64,000 nucleotides of DNA from Pagrus major. Its lineage: Eukaryota > Chordata > Actinopteri > Spariformes > Sparidae. Made by a program: the position numbers and the translations under genes. Shown piece by piece: positions 1 to 64,000 of the stretch (position 1 is the stretch's first letter; each line of letters opens with the position of its first letter). The stretch is taken from positions 9,925,697-9,989,696 of the forward strand of contig NC_133230.1 in assembly GCF_040436345.1 (NCBI RefSeq), given 5' to 3'. The notes beneath the pieces were generated by a model, which saw only the letters and a list, made by a program, of their open reading frames with translations, was not told the DNA's origin and did no database searches.

Positions 1-17
1 TTTCGAGTCAATCGGTC
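1..17 (+). other. CENP-B-box-like motif, present in nearly every monomer (example)
   Basis: TTTCGAGTCAATCGGTC is compared with the CENP-B box core nTTCGnnnnAnnCGGGn. Eight of nine fixed positions match; only the last G is T. Composite monomers carry TTTCGAGTCATTCGGTC, with the same score. The motif is intact even in the degenerate edge monomer (39142-39158). The one exception I saw is TTTCAAGTC near 9156. The match is seen directly; protein binding is inference, because fish CENP-B function is not established. Confidence 0.55.
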
Positions 18-173
18 CAAAGACCTGGAAGCTATTGAAAAAATGGGCTGAGGTTTTCATGAAAAATGGCCACTTTTTTCTTTAAAATATTCACCAAAAA
101 TACAAATTTCAACGGAATCCAATGGGAACTGCTGTGTCTTGTTCAGCCAGTATAGGACCACATTTGGGAGCGA
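1..173. repeat. Plain 173-bp satellite monomer (example)
   Basis: This is the first full plain monomer; the next begins at 174 with the same TTTCGAGTCAATCGG start. It is AT-rich, with the landmarks CCAAAGACCTGGAAGC, AAAATATTCACCAAAAATAC and GGAATCCAATGGGAAC. Two main sequence variants recur along the array: CAACGG with CTTGTTCAG, and CACCGG with CTCGTTCAG. A sub-variant with ATGGTCAC in place of ATGGCCAC usually introduces an extra CACCGG monomer. Confidence 0.95.
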
Positions 174-346
174 TTTCGAGTCAATCGGTCCAAAGACCTG
201 GAAGCTATTGAAAAAATGGGCTGAGGTTTTCATGAAAAATGGCCACTTTTTTCTTTAAAATATTCACCAAAAATACAAATTTCAACGGAATCCAATGGGA
301 ACTGCTCTCCCTCGTTCAGCCAGTAGAGGACCACATTCGTGCCGAA

Positions 347-566
347 TTTCGAGTCATTCGGTCAAAAGACGACCGTAACCCTAACCCTAACCCTAACCCT
401 AGCCCTAACCCTAACCCTAACCCTAACCCTAGCCCCAGCCTTAAGGCAGTCTCATGAAACATTGTACCTTTTCACTAAAATATTCACCAAAAATACAAAT
501 TTCAACGGAATCCAATGGGAACTGCTCTCCCTCGTTCAGCCAGTATAGGACCACATTTGGGAGCGA
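347..566. repeat. Composite monomer with telomeric insertion (example)
   Basis: This 220-bp unit lies between two successive TTTCGAGTCA starts. Its left part ends GTCAAAAGACGACCG, the counterpart of GTCCAAAGACCTGGA in the plain monomer. A telomeric block follows. Monomer similarity resumes at GGCAGTCTCATGAAACATTG, the counterpart of GCTGAGGTTTTCATGAAAAA. The telomeric hexamers therefore replaced a short central stretch of an ordinary monomer, and the hybrid was then amplified together with its neighbours. Confidence 0.9.
375..436. repeat. Interstitial telomeric block, first of 71
   Basis: The block is four CCCTAA-type hexamers with a CCCTAG interruption, four more, then CCCTAG and CCCC. On the other strand it reads TTAGGG. 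All 71 blocks share this design and orientation. The commonest form has five hexamers after the first CCCTAG. Confidence 0.95.
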
Positions 567-3500
567 TTTCGAGTCAATCGGTCCAAAGACCTGGAAGCTA
601 TTGAAAAAATGGGCTGAGGTTTTCATGAAAAATGGCCACTTTTTTCTTTAAAATATTCACCAAAAATACAAATTTCAACGGAATCCAATGGGAACTGCTG
701 TGTCTTGTTCAGCCAGTATAGGACCACATTTGGGAGCGATTTCGAGTCAATCGGTCCAAAGACCTGGAAGCTATTGAAAAAATGGGCTGAGGTTTTCATG
801 AAAAATGGCCACTTTTTTCTTTAAAATATTCACCAAAAATACAAATTTCAACGGAATCCAATGGGAACTGCTCTCCCTCGTTCAGCCAGTAGAGGACCAC
901 ATTCGTGCCGAATTTCGAGTCATTCGGTCAAAAGACGACCGTAACCCTAACCCTAACCCTAACCCTAGCCCTAACCCTAACCCTAACCCTAACCCTAACC
1001 CTAGCCCCAGCCTTAAGGCAGTCTCATGAAACATTGTACCTTTTCACTAAAATATTCACCAAAAATACAAATTTCACCGGAATCCAATGGGAACTGCTGT
1101 GTCTCGTTCAGCCAGTATAGGACCACATTTGGGAGCGATTTCGAGTCAATCGGTCCAAAGACCTGGAAGCTATTGAAAAAATGGGCTGAGGTTTTCATGA
1201 AAAATGGTCACTTTTTTCTTTAAAATATTCACCAAAAATACAAATTTCACCGGAATCCAATGGGAACTGCTGTGTCTCGTTCAGCCAGTATAGGACCACA
1301 TTTGGGAGCGATTTCGAGTCAATCGGTCCAAAGACCTGGAAGCTATTGAAAAAATGGGCTGAGGTTTTCATGAAAAATGGCCACTTTTTTCTTTAAAATA
1401 TTCACCAAAAATACAAATTTCAACGGAATCCAATGGGAACTGCTGTGTCTTGTTCAGCCAGTATAGGACCACATTTGGGAGCGATTTCGAGTCAATCGGT
1501 CCAAAGACCTGGAAGCTATTGAAAAAATGGGCTGAGGTTTTCATGAAAAATGGCCACTTTTTTCTTTAAAATATTCACCAAAAATACAAATTTCAACGGA
1601 ATCCAATGGGAACTGCTCTCCCTCGTTCAGCCAGTAGAGGACCACATTCGTGCCGAATTTCGAGTCATTCGGTCAAAAGACGACCGTAACCCTAACCCTA
1701 ACCCTAACCCTAGCCCTAACCCTAACCCTAACCCTAACCCTAACCCTAGCCCCAGCCTTAAGGCAGTCTCATGAAACATTGTACCTTTTCACTAAAATAT
1801 TCACCAAAAATACAAATTTCACCGGAATCCAATGGGAACTGCTGTGTCTCGTTCAGCCAGTATAGGACCACATTTGGGAGCGATTTCGAGTCAATCGGTC
1901 CAAAGACCTGGAAGCTATAGAAAAAATTGGCTGAGGTTTTCATGAAAAATGGCCACTTTTTTCTTTAAAATATTCACCAAAAATACAAATTTCAACGGAA
2001 TCCAATGGGAACTGCTGTGTCTTGTTCAGCCAGTATAGGACCACATTTGGGAGCGATTTCGAGTCAATCGGTCCAAAGACCTGGAAGCTATTGAAAAAAT
2101 GGGCTGAGGTTTTCATGAAAAATGGCCACTTTTTTCTTTAAAATATTCACCAAAAATACAAATTTCAACGGAATCCAATGGGAACTGCTCTCCCTCGTTC
2201 AGCCAGTAGAGGACCACATTCGTGCCGAATTTCGAGTCATTCGGTCAAAAGACGACCGTAACCCTAACCCTAACCCTAACCCTAGCCCTAACCCTAACCC
2301 TAACCCTAACCCTAACCCTAGCCCCAGCCTTAAGGCAGTCTCATGAAACATTGTACCTTTTCACTAAAATATTCACCAAAAATACAAATTTCAACGGAAT
2401 CCAATGGGAACTGCTCTCCCTCGTTCAGCCAGTATAGGACCACATTTGGGAGCGATTTCGAGTCAATCGGTCCAAAGACCTGGAAGCTATTGAAAAAATG
2501 GGCTGAGGTTTTCATGAAAAATGGCCACTTTTTTCTTTAAAATATTCACCAAAAATACAAATTTCAACGGAATCCAATGGGAACTGCTCTCCCTCGTTCA
2601 GCCAGTAGAGGACCACATTCGTGCCGAATTTCGAGTCATTCGGTCAAAAGACGACCGTAACCCTAACCCTAACCCTAACCCTAACCCTAACCCTAACCCT
2701 AACCCTAGCCCCAGCCTTAAGGCAGTCTCATGAAACATTGTACCTTTTCACTAAAATATTCACCAAAAATACAAATTTCACCGGAATCCAATGGGAACTG
2801 CTGTGTCTCGTTCAGCCAGTATAGGACCACATTTGGGAGCGATTTCGAGTCAATCGGTCCAAAGACCTGGAAGCTATTGAAAAAATGGGCTGAGGTTTTC
2901 ATGAAAAATGGCCACTTTTTTCTTTAAAATATTCACCAAAAATACAAATTTCAACGGAATCCAATGGGAACTGCTGTGTCTTGTTCAGCCAGTATAGGAC
3001 CACATTTGGGAGCGATTTCGAGTCAATCGGTCCAAAGACCTGGAAGCTATTGAAAAAATGGGCTGAGGTTTTCATGAAAAATGGCCACTTTTTTCTTTAA
3101 AATATTCACCAAAAATACAAATTTCAACGGAATCCAATGGGAACTGCTCTCCCTCGTTCAGTCAGTAGAGGACCACATTCGTGCCGAATTTCGAGTCATT
3201 CGGTCAAAAGACGACCGTAACCCTAACCCTAACCCTAACCCTAGCCCTAACCCTAACCCTAACCCTAACCCTAACCCTAGCCCTAACCCTAACCCTAACC
3301 CTAACCCTAACCCTAGCCCCAGCCTTAAGGCAGTCTCATGAAACATTGTACCTTTTCACTAAAATATTCACCAAAAATACAAATTTCACCGGAATCCAAT
3401 GGGAACTGCTGTGTCTCGTTCAGCCAGTATAGGACCACATTTGGGAGCGATTTCGAGTCAATCGGTCCAAAGACCTGGAAGCTATTGAAAAAATGGCCTG

Positions 3501-6500
3501 AGGTTTTCATGAAAAATGGCCACTTTTTTCTTTAAAATATTCACCAAAAATACAAATTTCAACGGAATCCAATGGGAACTGCTGTGTCTTGTTCAGCCAG
3601 TATAGGACCACATTTGGGAGCGATTTCGAGTCAATCGGTCCAAAGACCTGGAAGCTATTGAAAAAATGGGCTGAGGTTTTCATGAAAAATGGCCACTTTT
3701 TTCTTTAAAATATTCACCAAAAATACAAATTTCAACGGAATCCAATGGGAACTGCTCTCCCTCGTTCAGCCAGTAGAGGACCACATTCGTGCCGAATTTC
3801 GAGTCATTCGGTCAAAAGACGACCGTAACCCTAACCCTAACCCTAACCCTAGCCCTAACCCTAACCCTAACCCTAACCCTAACCCTAGCCCCAGCCTTAA
3901 GGCAGTCTCATGAAACATTGTACCTTTTCACTAAAATATTCACCAAAAATACAAATTTCAACGGAATCCAATGGGAACTGCTCTCCCTCGTTCAGCCAGT
4001 ATAGGACCACATTTGGGAGCGATTTCGAGTCAATCGGTCCAAAGACCTGGAAGCTATTGAAAAAAATGGGCTGAGGTTTTCATGAAAAATGGCCACTTTT
4101 TTCTTTAAAATATTCACCAAAAATACAAATTTCAACGGAATCCAATGGGAACTGCTCTCCCTCGTTCAGCCAGTAGAGGACCACATTCGTGCCGAATTTC
4201 GAGTCATTCGGTCAAAAGACGACCGTAACCCTAACCCTAACCCTAACCCTAGCCCTAACCCTAACCCTAACCCTAACCCTAACCCTAGCCCCAGCCTTAA
4301 GGCAGTCTCATGAAACATTGTACCTTTTCACTAAAATATTCACCAAAAATACAAATTTCACCGGAATCCAATGGGAACTGCTGTGTCTCGTTCAGCCAGT
4401 ATAGGACCACATTTGGGAGCGATTTCGAGTCAATCGGTCCAAAGACCTGGAAGCTATTGAAAAAATGGGCTGAGGTTTTCATGAAAAATGGTCACTTTTT
4501 TCTTTAAAATATTCACCAAAAATACAAATTTCACCGGAATCCAATGGGAACTGCTGTGTCTCGTTCAGCCAGTATAGGACCACATTTGGGAGCGATTTCG
4601 AGTCAATCGGTCCAAAGACCTGGAAGCTATTGAAAAAATGGGCTGAGGTTTTCATGAAAAATGGCCACTTTTTTCTTTAAAATATTCACCAAAAATACAA
4701 ATTTCAACGGAATCCAATGGGAACTGCTCTCCCTCGTTCAGCCAGTAGAGGACCACATTCGTGCCGAATTTCGAGTCATTCGGTCAAAAGACGACCGTAA
4801 CCCTAACCCTAACCCTAACCCTAGCCCTAACCCTAACCCTAACCCTAACCCTAACCCTAGCCCCAGCCTTAAGGCAGTCTCATGAAACATTGTACCTTTT
4901 CACTAAAATATTCACCAAAAATACAAATTTCACCGGAATCCAATGGGAACTGCTGTGTCTCGTTCAGCCAGTATAGGACCACATTTGGGAGCGATTTCGA
5001 GTCAATCGGTCCAAAGACCTGGAAGCTATTGAAAAAATGGGCTGAGGTTTTCATGAAAAATGGCCACTTTTTTCTTTAAAATATTCACCAAAAATACAAA
5101 TTTCAACGGAATCCAATGGGAACTGCTGTGTCTTGTTCAGCCAGTATAGGACCACATTTGGGAGCGATTTCGAGTCAATCGGTCCAAAGACCTGGAAGCT
5201 ATTGAAAAAATGGGCTGAGGTTTTCATGAAAAATGGCCACTTTTTTCTTTAAAATATTCACCAAAAATACAAATTTCAACGGAATCCAATGGGAACTGCT
5301 CTCCCTCGTTCAGCCAGTAGAGGACCACATTCGTGCCGAATTTCGAGTCATTCGGTCAAAAGACGACCGTAACCCTAACCCTAACCCTAACCCTAGCCCT
5401 AACCCTAACCCTAACCCTAACCCTAACCCTAGCCCCAGCCTTAAGGCAGTCTCATGAAACATTGTACCTTTTCACTAAAATATTCACCAAAAATACAAAT
5501 TTCAACGGAATCCAATGGGAACTGCTCTCCCTCGTTCAGCCAGTATAGGACCACATTTGGGAGCGATTTCGAGTCAATCGGTCCAAAGACCTGGAAGCTA
5601 TTGAAAAAATGGGCTGAGGTTTTCATGAAAAATGGCCACTTTTTTCTTTAAAATATTCACCAAAAATACAAATTTCAACGGAATCCAATGGGAACTGCTC
5701 TCCCTCGTTCAGCCAGTAGAGGACCACATTCGTGCCGAATTTCGAGTCATTCGGTCAAAAGACGACCGTAACCCTAACCCTAACCCTAACCCTAGCCCTA
5801 ACCCTAACCCTAACCCTAACCCTAGCCCCAGCCTTAAGGCAGTCTCATGAAACATTGTACCTTTTCACTAAAATATTCACCAAAAATACAAATTTCACCG
5901 GAATCCAATGGGAACTGCTGTGTCTCGTTCAGCCAGTATAGGACCACATTTGGGAGCGATTTCGAGTCAATCGGTCCAAAGACCTGGAAGCTATTGAAAA
6001 AATGGGCTGAGGTTTTCATGAAAAATGGCCACTTTTTTCTTTAAAATATTCACCAAAAATACAAATTTCAACGGAATCCAATGGGAACTGCTGTGTCTTG
6101 TTCAGCCAGTATAGGACCACATTTGGGAGCGATTTCGAGTCAATCGGTCCAAAGACCTGGAAGCTATTGAAAAAATGGGCTGAGGTTTTCATGAAAAATG
6201 GCCACTTTTTTCTTTAAAATATTCACCAAAAATACAAATTTCAACGGAATCCAATGGGAACTGCTCTCCCTCGTTCAGTCAGTAGAGGACCACATTCGTG
6301 CCGAATTTCGAGTCATTCGGTCAAAAGACGACCGTAACCCTAACCCTAACCCTAACCCTAGCCCTAACCCTAACCCTAACCCTAACCCTAACCCTAGCCC
6401 TAACCCTAACCCTAACCCTAACCCTAACCCTAGCCCCAGCCTTAAGGCAGTCTCATGAAACATTGTACCTTTTCACTAAAATATTCACCAAAAATACAAA

Positions 6501-9500
6501 TTTCACCGGAATCCAATGGGAACTGCTGTGTCTCGTTCAGCCAGTATAGGACCACATTTGGGAGCGATTTCGAGTCAATCGGTCCAAAGACCTGGAAGCT
6601 ATTGAAAAAATGGGCTGAGGTTTTCATGAAAAATGGCCACTTTTTTCTTTAAAATATTCACCAAAAATACAAATTTCAACGGAATCCAATGGGAACTGCT
6701 GTGTCTTGTTCAGCCAGTATAGGACCACATTTGGGAGCGATTTCGAGTCAATCGGTCCAAAGACCTGGAAGCTATTGAAAAAATGGGCTGAGGTTTTCAT
6801 GAAAAATGGCCACTTTTTTCTTTAAAATATTCACCAAAAATACAAATTTCAACGGAATCCAATGGGAACTGCTCTCCCTCGTTCAGCCAGTAGAGGACCA
6901 CATTCGTGCCGAATTTCGAGTCATTCGGTCAAAAGACGACCGTAACCCTAACCCTAACCCTAACCCTAGCCCTAACCCTAACCCTAACCCTAACCCTAAC
7001 CCTAGCCCTAACCCTAACCCTAACCCTAACCCTAACCCTAGCCCCAGCCTTAAGGCAGTCTCATGAAACATTGTACCTTTTCACTAAAATATTCACCAAA
7101 AATACAAATTTCACCGGAATCCAATGGGAACTGCTGTGTCTCGTTCAGCCAGTATAGGACCACATTTGGGAGCGATTTCGAGTCAATCGGTCCAAAGACC
7201 TGGAAGCTATTGAAAAAATGGGCTGAGGTTTTCATGAAAAATGGCCACTTTTTTCTTTAAAATATTCACCAAAAATACAAATTTCAACGGAATCCAATGG
7301 GAACTGCTGTGTCTTGTTCAGCCAGTATAGGACCACATTTGGGAGCGATTTCGAGTCAATCGGTCCAAAGACCTGGAAGCTATTGAAAAAATGGGCTGAG
7401 GTTTTCATGAAAAATGGCCACTTTTTTCTTTAAAATATTCACCAAAAATACAAATTTCAACGGAATCCAATGGGAACTGCTCTCCCTCGTTCAGCCAGTA
7501 GAGGACCACATTCGTGCCGAATTTCGAGTCATTCGGTCAAAAGACGACCGTAACCCTAACCCTAACCCTAACCCTAGCCCTAACCCTAACCCTAACCCTA
7601 ACCCTAACCCTAGCCCTAACCCTAACCCTAACCCTAACCCTAGCCCTAGCCCCAGCCTTAAGGCAGTCTCATGAAACATTGTACCTTTTCACTAAAATAT
7701 TCACCAAAAATACAAATTTCACCGGAATCCAATGGGAACTGCTGTGTCTCGTTCAGCCAGTATAGGACCACATTTGGGAGCGATTTCGAGTCAATCGGTC
7801 CAAAGACCTGGAAGCTATTGAAAAAATGGCCTGAGGTTTTCATGAAAAATGGCCACTTTTTTCTTTAAAATATTCACCAAAAATACAAATTTCAACGGAA
7901 TCCAATGGGAACTGCTGTGTCTTGTTCAGCCAGTATAGGACCACATTTGGGAGCGATTTCGAGTCAATCGGTCCAAAGACCTGGAAGCTATTGAAAAAAT
8001 GGGCTGAGGTTTTCATGAAAAATGGCCACTTTTTTCTTTAAAATATTCACCAAAAATACAAATTTCAACGGAATCCAATGGGAACTGCTCTCCCTCGTTC
8101 AGCCAGTAGAGGACCACATTCGTGCCGAATTTCGAGTCATTCGGTCAAAAGACGACCGTAACCCTAACCCTAACCCTAACCCTAGCCCTAACCCTAACCC
8201 TAACCCTAACCCTAACCCTAGCCCCAGCCTTAAGGCAGTCTCATGAAACATTGTACCTTTTCACTAAAATATTCACCAAAAATACAAATTTCACCGGAAT
8301 CCAATGGGAACTGCTCTCCCTCGTTCAGCCAGTATAGGACCACATTTGGGAGCGATTTCGAGTCAATCGGTCCAAAGACCTGGAAGCTATTGAAAAAATG
8401 GGCTGAGGTTTTCATGAAAAATGGCCACTTTTTTCTTTAAAATATTCACCAAAAATACAAATTTCAACGGAATCCAATGGGAACTGCTCTCCCTCGTTCA
8501 GCCAGTAGAGGACCACATTCGTGCCGAATTTCGAGTCATTCGGTCAAAAGACGACCGTAACCCTAACCCTAACCCTAACCCTAGCCCTAACCCTAACCCT
8601 AACCCTAACCCTAACCCTAGCCCCAGCCTTAAGGCAGTCTCATGAAACATTGTACCTTTTCACTAAAATATTCACCAAAAATACAAATTTCACCGGAATC
8701 CAATGGGAACTGCTGTGTCTCGTTCAGCCAGTATAGGACCACATTTGGGAGCGATTTCGAGTCAATCGGTCCAAAGACCTGGAAGCTATTGAAAAAATGG
8801 GCTGAGGTTTTCATGAAAAATGGCCACTTTTTTCTTTAAAATATTCACCAAAAATACAAATTTCAACGGAATCCAATGGGAACTGCTCTCCCTCGTTCAG
8901 CCAGTAGAGGACCACATTCGTGCCGAATTTCGAGTCATTCGGTCAAAAGACGACCGTAACCCTAACCCTAACCCTAACCCTAGCCCTAACCCTAACCCTA
9001 ACCCTAACCCTAACCCTAGCCCCAGCCTTAAGGCAGTCTCATGAAACATTGTACCTTTTCACTAAAATATTCACCAAAAATACAAATTTCACCGGAATCC
9101 AATGGGAACTGCTGTGTCTCGTTCAGCCAGTATAGGACCACATTTGGGAGCGATTTCAAGTCAATCGGTCCAAAGACCTGGAAGCTATTGAAAAAATGGG
9201 CTGAGGTTTTCATGAAAAATGGTCACTTTTTTCTTTAAAATATTCACCAAAAATACAAATTTCACCGGAATCCAATGGGAACTGCTGTGTCTCGTTCAGC
9301 CAGTATAGGACCACATTTGGGAGCGATTTCGAGTCAATCGGTCCAAAGACCTGGAAGCTATTGAAAAAATGGGCTGAGGTTTTCATGAAAAATGGCCACT
9401 TTTTTCTTTAAAATATTCACCAAAAATACAAATTTCAACGGAATCCAATGGGAACTGCTCTCCCTCGTTCAGCCAGTAGAGGACCACATTCGTGCCGAAT

Positions 9501-12500
9501 TTCGAGTCATTCGGTCAAAAGACGACCGTAACCCTAACCCTAACCCTAACCCTAGCCCTAACCCTAACCCTAACCCTAACCCTAACCCTAGCCCTAACCC
9601 TAACCCTAACCCTAACCCTAACCCTAGCCCCAGCCTTAAGGCAGTCTCATGAAACATTGTACCTTTTCACTAAAATATTCACCAAAAATACAAATTTCAC
9701 CGGAATCCAATGGGAACTGCTGTGTCTCGTTCAGCCAGTATAGGACCACATTTGGGAGCGATTTCGAGTCAATCGGTCCAAAGACCTGGAAGCTATTGAA
9801 AAAATGGCCTGAGGTTTTCATGAAAAATGGCCACTTTTTTCTTTAAAATATTCACCAAAAATACAAATTTCAACGGAATCCAATGGGAACTGCTGTGTCT
9901 TGTTCAGCCAGTATAGGACCACATTTGGGAGCGATTTCGAGTCAATCGGTCCAAAGACCTGGAAGCTATTGAAAAAATGGGCTGAGGTTTTCATGAAAAA
10001 TGGCCACTTTTTTCTTTAAAATATTCACCAAAAATACAAATTTCAACGGAATCCAATGGGAACTGCTCTCCCTCGTTCAGCCAGTAGAGGACCACATTCG
10101 TGCCGAATTTCGAGTCATTCGGTCAAAAGACGACCGTAACCCTAACCCTAACCCTAACCCTAGCCCTAACCCTAACCCTAACCCTAACCCTAACCCTAGC
10201 CCCAGCCTTAAGGCAGTCTCATGAAACATTGTACCTTTTCACTAAAATATTCACCAAAAATACAAATTTCAACGGAATCCAATGGGAACTGCTCTCCCTC
10301 GTTCAGCCAGTATAGGACCACATTTGGGAGCGATTTCGAGTCAATCGGTCCAAAGACCTGGAAGCTATTGAAAAAATGGGCTGAGGTTTTCATGAAAAAT
10401 GGCCACTTTTTTCTTTAAAATATTCACCAAAAATACAAATTTCAACGGAATCCAATGGGAACTGCTCTCCCTCGTTCAGCCAGTAGAGGACCACATTCGT
10501 GCCGAATTTCGAGTCATTCGGTCAAAAGACGACCGTAACCCTAACCCTAACCCTAACCCTAGCCCTAACCCTAACCCTAACCCTAACCCTAACCCTAGCC
10601 CCAGCCTTAAGGCAGTCTCATGAAACATTGTACCTTTTCACTAAAATATTCACCAAAAATACAAATTTCACCGGAATCCAATGGGAACTGCTGTGTCTCG
10701 TTCAGCCAGTATAGGACCACATTTGGGAGCGATTTCGAGTCAATCGGTCCAAAGACCTGGAAGCTATTGAAAAAATGGGCTGAGGTTTTCATGAAAAATG
10801 GTCACTTTTTTCTTTAAAATATTCACCAAAAATACAAATTTCACCGGAATCCAATGGGAACTGCTGTGTCTCGTTCAGCCAGTATAGGACCACATTTGGG
10901 AGCGATTTCGAGTCAATCGGTCCAAAGACCTGGAAGCTATTGAAAAAATGGGCTGAGGTTTTCATGAAAAATGGCCACTTTTTTCTTTAAAATATTCACC
11001 AAAAATACAAATTTCAACGGAATCCAATGGGAACTGCTCTCCCTCGTTCAGCCAGTAGAGGACCACATTCGTGCCGAATTTCGAGTCATTCGGTCAAAAG
11101 ACGACCGTAACCCTAACCCTAACCCTAACCCTAGCCCTAACCCTAACCCTAACCCTAACCCTAACCCTAGCCCCAGCCTTAAGGCAGTCTCATGAAACAT
11201 TGTACCTTTTCACTAAAATATTCACCAAAAATACAAATTTCACCGGAATCCAATGGGAACTGCTGTGTCTCGTTCAGCCAGTATAGGACCACATTTGGGA
11301 GCGATTTCGAGTCAATCGGTCCAAAGACCTGGAAGCTATTGAAAAAATGGGCTGAGGTTTTCATGAAAAATGGCCACTTTTTTCTTTAAAATATTCACCA
11401 AAAATACAAATTTCAACGGAATCCAATGGGAACTGCTGTGTCTTGTTCAGCCAGTATAGGACCACATTTGGGAGCGATTTCGAGTCAATCGGTCCAAAGA
11501 CCTGGAAGCTATTGAAAAAATGGGCTGAGGTTTTCATGAAAAATGGCCACTTTTTTCTTTAAAATATTCACCAAAAATACAAATTTCAACGGAATCCAAT
11601 GGGAACTGCTCTCCCTCGTTCAGCCAGTAGAGGACCACATTCGTGCCGAATTTCGAGTCATTCGGTCAAAAGACGACCGTAACCCTAACCCTAACCCTAA
11701 CCCTAGCCCTAACCCTAACCCTAACCCTAACCCTAACCCTAGCCCCAGCCTTAAGGCAGTCTCATGAAACATTGTACCTTTTCACTAAAATATTCACCAA
11801 AAATACAAATTTCAACGGAATCCAATGGGAACTGCTCTCCCTCGTTCAGCCAGTATAGGACCACATTTGGGAGCGATTTCGAGTCAATCGGTCCAAAGAC
11901 CTGGAAGCTATTGAAAAAATGGGCTGAGGTTTTCATGAAAAATGGCCACTTTTTTCTTTAAAATATTCACCAAAAATACAAATTTCAACGGAATCCAATG
12001 GGAACTGCTCTCCCTCGTTCAGCCAGTAGAGGACCACATTCGTGCCGAATTTCGAGTCATTCGGTCAAAAGACGACCGTAACCCTAACCCTAACCCTAAC
12101 CCTAGCCCTAACCCTAACCCTAACCCTAACCCTAGCCCCAGCCTTAAGGCAGTCTCATGAAACATTGTACCTTTTCACTAAAATATTCACCAAAAATACA
12201 AATTTCACCGGAATCCAATGGGAACTGCTGTGTCTCGTTCAGCCAGTATAGGACCACATTTGGGAGCGATTTCGAGTCAATCGGTCCAAAGACCTGGAAG
12301 CTATTGAAAAAATGGGCTGAGGTTTTCATGAAAAATGGCCACTTTTTTCTTTAAAATATTCACCAAAAATACAAATTTCAACGGAATCCAATGGGAACTG
12401 CTGTGTCTTGTTCAGCCAGTATAGGACCACATTTGGGAGCGATTTCGAGTCAATCGGTCCAAAGACCTGGAAGCTATTGAAAAAATGGGCTGAGGTTTTC

Positions 12501-15500
12501 ATGAAAAATGGCCACTTTTTTCTTTAAAATATTCACCAAAAATACAAATTTCAACGGAATCCAATGGGAACTGCTCTCCCTCGTTCAGTCAGTAGAGGAC
12601 CACATTCGTGCCGAATTTCGAGTCATTCGGTCAAAAGACGACCGTAACCCTAACCCTAACCCTAACCCTAGCCCTAACCCTAACCCTAACCCTAACCCTA
12701 ACCCTAGCCCTAACCCTAACCCTAACCCTAACCCTAACCCTAGCCCCAGCCTTAAGGCAGTCTCATGAAACATTGTACCTTTTCACTAAAATATTCACCA
12801 AAAATACAAATTTCACCGGAATCCAATGGGAACTGCTGTGTCTCGTTCAGCCAGTATAGGACCACATTTGGGAGCGATTTCGAGTCAATCGGTCCAAAGA
12901 CCTGGAAGCTATTGAAAAAATGGGCTGAGGTTTTCATGAAAAATGGCCACTTTTTTCTTTAAAATATTCACCAAAAATACAAATTTCAACGGAATCCAAT
13001 GGGAACTGCTGTGTCTTGTTCAGCCAGTATAGGACCACATTTGGGAGCGATTTCGAGTCAATCGGTCCAAAGACCTGGAAGCTATTGAAAAAATGGGCTG
13101 AGGTTTTCATGAAAAATGGCCACTTTTTTCTTTAAAATATTCACCAAAAATACAAATTTCAACGGAATCCAATGGGAACTGCTCTCCCTCGTTCAGCCAG
13201 TAGAGGACCACATTCGTGCCGAATTTCGAGTCATTCGGTCAAAAGACGACCGTAACCCTAACCCTAACCCTAACCCTAGCCCTAACCCTAACCCTAACCC
13301 TAACCCTAGCCCCAGCCTTAAGGCAGTCTCATGAAACATTGTACCTTTTCACTAAAATATTCACCAAAAATACAAATTTCAACGGAATCCAATGGGAACT
13401 GCTCTCCCTCGTTCAGCCAGTATAGGACCACATTTGGGAGCGATTTCGAGTCAATCGGTCCAAAGACCTGGAAGCTATTGAAAAAATGGGCTGAGGTTTT
13501 CATGAAAAATGGCCACTTTTTTCTTTAAAATATTCACCAAAAATACAAATTTCAACGGAATCCAATGGGAACTGCTGTGTCTTGTTCAGCCAGTATAGGA
13601 CCACATTTGGGAGCGATTTCGAGTCAATCGGTCCAAAGACCTGGAAGCTATTGAAAAAATGGGCTGAGGTTTTCATGAAAAATGGCCACTTTTTTCTTTA
13701 AAATATTCACCAAAAATACAAATTTCAACGGAATCCAATGGGAACTGCTCTCCCTCGTTCAGCCAGTAGAGGACCACATTCGTGCCGAATTTCGAGTCAT
13801 TCGGTCAAAAGACGACCGTAACCCTAACCCTAACCCTAACCCTAGCCCTAACCCTAACCCTAACCCTAACCCTAACCCTAGCCCCAGCCTTAAGGCAGTC
13901 TCATGAAACATTGTACCTTTTCACTAAAATATTCACCAAAAATACAAATTTCACCGGAATCCAATGGGAACTGCTGTGTCTCGTTCAGCCAGTATAGGAC
14001 CACATTTGGGAGCGATTTCGAGTCAATCGGTCCAAAGACCTGGAAGCTATTGAAAAAATGGGCTGAGGTTTTCATGAAAAATGGTCACTTTTTTCTTTAA
14101 AATATTCACCAAAAATACAAATTTCACCGGAATCCAATGGGAACTGCTGTGTCTCGTTCAGCCAGTATAGGACCACATTTGGGAGCGATTTCGAGTCAAT
14201 CGGTCCAAAGACCTGGAAGCTATTGAAAAAATGGGCTGAGGTTTTCATGAAAAATGGCCACTTTTTTCTTTAAAATATTCACCAAAAATACAAATTTCAA
14301 CGGAATCCAATGGGAACTGCTCTCCCTCGTTCAGCCAGTAGAGGACCACATTCGTGCCGAATTTCGAGTCATTCGGTCAAAAGACGACCGTAACCCTAAC
14401 CCTAACCCTAACCCTAGCCCTAACCCTAACCCTAACCCTAACCCTAACCCTAGCCCCAGCCTTAAGGCAGTCTCATGAAACATTGTACCTTTTCACTAAA
14501 ATATTCACCAAAAATACAAATTTCACCGGAATCCAATGGGAACTGCTGTGTCTCGTTCAGCCAGTATAGGACCACATTTGGGAGTGATTTCGAGTCAATC
14601 GGTCCAAAGACCTGGAAGCTATTGAAAAAATGGGCTGAGGTTTTCATGAAAAATGGCCACTTTTTTCTTTAAAATATTCACCAAAAATACAAATTTCAAC
14701 GGAATCCAATGGGAACTGCTGTGTCTTGTTCAGCCAGTATAGGACCACATTTGGGAGCGATTTCGAGTCAATCGGTCCAAAGACCTGGAAGCTATTGAAA
14801 AAATGGGCTGAGGTTTTCATGAAAAATGGCCACTTTTTTCTTTAAAATATTCACCAAAAATACAAATTTCAACGGAATCCAATGGGAACTGCTCTCCCTC
14901 GTTCAGCCAGTAGAGGACCACATTCGTGCCGAATTTCGAGTCATTCGGTCAAAAGACGACCGTAACCCTAACCCTAACCCTAACCCTAGCCCTAACCCTA
15001 ACCCTAACCCTAACCCTAACCCTAGCCCCAGCCTTAAGGCAGTCTCATGAAACATTGTACCTTTTCACTAAAATATTCACCAAAAATACAAATTTCAACG
15101 GAATCCAATGGGAACTGCTCTCCCTCGTTCAGCCAGTATAGGACCACATTTGGGAGCGATTTCGAGTCAATCGGTCCAAAGACCTGGAAGCTATTGAAAA
15201 AATGGGCTGAGGTTTTCATGAAAAATGGCCACTTTTTTCTTTAAAATATTCACCAAAAATACAAATTTCAACGGAATCCAATGGGAACTGCTCTCCCTCG
15301 TTCAGCCAGTAGAGGACCACATTCGTGCCGAATTTCGAGTCATTCGGTCAAAAGACGACCGTAACCCTAACCCTAACCCTAACCCTAGCCCTAACCCTAA
15401 CCCTAACCCTAACCCTAACCCTAGCCCCAGCCTTAAGGCAGTCTCATGAAACATTGTACCTTTTCACTAAAATATTCACCAAAAATACAAATTTCACCGG

Positions 15501-17094
15501 AATCCAATGGGAACTGCTGTGTCTCGTTCAGCCAGTATAGGACCACATTTGGGAGCGATTTCGAGTCAATCGGTCCAAAGACCTGGAAGCTATTGAAAAA
15601 ATGGGCTGAGGTTTTCATGAAAAATGGCCACTTTTTTCTTTAAAATATTCACCAAAAATACAAATTTCAACGGAATCCAATGGGAACTGCTGTGTCTTGT
15701 TCAGCCAGTATAGGACCACATTTGGGAGCGATTTCGAGTCAATCGGTCCAAAGACCTGGAAGCTATTGAAAAAATGGGCTGAGGTTTTCATGAAAAATGG
15801 CCACTTTTTTCTTTAAAATATTCACCAAAAATACAAATTTCAACGGAATCCAATGGGAACTGCTCTCCCTCGTTCAGCCAGTAGAGGACCACATTCGTGC
15901 CGAATTTCGAGTCATTCGGTCAAAAGACGACCGTAACCCTAACCCTAACCCTAACCCTAGCCCTAACCCTAACCCTAACCCTAACCCTAACCCTAGCCCT
16001 AACCCTAACCCTAACCCTAACCCTAACCCTAGCCCCAGCCTTAAGGCAGTCTCATGAAACATTGTACCTTTTCACTAAAATATTCACCAAAAATACAAAT
16101 TTCACCGGAATCCAATGGGAACTGCTGTGTCTCGTTCAGCCAGTATAGGACCACATTTGGGAGCGATTTCGAGTCAATCGGTCCAAAGACCTGGAAGCTA
16201 TTGAAAAAATGGGCTGAGGTTTTCATGAAAAATGGCCACTTTTTTCTTTAAAATATTCACCAAAAATACAAATTTCAACGGAATCCAATGGGAACTGCTG
16301 TGTCTTGTTCAGCCAGTATAGGACCACATTTGGGAGCGATTTCGAGTCAATCGGTCCAAAGACCTGGAAGCTATTGAAAAAATGGGCTGAGGTTTTCATG
16401 AAAAATGGCCACTTTTTTCTTTAAAATATTCACCAAAAATACAAATTTCAACGGAATCCAATGGGAACTGCTCTCCCTCGTTCAGCCAGTAGAGGACCAC
16501 ATTCGTGCCGAATTTCGAGTCATTCGGTCAAAAGACGACCGTAACCCTAACCCTAACCCTAACCCTAGCCCTAACCCTAACCCTAGCCCCAGCCTTAAGG
16601 CAGTCTCATGAAACATTGTACCTTTTCACTAAAATATTCACCAAAAATACAAATTTCAACGGAATCCAATGGGAACTGCTCTCCCTCGTTCAGCCAGTAT
16701 AGGACCACATTTGGGAGCGATTTCGAGTCAATCGGTCCAAAGACCTGGAAGCTATTGAAAAAATGGGCTGAGGTTTTCATGAAAAATGGCCACTTTTTTC
16801 TTTAAAATATTCACCAAAAATACAAATTTCAACGGAATCCAATGGGAACTGCTGTGTCTTGTTCAGCCAGTATAGGACCACATTTGGGAGCGATTTCGAG
16901 TCAATCGGTCCAAAGACCTGGAAGCTATTGAAAAAATGGGCTGAGGTTTTCATGAAAAATGGCCACTTTTTTCTTTAAAATATTCACCAAAAATACAAAT
17001 TTCAACGGAATCCAATGGGAACTGCTCTCCCTCGTTCAGCCAGTAGAGGACCACATTCGTGCCGAATTTCGAGTCATTCGGTCAAAAGACGACC

Positions 17095-17235
17095 GTAACC
17101 CTAACCCTAACCCTAACCCTAGCCCTAACCCTAACCCTAACCCTAACCCTAACCCTAGCCCTAACCCTAACCCTAACCCTAACCCTAACCCTAGCCCTAA
17201 CCCTAACCCTAACCCTAACCCTAACCCTAGCCCCA
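17095..17235. repeat. Longest class of telomeric block
   Basis: This block carries three copies of the 36-bp module (five CCCTAA plus one CCCTAG) after the initial four hexamers. Blocks of the same size lie at 18305-18445 and 32553-32693. The shortest block is 16542-16590. The block near 2658-2709 is unusual in lacking the internal CCCTAG. Confidence 0.9.
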
Positions 17236-20200
17236 GCCTTAAGGCAGTCTCATGAAACATTGTACCTTTTCACTAAAATATTCACCAAAAATACAAATTT
17301 CACCGGAATCCAATGGGAACTGCTGTGTCTCGTTCAGCCAGTATAGGACCACATTTGGGAGCGATTTCGAGTCAATCGGTCCAAAGACCTGGAAGCTATT
17401 GAAAAAATGGGCTGAGGTTTTCATGAAAAATGGCCACTTTTTTCTTTAAAATATTCACCAAAAATACAAATTTCAACGGAATCCAATGGGAACTGCTGTG
17501 TCTTGTTCAGCCAGTATAGGACCACATTTGGGAGCGATTTCGAGTCAATCGGTCCAAAGACCTGGAAGCTATTGAAAAAATGGGCTGAGGTTTTCATGAA
17601 AAATGGCCACTTTTTTCTTTAAAATATTCACCAAAAATACAAATTTCAACGGAATCCAATGGGAACTGCTCTCCCTCGTTCAGCCAGTAGAGGACCACAT
17701 TCGTGCCGAATTTCGAGTCATTCGGTCAAAAGACGACCGTAACCCTAACCCTAACCCTAACCCTAGCCCTAACCCTAACCCTAACCCTAACCCTAGCCCC
17801 AGCCTTAAGGCAGTCTCATGAAACATTGTACCTTTTCACTAAAATATTCACCAAAAATACAAATTTCAACGGAATCCAATGGGAACTGCTCTCCCTCGTT
17901 CAGCCAGTATAGGACCACATTTGGGAGCGATTTCGAGTCAATCGGTCCAAAGACCTGGAAGCTATTGAAAAAATGGGCTGAGGTTTTCATGAAAAATGGC
18001 CACTTTTTTCTTTAAAATATTCACCAAAAATACAAATTTCAACGGAATCCAATGGGAACTGCTGTGTCTTGTTCAGCCAGTATAGGACCACATTTGGGAG
18101 CGATTTCGAGTCAATCGGTCCAAAGACCTGGAAGCTATTGAAAAAATGGGCTGAGGTTTTCATGAAAAATGGCCACTTTTTTCTTTAAAATATTCACCAA
18201 AAATACAAATTTCAACGGAATCCAATGGGAACTGCTCTCCCTCGTTCAGCCAGTAGAGGACCACATTCGTGCCGAATTTCGAGTCATTCGGTCAAAAGAC
18301 GACCGTAACCCTAACCCTAACCCTAACCCTAGCCCTAACCCTAACCCTAACCCTAACCCTAACCCTAGCCCTAACCCTAACCCTAACCCTAACCCTAACC
18401 CTAGCCCTAACCCTAACCCTAACCCTAACCCTAACCCTAGCCCCAGCCTTAAGGCAGTCTCATGAAACATTGTACCTTTTCACTAAAATATTCACCAAAA
18501 ATACAAATTTCACCGGAATCCAATGGGAACTGCTGTGTCTCGTTCAGCCAGTATAGGACCACATTTGGGAGCGATTTCGAGTCAATCGGTCCAAAGACCT
18601 GGAAGCTATTGAAAAAATGGCCTGAGGTTTTCATGAAAAATGGCCACTTTTTTCTTTAAAATATTCACCAAAAATACAAATTTCAACGGAATCCAATGGG
18701 AACTGCTGTGTCTTGTTCAGCCAGTATAGGACCACATTTGGGAGCGATTTCGAGTCAATCGGTCCAAAGACCTGGAAGCTATTGAAAAAATGGGCTGAGG
18801 TTTTCATGAAAAATGGCCACTTTTTTCTTTAAAATATTCACCAAAAATACAAATTTCAACGGAATCCAATGGGAACTGCTCTCCCTCGTTCAGCCAGTAG
18901 AGGACCACATTCGTGCCGAATTTCGAGTCATTCGGTCAAAAGACGACCGTAACCCTAACCCTAACCCTAACCCTAGCCCTAACCCTAACCCTAACCCTAA
19001 CCCTAACCCTAGCCCCAGCCTTAAGGCAGTCTCATGAAACATTGTACCTTTTCACTAAAATATTCACCAAAAATACAAATTTCACCGGAATCCAATGGGA
19101 ACTGCTGTGTCTCGTTCAGCCAGTATAGGACCACATTTGGGAGCGATTTCGAGTCAATCGGTCCAAAGACCTGGAAGCTATTGAAAAAATGGGCTGAGGT
19201 TTTCATGAAAAATGGCCACTTTTTTCTTTAAAATATTCACCAAAAATACAAATTTCAACGGAATCCAATGGGAACTGCTCTCCCTCGTTCAGCCAGTAGA
19301 GGACCACATTCGTGCCGAATTTCGAGTCATTCGGTCAAAAGACGACCGTAACCCTAACCCTAACCCTAACCCTAGCCCTAACCCTAACCCTAACCCTAAC
19401 CCTAACCCTAGCCCCAGCCTTAAGGCAGTCTCATGAAACATTGTACCTTTTCACTAAAATATTCACCAAAAATACAAATTTCACCGGAATCCAATGGGAA
19501 CTGCTGTGTCTCGTTCAGCCAGTATAGGACCACATTTGGGAGCGATTTCGAGTCAATCGGTCCAAAGACCTGGAAGCTATTGAAAAAATGGGCTGAGGTT
19601 TTCATGAAAAATGGTCACTTTTTTCTTTAAAATATTCACCAAAAATACAAATTTCACCGGAATCCAATGGGAACTGCTGTGTCTCGTTCAGCCAGTATAG
19701 GACCACATTTGGGAGCGATTTCGAGTCAATCGGTCCAAAGACCTGGAAGCTATTGAAAAAATGGGCTGAGGTTTTCATGAAAAATGGCCACTTTTTTCTT
19801 TAAAATATTCACCAAAAATACAAATTTCAACGGAATCCAATGGGAACTGCTCTCCCTCGTTCAGCCAGTAGAGGACCACATTCGTGCCGAATTTCGAGTC
19901 ATTCGGTCAAAAGACGACCGTAACCCTAACCCTAACCCTAACCCTAGCCCTAACCCTAACCCTAACCCTAACCCTAACCCTAGCCCCAGCCTTAAGGCAG
20001 TCTCATGAAACATTGTACCTTTTCACTAAAATATTCACCAAAAATACAAATTTCACCGGAATCCAATGGGAACTGCTGTGTCTCGTTCAGCCAGTATAGG
20101 ACCACATTTGGGAGCGATTTCGAGTCAATCGGTCCAAAGACCTGGAAGCTATTGAAAAAATGGGCTGAGGTTTTCATGAAAAATGGCCACTTTTTTCTTT

Positions 20201-23200
20201 AAAATATTCACCAAAAATACAAATTTCAACGGAATCCAATGGGAACTGCTGTGTCTTGTTCAGCCAGTATAGGACCACATTTGGGAGCGATTTCGAGTCA
20301 ATCGGTCCAAAGACCTGGAAGCTATTGAAAAAATGGGCTGAGGTTTTCATGAAAAATGGCCACTTTTTTCTTTAAAATATTCACCAAAAATACAAATTTC
20401 AACGGAATCCAATGGGAACTGCTCTCCCTCGTTCAGCCAGTAGAGGACCACATTCGTGCCGAATTTCGAGTCATTCGGTCAAAAGACGACCGTAACCCTA
20501 ACCCTAACCCTAACCCTAGCCCTAACCCTAACCCTAACCCTAACCCTAACCCTAGCCCTAACCCTAACCCTAACCCTAACCCTAACCCTAGCCCCAGCCT
20601 TAAGGCAGTCTCATGAAACATTGTACCTTTTCACTAAAATATTCACCAAAAATACAAATTTCACCGGAATCCAATGGGAACTGCTGTGTCTCGTTCAGCC
20701 AGTATAGGACCACATTTGGGAGCGATTTCGAGTCAATCGGTCCAAAGACCTGGAAGCTATTGAAAAAATGGGCTGAGGTTTTCATGAAAAATGGCCACTT
20801 TTTTCTTTAAAATATTCACCAAAAATACAAATTTCAACGGAATCCAATGGGAACTGCTGTGTCTTGTTCAGCCAGTATAGGACCACATTTGGGAGCGATT
20901 TCGAGTCAATCGGTCCAAAGACCTGGAAGCTATTGAAAAAATGGGCTGAGGTTTTCATGAAAAATGGCCACTTTTTTCTTTAAAATATTCACCAAAAATA
21001 CAAATTTCAACGGAATCCAATGGGAACTGCTCTCCCTCGTTCAGCCAGTAGAGGACCACATTCGTGCCGAATTTCGAGTCATTCGGTCAAAAGACGACCG
21101 TAACCCTAACCCTAACCCTAACCCTAGCCCTAACCCTAACCCTAACCCTAACCCTAACCCTAGCCCCAGCCTTAAGGCAGTCTCATGAAACATTGTACCT
21201 TTTCACTAAAATATTCACCAAAAATACAAATTTCACCGGAATCCAATGGGAACTGCTGTGTCTCGTTCAGCCAGTATAGGACCACATTTGGGAGCGATTT
21301 CGAGTCAATCGGTCCAAAGACCTGGAAGCTATTGAAAAAATGGGCTGAGGTTTTCATGAAAAATGGCCACTTTTTTCTTTAAAATATTCACCAAAAATAC
21401 AAATTTCAACGGAATCCAATGGGAACTGCTCTCCCTCGTTCAGCCAGTAGAGGACCACATTCGTGCCGAATTTCGAGTCATTCGGTCAAAAGACGACCGT
21501 AACCCTAACCCTAACCCTAACCCTAGCCCTAACCCTAACCCTAACCCTAACCCTAGCCCCAGCCTTAAGGCAGTCTCATGAAACATTGTACCTTTTCACT
21601 AAAATATTCACCAAAAATACAAATTTCACCGGAATCCAATGGGAACTGCTGTGTCTCGTTCAGCCAGTATAGGACCACATTTGGGAGCGATTTCGAGTCA
21701 ATCGGTCCAAAGACCTGGAAGCTATTGAAAAAATGGGCTGAGGTTTTCATGAAAAATGGCCACTTTTTTCTTTAAAATATTCACCAAAAATACAAATTTC
21801 AACGGAATCCAATGGGAACTGCTGTGTCTTGTTCAGCCAGTATAGGACCACATTTGGGAGCGATTTCGAGTCAATCGGTCCAAAGACCTGGAAGCTATTG
21901 AAAAAATGGGCTGAGGTTTTCATGAAAAATGGCCACTTTTTTCTTTAAAATATTCACCAAAAATACAAATTTCAACGGAATCCAATGGGAACTGCTCTCC
22001 CTCGTTCAGTCAGTAGAGGACCACATTCGTGCCGAATTTCGAGTCATTCGGTCAAAAGACGACCGTAACCCTAACCCTAACCCTAACCCTAGCCCTAACC
22101 CTAACCCTAACCCTAACCCTAACCCTAGCCCTAACCCTAACCCTAACCCTAACCCTAACCCTAGCCCCAGCCTTAAGGCAGTCTCATGAAACATTGTACC
22201 TTTTCACTAAAATATTCACCAAAAATACAAATTTCACCGGAATCCAATGGGAACTGCTGTGTCTCGTTCAGCCAGTATAGGACCACATTTGGGAGCGATT
22301 TCGAGTCAATCGGTCCAAAGACCTGGAAGCTATTGAAAAAATGGGCTGAGGTTTTCATGAAAAATGGCCACTTTTTTCTTTAAAATATTCACCAAAAATA
22401 CAAATTTCAACGGAATCCAATGGGAACTGCTGTGTCTTGTTCAGCCAGTATAGGACCACATTTGGGAGCGATTTCGAGTCAATCGGTCCAAAGACCTGGA
22501 AGCTATTGAAAAAATGGGCTGAGGTTTTCATGAAAAATGGCCACTTTTTTCTTTAAAATATTCACCAAAAATACAAATTTCAACGGAATCCAATGGGAAC
22601 TGCTCTCCCTCGTTCAGCCAGTAGAGGACCACATTCGTGCCGAATTTCGAGTCATTCGGTCAAAAGACGACCGTAACCCTAACCCTAACCCTAACCCTAG
22701 CCCTAACCCTAACCCTAACCCTAACCCTAGCCCCAGCCTTAAGGCAGTCTCATGAAACATTGTACCTTTTCACTAAAATATTCACCAAAAATACAAATTT
22801 CAACGGAATCCAATGGGAACTGCTCTCCCTCGTTCAGCCAGTATAGGACCACATTTGGGAGCGATTTCGAGTCAATCGGTCCAAAGACCTGGAAGCTATT
22901 GAAAAAATGGGCTGAGGTTTTCATGAAAAATGGCCACTTTTTTCTTTAAAATATTCACCAAAAATACAAATTTCAACGGAATCCAATGGGAACTGCTGTG
23001 TCTTGTTCAGCCAGTATAGGACCACATTTGAGAGCGATTTCGAGTCAATCGGTCCAAAGACCTGGAAGCTATTGAAAAAATGGGCTGAGGTTTTCATGAA
23101 AAATGGCCACTTTTTTCTTTAAAATATTCACCAAAAATACAAATTTCAACGGAATCCAATGGGAACTGCTCTCCCTCGTTCAGCCAGTAGAGGACCACAT

Positions 23201-26200
23201 TCGTGCCGAATTTCGAGTCATTCGGTCAAAAGACGACCGTAACCCTAACCCTAACCCTAACCCTAGCCCTAACCCTAACCCTAACCCTAACCCTAACCCT
23301 AACCCTAACCCTAGCCCTAACCCTAACCCTAACCCTAACCCTAACCCTAGCCCCAGCCTTAAGGCAGTCTCATGAAACATTGTACCTTTTCACTAAAATA
23401 TTCACCAAAAATACAAATTTCACCGGAATCCAATGGGAACTGCTGTGTCTCGTTCAGCCAGTATAGGACCACATTTGGGAGCGATTTCGAGTCAATCGGT
23501 CCAAAGACCTGGAAGCTATTGAAAAAATGGGCTGAGGTTTTCATGAAAAATGGTCACTTTTTTCTTTAAAATATTCACCAAAAATACAAATTTCACCAGA
23601 ATCCAATGGGAACTGCTGTGTCTCGTTCAGCCAGTATAGGACCACATTTGGGAGCGATTTCGAGTCAATCGGTCCAAAGACCTGGAAGCTATTGAAAAAA
23701 TGGGCTGAGGTTTTCATGAAAAATGGCCACTTTTTTCTTTAAAATATTCACCAAAAATACAAATTTCAACGGAATCCAATGGGAACTGCTGTGTCTTGTT
23801 CAGCCAGTATAGGACCACATTTGGGAGCGATTTCGAGTCAATCGGTCCAAAGACCTGGAAGCTATTGAAAAAATGGGCTGAGGTTTTCATGAAAAATGGC
23901 CACTTTTTTCTTTAAAATATTCACCAAAAATACAAATTTCAACGGAATCCAATGGGAACTGCTCTCCCTCGTTCAGCCAGTAGAGGACCACATTCGTGCC
24001 GAATTTCGAGTCATTCGGTCAAAAGACGACCGTAACCCTAACCCTAACCCTAACCCTAGCCCTAACCCTAACCCTAACCCTAACCCTAACCCTAGCCCCA
24101 GCCTTAAGGCAGTCTCATGAAACATTGTACCTTTTCACTAAAATATTCACCAAAAATACAAATTTCACCGGAATCCAATGGGAACTGCTGTGTCTCGTTC
24201 AGCCAGTATAGGACCACATTTGGGAGCGATTTCGAGTCAATCGGTCCAAAGACCTGGAAGCTATTGAAAAAATGGGCTGAGGTTTTCATGAAAAATGGCC
24301 ACTTTTTTCTTTAAAATATTCACCAAAAATACAAATTTCAACGGAATCCAATGGGAACTGCTGTGTCTTGTTCAGCCAGTATAGGACCACATTTGGGAGC
24401 GATTTCGAGTCAATCGGTCCAAAGACCTGGAAGCTATTGAAAAAATGGGCTGAGGTTTTCATGAAAAATGGCCACTTTTTTCTTTAAAATATTCACCAAA
24501 AATACAAATTTCAACGGAATCCAATGGGAACTGCTCTCCCTCGTTCAGCCAGTAGAGGACCACATTCGTGCCGAATTTCGAGTCATTCGGTCAAAAGACG
24601 ACCGTAACCCTAACCCTAACCCTAACCCTAGCCCTAACCCTAACCCTAACCCTAACCCTAACCCTAACCCTAGCCCCAGCCTTAAGGCAGTCTCATGAAA
24701 CATTGTACCTTTTCACTAAAATATTCACCAAAAATACAAATTTCAACGGAATCCAATGGGAACTGCTCTCCCTCGTTCAGCCAGTATAGGACCACATTTG
24801 GGAGCGATTTCGAGTCAATCGGTCCAAAGACCTGGAAGCTATTGAAAAAATGGGCTGAGGTTTTCATGAAAAATGGCCACTTTTTTCTTTAAAATATTCA
24901 CCAAAAATACAAATTTCAACGGAATCCAATGGGAACTGCTCTCCCTCGTTCAGCCAGTAGAGGACCACATTCGTGCCGAATTTCGAGTCATTCGGTCAAA
25001 AGACGACCGTAACCCTAACCCTAACCCTAACCCTAGCCCTAACCCTAACCCTAACCCTAACCCTAACCCTAGCCCCAGCCTTAAGGCAGTCTCATGAAAC
25101 ATTGTACCTTTTCACTAAAATATTCACCAAAAATACAAATTTCACCGGAATCCAATGGGAACTGCTGTGTCTCGTTCAGCCAGTATAGGACCACATTTGG
25201 GAGCGATTTCGAGTCAATCGGTCCAAAGACCTGGAAGCTATTGAAAAAATGGCCTGAGGTTTTCATGAAAAATGGCCACTTTTTTCTTTAAAATATTCAC
25301 CAAAAATACAAATTTCAACGGAATCCAATGGGAACTGCTGTGTCTTGTTCAGCCAGTATAGGACCACATTTGGGAGCGATTTCGAGTCAATCGGTCCAAA
25401 GACCTGGAAGCTATTGAAAAAATGGGCTGAGGTTTTCATGAAAAATGGCCACTTTTTTCTTTAAAATATTCACCAAAAATACAAATTTCAACGGAATCCA
25501 ATGGGAACTGCTCTCCCTCGTTCAGCCAGTAGAGGACCACATTCGTGCCGAATTTCGAGTCATTCGGTCAAAAGACGACCGTAACCCTAACCCTAACCCT
25601 AACCCTAGCCCTAACCCTAACCCTAACCCTAACCCTAACCCTAGCCCCAGCCTTAAGGCAGTCTCATGAAACATTGTACCTTTTCACTAAAATATTCACC
25701 AAAAATACAAATTTCAACGGAATCCAATGGGAACTGCTCTCCCTCGTTCAGCCAGTATAGGACCACATTTGGGAGCGATTTCGAGTCAATCGGTCCAAAG
25801 ACCTGGAAGCTATTGAAAAAATGGGCTGAGGTTTTCATGAAAAATGGCCACTTTTTTCTTTAAAATATTCACCAAAAATACAAATTTCAACGGAATCCAA
25901 TGGGAACTGCTCTCCCTCGTTCAGCCAGTAGAGGACCACATTCGTGCCGAATTTCGAGTCATTCGGTCAAAAGACGACCGTAACCCTAACCCTAACCCTA
26001 ACCCTAGCCCTAACCCTAACCCTAACCCTAACCCTAACCCTAGCCCCAGCCTTAAGGCAGTCTCATGAAACATTGTACCTTTTCACTAAAATATTCACCA
26101 AAAATACAAATTTCACCGGAATCCAATGGGAACTGCTGTGTCTCGTTCAGCCAGTATAGGACCACATTTGGGAGCGATTTCGAGTCAATCGGTCCAAAGA

Positions 26201-29200
26201 CCTGGAAGCTATTGAAAAAATGGGCTGAGGTTTTCATGAAAAATGGTCACTTTTTTCTTTAAAATATTCACCAAAAATACAAATTTCACCGGAATCCAAT
26301 GGGAACTGCTGTGTCTCGTTCAGCCAGTATAGGACCACATTTGGGAGCGATTTCGAGTCAATCGGTCCAAAGACCTGGAAGCTATTGAAAAAATGGGCTG
26401 AGGTTTTCATGAAAAATGGCCACTTTTTTCTTTAAAATATTCACCAAAAATACAAATTTCAACGGAATCCAATGGGAACTGCTCTCCCTCGTTCAGCCAG
26501 TAGAGGACCACATTCGTGCCGAATTTCGAGTCATTCGGTCAAAAGACGACCGTAACCCTAACCCTAACCCTAACCCTAGCCCTAACCCTAACCCTAACCC
26601 TAACCCTAACCCTAGCCCCAGCCTTAAGGCAGTCTCATGAAACATTGTACCTTTTCACTAAAATATTCACCAAAAATACAAATTTCACCGGAATCCAATG
26701 GGAACTGCTGTGTCTCGTTCAGCCAGTATAGGACCACATTTGGGAGCGATTTCGAGTCAATCGGTCCAAAGACCTGGAAGCTATTGAAAAAATGGGCTGA
26801 GGTTTTCATGAAAAATGGCCACTTTTTTCTTTAAAATATTCACCAAAAATACAAATTTCAACGGAATCCAATGGGAACTGCTGTGTCTTGTTCAGCCAGT
26901 ATAGGACCACATTTGGGAGCGATTTCGAGTCAATCGGTCCAAAGACCTGGAAGCTATTGAAAAAATGGGCTGAGGTTTTCATGAAAAATGGCCACTTTTT
27001 TCTTTAAAATATTCACCAAAAATACAAATTTCAACGGAATCCAATGGGAACTGCTCTCCCTCGTTCAGCCAGTAGAGGACCACATTCGTGCCGAATTTCG
27101 AGTCATTCGGTCAAAAGACGACCGTAACCCTAACCCTAACCCTAACCCTAGCCCTAACCCTAACCCTAACCCTAACCCTAACCCTAGCCCCAGCCTTAAG
27201 GCAGTCTCATGAAACATTGTACCTTTTCACTAAAATATTCACCAAAAATACAAATTTCAACGGAATCCAATGGGAACTGCTCTCCCTCGTTCAGCCAGTA
27301 TAGGACCACATTTGGGAGCGATTTCGAGTCAATCGGTCCAAAGACCTGGAAGCTATTGAAAAAATGGGCTGAGGTTTTCATGAAAAATGGCCACTTTTTT
27401 CTTTAAAATATTCACCAAAAATACAAATTTCAACGGAATCCAATGGGAACTGCTCTCCCTCGTTCAGCCAGTAGAGGACCACATTCGTGCCGAATTTCGA
27501 GTCATTCGGTCAAAAGACGACCGTAACCCTAACCCTAACCCTAACCCTAGCCCTAACCCTAACCCTAACCCTAACCCTAGCCCCAGCCTTAAGGCAGTCT
27601 CATGAAACATTGTACCTTTTCACTAAAATATTCACCAAAAATACAAATTTCACCGGAATCCAATGGGAACTGCTGTGTCTCGTTCAGCCAGTATAGGACC
27701 ACATTTGGGAGCGATTTCGAGTCAATCGGTCCAAAGACCTGGAAGCTATTGAAAAAATGGGCTGAGGTTTTCATGAAAAATGGCCACTTTTTTCTTTAAA
27801 ATATTCACCAAAAATACAAATTTCAACGGAATCCAATGGGAACTGCTGTGTCTTGTTCAGCCAGTATAGGACCACATTTGGGAGCGATTTCGAGTCAATC
27901 GGTCCAAAGACCTGGAAGCTATTGAAAAAATGGGCTGAGGTTTTCATGAAAAATGGCCACTTTTTTCTTTAAAATATTCACCAAAAATACAAATTTCAAC
28001 GGAATCCAATGGGAACTGCTCTCCCTCGTTCAGTCAGTAGAGGACCACATTCGTGCCGAATTTCGAGTCATTCGGTCAAAAGACGACCGTAACCCTAACC
28101 CTAACCCTAACCCTAGCCCTAACCCTAACCCTAACCCTAACCCTAACCCTAGCCCTAACCCTAACCCTAACCCTAACCCTAACCCTAGCCCCAGCCTTAA
28201 GGCAGTCTCATGAAACATTGTACCTTTTCACTAAAATATTCACCAAAAATACAAATTTCACCGGAATCCAATGGGAACTGCTGTGTCTCGTTCAGCCAGT
28301 ATAGGACCACATTTGGGAGCGATTTCGAGTCAATCGGTCCAAAGACCTGGAAGCTATTGAAAAAATGGGCTGAGGTTTTCATGAAAAATGGCCACTTTTT
28401 TCTTTAAAATATTCACCAAAAATACAAATTTCAACGGAATCCAATGGGAACTGCTGTGTCTTGTTCAGCCAGTATAGGACCACATTTGGGAGCGATTTCG
28501 AGTCAATCGGTCCAAAGACCTGGAAGCTATTGAAAAAATGGGCTGAGGTTTTCATGAAAAATGGCCACTTTTTTCTTTAAAATATTCACCAAAAATACAA
28601 ATTTCAACGGAATCCAATGGGAACTGCTCTCCCTCGTTCAGCCAGTAGAGGACCACATTCGTGCCGAATTTCGAGTCATTCGGTCAAAAGACGACCGTAA
28701 CCCTAACCCTAACCCTAACCCTAGCCCTAACCCTAACCCTAACCCTAACCCTAGCCCCAGCCTTAAGGCAGTCTCATGAAACATTGTACCTTTTCACTAA
28801 AATATTCACCAAAAATACAAATTTCAACGGAATCCAATGGGAACTGCTCTCCCTCGTTCAGCCAGTATAGGACCACATTTGGGAGCGATTTCGAGTCAAT
28901 CGGTCCAAAGACCTGGAAGCTATTGAAAAAATGGGCTGAGGTTTTCATGAAAAATGGCCACTTTTTTCTTTAAAATATTCACCAAAAATACAAATTTCAA
29001 CGGAATCCAATGGGAACTGCTGTGTCTTGTTCAGCCAGTATAGGACCACATTTGGGAGCGATTTCGAGTCAATCGGTCCAAAGACCTGGAAGCTATTGAA
29101 AAAATGGGCTGAGGTTTTCATGAAAAATGGCCACTTTTTTCTTTAAAATATTCACCAAAAATACAAATTTCAACGGAATCCAATGGGAACTGCTCTCCCT

Positions 29201-32200
29201 CGTTCAGCCAGTAGAGGACCACATTCGTGCCGAATTTCGAGTCATTCGGTCAAAAGACGACCGTAACCCTAACCCTAACCCTAACCCTAGCCCTAACCCT
29301 AACCCTAACCCTAACCCTAACCCTAGCCCCAGCCTTAAGGCAGTCTCATGAAACATTGTACCTTTTCACTAAAATATTCACCAAAAATACAAATTTCACC
29401 GGAATCCAATGGGAACTGCTGTGTCTCGTTCAGCCAGTATAGGACCACATTTGGGAGCGATTTCGAGTCAATCGGTCCAAAGACCTGGAAGCTATTGAAA
29501 AAATGGGCTGAGGTTTTCATGAAAAATGGTCACTTTTTTCTTTAAAATATTCACCAAAAATACAAATTTCACCGGAATCCAATGGGAACTGCTGTGTCTC
29601 GTTCAGCCAGTATAGGACCACATTTGGGAGCGATTTCGAGTCAATCGGTCCAAAGACCTGGAAGCTATTGAAAAAATGGGCTGAGGTTTTCATGAAAAAT
29701 GGCCACTTTTTTCTTTAAAATATTCACCAAAAATACAAATTTCAACGGAATCCAATGGGAACTGCTCTCCCTCGTTCAGCCAGTAGAGGACCACATTCGT
29801 GCCGAATTACGAGTCATTCGGTCAAAAGACGACCGTAACCCTAACCCTAACCCTAACCCTAGCCCTAACCCTAACCCTAACCCTAACCCTAACCCTAGCC
29901 CCAGCCTTAAGGCAGTCTCATGAAACATTGTACCTTTTCACTAAAATATTCACCAAAAATACAAATTTCACCGGAATCCAATGGGAACTGCTGTGTCTCG
30001 TTCAGCCAGTATAGGACCACATTTGGGAGTGATTTCGAGTCAATCGGTCCAAAGACCTGGAAGCTATTGAAAAAATGGGCTGAGGTTTTCATGAAAAATG
30101 GCCACTTTTTTCTTTAAAATATTCACCAAAAATACAAATTTCAACGGAATCCAATGGGAACTGCTGTGTCTTGTTCAGCCAGTATAGGACCACATTTGGG
30201 AGCGATTTCGAGTCAATCGGTCCAAAGACCTGGAAGCTATTGAAAAAATGGGCTGAGGTTTTCATGAAAAATGGCCACTTTTTTCTTTAAAATATTCACC
30301 AAAAATACAAATTTCAACGGAATCCAATGGGAACTGCTCTCCCTCGTTCAGCCAGTAGAGGACCACATTCGTGCCGAATTTCGAGTCATTCGGTCAAAAG
30401 ACGACCGTAACCCTAACCCTAACCCTAACCCTAGCCCTAACCCTAACCCTAACCCTAACCCTAACCCTAGCCCCAGCCTTAAGGCAGTCTCATGAAACAT
30501 TGTACCTTTTCACTAAAATATTCACCAAAAATACAAATTTCAACGGAATCCAATGGGAACTGCTCTCCCTCGTTCAGCCAGTATAGGACCACATTTGGGA
30601 GCGATTTCGAGTCAATCGGTCCAAAGACCTGGAAGCTATTGAAAAAATGGGCTGAGGTTTTCATGAAAAATGGCCACTTTTTTCTTTAAAATATTCACCA
30701 AAAATACAAATTTCAACGGAATCCAATGGGAACTGCTCTCCCTCGTTCAGCCAGTAGAGGACCACATTCGTGCCGAATTTCGAGTCATTCGGTCAAAAGA
30801 CGACCGTAACCCTAACCCTAACCCTAACCCTAGCCCTAACCCTAACCCTAACCCTAACCCTAACCCTAGCCCCAGCCTTAAGGCAGTCTCATGAAACATT
30901 GTACCTTTTCACTAAAATATTCACCAAAAATACAAATTTCACCGGAATCCAATGGGAACTGCTGTGTCTCGTTCAGCCAGTATAGGACCACATTTGGGAG
31001 CGATTTCGAGTCAATCGGTCCAAAGACCTGGAAGCTATTGAAAAAATGGGCTGAGGTTTTCATGAAAAATGGCCACTTTTTTCTTTAAAATATTCACCAA
31101 AAATACAAATTTCAACGGAATCCAATGGGAACTGCTGTGTCTTGTTCAGCCAGTATAGGACCACATTTGGGAGCGATTTCGAGTCAATCGGTCCAAAGAC
31201 CTGGAAGCTATTGAAAAAATGGGCTGAGGTTTTCATGAAAAATGGCCACTTTTTTCTTTAAAATATTCACCAAAAATACAAATTTCAACGGAATCCAATG
31301 GGAACTGCTCTCCCTCGTTCAGCCAGTAGAGGACCACATTCGTGCCGAATTTCGAGTCATTCGGTCAAAAGACGACCGTAACCCTAACCCTAACCCTAAC
31401 CCTAGCCCTAACCCTAACCCTAACCCTAACCCTAACCCTAGCCCTAACCCTAACCCTAACCCTAACCCTAACCCTAGCCCCAGCCTTAAGGCAGTCTCAT
31501 GAAACATTGTACCTTTTCACTAAAATATTCACCAAAAATACAAATTTCACCGGAATCCAATGGGAACTGCTGTGTCTCGTTCAGCCAGTATAGGACCACA
31601 TTTGGGAGCGATTTCGAGTCAATCGGTCCAAAGACCTGGAAGCTATTGAAAAAATGGGCTGAGGTTTTCATGAAAAATGGCCACTTTTTTCTTTAAAATA
31701 TTCACCAAAAATACAAATTTCAACGGAATCCAATGGGAACTGCTGTGTCTTGTTCAGCCAGTATAGGACCACATTTGGGAGCGATTTCGAGTCAATCGGT
31801 CCAAAGACCTGGAAGCTATTGAAAAAATGGGCTGAGGTTTTCATGAAAAATGGCCACTTTTTTCTTTAAAATATTCACCAAAAATACAAATTTCAACGGA
31901 ATCCAATGGGAACTGCTCTCCCTCGTTCAGCCAGTAGAGGACCACATTCGTGCCGAATTTCGAGTCATTCGGTCAAAAGACGACCGTAACCCTAACCCTA
32001 ACCCTAACCCTAGCCCTAACCCTAACCCTAACCCTAACCCTAGCCCCAGCCTTAAGGCAGTCTCATGAAACATTGTACCTTTTCACTAAAATATTCACCA
32101 AAAATACAAATTTCAACGGAATCCAATGGGAACTGCTCTCCCTCGTTCAGCCAGTATAGGACCACATTTGGGAGCGATTTCGAGTCAATCGGTCCAAAGA

Positions 32201-35200
32201 CCTGGAAGCTATTGAAAAAATGGGCTGAGGTTTTCATGAAAAATGGCCACTTTTTTCTTTAAAATATTCACCAAAAATACAAATTTCAACGGAATCCAAT
32301 GGGAACTGCTGTGTCTTGTTCAGCCAGTATAGGACCACATTTGGGAGCGATTTCGAGTCAATCGGTCCAAAGACCTGGAAGCTATTGAAAAAATGGGCTG
32401 AGGTTTTCATGAAAAATGGCCACTTTTTTCTTTAAAATATTCACCAAAAATACAAATTTCAACGGAATCCAATGGGAACTGCTCTCCCTCGTTCAGCCAG
32501 TAGAGGACCACATTCGTGCCGAATTTCGAGTCATTCGGTCAAAAGACGACCGTAACCCTAACCCTAACCCTAACCCTAGCCCTAACCCTAACCCTAACCC
32601 TAACCCTAACCCTAGCCCTAACCCTAACCCTAACCCTAACCCTAACCCTAGCCCTAACCCTAACCCTAACCCTAACCCTAACCCTAGCCCCAGCCTTAAG
32701 GCAGTCTCATGAAACATTGTACCTTTTCACTAAAATATTCACCAAAAATACAAATTTCACCGGAATCCAATGGGAACTGCTGTGTCTCGTTCAGCCAGTA
32801 TAGGACCACATTTGGGAGCGATTTCGAGTCAATCGGTCCAAAGACCTGGAAGCTATTGAAAAAATGGCCTGAGGTTTTCATGAAAAATGGCCACTTTTTT
32901 CTTTAAAATATTCACCAAAAATACAAATTTCAACGGAATCCAATGGGAACTGCTGTGTCTTGTTCAGCCAGTATAGGACCACATTTGGGAGCGATTTCGA
33001 GTCAATCGGTCCAAAGACCTGGAAGCTATTGAAAAAATGGGCTGAGGTTTTCATGAAAAATGGCCACTTTTTTCTTTAAAATATTCACCAAAAATACAAA
33101 TTTCAACGGAATCCAATGGGAACTGCTCTCCCTCGTTCAGCCAGTAGAGGACCACATTCGTGCCGAATTTCGAGTCATTCGGTCAAAAGACGACCGTAAC
33201 CCTAACCCTAACCCTAACCCTAGCCCTAACCCTAACCCTAACCCTAACCCTAACCCTAGCCCCAGCCTTAAGGCAGTCTCATGAAACATTGTACCTTTTC
33301 ACTAAAATATTCACCAAAAATACAAATTTCAACGGAATCCAATGGGAACTGCTCTCCCTCGTTCAGCCAGTATAGGACCACATTTGGGAGCGATTTCGAG
33401 TCAATCGGTCCAAAGACCTGGAAGCTATTGAAAAAATGGGCTGAGGTTTTCATGAAAAATGGCCACTTTTTTCTTTAAAATATTCACCAAAAATACAAAT
33501 TTCAACGGAATCCAATGGGAACTGCTCTCCCTCGTTCAGCCAGTAGAGGACCACATTCGTGCCGAATTTCGAGTCATTCGGTCAAAAGACGACCGTAACC
33601 CTAACCCTAACCCTAACCCTAGCCCTAACCCTAACCCTAACCCTAACCCTAGCCCCAGCCTTAAGGCAGTCTCATGAAACATTGTACCTTTTCACTAAAA
33701 TATTCACCAAAAATACAAATTTCACCGGAATCCAATGGGAACTGCTGTGTCTCGTTCAGCCAGTATAGGACCACATTTGGGAGCGATTTCGAGTCAATCG
33801 GTCCAAAGACCTGGAAGCTATTGAAAAAATGGGCTGAGGTTTTCATGAAAAATGGCCACTTTTTTCTTTAAAATATTCACCAAAAATACAAATTTCACCG
33901 GAATCCAATGGGAACTGCTGTGTCTCGTTCAGCCAGTATAGGACCACATTTGGGAGCGATTTCGAGTCAATCGGTCCAAAGACCTGGAAGCTATTGAAAA
34001 AATGGGCTGAGGTTTTCATGAAAAATGGCCACTTTTTTCTTTAAAATATTCACCAAAAATACAAATTTCAACGGAATCCAATGGGAACTGCTCTCCCTCG
34101 TTCAGCCAGTAGAGGACCACATTCGTGCCGAATTTCGAGTCATTCGGTCAAAAGACGACCGTAACCCTAACCCTAACCCTAACCCTAGCCCTAACCCTAA
34201 CCCTAACCCTAACCCTAACCCTAGCCCCAGCCTTAAGGCAGTCTCATGAAACATTGTACCTTTTCACTAAAATATTCACCAAAAATACAAATTTCACCGG
34301 AATCCAATGGGAACTGCTGTGTCTCGTTCAGCCAGTATAGGACCACATTTGGGAGCGATTTCGAGTCAATCGGTCCAAAGACCTGGAAGCTATTGAAAAA
34401 ATGGGCTGAGGTTTTCATGAAAAATGGCCACTTTTTTCTTTAAAATATTCACCAAAAATACAAATTTCAACGGAATCCAATGGGAACTGCTGTGTCTTGT
34501 TCAGCCAGTATAGGACCACATTTGGGAGCGATTTCGAGTCAATCGGTCCAAAGACCTGGAAGCTATTGAAAAAATGGGCTGAGGTTTTCATGAAAAATGG
34601 CCACTTTTTTCTTTAAAATATTCACCAAAAATACAAATTTCAACGGAATCCAATGGGAACTGCTCTCCCTCGTTCAGCCAGTAGAGGACCACATTCGTGC
34701 CGAATTTCGAGTCATTCGGTCAAAAGACGACCGTAACCCTAACCCTAACCCTAACCCTAGCCCTAACCCTAACCCTAACCCTAACCCTAACCCTAGCCCC
34801 AGCCTTAAGGCAGTCTCATGAAACATTGTACCTTTTCACTAAAATATTCACCAAAAATACAAATTTCACCGGAATCCAATGGGAACTGCTGTGTCTCGTT
34901 CAGCCAGTATAGGACCACATTTGGGAGCGATTTCGAGTCAATCGGTCCAAAGACCTGGAAGCTATTGAAAAAATGGGCTGAGGTTTTCATGAAAAATGGC
35001 CACTTTTTTCTTTAAAATATTCACCAAAAATACAAATTTCAACGGAATCCAATGGGAACTGCTGTGTCTTGTTCAGCCAGTATAGGACCACATTTGGGAG
35101 CGATTTCGAGTCAATCGGTCCAAAGACCTGGAAGCTATTGAAAAAATGGGCTGAGGTTTTCATGAAAAATGGCCACTTTTTTCTTTAAAATATTCACCAA

Positions 35201-38200
35201 AAATACAAATTTCAACGGAATCCAATGGGAACTGCTCTCCCTCGTTCAGCCAGTAGAGGACCACATTCGTGCCGAATTTCGAGTCATTCGGTCAAAAGAC
35301 GACCGTAACCCTAACCCTAACCCTAACCCTAGCCCTAACCCTAACCCTAACCCTAACCCTAACCCTAGCCCCAGCCTTAAGGCAGTCTCATGAAACATTG
35401 TACCTTTTCACTAAAATATTCACCAAAAATACAAATTTCACCGGAATCCAATGGGAACTGCTGTGTCTCGTTCAGCCAGTATAGGACCACATTTGGGAGC
35501 GATTTCGAGTCAATCGGTCCAAAGACCTGGAAGCTATTGAAAAAATGGGCTGAGGTTTTCATGAAAAATGGCCACTTTTTTCTTTAAAATATTCACCAAA
35601 AATACAAATTTCAACGGAATCCAATGGGAACTGCTGTGTCTTGTTCAGCCAGTATAGGACCACATTTGGGAGCGATTTCGAGTCAATCGGTCCAAAGACC
35701 TGGAAGCTATTGAAAAAATGGGCTGAGATTTTCATGAAAAATGGCCACTTTTTTCTTTAAAATATTCACCAAAAATACAAATTTCAACGGAATCCAATGG
35801 GAACTGCTCTCCCTCGTTCAGCCAGTAGAGGACCACATTCGTGCCGAATTTCGAGTCATTCGGTCAAAAGACGACCGTAACCCTAACCCTAACCCTAACC
35901 CTAGCCCTAACCCTAACCCTAACCCTAACCCTAACCCTAGCCCCAGCCTTAAGGCAGTCTCATGAAACATTGTACCTTTTCACTAAAATATTCACCAAAA
36001 ATACAAATTTCAACGGAATCCAATGGGAACTGCTGTGTCTCGTTCAGCCAGTATAGGACCACATTTGGGAGCGATTTCGAGTCAATCGGTCCAAAGACCT
36101 GGAAGCTATTGAAAAAATGGGCTGAGGTTTTCATGAAAAATGGCCACTTTTTTCTTTAAAATATTCACCAAAAATACAAATTTCAACGGAATCCAATGGG
36201 AACTGCTCTCCCTCGTTCAGCCAGTAGAGGACCACATTCGTGCCGAATTTCGAGTCATTCGGTCAAAAGACGACCGTAACCCTAACCCTAACCCTAACCC
36301 TAGCCCTAACCCTAACCCTAACCCTAACCCTAACCCTAGCCCCAGCCTTAAGGCAGTCTCATGAAACATTGTACCTTTTCACTAAAATATTCACCAAAAA
36401 TACAAATTTCACCGGAATCCAATGGGAACTGCTGTGTCTCGTTCAGCCAGTATAGGACCACATTTGGGAGCGATTTCGAGTCAATCGGTCCAAAGACCTG
36501 GAAGCTATTGAAAAAATGGGCTGAGGTTTTCATGAAAAATGGTCACTTTTTTCTTTAAAATATTCACCAAAAATACAAATTTCACCGGAATCCAATGGGA
36601 ACTGCTGTGTCTCGTTCAGCCAGTATAGGACCACATTTGGGAGCGATTTCGAGTCAATCGGTCCAAAGACCTGGAAGCTATTGAAAAAATGGGCTGAGGT
36701 TTTCATGAAAAATGGCCACTTTTTTCTTTAAAATATTCACCAAAAATACAAATTTCAACGGAATCCAATGGGAACTGCTGTGTCTTGTTCAGCCAGTATA
36801 GGACCACATTTGGGAGCGATTTCGAGTCAATCGGTCCAAAGACCTGGAAGCTATTGAAAAAATGGGCTGAGGTTTTCATGAAAAATGGCCACTTTTTTCT
36901 TTAAAATATTCACCAAAAATACAAATTTCAACGGAATCCAATGGGAACTGCTCTCCCTCGTTCAGCCAGTAGAGGACCACATTCGTGCCGAATTTCGAGT
37001 CATTCGGTCAAAAGACGACCGTAACCCTAACCCTAACCCTAACCCTAGCCCTAACCCTAACCCTAACCCTAACCCTAACCCTAGCCCCAGCCTTAAGGCA
37101 GTCTCATGAAACATTGTACCTTTTCACTAAAATATTCACCAAAAATACAAATTTCACCGGAATCCAATGGGAACTGCTGTGTCTCGTTCAGCCAGTATAG
37201 GACCACATTTGGGAGCGATTTCGAGTCAATCGGTCCAAAGACCTGGAAGCTATTGAAAAAATGGGCTGAGGTTTTCATGAAAAATGGCCACTTTTTTCTT
37301 TAAAATATTCACCAAAAATACAAATTTCAACGGAATCCAATGGGAACTGCTGTGTCTTGTTCAGCCAGTATAGGACCACATTTGGGAGCGATTTCGAGTC
37401 AATCGGTCCAAAGACCTGGAAGCTATTGAAAAAATGGGCTGAGGTTTTCATGAAAAATGGCCACTTTTTTCTTTAAAATATTCACCAAAAATACAAATTT
37501 CAACGGAATCCAATGGGAACTGCTCTCCCTCGTTCAGCCAGTAGAGGACCACATTCGTGCCGAATTTCGAGTCATTCGGTCAAAAGACGACCGTAACCCT
37601 AACCCTAACCCTAACCCTAGCCCTAACCCTAACCCTAACCCTAACCCTAGCCCCAGCCTTAAGGCAGTCTCATGAAACATTGTACCTTTTCACTAAAATA
37701 TTCACCAAAAATACAAATTTCAACGGAATCCAATGGGAACTGCTCTCCCTCGTTCAGCCAGTATAGGACCACATTTGGGAGCGATTTCGAGTCAATCGGT
37801 CCAAAGACCTGGAAGCTATTGAAAAAATGGGCTGAGGTTTTCATGAAAAATGGCCACTTTTTTCTTTAAAATATTCACCAAAAATACAAATTTCAACGGA
37901 ATCCAATGGGAACTGCTCTCCCTCGTTCAGCCAGTAGAGGACCACATTCGTGCCGAATTTCGAGTCATTCGGTCAAAAGACGACCGTAACCCTAACCCTA
38001 ACCCTAACCCTAGCCCTAACCCTAACCCTAACCCTAACCCTAACCCTAGCCCCAGCCTTAAGGCAGTCTCATGAAACATTGTACCTTTTCACTAAAATAT
38101 TCACCAAAAATACAAATTTCACCGGAATCCAATGGGAACTGCTGTGTCTCGTTCAGCCAGTATAGGACCACATTTGGGAGCGATTTCGAGTCAATCGGTC

Positions 38201-38969
38201 CAAAGACCTGGAAGCTATTGAAAAAATGGGCTGAGGTTTTCATGAAAAATGGTCACTTTTTTCTTTAAAATATTCACCAAAAATACAAATTTCACCGGAA
38301 TCCAATGGGAACTGCTGTGTCTCGTTCAGCCAGTATAGGACCACATTTGGGAGCGATTTCGAGTCAATCGGTCCAAAGACCTGGAAGCTATTGAAAAAAT
38401 GGGCTGAGGTTTTCATGAAAAATGGCCACTTTTTTCTTTAAAATATTCACCAAAAATACAAATTTCAACGGAATCCAATGGGAACTGCTGTGTCTTGTTC
38501 AGCCAGTATAGGACCACATTTGGGAGCGATTTCGAGTCAATCGGTCCAAAGACCTGGAAGCTATTGAAAAAATGGGCTGAGGTTTTCATGAAAAATGGCC
38601 ACTTTTTTCTTTAAAATATTCACCAAAAATACAAATTTCAACGGAATCCAATGGGAACTGCTCTCCCTCGTTCAGCCAGTAGAGGACCACATTCGTGCCG
38701 AATTTCGAGTCATTCGGTCAAAAGACGACCGTAACCCTAACCCTAACCCTAACCCTAGCCCTAACCCTAACCCTAACCCTAACCCTAACCCTAGCCCTAA
38801 CCCTAACCCTAACCCTAACCCTAACCCTAACCCTAGCCCCAGCCTTAAGGCAGTCTCATGAAACATTGTACCTTTTCACTAAAATATTCACCAAAAATAC
38901 AAATTTCACCGGAATCCAATGGGAACTGCTGTGTCTCGTTCAGCCAGTATAGGACCACATTTGGGAGCG

Positions 38970-39299
38970 ATTTCGAGTCAATCGGTCCAAACACCTGGAA
39001 GCTATTGAAAAAATCAGCCAACATTTTCATGAAAAATGGCCGCTTTTCTTTAAAATATTCACCAAAAATACAAATTTCACCGGAATCCAATAAAAACTGC
39101 TGTGTCTCGTTCAGCCAGTATAGGACCACATTTCTGATCGATTTCGAGTCAATCGGTCAAACGACCTGGAAGCTATTTAAAAAATCGGCCGTTGTTTTCA
39201 TGAAAAATGGCCACTTTTTTCTTTAAAATATTCATAAAAAATACAAATTCCACTAACATCCAAAAAAAACTATACATGGCTTAAACACTGGCCCAGTAT
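38970..39299. repeat. Degenerate terminal monomers at the array edge
   Basis: The last two monomers depart from the otherwise near-identical array: AAAATCAGCCAACATTTTC and AAAATCGGCCGTTGTTTTC replace AAAATGGGCTGAGGTTTTC, and TTTCTGATCG replaces TTTGGGAGCG. The final partial monomer decays further and meets the MHC flank at CCAGTAT (39293-39299). Diverged border monomers are typical of satellites that homogenise by unequal exchange. Confidence 0.88.
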
Positions 39300-39420
39300 C
39301 TGTTAAAGGAGCCTTCTGACAACTAAAAAGCTGACTGACTGATGTCCTGTAACGCTTCACCTCTGAGGAGGTCATAAGATACATTTAGAAAGAAAGAGAA
39401 ACAAACTGAAAGTGAGAGAC
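39300..39420 (+). repeat. Duplicated MHC flank, copy 1
   Basis: This segment (starting near TGTTAAAGGAGCCTTCTGAC) is almost identical to 47393-47515, which lies upstream of gene 2. It marks the 5' edge of the duplicated MHC unit to which gene 1 belongs. The satellite borders it on the left and a gypsy remnant interrupts it on the right. Confidence 0.88.
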
Positions 39421-39724
39421 GTGGGGGCGGGTGCTGTCCTTCTCCAGGAAATTTAATCACCATCAGCATGTGTATGCCACGATCGAAAAGGAGGCTCTCG
39501 CGCTTGTTTTAGCCTTCAAGCACTTTGAGGTTTATGTCGGCTCTGCTAGTTCGCCAATTATCATTTACACTGACCACAATCCTCTAGTGTTTATAAATCA
39601 GATGTGTAACACAAATCAGAGGTTAATGTGCTTTTTTTTACAGTCTTTTAACATCGTGATCCGGCACATTAAGGGTCGAGAAAATGTCTTGGCTGACACT
39701 TTGTCGCGCTGTCATGGTCTGTAA
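39421..39724 (+). pseudogene. Ty3/gypsy pol remnant: RNase H fragment
   Basis: This is a truncated piece of the RNase H domain of a Ty3/gypsy polyprotein. In one frame it begins VGAGAVLLQ, then shifts to a frame reading SFSRKFNHHQ, TIEKEALALVLAFKHFEVY, YTDHNPLVF and ENVLADTLSR, the usual order in gypsy RNase H. The catalytic Glu of IEKEAL and Asp of YTDHNP are visible. The first catalytic Asp lies upstream of the break and is missing. A deletion of roughly ten codons probably causes the shift at CTTCTCCAG. A stop follows shortly after LSR, and the integrase is absent: the LTR begins about 50 bp later. It is a dead fragment and no protein product is expected. Confidence 0.88.
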
Positions 39725-39775
39725 GGCGTGAATGATATTCGCAGAGCTCCCCCATTCACTATTTTAGGGTGGGGG

Positions 39776-40357
39776 TATTACGTGTGCCTCTGTTGTGTGT
39801 TCTGCTCTCCCTCTCTCTCTCCCCGATTTTCATTCCCCCCCCTCCCTCTCTACCTGAGCACACCTGAGTGTGATCGGTGATTGGCTGGAGTGGGGGAGGT
39901 GATAAGAGGGCAGAGGGTGCAGGGACAGGTGAGCTTGGAGACACAGATGAGCAGCAGCGCACCTGTGAGGAGTTGTTTTGTCCTCGTTCTTCTCCTCTCT
40001 TTTTGAAAAAGGTTGGTTTCTCAGCCTCCATGCACGCTTAGGTGCTGGGGCTTCGTGATTTTGGTTTATATTGCTAGTTAGGGCTGGAGGTTACCGGTTG
40101 TTTAGGATTAGTTTTTCCACATAGGTAGGTTAGGGGGAGACACGGGGAACGACGGCCCACTGTGTGGCTGGTCCAGCGTCAAACCACCTTTTTGTTCCTT
40201 TTGGCCGGGACCTTCAGCCGCCTTTTGTTTGATATTCAATTGACTGATTTAATAAAGCCTTTTGAGTGAAATCCGAAACCTTGTGAGTGGTGTCTGTTGC
40301 TTCCTCCAACCCCTTGTTTGAGCTTTAATTTAATCACTACAGATGGAGGCCGTAACA
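39776..40357 (+). mobile_element. 3' LTR of the truncated gypsy element
   Basis: A purine run (AGGGTGGGGG) before 39776 looks like the polypurine tract that primes plus-strand synthesis. The LTR starts TATTACG (probably a mutated TGTTACG) and ends CGTAACA at 40357, giving near-inverted ends. A polyadenylation signal AATAAA lies at 40251. Length is about 582 bp. No matching 5' LTR is present, because the left side of the element is deleted. Confidence 0.75.
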
Positions 40358-41753
40358 AAAACATGTGGAGTGTACTGATGTTGCTGAACAGGGTGTAACA
40401 CTTGTGCCCAGTCGAATGAGGTCAAGCAGTTTAACACTAATATAAACAGCTGATGTGGGACTGACAGAGGTCGTCATCTGATCTGGAACACATACTCAGT
40501 CTGTGTGAGAGGTTAAACGACCCACCATGTTGACTGCGACATGTTCAACATCAATACATTTTGACTAAACAGAATTATATTATATTATATCAGAACGAGA
40601 ACTTCCACCTCATAATGGAATAAAACAGGGTTGGAGTTATGTGGGAGCTCCCATTAAAGCAGTGAAGTCACATCTGTGGTCTCTCTCTCTCTCATTATCA
40701 TGCCAGACTCCCTTGCAAATCCAGTGATTTTAAGAGTTGTTGCATCATAAAAAGTGTCATCATCGCTGTAAAAGCCTGTTACTTGTTCAGAGAAAGCGTA
40801 GAAAATCGCCGGACTCCCTTTAAATAAGCTCAGTTTTGAAACATGTTGCGTTGGGAGAAACTGTATACATTTTGTGAAACGCTGTATACAACACATTCTT
40901 GAATATTTGAGCCTACTTGTTCATACGGCAAATGTTATACATGAAGATATTTCTTTCTTTGTGTAAAAAACGTGTATCTGTTCGTTCTAATGAGCTCTGG
41001 TCACTCAAGATGAAGCCAGAACACATGATGAGCCAACAGTGACAATGGGCTCAACTACACCAATAAGACACATTAGAAATTTCAGCTTTAGGCTTGTTGG
41101 ACATTTATTCATTATTTTACTGTAACATATTGAACAATAATATCTACATGTAATGCAACAGTATGACAGGTTTGATGATAACACACAGGCTTCTTGGACT
41201 TTTATTGCTCAAACTGTTCAAATCAAAGAGGTGTTGTGGTGCTTAGACTCCAGTCATAAAGGGCTGCTGTATCTTTACAAGCCACCAGATGTCAATATGC
41301 TGCAGCGTTTGAAGCCCAAAAGCTCCATAAGGCTTCATCCGCCTCTCTCTAGTTCAGACTCAACTGAATTAGTGACTGTACAGCATGTATTGGGGTGGGG
41401 AGGGGGTGAATCTACCATCTCATCTGATAAGAAAGCGAGACCATCCAGCATTACTAATATTTTTCTTTGGACCCTCCCCCAATATCTCAAAACAGTGTAT
41501 TTATGACAAGAATGACAACATGGTGAAAATACAGCAGCTCTACTTTTGAATAAACAGCTGTTCAATAAATGATTATTAAAGGCCCCAGATGTGCAAACAG
41601 AAGCTTTGTTATATGGGCTATTCACTCCACACAGGACACCAAAGAGGAACAATCAGATATGAGTTGGATCAAATGATGTTGAAGGCTGATATGTTTTGAA
41701 ATCCAGTGTTTGTCATTATCAAAATATTAAATGATGTTGATGGTCAGAAACCC
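40358..41753. other. Intergenic DNA without recognised genes
   Basis: I recognise no coding exon, RNA gene or complete mobile element here. Short low-complexity runs occur: TTATA repeats near 40568-40590, a CT run near 40679-40693 and a G-rich stretch near 41390-41410. The open frames lack family signatures. Confidence 0.6.
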
Positions 41754-42314
41754 AGAGTGTGACCTGTGGAGGAGCTTGACTTGACACGAGCTTCTCTTAA
41801 ACATGATTTGTGCAACATTGAGGATTCTCTCAAATATTGACAGGATGCTATTTTTGCCATGAATTTCTATGTTTCTGTATCTTTATCATCATGGTTAATG
41901 TGTAAAATTAGACAATTATTGATGTTTGGTTCATTCATGAGGGTGATTTAGTCTTCAGTCAGACTCGATCTCTGACTCGAAGCTGTTTTGATCACAGTTA
42001 TGAACAACGAAGTGAGGGAGTTCACTGGAGAAGCTCGGGCTCTGTGGTCGGGTCTGTTTCAAGAGAAGGACTTTGCCGAATAAACTGTATTATTCACTGT
42101 CAACACTTTAATGTATGTGAGGGGTGTTGGTGAGGACTGGATCGTTTGGAGGCGGTCTAGACTATTTTTGTCATTTTGAAGGGTTGGACTTCATAAGTCA
42201 CGTGGTCCGTGTCACGTCAGGACAGAAACACTCTCTCCTCCCTCTGCCCGGATAAATAACAGGAAACAGCTGATCCAGCTCGGTCCTTCACTCACTCGTC
42301 TTCATCAAATCAAG
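41754..42314 (+). promoter_or_regulatory. Upstream region and proximal promoter of MHC class I gene 1
   Basis: Similarity to the gene 2 upstream region begins at AGAGTGTGACCTGTGG (41754, matching 48048) and runs to the start codon. The proximal part holds an E-box CACGTG (42199-42204), a CRE or X2-like GTCACGTCAG (42211-42220) and a TATA-like ATAAATA (42252-42258), about 60 bp before the ATG. The X2-like reading is by analogy with the SXY module of MHC promoters and is weak. About 42 bp covering the E-box and most of the CRE-like site are missing from gene 2. Confidence 0.6.
42252..42258 (+). promoter_or_regulatory. TATA-like box of gene 1
   Basis: ATAAATA lies 57-63 bp upstream of the start codon. 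The gene 2 counterpart reads GTAAAATAAC, a poorer match. Confidence 0.55.
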
Positions 42315-45300
42315 ATGAGAACGTTATTGTTGTTGCTTCTCTTCTGTCACGTTTCATCACCAGGTAAGATCACATTTTAAATCTTTAAACTCTTTAAACT
42401 TCACAGTCCACTCGACTCTTTTGCTCCAAGTTTAGTTTCACTTTCAGTGGAGTAGCAAGAAACTGTATTTTGTTTGGGCCAGTGCAGAATTATGTGGACC
42501 ATCTTTGCCCAGAACAAAAAAGGACTTATAAAAACTTACAAGTATCAAAAAGGACAAACTGCAACAATTTAACTTCATAACATTCTGCAAAGCTGTCTGT
42601 CAAGGATATCATTCCAGATGTGTTTGAGTTCATCATTATTTCACACACTAGTTTGCTTTTTCCCAAACTAGAAATCCCAAAATCACACTTTGAATTGTCT
42701 CTAAACTGAGCATGGCTCTCTTTTATTCCCTCAAATCCTCTTCAACAGAACTGCACCCATCTACTTCCAAACACTGGAGTTAAACACCCGCAATTATATG
42801 TTCTTACCCTTAGCACTTAAACCACTTATGTACTTAAGGTATCTTTGATAAATAGCAGCTACCATGCTCAGATGAGGGTTTGACAATTGTTTCTATTTTT
42901 TCTTTTCTACTTTATTGACAGTGATATGTTGTTGTTTCTTTCTTGTGACAAATGTACTTATTGTAAGTTGCTTTGGACAAAAGCGTCTGCTGGCTACACG
43001 CCTACTTCAACTTGATCAGACTGTTTTAACTGTATCATACTGATTTAATCATATTTCTGAGTGTGTATTCATACTGAATGGAGGCTGTTTGTCCTGCACA
43101 TTACATTTAAAACTTTTGCATTTTGTTCCTTCACAGCAAACACAAACACTTCATATCATATTTATGATTAGTGTTATTTATAAGCTCCTTTGTTTGTCCT
43201 ACAGTGCTACACTCCCTGAAGTTTTTCATAACTTCATCAACTGGAATCCCAAACCTCCCAGAGGTTGTGTCAACACTAGAAGTTGATGAACTTCTGATGG
43301 GGTCCTGTGACAGAAACAGGATGGATCTAAAACATGACATTGTTAAATCATACTTCATAAAGTATCCTGAGCAGTTGCAGTGGTACACACAGAGGTGTTT
43401 CCAGTTTTTTCCAAACTTCTTCAAAGCCTTGACTAACAGTTCGATGCATCTCTACAACCAAAGTGGAGGTACAGTATGTAACATGTTATAGCTTGTTTAA
43501 CTTTTTACTGTTCAGTTCGTCTTCAGTGGTCCAGCCACTGTTTTTATGTTTTTAAGATCATCTTTCCACTGAATGTTTCATCTGTGAATCAGTGTTAATT
43601 ACAGTCTCTGTCTCTGTCTCAGGTGTCCATGTTTTACAAGAGGCGGGAGGTTGTGAGTGGGATGATGAGACTGAAGAGGTCAAAGGTTTCGTTCAGTATG
43701 GTTATGATGGAGAAGACCTCTTGAAATGGGATCTGAATACATTTACATGGATCGCTCTAAGACCTGAGGCTGACATCGCCAAACCGATATGGGAAGCTGA
43801 TAAAGTTTTAAAAGAATTCTTTAAGTCTGCTTTGACTCAGAGTTATCCTGAGCGGCTGAAGAAGTTTGTGGACTATGGGAGGAGCTTTCTGCTGAGAACA
43901 GGTAGAATCACCTGATCTGATGTAGTTTATTAGACACTGTGATCTTCATATAGGCTGCTCAGACTGAACTGTCATTGTATTATTAATCCAACCTGTCTGA
44001 CATCACCTTTTTTTGTAGTGGTTACATTTGTTTTAGTCCTGACCAATCACAGACATCTTTGGGTGACATTACTCACCATCAAATTTAAAATATAAATATT
44101 TCCCCTGAACATTGACACTGTGATTGACGACCTTACTGTGAATCATAAGAACAGACAGACATTGTTCTTCTCTGACTGTAGTGAGTGTCTTTAGTGGTGG
44201 TGTAGCTCCCTCCTCTGTCTGTATACAGATCATGTGGAGGCTGTGTAGCAGATGTGTTGTTATGTACCCTGTCATTATTACACTGTGGTCTGGATACATG
44301 GATCACATTACTTGCCCACCATCAACACTGTCCTTCTGCTTTTTTGAAAATCAATATTTAGTCGGCCGACACTATTACAAACTGTCACAAGCACATGTGG
44401 GCGACATGATTCACATCATGCTGCTGGTTTCACACTATTCCCCTGATCAACAGTTTGCAGCAGTGATGTGCCAAGAAACATAGTATTGTAACAAAATAGT
44501 CAGTGCAGACGAAGCCTGCTAGCAAGTAAAAAAGGATGTATATGATGCATCATTTTTAATATTTTAAAATGTTTGCAGATGGTTTTTGAGGAAGAAAATG
44601 TATCCAATACATTTGTTCAACATTTGCTTGGAAGCACTTTCACACCTTCTGTTATTGATTCCAAATTTAATTTCTTCATCTTTCTTTTACCTTGTTTCTT
44701 TTCCTCTCTCTCCTCTTTAATATCTCTCTCTTTACTCTCCAGAGCTTCCCTCAGTGTCTCTCCTCCAGAAGACTCCTTCCTCTCCAGTCAGCTGCCACGC
44801 TACAGGTTTCTACCCTCACAGAGCCGCACTCGTCTGGAGGAAAGATGGAGAGGAGCTTCATGAGGAGGTGGACCACGGAGAGATCCTCCCCAACCACGAT
44901 GGAACCTTCCAGATGAGTGTTGACCTGAACCTTTCATCAGTCACACCTGAAGACTGGACGAGGTACGACTGTGTGTTTCAATTCTCTGGTGTGAAGGAGG
45001 ACATCATCACCAAACTGGAGAAAGATCGGATCAGGACCAACTGGGGTAAGAGTGAGATCAGAGGGTGCTGAAGGGGAGTGCATGGGAATTCATGTTGAAA
45101 AAAACAAAAACAGTAATAATAAACTATTATTGTATTCAACAGTGAAGCCCATTTCCTTGACCGTCCTCGTCACTGCTGCAGTGGTTGTTGTTGCTCTCAT
45201 TCTCATCGGTGCTGCTGGATTCATCGTTTACAAAAAGAAGAAAGGTGAGAGAGAAAAAGGAAAGATTTCACTACTTTGATTTCAGTCTTTGAGCTGATTT

Positions 45301-45713
45301 TTTTAATTCAGGTTGCAAAATTAAAACAAGCATCAGAGAAAGTAAATACAGTCAGCACTAAACAGACTGAGTATAGACAGATACTCAGTTTGAGTGAGTA
45401 GAAGAGAGGAATAAAGTGACTAAAGATAATCTGGCATTTACAACTGTGGCTGAAATGATTTGTCTTTTGTTTTGATTTCAGCCATTCGTCCTCCATCTTG
45501 TAAGTAAAACTTACTTTGGTTCTATTTCAGCTGATCTGACCCACACTTATGTTTTAGATTAAAAAATGTTTCACATTATTGTGCAGATGAACCTTTTCAA
45601 CACTGTTTCCTGTATTTATAGTTTCTAAAAGTTCAATATGGGATGTTTGTTTCTGACCTGCAGCTCCTGACAACAGCACAGAGCTCTCTGAGCAGCTGAA
45701 GCCAGAGACCTGA
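42315..45713 (+). CDS. MHC class I heavy chain, U-lineage-like (gene 1), complete
   Basis: This encodes a membrane MHC class I alpha chain that would pair with beta-2-microglobulin. Exons: 42315-42363 (signal peptide MRTLLLLLLFCHVSSP), 43205-43468 (alpha1), 43623-43901 (alpha2), 44743-45045 (alpha3), 45143-45244 (connecting/TM), 45482-45499, 45664-45713. All introns are GT-AG and phase 1, and the spliced frame is 354 residues without a stop. Family marks are NQSGG glycosylation at the alpha1 end, GCEWDDE and YGYDGEDLL in alpha2, and the Ig-type alpha3 with SCHATGFYP and YDCVFQF cysteines. A hydrophobic TM segment is followed by YKKKK. Odd points: Phe instead of Tyr at position 7; Ala and Ile at the positions of Thr143 and Lys146; Ala for Tyr159, Phe for Tyr171; no Cys164; extra cysteines at about 36 and 67. 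The alpha3 type points to U lineage; groove losses suggest a non-classical role (inference). Confidence 0.93.
42434..42447 (+). promoter_or_regulatory. ISRE-like site in intron 1 of gene 1
   Basis: AGTTTCACTTTCAG fits the interferon-stimulated response element AGTTTCNNTTTC. It lies 71 bp into intron 1, about 175 bp from the TATA-like box. MHC class I genes are commonly interferon-induced through such a site. The intronic position is unusual, so function is inferred. Confidence 0.5.
42590..42765 (-). mobile_element. Residual hAT fragment in gene 1 intron 1
   Basis: Stretches such as ATCATTCCAGATGTGTTTGA and GAATTGTCTCTAAACTGAGC match the hAT transposase copy in gene 2 intron 1 (near 49945 and 50110). 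Most of the element has been deleted here. The shared insertion shows that it predates the gene 1/gene 2 duplication. Confidence 0.75.
42900..42990 (+). repeat. SINE/LINE 3' tail fragment
   Basis: TTGTAAGTTGCTTTGGACAA at 42961 followed by AAGCGTCTGC is a very common teleost retroposon 3' tail. Only the tail is recognisable; it is absent at the matching place in gene 2. Confidence 0.6.
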
Positions 45714-46521
45714 ATGACAAACACACTGAGTGACTCTCCTGGTGACACTTTATTTAGCTTTGCAGAACTAAAGACAGTAAAAGATGGCTTCTTGCAATAA
45801 CAGTGAAGTTATATAAAAAGGACTGATTGAAAAGGTGTGACTGTTCTATGTTCTGTGGCTCTGATTGGTTGTTTTATTGATCGTCATTTTCTGTCGAATA
45901 CATACTCAAAATAATCAGGGGACAGCGTATGACCAGAGTAACCGCTAACTGCTGCTAACTGTAGTTGCAATTAGCTAGTTAGCTCAGTTAGCAGTGCAGC
46001 TGATGGTCCAGATTGTGAACTCAGACCACATTGGGGGTGTTGGTGTGTTCTGGGGCTAGCTGGTTAGCATGCTAACTTCATTAGATATATATGCAAAACA
46101 ATACTAATGATAGACATCATAATGTCAAATCTGTCATTTACTGTATTTACATCCTGTGGTAATTTTATTTAGGTGTCTTCTTAAAAGTATTTCCTACAGC
46201 AATTCTTACACATTGCACCGTTAACTTGGACATAATCCATGATATAAGGCCGGGTCATACTGCAGAGTTTCTGCTGTTTGTTTGTTTGTTTGTTTGGCTG
46301 AGTGAAGGACTTAAAGGCAGCTTACAGATGTTTAGGTCAGGGTTAGAGAATAGTGTCTCCTGTCAGAGGGCTCAGTAGATTTGTAGTGGACCAGTCTGAT
46401 ACTCACTGCAGTTCAATGACGGGTCAAAACGTCATTTAACATGAATACTGTGCAACCAACTGTTGGTACATTTTACTGTGTACTGATTGTTGATGAATTT
46501 TCATTAATCTTATAAACCCAG

Positions 46522-46583
46522 GTGAGGAAGCAGATTCAGGAGACATGAAGCCTTACGTTGAAGTGTTTGATGAAGCTCACTAG
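46522..46583 (+). other. Possible alternative cytoplasmic-tail exon
   Basis: After CCCAG at 46517-46521, the phase-1 frame used by every exon of this gene reads EEADSGDMKPYVEVFDEAH and then TAG. It would give an acidic, tyrosine-containing tail in place of exon 7. Against it, the pyrimidine tract is weak and CAGGTGAG also resembles a donor site. Confidence 0.2.
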
Positions 46584-47189
46584 TTCGTCTTTACAGGTCG
46601 ACTTTAGTTACAAACTATTGTAACTCTAACTTTACAATTTGTACATTGATCAGTTTATAGAAATTGTGTATAGTAATTGTGTAGTAAGACACTTAGTGGC
46701 GGTGACGTTTAAGTCATGTGACTGTGATGTCGTCTGTTTATAGTCTAACATTAGCTTTTTACTAATAGAGATTTAATTTAATCACAAAAGTTGTGTTCAT
46801 CTGTGAAGATTATCTTGACGAACAAAACATGTAAGAATCATAAACTTGTGTTTGACACAGATAATATTTTTGCTGATATTCCAAAATTCAATTCAAAAAT
46901 CCCATAGACTTCTTGTGGAGGGAACCAGGTCGATGCTAACTTCAGGGTTAACCTCCAAAAACATGTTATTGCTGCACCACTCTATAGATGGAGAATATGG
47001 AGTTTGGTCTATCATGGAGCCAGTGCATCTCTCGTATGAGCGGTGAGCAGAGTGGGAGATGTATATCCACAAATTTACAACTATGAACTTATGAGACTAA
47101 ACATGTAAATTCCTTTACATTGATGAACATGAATGAATGTTAAACTCAAATGTATTGTTCTTTCTTTTTGTGCTGATGTTTGTCTTTTC

Positions 47190-47195
47190 AATAAA
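47190..47195 (+). terminator. Polyadenylation signal, gene 1
   Basis: Canonical AATAAA followed by a T-rich stretch (TTTTAAAAAGTTTGG). Confidence 0.5.
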
Positions 47196-47392
47196 ATCCT
47201 CACATTTTAAAAAGTTTGGTCCACATGCTCATTTGTGACGACACTTCAATATATTACCTGAACATTCAGTATTCTCAGAGGATTTGAATGAGGAGATTGA
47301 TATCAATGTTCACTCTGAGCAGAGTTAGCTCCCAGACAAGGTTAGCTTAGCTTAGCATGAACACTGACGTTAGAGATTAAACAGTGAGCCAG

Positions 47393-47515
47393 TATCTCTG
47401 TTAAAGGAGCCTTCTGACAACTAAAAAGCTGACTGACTGATGTCCTGTAACGCTTCACCTCTGAGGAGGTCATAAGATACGTTTAGAAAGAAAGAGAAAC
47501 AAACTGACACTGAGA
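47393..47515 (+). repeat. Duplicated MHC flank, copy 2
   Basis: This is the partner of 39300-39420. In both places it precedes an MHC class I gene, so it belongs to the duplicated unit. Confidence 0.88.
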
Positions 47516-48047
47516 GACTCAGAGTGAGATACATGTTGAAACATGTTTATTCACAGTAGTGATTTGAGCTGACGGTTAACACAAATTAAATGTACAAGCA
47601 ACATACAACAATAATAGAAATGACTTAAATACAGAGGTACCCTGAGAGAAAATGATTAAATGTTACTATATAATAACCTAAATAATCAATATCACCTGTT
47701 TCTGTGTGATTCCTGACTGTTTGGTGCTCCACTAACATCTACATGGTAATTGCACTATAATTCATGTGTATGTATCATGTGGCACAGCCATTACGCACGG
47801 CTACAGCCCTTAGTGCCGTTTAAAGGACCTGATAACAGGTCAAACCTTAAGGTATTCTTACTCCCCAACTATACAGGAATGGCTTTGTCACATTTTTACA
47901 TTAAATAGATATTTAAGAGAACCATGGGAATGAGTAAAATATCATTAGATCTCCTGCAGAGATTATTAGATGGTCTTTAGAATCATTTACCAAAAAGTGG
48001 CTCAATTCAGCTGATTCACTGTTAAACACAGTTTAACCACAAAACAA
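47516..48047. other. Intergenic DNA without recognised genes
   Basis: I see no coding exon or mobile element. The sequence is AT-rich and differs from the corresponding interval before gene 1. Confidence 0.5.
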
Positions 48048-49170
48048 AGAGTGTGACCTGTGGAGGAGCTTGACTTGACACGAGCTTCTCTTTAACATGA
48101 TTTGTGTGAAATTGAGGAGTCTCTAAAATATTGACAGGATACTATGTTTTGCCATGAATTTCTATTTTTCTGTATCTTTACCATCATGGTTAATGTGTAA
48201 AATTAGACAATTATTGATGTATGGTTCATTCATGAGGGTGATTTATAACTAATTCACTTTTAAAAGATACCAGCATGAATGCAAGTCTTACCATCAAGTG
48301 TCACTCACTTAAACTCAAAGACAGGCTTAGTCAGACTCAACCTCTGACTTGAAGCTATTTTGATCTGTTTTTTGGTGTTAATCATCATAGTTATGTGAAA
48401 AAGGAAGGAAGTGAGGGAGTTCACTGGAAAAGCTGATGACACTGTTAAACTTTACTGGATGTGAGCGGTCTTGGTGAGGACTGGATCACTTGTAGGCGGC
48501 AGTGGCGGTCCTAGCCTGCATGACACCCTGGGCGAACCTCACCTTCAGCCCGAAAGAATAACTTTTTATTAAACTAATATTCACAATATTATTATGACTG
48601 AAATGTGCTTTATTTGGAAGCAATTCCTGATGTGATTGTCTTTAGCCTACTAATTTCCTTGGTTATGCACTTTTAGATGAATCTTATATGAATGTATACA
48701 TAACTCAGTTCTAATTGTGGTTTGCACTAACTGGGTGATTTTCATACTCCTATTTATTATTTATTAATAACAATACAATATATTCAATTCTATTTCTATT
48801 TCTTACCTTTTTATTATATTGTTTATTTTTTACTATTATTATTGCTTGTTATATTGAACTGTCCTTTGGCTGCTGTGATGCACAAATTTCTCCGTTTGCG
48901 GGACTAATAAAGGAATTTTTGATTCTGATTCTGAATCCCCTGCTTCACCGACCCCCTCCTCCAGTAGGGAGAGCTGAACCTATCCACTAACCCTAACCCT
49001 TTTTTTTGTGGCTGCCCACACTGCCCACATGACAAACCGCTCCTGGTAGGCGGTCTGGACTATTTTTATTCTCAGGACAGAATCACTCTCACTTCTCTCT
49101 GCGAGGGTAAAATAACAGGAAACAGTTGATCCAGCTCGGTCCTTCACTCACTCGTCTTCATCAAATCAAG
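48048..49170 (+). promoter_or_regulatory. Upstream region of MHC class I gene 2, disrupted
   Basis: It aligns with 41754-42314 but differs in three ways. A 546-bp hAT element is inserted at 48500. About 42 bp carrying the E-box and most of the CRE-like site are missing (ACTATTTTTATT joins directly to CTCAGGACAG). The TATA-like box is altered to GTAAAATAAC. The 30 bp before the ATG are unchanged. Confidence 0.65.
48500..49045. mobile_element. Non-autonomous hAT element with 8-bp target duplication
   Basis: The element is flanked by GTAGGCGG on both sides (48492-48499 and 49046-49053), and gene 1 has a single related copy at the empty site. The left end CAGTGGCGGTCC and the inverted right end CAGGAGCGGTTT match at 8 of 12 positions. 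An 8-bp duplication and CAG ends are typical of hAT transposons. Inside is a LINE-type 3' tail near 48882-48940 (AATAAAGGAATTTTTGATTC with a TCTGAT run) and a chance-length CTAACCCTAACCC near 48987. It has no transposase. Confidence 0.8.
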
Positions 49171-52100
49171 ATGAGAACGTTATTGTTGTTGCTTCTCTTC
49201 TGTCACGTTTCATCACCAGGTAAGATCACATTTTAAATCTTTAAACTCTTTAAACTTCACAGTCCACTTGACTCTTTCCTCCGAGTTTAGTTTCACTTCC
49301 AGTGGCGTAACAAGAAACTGTACTTTGGATGAGTCAGTGCAAAATTAGGTGCACAAGAAAAAAACTAGAATTTCCTCTTGTGGTTTTTTGATGAAATCAT
49401 GAATGATACTATCAATATTATATTGAACTATTTCCTGATTGTATTAATGTCTATTGATGTTGTATTAATGATATATTGATGTTGTATTGGTGATATATCC
49501 CTCAGAATTGGCTTAAATAATTGTCAGCTGCCTGTCTTGTATTTGAGAAAAGTATAGTAAATAAAACACTATTTATTTTTAACATTTTAACTGTTAATTC
49601 ATTAGTACTGAAGGATGCAGTTTTTCAGAGTGATAAAGCATTAGTTAATAGTAACATATAATAGTGTATTTTCTTCACATCAGGGGCAATGCATTTATAT
49701 TGATTCATATTTAAATGAATCAGTGTTTATGCATCACATAGCCTACGATTGAGGCCAGTCCACATGAGGACACGCCCACTGGGTACTTTCCGACGCAGTT
49801 GCTCGATGAATAGTGCTGTTAATTCAGCATCCTGAACCGAGATGAGATAGTGATCACACGGGTCCACAGAGACTCCTTCTGTGTAAATGTCTTTGACTGT
49901 ACTGATCCTCCTGGAAACAAGTGGCCAGCTGTCAGCTGCCTGTCAATGATATCATTCCAGATGTGTTTGAGGTCATTATTTCACACATTTGTTGCTTTTC
50001 CGAAACTAGTTGTGGGCACAGATCCATCAAGCCTTCTCTCTCTGGTCGCAGCTCTTGATTTCATCAGCTGTTCTGTTGGCTTCATAACTTTTTCAAAATC
50101 ACACTCTGAATTGTCTCTAAACCGAGCATGGCTCTCTTTTAGTCCCTCAACTAGGTCAGTGCACTCAGAAACTGATAATGTGTCAAAATCGTTCAACTTA
50201 AATAATTCCCCAAATGTGACGAGTACAAATCTAAACAATTTTGTTTGTATTTGTTGGAGCAGGGACTGAGCCTCAACCTTTGTTTGACCGCTGCTTTCAA
50301 CACACTCTGCAAACACTTGTAATATTACATCGAGTAATATGGTATCGAGTACCCTGCGTGTCTGCTGCTGCTGCCTGTCATGAAACTGTGTATATTGTTC
50401 ACTGTATCAAAGAATGTGCTAACGTGCTGAGAGACGCTGCACAGAGTCCCAAATTCAGTCTGTGAGAGTTTCAGTGGACATTCACGGCTTGAGGAGAAGA
50501 TTGTTTGAGAATTACATGCACACCTCCCAGTTTCCTGACACAACAGAGGCGCAATCAAAACTGAAGCCAACGCACAGAGATGGGTCAAGTTGCAGTGGTT
50601 CAGACACCTGTAATATCTTCTCTGAAACACTTGTGTCCATGAACCTGATTGTCCGTTCTTTTATTTTCCCTGCGTGAACATATCTCACACTAACAGTTAC
50701 AAGTTCACACTTTGTCTCGTCCTTATATTCGTCTGCCATCAGGGCGTAATAGCTGCCTGGTTCAAGGACTTCAGCTTTGATCTTGCACAACAGCAAAGAG
50801 GCTGCTGACTCCAGCAGCTCACTGAACATCTGAGCTCAATAATGTTGATTAATCCAAAAACGACTTTTAGATGGTCCTGATTCGTCTCGATAAATGAATA
50901 GTCCATGGCATCACGGTTCATTGTCTGAGCCATTGTTGTGGCAGTAACGTTACATCGACTGAAAAGCAATGTGTTTACTACATGAATTTTTGTATTTTCT
51001 GTGATAAAATGTATTTTGATCAAACTTGGCTGGGTGGCCCATTACTGGCTACACACCTGCTTCAACTTGATCAGACTGTTTTAACTGAATCATACTGATT
51101 TCATCATATTTCTGAATGTGTATTCATACTGAATGGAGGCTGTTTGTCCTGCACATTACATTTAAAACTTTTGCATTGTGTTCCTTCACAGCAAACACAC
51201 ACACTTCATATCATATTTATATTTCCACTCAGCATCATATTTATGATTAGTGTTATTTATAAGCTCCTTTGTTTGTCCTGCAGTGCTACACTCCGTGAGG
51301 TATTTCATAACTTCATCAACTGGAATCCCAAACCTCCCAGAATTTGTGGCAACAGTAGAAGTTGATGAACTTCTGATTGAGTACTGTGACGGCAACAAAA
51401 GGGTGGATCTAAAACATGAGATTGCTAAATTATTCTTCATAAAGTTTCCTGAGCGGTTGGAGCGGGACAGACGAAAGTGTTTCCATGTTTTGCCAAACTT
51501 CTTCAAAGCCTTGACTAACAGTTTGATGCCTCTCTCCAACCAAAGTGAAGGTACAGTATGTAACATGTTACAGCCTGTTTAACTTTTTACTGTTCTGCAT
51601 CTTAGTTGTAAAGTGACCCAGGGCCTCAAGATACCAATCAGTTCAACCTCTAACATCATTTTACACATAACCTGAAATAGAGATTCATGTAAAGCAAACC
51701 ATCATATCAGTTTGTCTTCAGCGGTCCAGCCACTACCTGTCATTCATCATGTCAACATTAATCAGCTGCTAGTTAGACTTGTTGCTGAAGCTGTTAAACA
51801 CAAACTACTGATAATAATCTGATGATTCATGAACGCATGAAATGTTTCATCTGTGAATCAGTGTTAATTACAGTCTCTGTCTCTGTCTCAGGTGTCCATG
51901 TTTTACAGACGGTGCATGGCTGTGAGTGGGATGATGAGACTGGAGAGGTCAAAGGTTTCGCTCAGTATGGTTATGATGGAGAAGACCTCTTGGTATTGGA
52001 TCTGAATACATTTAAATGGATCGCTCTGAGACCTGAGACTGTCATCGCCAAACTGATATGGGACGCTGATAAAAATTTAAGAGAATTCTATAAGACGTCT

Positions 52101-55100
52101 TTTACTCATATTTTTCCTGAGCGGCTGAAGACGTTTATGAAATATGGGGGGAGCTCTCTGCTAAGAACAGGTAGAATCACCTGACCTGATGTAGTTTATT
52201 AGACACAGTGATCTTCATATAGGCTGCTCAGACTGAACTGTCATTTTATTACTAATCCAACCTGTCTGACATCACCTTTTTTTGTAGTGGTTACATTTGT
52301 TTTAGTCCTGACCAATCACAGACATCTTTGGGTGACATTACTCACCATCAAAGCTCAGACTGTGATGCCACAGTTAGTTTAAGAAAAGTGATTTTACAGT
52401 TTCAGTGTTTTAAAATATAAATATTTCCCCTGAACATTGACACTGTGATTGACGACCTTACTGTGAATCATGAGAACAGACAGACATTGTTCTTCTCTGA
52501 CTGTAGTGAGTGTCTTTAGTGGTGGTGTAGCTCCCTCCTCTGTCTGTATACAGATCATGTGGAGGCTGTGTAGCAGATGTGTTGTTATGTACCCTGTCAT
52601 TATTACACTGTGGTCTGGATACATAGATCACATTACTTGCCCACCATCAACACTGTCCTTCTGCTTTTTTGAAAATCAATATTTAGTCGGCCGACACTAT
52701 TACAAACTGTCACAAGCACATGTGGGCGACATGATTCACATCATGCTGCTGGTTTCACACTATTCCCCTGATCAACAGTTTGCAGCAGTGATGTGCCAAG
52801 AAACATAGTATTGTAACAAAATAGTCAGTGCAGACGAAGCCTGCTAGCAAGTAAAAAAGGATGTATATGATGCATCATTTTTAATATTTTAAAATGTTTG
52901 CAGATGGTTCTTGAGGAAGAAAATGTGTCCAATACATTTGTTCAACATTTGCTTGGAAGCACTTTCACACCTTCTGTTATTGATTCCAAATTTAATTTCT
53001 TCATCTTTCTTTTACCTTGTTTCTTTTCCTCTCTCTCCTCTTTAATATCTCTCTCTTTACTCTCCAGAGCTTCCCTCAGTGTCTCTCCTCCAGAAGACTC
53101 CCTCCTCTCCAGTCAGCTGCCACGCTACAGGTTTCTACCCTCACAGAGCCGCACTCGTCTGGAGGAAAGATGGAGAGGAGCTTCATGAGGAGGTGGACCA
53201 CGGAGAGATCCTCCCCAACCACGATGGAACCTTCCAGATGAGTGTTGACCTGAACCTTTCATCAGTCACACCTGAAGACTGGACGAGGTACGACTGTGTG
53301 TTTCAGTTCTCTGGTGTGAAGGAGGACATCATCACCAAACTGGAGAAAGATCGGATCAGGACCAACTGGGGTAAGAGTGAGACCAGAGGGTGCTGAAGGG
53401 GAGTGCATGGGAATTCATGTTGAAAAAAACAAAAACAGTAAAAATAAACTATTATTGTATTCAACAGTGAAGCCCAGTTACATGACCGTCCTCGTCACTG
53501 CTTCAGTGGTTGTTCTTGCTCTCATTCTCATCGGTGCTGCTGGATTCATCATTTACAAAAAGAAGAAAGGTGAGAGAGAAAAAGGGAAAGATTTCACTAC
53601 TTTGATTTCAGTCTTTGAGTTTCAGTTGAAAAATTGAAACAAGCATCAGTTGCCAGGAAATCAGAGACTGTTGTGCCCACCTCTTCACAGATACCGGTCT
53701 CCAGCACGACGTCATGGCTCAAGCTGCTGCACTCGACGGGCGGACCGTGTCCCGAACAGACAGACCTCTTCTTGTTTCAGCCAGATGCCCTCCATGTTGT
53801 GAGTAGACCTTGTTTTATTCTATTTTATCTGGTGTGACATGCACTTGTGTCAGGATTTGTTTTAGGAAAATACAGTAAATGGAAACTGATAATAGATCAA
53901 TTTTATCGTCAGCGAATAAAACAGTTGATCTGAAGCTCTATAATCATTTTCCCATCGTCACTGATATCTCTTCTGGAAAAAAACAATGACTGTTTGACAT
54001 AATGTGGAACTAATCCCAGAAAATATTATTAACAAATTCATGAATGAATTAGATATTTGTGTGACAGCAATAACACATCATTGAATTTACATACATGGAT
54101 TGTGGATTTTAATTATATTAATTATTATTAATAATCATAAAAGAAAAGATGACATCATCAAAGACAGGTTACATCACCGTGCTGCTGTTTAGGCTGAAGC
54201 TGTTGGGGTTGGCTGCTGCAGGTGTCAGGCCGGAACTCAAATCAGGACTCAGAAGCTGAGGTGTCAGTGAGCATCCCATGATTGCCCCTGTTTTCCAGTT
54301 TACGTGGGGGTTGTGTTGACATAACCAGGGATTACCCAGGACTAGAGTCTGAGAGAGTGATTCAAATAAATATAAGTTCAGGAGTTCCCTATGCTCCTGG
54401 ATCTGCAGTTCCAGTGGTTTTGTAGTGTGAGTGATCATGAATAGTTCTTTGCTGTTGAGGGCTCTGGCTCTGATGGGGCTGACCAGGGGTTCCGATTTTT
54501 ACCCCAATGTCTCCGCCAAACCCCAGTCAATTAAGCTCTCATCGGCCCCGGAATCTATTAGTGCCTCAATTTCAATAGTGGTGGCATGGTGTGTTACCTT
54601 AACTGGCGTCAGGCTGCACGGAGCGAGGTCTGTGGCTGGGGGTTGACTCACCTCCCGGGGTTTTTTGGCCGGACAGGCGGCGACGAGGTGATTAGATTTG
54701 CCGCAGTAAAAGCAGCTGCCCTCCTGCTGGCGTTGTCATCGCTCCTCCGGTGTCAGCCGTGTCCTGCCAAGCTGCATGAGCTCCTCTTCCCTAGCGGTGG
54801 GGGAGGGAAGACAGTGCTCAGGCGGCGAATAACGGGGAGCCTGCCCACCCGGGGCTGGGGAACGTGGAGACCTCTCCGACGTCGAACCACTGCTCCGCGG
54901 TTGCCGGAGCTCACGAACCCGGTTGTCTGTCCGGATGGCAAGCGAAATGAGTGAATCCAGGTCTGCAGGCAGATCCAGTGGCAGCAGCAGCAGCTGCTGG
55001 ATGTGAGCCACCAGCCCCTTCAGGAACACGTCGTACAGGGCGGCGTTATTCCACCCACTCTCCACCGCCAGGGTGCGAAAGCGGATGGCGTAGTCGCACA

Positions 55101-56102
55101 CCGAGTCCCTGCCCTGTGTCAGTCTGCTCAGCTCCCTGGCCTTTTCCCTGTCTGTAGACACTGGGTCAAAAGTCCTCATGAGGGCAGTTTTAAAGTCTGT
55201 GAAGGATGAGCAGAGCGGAGAGTCACGAGCCCACTCAGCGGTGGCCCAAGCTCTGGCTCTCCCTGTCAAGTGGGAAATCATGAATGTTAATTTTGACCTG
55301 TCTGTGATGAAAGCATGCGGGAGCTGTTCAAAGTGTATCAAACAGTCAATAAGAAAAGCCCTGCATTGTCCTGGTTCCCCAGAGAAACGCTCCGGGGGGG
55401 CCAACTTGATTCCCATCCCGGTCATGGGAGCGCCCTGGGTCGGAGCCGCTGCAGCTGCTGGAGACTCCGGCGCCACGGGTGGCCGGGCTGTCTGCCGCAG
55501 GTGGTCCGCCAGCTCCCTCACCTGGGACGAAAGCTGACCTAGCCGAGCCACCATCGCCGTCTGGAACTCCTCCTGACGGGAGATGCGGGCTTCCTGAGCG
55601 TGTAACGTGGCCCACTGCTGAGTCCATACTGGCCAAAGTGTACTGTCAGGACGGAACTCAAATCAGGACTCAGAAGCTGAGGTGTCAGTGAGCAGATTTT
55701 ATTGGAGTCAAAAACCTCTCGACAGAGTGGTCCAAAACAAAAAGGCTGTGAAAACTAACCTAAATGAGTCTCCCAGAAGGGAGAACTTGGCTAAACTGAA
55801 GTTAACAAAAAACACTCCTAAGGAGGAAAATCAAAAGGCTTCAAAACATTAACTTAAACCACTACTAGAAAAAACATTAAAGAAACAAAAACTCTCCTAA
55901 AAGTTGGCGGCTTAACAATACTATACACACTATAACAAAGAACTGAAAATCTCTCCAAGGGAGGCTGACAATAAATGTCAGCAGGTTGTAGTTGTTTCTT
56001 AAAGGCATGTCAGTGCAGGATAAGTGGACTAACAGTGTGTTTTTCCTTACAGCTCCTGACAACAGCTCTGAGCTCTCTGACAAACTGAATGAAGAAACTT
56101 GA
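49171..56102 (+). CDS. MHC class I heavy chain, U-lineage-like (gene 2), complete
   Basis: This is the tandem duplicate of gene 1. Exons: 49171-49219, 51284-51550, 51892-52170, 53068-53370, 53468-53569, 53781-53798, 56053-56102. All junctions are GT-AG, phase 1, and the frame is open for 355 residues. The signal peptide is identical to gene 1. Alpha1 keeps Tyr7 (HSVRYFIT) but has one extra codon and many changes. Alpha2 has Ala143, Ile146, Ser for Tyr159, Phe for Tyr171 and Phe for Cys164. Alpha1 cysteines at about 36 and 67 are shared with genes 1 and 3. Alpha3 is identical in protein to gene 1 and differs by two bases. The tail reads KKKKGARCPPCSPDNSSE, with a CPPC motif not seen in genes 1 or 3. 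Introns 1 and 6 carry a hAT relic and a gypsy insertion. Expression may be reduced, given the damaged promoter (inference). Confidence 0.91.
49289..49302 (+). promoter_or_regulatory. Degenerate ISRE counterpart in gene 2 intron 1
   Basis: AGTTTCACTTCCAG differs from the gene 1 site by T to C in the second TTTC core, which breaks the ISRE consensus. Confidence 0.45.
49790..51030 (-). pseudogene. hAT transposase relic (DUF4371/ZMYM1-like) in gene 2 intron 1
   Basis: Reading the minus strand from about 51020 down, fragments in more than one frame give IETNQDHLKVVFGLINIIE, YYALMADEYKDETKCELVTV, VSVRYVHAGKIKERTIRFMD and LDPSLCVGFSFDCASVVSG. This is the order seen in DUF4371-type hAT transposases (ADE, then LxPxxCVGxxxDxAxxxxG). 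A later section at 50316-49981 (SLLQQIQTKLFRFVLVTFGE, RAATRERRLDGSVP) matches the end of the domain. Frameshifts and stops interrupt it, so it is a pseudogene. It makes intron 1 about 2 kb long, against 0.84 kb in gene 1, where only a stub survives. Confidence 0.78.
53640..53770. other. Intron 5 segment of gene 2 unlike gene 1
   Basis: After the shared start of intron 5, gene 2 carries a GC-richer stretch with several CpGs (for example ACGACGTCATGG, CTCGACGGGCGGACCG) where gene 1 is AT-rich. I do not recognise its origin. It ends at the polypyrimidine tract of exon 6. Confidence 0.4.
54275..55636 (-). pseudogene. Gypsy gag-protease reading frame, broken
   Basis: The gag part (from about 55636 down) contains LAPPERFSGEPGQCRAFLID, HLTGRARAWATAEW, YAIRFRTLAVESGWN and VFLKGL, typical of the retrotransposon Gag domain related to PEG10/RTL genes. 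A zinc knuckle CFYCGKSNHLVAAC (about 54673-54715) and an aspartic protease active site ALIDSGADES (about 54535-54564) follow in the same frame. A stop at 54736-54738 (CGA to TGA type) and one at 54499-54501 interrupt it. The frame then runs into the LTR stub. The 5' part of gag appears without its original start codon. It is non-functional. Confidence 0.85.
55644..56014 (-). repeat. 5' LTR of the intron 6 gypsy element
   Basis: One end (TGTCAGGACGGAACTCAAAT on the + strand) is repeated at 54223, identifying it as the LTR terminus. The other boundary is set by the GCAGG target duplication and is uncertain by a few bases. Confidence 0.7.
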
Positions 56103-57330
56103 CGCGATTCTGGAGAAACATAGTCGATTGTTGAGTCTCATTCCCGGGTCATCAGATACCAGTGCTTTGGGTCGGGCAGCTGTGAAACTCTCAGCCTCTA
56201 TTTCATACGTGTCTTTTGCTGCCATCTAACGGGTGTTTAGTGGTATTATATACAGTATTACAAACAGGGCCGTGACAATTGTATTGTATAGCCTGATTCC
56301 CTTTCAAGCAGATAAAAGAAATATTTTACACACACTGGGTACTTTAAGGAATCCAAGTTTGACTGGTTCTGTCCAAACTGAAACCTTTGTAAGATATATG
56401 TGCTCTGTGGTATTTCTATCTACTTTGGTTCAGTTGTAGTCGAGGAGCTGCTGAATGATTTCAGTGGCATCTCTGTGCAAAGGATCATCGCTATCATGGT
56501 GTTATCTACTGTCTGATCTAGAATAAGTTATAGGTGGTGATTAAAATGTACATGGGGATACATTCTCTGAGCCCTTAACTATCCACTGAGACCAAGATCA
56601 TGTACTGTATATTGACCTCATAGTTGTGGAGCTATTTTTGGGTTTGTCCGTCTAGACAAGCCACACCTACCAGCACCATGTTTACTTCAAAATATGTAAA
56701 TACTATAAATACTTTTGCACTTTTTTACACTTTACATTTTTAGAATAACTACAAGAATTTGAAGAATATATGTTTTTCCTCTCTGTTGAGTTTTTGTAAA
56801 CGCTGAAAAGATTGAATGTCTGAATAATTCTGCACTGTCTCATTACTCTTGTTCTTTTGCTTTTTAATGAAACAAGTCAAGAAAAGAGTTTTCTCTTAAA
56901 TCACTGAGATTAAATCAATGGGCTCCAAACTGTGGAGCTATAAAGAAGGGACAAAATCATTGATGACATGTTGCTGGTACATGAGGGTGAATGTAATCCC
57001 TAAAACTGTAGAGCTAAAAGGGAAGTTCAGTACTTAATAGTAACGTTTGCTGTGTGGAGACATTGTTCACCTGCTGTCTGTTTTTAAAATGTTTCTTCTG
57101 AACATATATGACATCACTTGTTATCGTTCTTTTGTACTTTCTGGGTTTTAATTTCTGTATTACTGTTTCAAGACTAAATTGTCATTAATGTATTTATTTC
57201 TTACCACTGATATTTATGTTACTGGGTTTTGTCCTCTAACTTGTATTTACTAAGTTCTCCTTGTGGTTATAATAATCTCATTCCATTCATTACTGTTCTG
57301 CATATTGCCTGTTGCTCTTGCATTAATAAA
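56103..57330 (+). other. 3' UTR and downstream region of gene 2
   Basis: No gene is recognised. AATAAA at 57325-57330 is a reasonable polyadenylation signal and gives a 3' UTR of about 1.2 kb; another lies near 57533. Confidence 0.5.
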
Positions 57331-57726
57331 GTCTAATGGTATTTTTCACATTAAAGGTGTTTTAATGTTTTCTTTGAATGATCTGAATGGTGTGTGTATA
57401 ATTCTGGTCTATTGAAATAACAGTCATTAAGAACAGGTCTGCGGAAGTGTCATTTTTGAACGGGAAGTAGATTTAGAAGAAAAAAAAGATGTCCTCATGT
57501 GGGGACGATGGGCTTGTTTTACTGTATAACATAATAAAGTCACCAATGTGAAGCAAAGAATAAGAATTGCTTCCGACTCATCTTCTCATGGATGAAGACC
57601 TTCAGCTGCAGTGTTACCTGCGCTGATGAGGATTAGGGATGTGTAAAGTGAAGTTCTGTGTAGGGTTTCTTTAGCAGGATTTTCTGAGCCTCTGGGGAGT
57701 TGTGCTGTGAAAACCCACATAGATCT
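57331..57726. other. Intergenic DNA without recognised genes
   Basis: Nothing identifiable beyond a second AATAAA near 57533. Confidence 0.5.
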
Positions 57727-57875
57727 TCAGAGGGCAGCACGGTGGCTCAGGGGTTAACACTGTGGCTTCACAGCAGAGGGTACTGGGTTTTTTCGGTCCT
57801 CTTTCTGTCCGTGTGAAGTTGCTCATTCTCCCCGTGTCTGCGTGGGTTTTCTCCGGGTGCTCCGGTTTTCCCCAA
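57727..57875 (+). repeat. Dispersed teleost repeat (GGCACGGTGGCTCAG type)
   Basis: The GGGCAGCACGGTGGCTCAGG start, CTCACAGCA-like middle and TCCCCGTGTCTGCGTGGGTT with TCCGGGTGCTCCGG are signatures of a very common fish repeat with a tRNA-like head. This copy is diverged. Confidence 0.7.
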
Positions 57876-59288
57876 ATTTAAAAAATATGCAGCTCATTCA
57901 GGGCAGATCTGATTCCAGTTGCTTGTAAAAGCCCCCATATCATCTGAACGCCCCATTACAGCACATTCCCTCCCATCAGGTGAGATTATTTCCTCTGGTT
58001 ATAAAACTCATCCCTGTAATGGAAAATTATATTACTAGACTCTTGAATGAGAAATGATTAAACTCTTAACACAGTTAGAGACTCGCTGGTGAACATAGCG
58101 GAGCATTCAAACATTAACATGATTACACACTCTTTGGAGTTTATACCTAAAAATGCATTAAACAATCTGTCTGCTCTTGACAGAGAAATATGCCCTGTAG
58201 GTGTATCATATGAGGATAAAAACATAAAAATCAATATAGACTCATTTGTTCTATGTGCAAACATCATTTAATCTCCTGCAAACTGTTGATTTCTTCTCAG
58301 ATCTTCCCAAGCAGTCCTAACCAGCGACCCCATCCAAAAACTGAAAGGACTACATGTTGCCCCCCATCTCCTCCTGCTGTTGTACCTGGATAAAACCAGG
58401 ACAAACTCACACACATAACCAACACAGCTGCCAGGATGATTGGTCTCCCCACACCCAACCTCACAGAGCTGAGCAATATGCCCATTACAACCTCAACTGA
58501 ACCGGCTGGGTTTGCTTTTAAACACATTAATGTATTGTGTGTTTTCAACCACTAGATGGCAGAAACAGGTGTCCAAGAATGAGAACAACAGGTCTAAGTA
58601 AAGCAGAATGAAGTGTAAAGTGCAGAAAACCCAAAATGTCATGTCCCTTATGAGGACGCAGGGTCACAGGAGGTGAATCAAGTCTCAACACAGCAAATGT
58701 TACTATTAATGTGTGTTGTCTGTACTCGTGTTTTTCTTTTAAAGGATTACCTTCAGCCTTGTGAATCAAACCAGCAGTATGAGATGAATGTGGAAATTCT
58801 CAGGTCCTATTCATGTCACAGTAACTACAGACACAGATAGAGGATTAACATGTATTTACATAAAGAGCCGGAGCTTTTTATTAAAAAACAAACATCAGTA
58901 CAAAAGAAATGAAGGAGTGCAAGTGAATCAGACTTTATATACATTCGGTATTCACAGAAATTCAACAGAAAAGAAACAGAAAAAGTAACTTTGCTTTCAG
59001 CTTTTTCAGCTTCTTGTAGTGAATCAAAAATATGTATTCTAATATATTCTAATTCTGATATTTCTGTAGCCATAGTTAGAAGAATATTATAGTGATGCAC
59101 TGAGAGTTTGAATAGAAAAGACATAGTCCATCATGCAATAACAGAACATATTGTAAATTACTGTAAAATATTGTTGTATAGAAAATTATAGTTTTTTCCT
59201 TATTATAAACCAGGTTTAACATTCTTGTTTGTGATTTCAACAAAAGCTGCTATCACCGATTAAATAACATTTGTTTTGTACTTTGTTA
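57876..59288. other. Intergenic DNA between genes 2 and 3
   Basis: I found no recognisable exon. Short open frames near 58089-58271 and 58297-58548 have no family marks. Confidence 0.5.
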
Positions 59289-59294
59289 TTTATT
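59289..59294 (-). terminator. Polyadenylation signal, gene 3
   Basis: TTTATT on the + strand is AATAAA on the coding strand, 108 bp past the gene 3 stop codon. Confidence 0.5.
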
Positions 59295-59401
59295 CATGAT
59301 TTGAACACCAAAAGGCATTTTGTTTTCTTGTCATTGTATTGGTTGTTCCACATGACGTCCCTGTGAGCAGGGCGGTGGGTTTGTCAGTCACGTTTCTGTA
59401 T

Positions 59402-62400
59402 TCAGTCTCTCAGAGAGCTTCCTTCTCCCTCCTCCATCCTTTCCTTTTCTTCTTTAGAGCCATGTTCACCTGGAGAGGAAGTATTGAGCTGAGTGGCCAA
59501 ATGACATAAAATAAAATATGCCTTATAGCTTATAATACTGAAATGATGTATCTGTAAGTATCTGGTTAGTCTGTAAGAAAACGATCAAATTAAAAGGCTT
59601 TTTTACCCATTTGAACCTGATGACGATTTTTTTAAGGATGCAGTGCAATCTTCTCTGAACGTTGTGCACTGACTCGTTAAAGTTTGGAAATAGTCAAAAC
59701 TGCGGTGGCACTCTAACACCATAACCCTAAGATTAACAAAATAATTTTGTTCTTCAGTAAGATTATTAAGGTAATTAGTTATTACAGCCTATATAATGCC
59801 AGGGTTGGGGAAAGAAGACCAGCTGGCCAGAAAAATTCTTGAATTTCTCACATGGCTCCCACTGAAGAGCTTTTTAATCTACAGTGCGATCAGATCAGAG
59901 ACTATAGAATAAAAAGAAATGGACTTACATGTTGGAGGGAAAATGGCTGAAATAAGAAGAAAATACAAATCATTTCAGAACATCTTGTGTCTTATTTTCC
60001 CCACTGAATATCATCTCTCTCTCTCTCTCTTGTATAAACTGACAAATAAGTCTGCTACTGTTAGTTGCTGCAGATGTTGGTGCTATTAAATGTTGCACCT
60101 TTGAGTTCCTCACCTTTTTTCTTTTTGTAAACAGTAAATCCAGTAGCAGCGATCAGGACGACAGCAAGAAGAACCACCACGACAATAATCAGGCCGGTGT
60201 CTTTACTTGGCTCCTCTGCTCAGCAGAAAAGAAAAGAAAGAAAAACATGTGCAGGATAGAACAGATGTAAATGCATCCAACTCTTCATCACACATACAGT
60301 TTTCATCATGATTTTACCCATTTAAACGAGATATTTGTTGTCTGAGGGGTATTTATACAGTATAATGTGACAGCAGCTACTGATGTTTGTGCAAAAGTAC
60401 GGATACATCTCCTGATCAACTGAAACCTTTGACTATCACTGGATCCCAGTAAAAAATATCAGTAGATTTGAATCTGTTGGAATTGTGACTGAGGCCATGT
60501 TGACTTCACAGAGAATATACAGTACCAGTCAAAAGTTTGGACACACCTTCTCATTCAATGATTTTTCTTCATTTTGATTATTTTCTACATTGTAGATCAA
60601 TACTCAAGATATCAAAACTAGGAACACATATAGAATTATTATCTTGATTGTATTTGTACTTGAATGTACCTTATATAAACTGACAAGAAAGCCAAACCGA
60701 GGCTATCCAGCATTAAAAACAAAGTTAAATGAGCGTTTCTCACCTTCGTTGGTCCTGATCACTGCTTTCTCCAGTTTGGTGATGATGTCCTCCTTCACAC
60801 CATAGAGCTGAAACACACAGTCGTACCTCGTCCAGTCTTCAGGTGTGACTGATGAAAGGTTCAGGTCAACACTCATCTGGAAGGTTCCATCGTGGTTGGG
60901 GAGGATCTCTCCGTGGTCCACCTCCTCATGAAGCTCCTCTCCATCTTTCCTCCAGACGAGTGAGGCTCTGTCAGGGTAGAAACCTGTAGCGTGGCAGCTG
61001 ACTGGAGAGGAGGGAGTCTTCTGGAGGAGAGACACTGAGGGAAGCTCTGGAGAGAGTTCAATGAAACTATTTCTAGTTTGAAACACTGAGACTGAGCAAA
61101 CTTACTTCACTCATGCTAAGTGCACACTGGCTATCACAGTCTGAGCATCGATGGAAAGAAATTTCAGAACAGCCAAAATGTCAGTGTCTACTGATTGGTT
61201 AGGACAACATTGAATCTTAGAGCTACAGAAAATAAACAGAGAAAACAATGTAATGTCAGACTGACTGCAGTGATAACACAACAGCAGTTCAGTCTGAGCA
61301 GACTGTATGAACATGATTGTGTCCATCAAACTACATCAGGTCATGTGATTCTACCTGTTCTCAGCAGAAAGCTCCTCCCATAATCCAAATACTTCTTCAG
61401 CCACTCAGGGAAAATCACTGTGAGGTAATGCTCGTTCTCTTTTATTCTATATTTCTCAGCATCCCATCTCAGTTTGGTGATGACACCCTGAGGTTTTGGA
61501 GCGATCCATGTCTCTGTCTTCAGGTCATATGAGATGAAGTCTTCTCCATCATAAGCATACTGATTAAAACCAACAACCTCTCCGGTCTCATCATCCCACT
61601 CACAGCCATTCATCCTCTGTAAAATGTGGACACCTGAGACAGAGACAGAGTCTGAAATCAGTCATTATATACAGATTTAATCTCCAGTGGAACATTTGTC
61701 TGAAAAATATTGTCCATTGCATGAAAGACTGCATAAACCTATTTTTTTATTGCTTAGCTCAAAAGTCACTATGTGAGCTTTTGGTCTGTAAATTCCTAGG
61801 TGTAAACCAAGTGGTTTTGTTTCTGTGCACATTAAACTGTTATGAACATAAAGTCACAGCAGTGTTGGTCACCTCATGGCATAGGCTGGCTGGTTGGAGT
61901 CTGGAGAACCTCTCTTTCTTCTCTCTCCCCCTCATTTTCAGTTCATCCTTAACTGGTAAATAAAGGCATCTAGACAATATGGGAAATCTGGGAATATGCA
62001 CCTCTTAAGCACAATACCAACTGTCATGATAAAGAAAACCGTTTTATTACACTTTACTTTTATTTTTTGGGCTCTGTACATCAGTTCAGTTAGTCTTGGT
62101 AAAGGGTGACAGTGACACGGTGGACCAGCAGTTCTAATACATGGTGTGGCTTGATACTGGGTTCCTCTGCATTAGGTGGAGAAAAAATGGTCAATTCAAT
62201 GGAAATTCAAACAGTATGAACAGACTACCAGTGACAGGCCACACAAGTTGAAACTTCCAACTTCTGACCTTAAAGTTTTCCAGGTGCAAGACGCCAAAAG
62301 TAAAGAGCAGTGCAGTCTCCTTGTTTTATGTCAGTTTTACGGCACTTTTATATTTGGAAATGTATCTCAATATTTCATCCACGAGCCTCCCACAAATACT

Positions 62401-63049
62401 GTACTCTAGAAGTGCATCCTACCCCCTTGCCCTTGGGTGCTGCCATTGTTGTGTGACGTCAGACAACCACACTCTCATGAAGTCTTTCAAGTCTTTACAA
62501 GTCAGACTTTTAGTGGTGTCCCATTGTACTTTTTCTTGAAATGTTAGAGTTCCATGTTCTCTGAAAGGCTGCGGTAAGACATATGTGAATGCAGGTGAAT
62601 GAAAATCGCCTGCTGGTGCTGTATGTGTGACCGCGACCTTAAGAGCAGTCAAACAGGCGCACCAAATAAAGTGGTTGTGAGTATATATTCCAATGACAAC
62701 TTTTATTGGCTTAGAGAAGCTAATGATATTAATATCGTGTAGTTTAGCAGAAAGAAGAAAATATAATGTACATACTTACCTCCACTTTGATTGTAGCGCT
62801 GCTTCAAACTGTCCATAGTGTTTCTGAAGTAGATTGCAGTCCCCTTAACACACTGCCGAGTGTACATCTCCAAGTGCTGAGGTTCTTTCTTAAATAATTT
62901 CTTCACCCAGTCCTGTTTTGTTTCTATGATCTTTTTGTTGGTGTCGCAGTAACCCACCAGAATGTCATCAACCAGTACAGCTGTCATGAAATCTGGTAAG
63001 TTTGGGAGTCCAGTAGATCCAGTAAAGAAAAGCTTCAGGGAGTGTTTCA
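59402..63049 (-). CDS. MHC class I heavy chain, U-lineage-like (gene 3), 5' partial
   Basis: The gene is convergent to gene 2. Exons in coding order: 63049-62780 (alpha1), 61633-61355 (alpha2), 61046-60744 (alpha3), 60215-60114 (connecting/TM), 59946-59929, 59469-59402. Junctions are GT-AG and phase 1, with no internal stop. Exon 1 was not found and should lie beyond 64000. Alpha1 ends with KQRYNQSGG, keeping Arg84 and the glycosylation site. Alpha2 has [12 protein letters not shown] (Thr143, Arg146, Trp147), [18 protein letters not shown] (Tyr159, Trp167, Tyr171) but Phe in place of Cys164. Position 7 is Leu. Cysteines at about 36 (GYCDTN) and 67 (RQCVKG) are shared with genes 1 and 2. The tail differs: [20 protein letters not shown], then acidic residues, ending SSLRD. 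It is the most classical-looking of the three. Intron 4 carries a Tc1-like fragment; intron 2 shows nothing recognisable. Confidence 0.91.
60009..60031. repeat. CT microsatellite
   Basis: A run of TCTCTCTCTC in intron 5 of gene 3. Confidence 0.85.
60518..60665 (+). mobile_element. Tc1-like transposon terminal fragment
   Basis: TACAGTACCAGTCAAAAGTT and the following TGGACACACCTTCTCATTCA form the well-known terminal inverted repeat of Tc1-like elements in fish, beginning after TA. Only one end is present. It lies in intron 4 of gene 3. Confidence 0.8.
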
Positions 63050-63765
63050 CTGCAGGACAAACAAGGTTTATACATTCAGTATAGATATACACACATTATC
63101 ATCACTCATCACAAATATGATGTATTCAGTATACAGTAGGTGTGTTTGAAGTTTGAAGTAAAAATGTAGTTTTGGGGAAGACATTTTTATCAGAGGAGAA
63201 AAAACTTCACTGACTGAATTTTTTCTGTCTAAACAAATTAAATAAACAAACTCTTTATTTTCATGACTGAATAAACTGATCTCAGTAGATAACACAATTT
63301 CATACCGCTTTAATTTGTTTATATGTGGCGGACCCTGCCACCTTTCTAGCTTCAAACAGTGTTCTGGACCTTATTTTCCTCTGATAATCAGTAGGTGATT
63401 TGTTCATTTTTAACAGGGGGGATGGCTCAATGGGAGCACCACCCTGCCCCGACACACCTATGTACACCTCCCTAAGGACATTGTTGACGCCTTAACCATA
63501 ACTGTGACATTTCTAATTCTACAACTCCATTTTATCCAGTTATCTTCCTTCTCTCCCTACTACAATTGTCTTTTCATAACTGTATTAAAGTAATGAGTAA
63601 ATACACCTTTAAATTGTATGCAGTGGACTGAGTTTATTCAGGCAGGGTTTTCTCATGTTTCTCATAATTCACTACAAGCAGGGTCATTTTAAGTTACATG
63701 ACCCCTTGGAGTTTTTTACCATCTAAATTCCTTGAAGGACACAAAATGAACATTGTGCAAAATAG
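63050..63765. other. Intron 1 or upstream part of gene 3
   Basis: By analogy with genes 1 and 2 this is intron 1. I found no signal-peptide exon on the minus strand, so exon 1 is probably outside the window. Confidence 0.45.
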
Positions 63766-64000
63766 TAGAGGCTCACCGATTCATCGGTAGGCTGATTTTA
63801 TGGGTCGATATTAGCCTATCACAGATATATCAGTATTGTCTCATATATTGTCCGATATGCACCGATATGAAAACCTTATATTTAAAAACTATAATGCAGA
63901 AAAACATGCTTGGGCTAATTTATAATTGGTGTAATGACATAGTTTGTCCAGCAGAGTGCGCTTCAATGGGGGATAAAACAGCTGGGGTCAGGAAATGTAA
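63766..64000. repeat. Probable non-autonomous DNA-transposon repeat (CGAT-rich)
   Basis: TAGAGGCTCACCGATTCATC, GGTCGATATTAGCC and GTCCGATATGCACCGATATG are iterated CCGATA/ATCGG motifs typical of a common fish dispersed repeat. It is cut by the window edge, so class and ends are unsure. Confidence 0.45.

What the first reader, a model, noticed from the sequence alone, without database searches (positions are those of the whole stretch)
1..39299. Composite satellite: telomeric hexamer blocks fixed inside a nucleosome-sized satellite and amplified as a higher-order repeat
Seventy-one CCCTAA blocks sit at the same internal position of a 173-bp-type monomer, all in one orientation, separated by one, two or three plain monomers (399, 572 or 745 bp). 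A telomeric stretch was captured once inside a monomer and the hybrid was then spread by unequal exchange. This is neither simple telomere nor ordinary interstitial telomeric sequence. It could act as a recombination hotspot, TRF-protein binding platform or G-quadruplex array.
Basis: partly seen in the sequence, partly recalled or inferred. Interest (0 to 1): 0.78.

Follow-up and report, generated by a model that had tools for sequence, protein, structure and literature searches.

The report
Telomere-bearing satellite on many fish chromosomes
A fish-like genome carries thousands of copies of a tandem repeat with a short piece of telomere built in at one fixed spot, found on most chromosomes and, wherever it was sampled, nearly always pointing the way the nearest chromosome end points; telomere-bearing satellites are known, but this shared direction is unusual and testable.

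Summary
Window 1-39271 is one satellite array of 201 complete units: 130 plain (about 173 bp) and 71 hybrids carrying a CCCTAA block at one fixed position and orientation. It is the right-hand part of a roughly 240-265-kb array on contig C16 (31.07 Mb) of a 786-Mb assembly, probably a bony fish. The exact 5' junction occurs 18,184 times genome-wide. I located 29 loci on 19 of 24 nuclear contigs, in three related families that share the insertion point; this fits one capture of telomeric DNA followed by exchange between chromosomes. In 29 of 29 loci the sampled CCCTAA strand points as a telomere at the nearest contig end would; 15 of these were found after the rule was written down. Two further placements are kept apart: a mixed-orientation array (C1) and a discordant near-identical copy of the C16 locus at the start of C3. 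Spacing is irregular, so this is no strict higher-order repeat. Telomere-bearing pericentromeric satellites are already known (PaB6 in Prospero): a new variant of a known kind. One isolated copy (C5) is bounded by TTAA at the palindrome next to every block, hinting at a mobile unit. Centromere, TRF and G-quadruplex roles were not testable.

The parts
1..39271 (+). Composite satellite array: 130 plain and 71 hybrid complete units; cut by the window's left edge
372..435 (+). First telomeric block of the window (example of 71)
438..447 (.). Palindrome GCCTTAAGGC beside the block; its TTAA (441-444) is where the isolated C5 copy begins and ends
1..17 (+).
   Evidence: 53 of 2000 shuffles of the monomer do as well
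10001..16000 (+). Stretch repeated at 25446-31445 (lag 15,445 bp, identity 0.999-1.0 per kilobase)
38881..39271 (+). Diverged edge: two monomers (155-163 identical positions of 171-173 to type a) and a fragment

Best explanation
A high-copy satellite of the heterochromatin of a fish, probably beside the centromere and in the shorter arms. A stretch of telomeric DNA replaced part of one monomer once, next to a GCCTTAAGGC palindrome (inferred from shared junctions). The hybrid and its plain neighbours then spread together: locally by unequal exchange (exact duplications and block length steps are shown; the process is inferred), and between chromosomes by exchange of arrays (identical monomers on several contigs are shown). 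In the sampled loci the arrays keep one direction relative to the nearest contig end. The likeliest reason (inferred) is that arrays are traded while chromosome ends or short arms lie together in meiosis, and that crossing over between arrays of opposite polarity gives dicentric or acentric products and is lost. The telomeric block is most likely a passenger; at most (inferred, untested) it is a nucleosome-poor gap or a docking site for telomere proteins between nucleosome-sized monomers.
For: Fixed junctions: 18,184 exact copies of the 5' junction. Same insertion point in three families; seven hybrid-specific substitutions shared by families I and II. Exact duplications at lags 15,445 and 6,310 bp. 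Block steps of 36 bp (family I) and 32 bp (family II). The same 173-bp monomer on C3, C9, C12, C16 and C19. Polarity in 29 of 29 counted loci, 15 of them found after the rule was noted. Size and share resemble medaka centromeres (20-345 kb, about 1-2% of the genome; PMC5705604, passages): about 240-265 kb on C16, about 1.3% in all by extrapolation.
Against: Seven contigs have more than one locus (C1, C3, C5, C10, C11, C15, C18, C21 and C22 do, nine if neighbouring ones are kept apart), so these cannot all be centromeres. The C1 array at 6.66-6.80 Mb has both orientations. The copy at the start of C3 points the wrong way, if it is real there. None was seen on C2, C4, C6, C14 and C17. No CENP-A, FISH or methylation data. 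Polarity was read from rare variants and short samples, not along whole arrays, and contig ends are mostly not assembled telomeres.
Confidence: 0.55

Rival explanations
1. The composite is the tandem form of a short non-autonomous mobile element inserting at TTAA: the telomeric block lies just inside one end, and CAGCC-TTAA-GGCAG in every hybrid is the junction of two elements sharing one target site.
For: The isolated copy at C5:2.313 Mb (right part, one 173-bp plain unit, left part, block) sits in unrelated sequence, starts at TTAAGGCAG and ends at CAGCCTTAAGG, so TTAA flanks it on both sides exactly at the palindrome.
Against: One copy only; the ends share little more than GGC; no transposase was sought. 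A circle cut from an array and joined at a TTAA microhomology would look alike. The search for more copies did not complete.
Confidence: 0.2
2. The arrays are former chromosome-end (subtelomeric) DNA that moved inward as chromosome ends grew or rearranged; the telomere polarity is a relic of that origin and not of exchange rules.
For: Polarity follows the nearest end even on contigs with loci in both halves (C3, C5, C22). Blocks hold variant repeats, as the inner part of telomeres does (recalled). C13 starts inside an array.
Against: Arrays lie up to about 23 Mb from an end (C5), and the chromosome-end repeat seen at C1 and C6 is a different sequence.
Confidence: 0.3
3. Relic of telomere-telomere fusion (fusion-type interstitial telomere), later amplified.
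For: Such relics are described in fishes (PMC9693754, passages).
Against: No head-to-head tract in the window: all blocks are in one direction, and blocks sit inside monomers at one exact position.
Confidence: 0.04
4. Assembly artefact.
For: The start of C3 is a near-identical reverse copy of the C16 locus followed by N at 200 kb, so haplotigs or wrong joins exist.
Against: The plain-hybrid alternation recurs with different variants on 19 contigs, often within single samples of 1-4 kb.
Confidence: 0.03

Closest known systems
PaB6 satellite of Prospero autumnale (PMC4273535; passages seen)
   Same: Vertebrate-type TTAGGG repeats inside a satellite monomer; pericentromeric; on several to all chromosomes; high copy number.
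   Different: A plant; 249-bp monomer with seven intact TTAGGG dispersed in it; no contiguous block in only some monomers and no polarity rule in the passages I saw.
Heterochromatic interstitial telomeric sequences (het-ITS) of vertebrates, fishes included (PMC9693754; passages)
   Same: Telomeric DNA in or near (peri)centromeric heterochromatin, described for some species as a component of satellite DNA.
   Different: Usually large TTAGGG blocks seen by FISH; here short blocks at one fixed place of a satellite unit.
Medaka centromeric satellites (PMC5705604; passages)
   Same: Fish satellite arrays of 20-345 kb, about 1-2% of the genome, grouped in families shared between chromosomes.
   Different: No telomeric block mentioned in the passages I saw; sequences not compared.
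Satellite of Sparidae associated with telomeric sequences (Garrido-Ramos 1998; title in reference lists, and review text on DraI)
   Same: A fish satellite linked with telomeric sequence.
   Different: Described as subtelomeric with some interstitial loci; sequence not available here.
Mouse TLC satellite (PMC8122249; passages)
   Same: A satellite (146-bp unit) lying between centromere satellite and telomere.
   Different: No telomeric block is described in the passages I saw; uniform polarity of mouse centromere satellites is recalled only.

Membership tests
Satellite DNA | Long head-to-tail array of near-identical units | tested here: met
   201 complete units
Satellite DNA | Many loci and high copy number | tested here: met
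   18,184 exact junctions; 29 loci on 19 of 24 nuclear contigs
Higher-order repeat (alpha-satellite type) | Fixed multimer of diverged monomers repeated as a unit | tested here: not met
   One, two or three plain monomers between hybrids (17, 49 and 4 of 70); long duplications exist but no regular period
Interstitial telomeric sequence | TTAGGG repeats away from chromosome ends | tested here: met
   C16:9.925-9.965 Mb of 31.07 Mb
Fusion-type interstitial telomere | Head-to-head telomere tract | tested here: not met
   No TTAGGG in the window's array; the C1 strand switch joins satellite units
Centromeric satellite | Binds CENP-A or lies at the primary constriction | not testable with these tools
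   No ChIP or FISH data
Centromeric satellite | One main locus per chromosome | tested here: not met
   Several loci on C1, C3, C5, C10, C11, C15, C18, C21 and C22
Centromeric satellite | CENP-B box | tested here: inconclusive
   8 of 9 core bases; 53 of 2000 shuffles reach this
TTAA-target (piggyBac-type) non-autonomous element | TTAA on both sides of dispersed copies | tested here: inconclusive
   One isolated copy fits; search for more unanswered
TTAA-target (piggyBac-type) non-autonomous element | Terminal inverted repeats | tested here: inconclusive
   By eye only GGCAG against GGCTG
PaB6-like telomere-bearing pericentromeric satellite | Sequence homology to PaB6 | not tested
   PaB6 sequence not held; similarity is of design only

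The most novel reading that the evidence does not exclude
A TTAA-targeting mobile unit carrying telomeric DNA near its edge seeded tandem arrays on most chromosomes of a fish, and these arrays keep the polarity of the nearest telomere genome-wide, so that one satellite records which chromosome end each segment belongs to and limits which exchanges between chromosomes are viable.
Probability: 0.15. Interest if true: 0.8.

Novelty: new variant of a known kind. Interest (0 to 1): 0.52.

Why it matters
If the polarity rule holds along whole arrays, it is a genome-wide signature of how satellites move between non-homologous chromosomes, and it makes the idea of exchange at the meiotic telomere bouquet (proposed for medaka acrocentric chromosomes, PMC5705604, passages) testable from sequence alone. 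The block is also a natural marker: junctions, families and 36- or 32-bp steps separate capture, spread and local turnover. In practice, telomere probes or read-based telomere length estimates in this species would be inflated by some 18,000 internal blocks.

Tried and rejected
A BLAST-type genome search with the plain monomer found nothing, as common words are skipped, so exact patterns were used. Listings stop at about 100 places, so loci were found through rare variants; loci without such variants are missed. A 19-mer of the monomer had no exact match in viral contigs or genome contigs, and the isolated copy none in the plasmid collection. Six sequence fragments were in no held paper. Rfam: nothing at gathering level; one weak LINE 3' element in the flank; nothing at E 0.001. 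Naming the species by mitochondrial length failed. Four or more 32-bp family II units in a row: none. Rejected readings: chromosome-specific families (identical monomers on several contigs); one array per chromosome; strict higher-order repeat. No description of this satellite turned up in searches; other names and closed journals are not covered.
Full report
What is there. Window 1-39271 is one satellite array. Cutting at a conserved anchor gives 201 complete units, 130 plain and 71 hybrid. Plain units are 173 bp in 128 of 130 and fall mainly into three close types (44 b, 40 a and 18 c exact copies; pairwise 169-171 of 173 identical). A hybrid has a 119-bp left part (107 of 116 aligned positions identical to type c), a telomeric block starting GACGACCG|TAACCC, and a 40-bp right part, identical in 71 of 71, starting AGCCTTAAGGC. 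650 of the window's 654 CCCTAA words and none of its 4 TTAGGG words are in the array. CCCTAA/CCCTAG runs make up 12.4% of it, and 71 G-quadruplex patterns lie on its - strand, none elsewhere in the window.

Block structure. With T=CCCTAA and g=CCCTAG the commonest block is TTTgTTTTTg followed by CCCC (40 of 71). Twelve have one T less, ten have one more TTTTTg, three have two more, and six are single variants. The large steps are thus 36 bp and include the variant hexamer, which points to recombination or slippage on a fixed template and not to telomerase. Of 35 short-block hybrids found genome-wide, none had an empty block; the shortest still had two CCCTAA.

Array structure. Two (49), one (17) or three (4) plain monomers separate successive hybrids in 70 intervals, so this is no strict higher-order repeat. 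Exact long duplications exist: lag 15,445 bp, identity 0.999-1.0 per kilobase over 10001-16000, and lag 6,310 bp over 5001-7000. The longest identical run of typed units is 24 (4,600 bp) against a mean maximum of 7.6 and a highest of 13 in 200 phrase shuffles. Edge monomers are more diverged, as unequal exchange predicts.

Where it lies. The window is C16:9,925,697-9,989,696 of an assembly of 785,883,843 bases in 25 contigs. C25 has 17,031 bp and begins like a mitochondrial genome (recognised by recall), which leaves 24 nuclear contigs. The flank holds MHC class I domains, of which one was compared with solved structures (best 5h5z, E 2.7e-23; that this is a carp protein is recalled), and Ty3-type gag and RNase H pieces. 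A bony fish is likely; the species is unknown. To the left, 10 kb more of the same array was read; samples at 9.725, 9.740, 9.75, 9.80, 9.825, 9.875 and 9.895 Mb are satellite on the + strand, the one at 9.850 is an insertion, and ten samples at 9.1-9.70 Mb and four at 10.005-10.2 Mb hold none. Samples at 9.740-9.80 are family II, those at 9.825-9.895 are family I.

Genome-wide. The exact junction occurs 7,517 times forward and 10,667 reverse, about 10 Mb or 1.3% of the genome if spaced as in the window. Because listings are cut at about 100, loci were found through rare variants: short blocks (35 hits), long spans (31 hits, some covering more than one block), three point-variant patterns (7, 68 and 27 hits), and the sampled start of C13. 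This gives 29 loci on 19 of 24 nuclear contigs (C1, C3, C5, C7-C13, C15, C16, C18-C24), besides the C1:6.69 and C3-start placements below; C2, C4, C6, C14 and C17 gave none, which does not prove absence. All 29 were read as sequence in samples of 400 bp or more (C16 is the window).

Families. Family I (plain 173 bp, block ending TAGCCCC): C3:3.49, C5:22.76, C9, C12, C16, C19. Family II (plain 151 bp, a 22-bp deletion plus 3 substitutions; 32-bp block unit with CTCCATAA; ending TAATGCC): C1, C3:22.82, C5:8.31, C7, C8, C10:3.09 and 6.38, C11, C13, C15, C18, C20, C21:30.19, C22:4.33, C23, C24 and the left part of the C16 array. C21:26.85 is mosaic. Family III (TAGCCCCATAA; ending TAACTCC): C22:28.22 and C10:4.36; the isolated C5 copy resembles it. 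Families I and II differ at 10 of 119 left-part positions but share seven hybrid-specific substitutions, so the hybrid most likely arose once, before they split. The same 173-bp monomer occurs on C3, C9, C12, C16 and C19, so exchange between chromosomes is recent.

Polarity. In all 29 loci the sampled CCCTAA strand runs from the nearest contig end inward, as a telomere at that end would: + in the left half, - in the right half. I wrote the rule down; the 15 loci found later (C10:4.36, C11 two, C18 two, C5:8.31 and 2.31, C21:26.85, C22 two, C1:11.75, C7, C20, C15:23.44, C24) obeyed it. One vote for each of the 15 contigs with loci in one half only gives 2 x 0.5^15 = 6e-5; counts per locus are smaller still, but neighbouring loci may not be independent. 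C3, C5 and C22 have loci in both halves, each fitting its own half. Against the rule: the C1 array is minus at 6.66-6.691 Mb and plus from there to at least 6.80 Mb, so it is not among the 29. The copy at the start of C3 is minus at the left end; C3:36001-44000 matches window 51801-43802 with 5 mismatches and no gap and C3:200001-200600 is N, so I read it as a haplotig and did not count it; if real, it makes 29 of 30. Loci at 0.54 (C5) and 0.57 (C24) of the contig are near the middle. Strand was not followed along whole arrays, and of the contig starts sampled only C11 began with telomere-like repeats.

An isolated copy. C5:2.313 Mb holds one short copy (right part, one 173-bp plain monomer, left part, block) in otherwise unrelated sequence, judged by eye. 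It begins at TTAAGGCAG and ends at CAGCCTTAAGG, so both ends sit at the TTAA of the palindrome. A TTAA-target element would leave this, and the palindrome in every hybrid would then be a head-to-tail junction. It is a single case; the search for more did not complete.

How it most likely works. Shown: fixed insertion point, exact local duplications, stepwise block lengths, identical monomers on several contigs, polarity of the sampled loci. Inferred: a single capture, spread by same-direction exchange between chromosome ends or short arms, and residence in pericentromeric or short-arm heterochromatin. Array size and genome share resemble medaka centromeres (20-345 kb, about 1-2%; PMC5705604, passages), and the monomer has a CENP-B-like motif (200 sites; 53 of 2000 shuffles do as well), but several loci per contig show that not all can be centromeres.

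What is known. PaB6 of Prospero (PMC4273535, passages) is a pericentromeric satellite with TTAGGG in its monomer. Reviews describe telomeric repeats as part of vertebrate satellites and four kinds of interstitial telomere in fishes (PMC9693754, passages), telomeric repeats at centromeres (PMC5615363, passages) and the mouse TLC satellite (PMC8122249, passages). The kind is known. New here, as far as searches show, are a contiguous block in only some monomers, kept in three families, and the polarity of the sampled loci.

Noticed in passing
C3:1 to about 195 kb against C16:9.84-10.005 Mb (L060, L062, L081): Reverse copy of the window's locus at the start of C3 (5 mismatches in 8,000 bp), followed by N at 200 kb; probably a haplotig scaffolded onto C3.
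   Followed up: partly
43168-45071 (+), 51247-53637 (+), 60703-63095 (-): MHC class I-like exons in three groups, the nearest about 4 kb from the satellite edge; part of the first two groups is about 93% identical.
   Followed up: partly
39416-39724 (+) and 54736-55662 (-): Ty3-type RNase H and gag pieces in the flank.
   Followed up: no
L008 (C1:22501-24986) and L065 (C6:1-400): A different chromosome-end repeat of about 2.2 kb spacing with CCCTAA blocks mixed with CCCTTCCC-type variants; 99% identical piece at the start of C6.
   Followed up: no
L042 (C16:9850001-9850700) and L060 (C3:191001): A tandem-like unrelated insertion inside the satellite array, shared by both copies of the locus (99.8% over 449 bp).
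   Followed up: no
C1 about 6.6914 Mb (L009): Strand switch inside the C1 array: minus at 6.66-6.691 Mb, plus from there to at least 6.80 Mb.
   Followed up: partly
C12:23.48-23.52 Mb: Hybrid units in which a telomeric run is followed directly by a second copy of the 5' junction (CAAAAGACGA), 16 hits.
   Followed up: no
42951-42999 (+): Sub-threshold match to the UnaL2 LINE 3' element (36.5 bits against a gathering score of 55).
   Followed up: no
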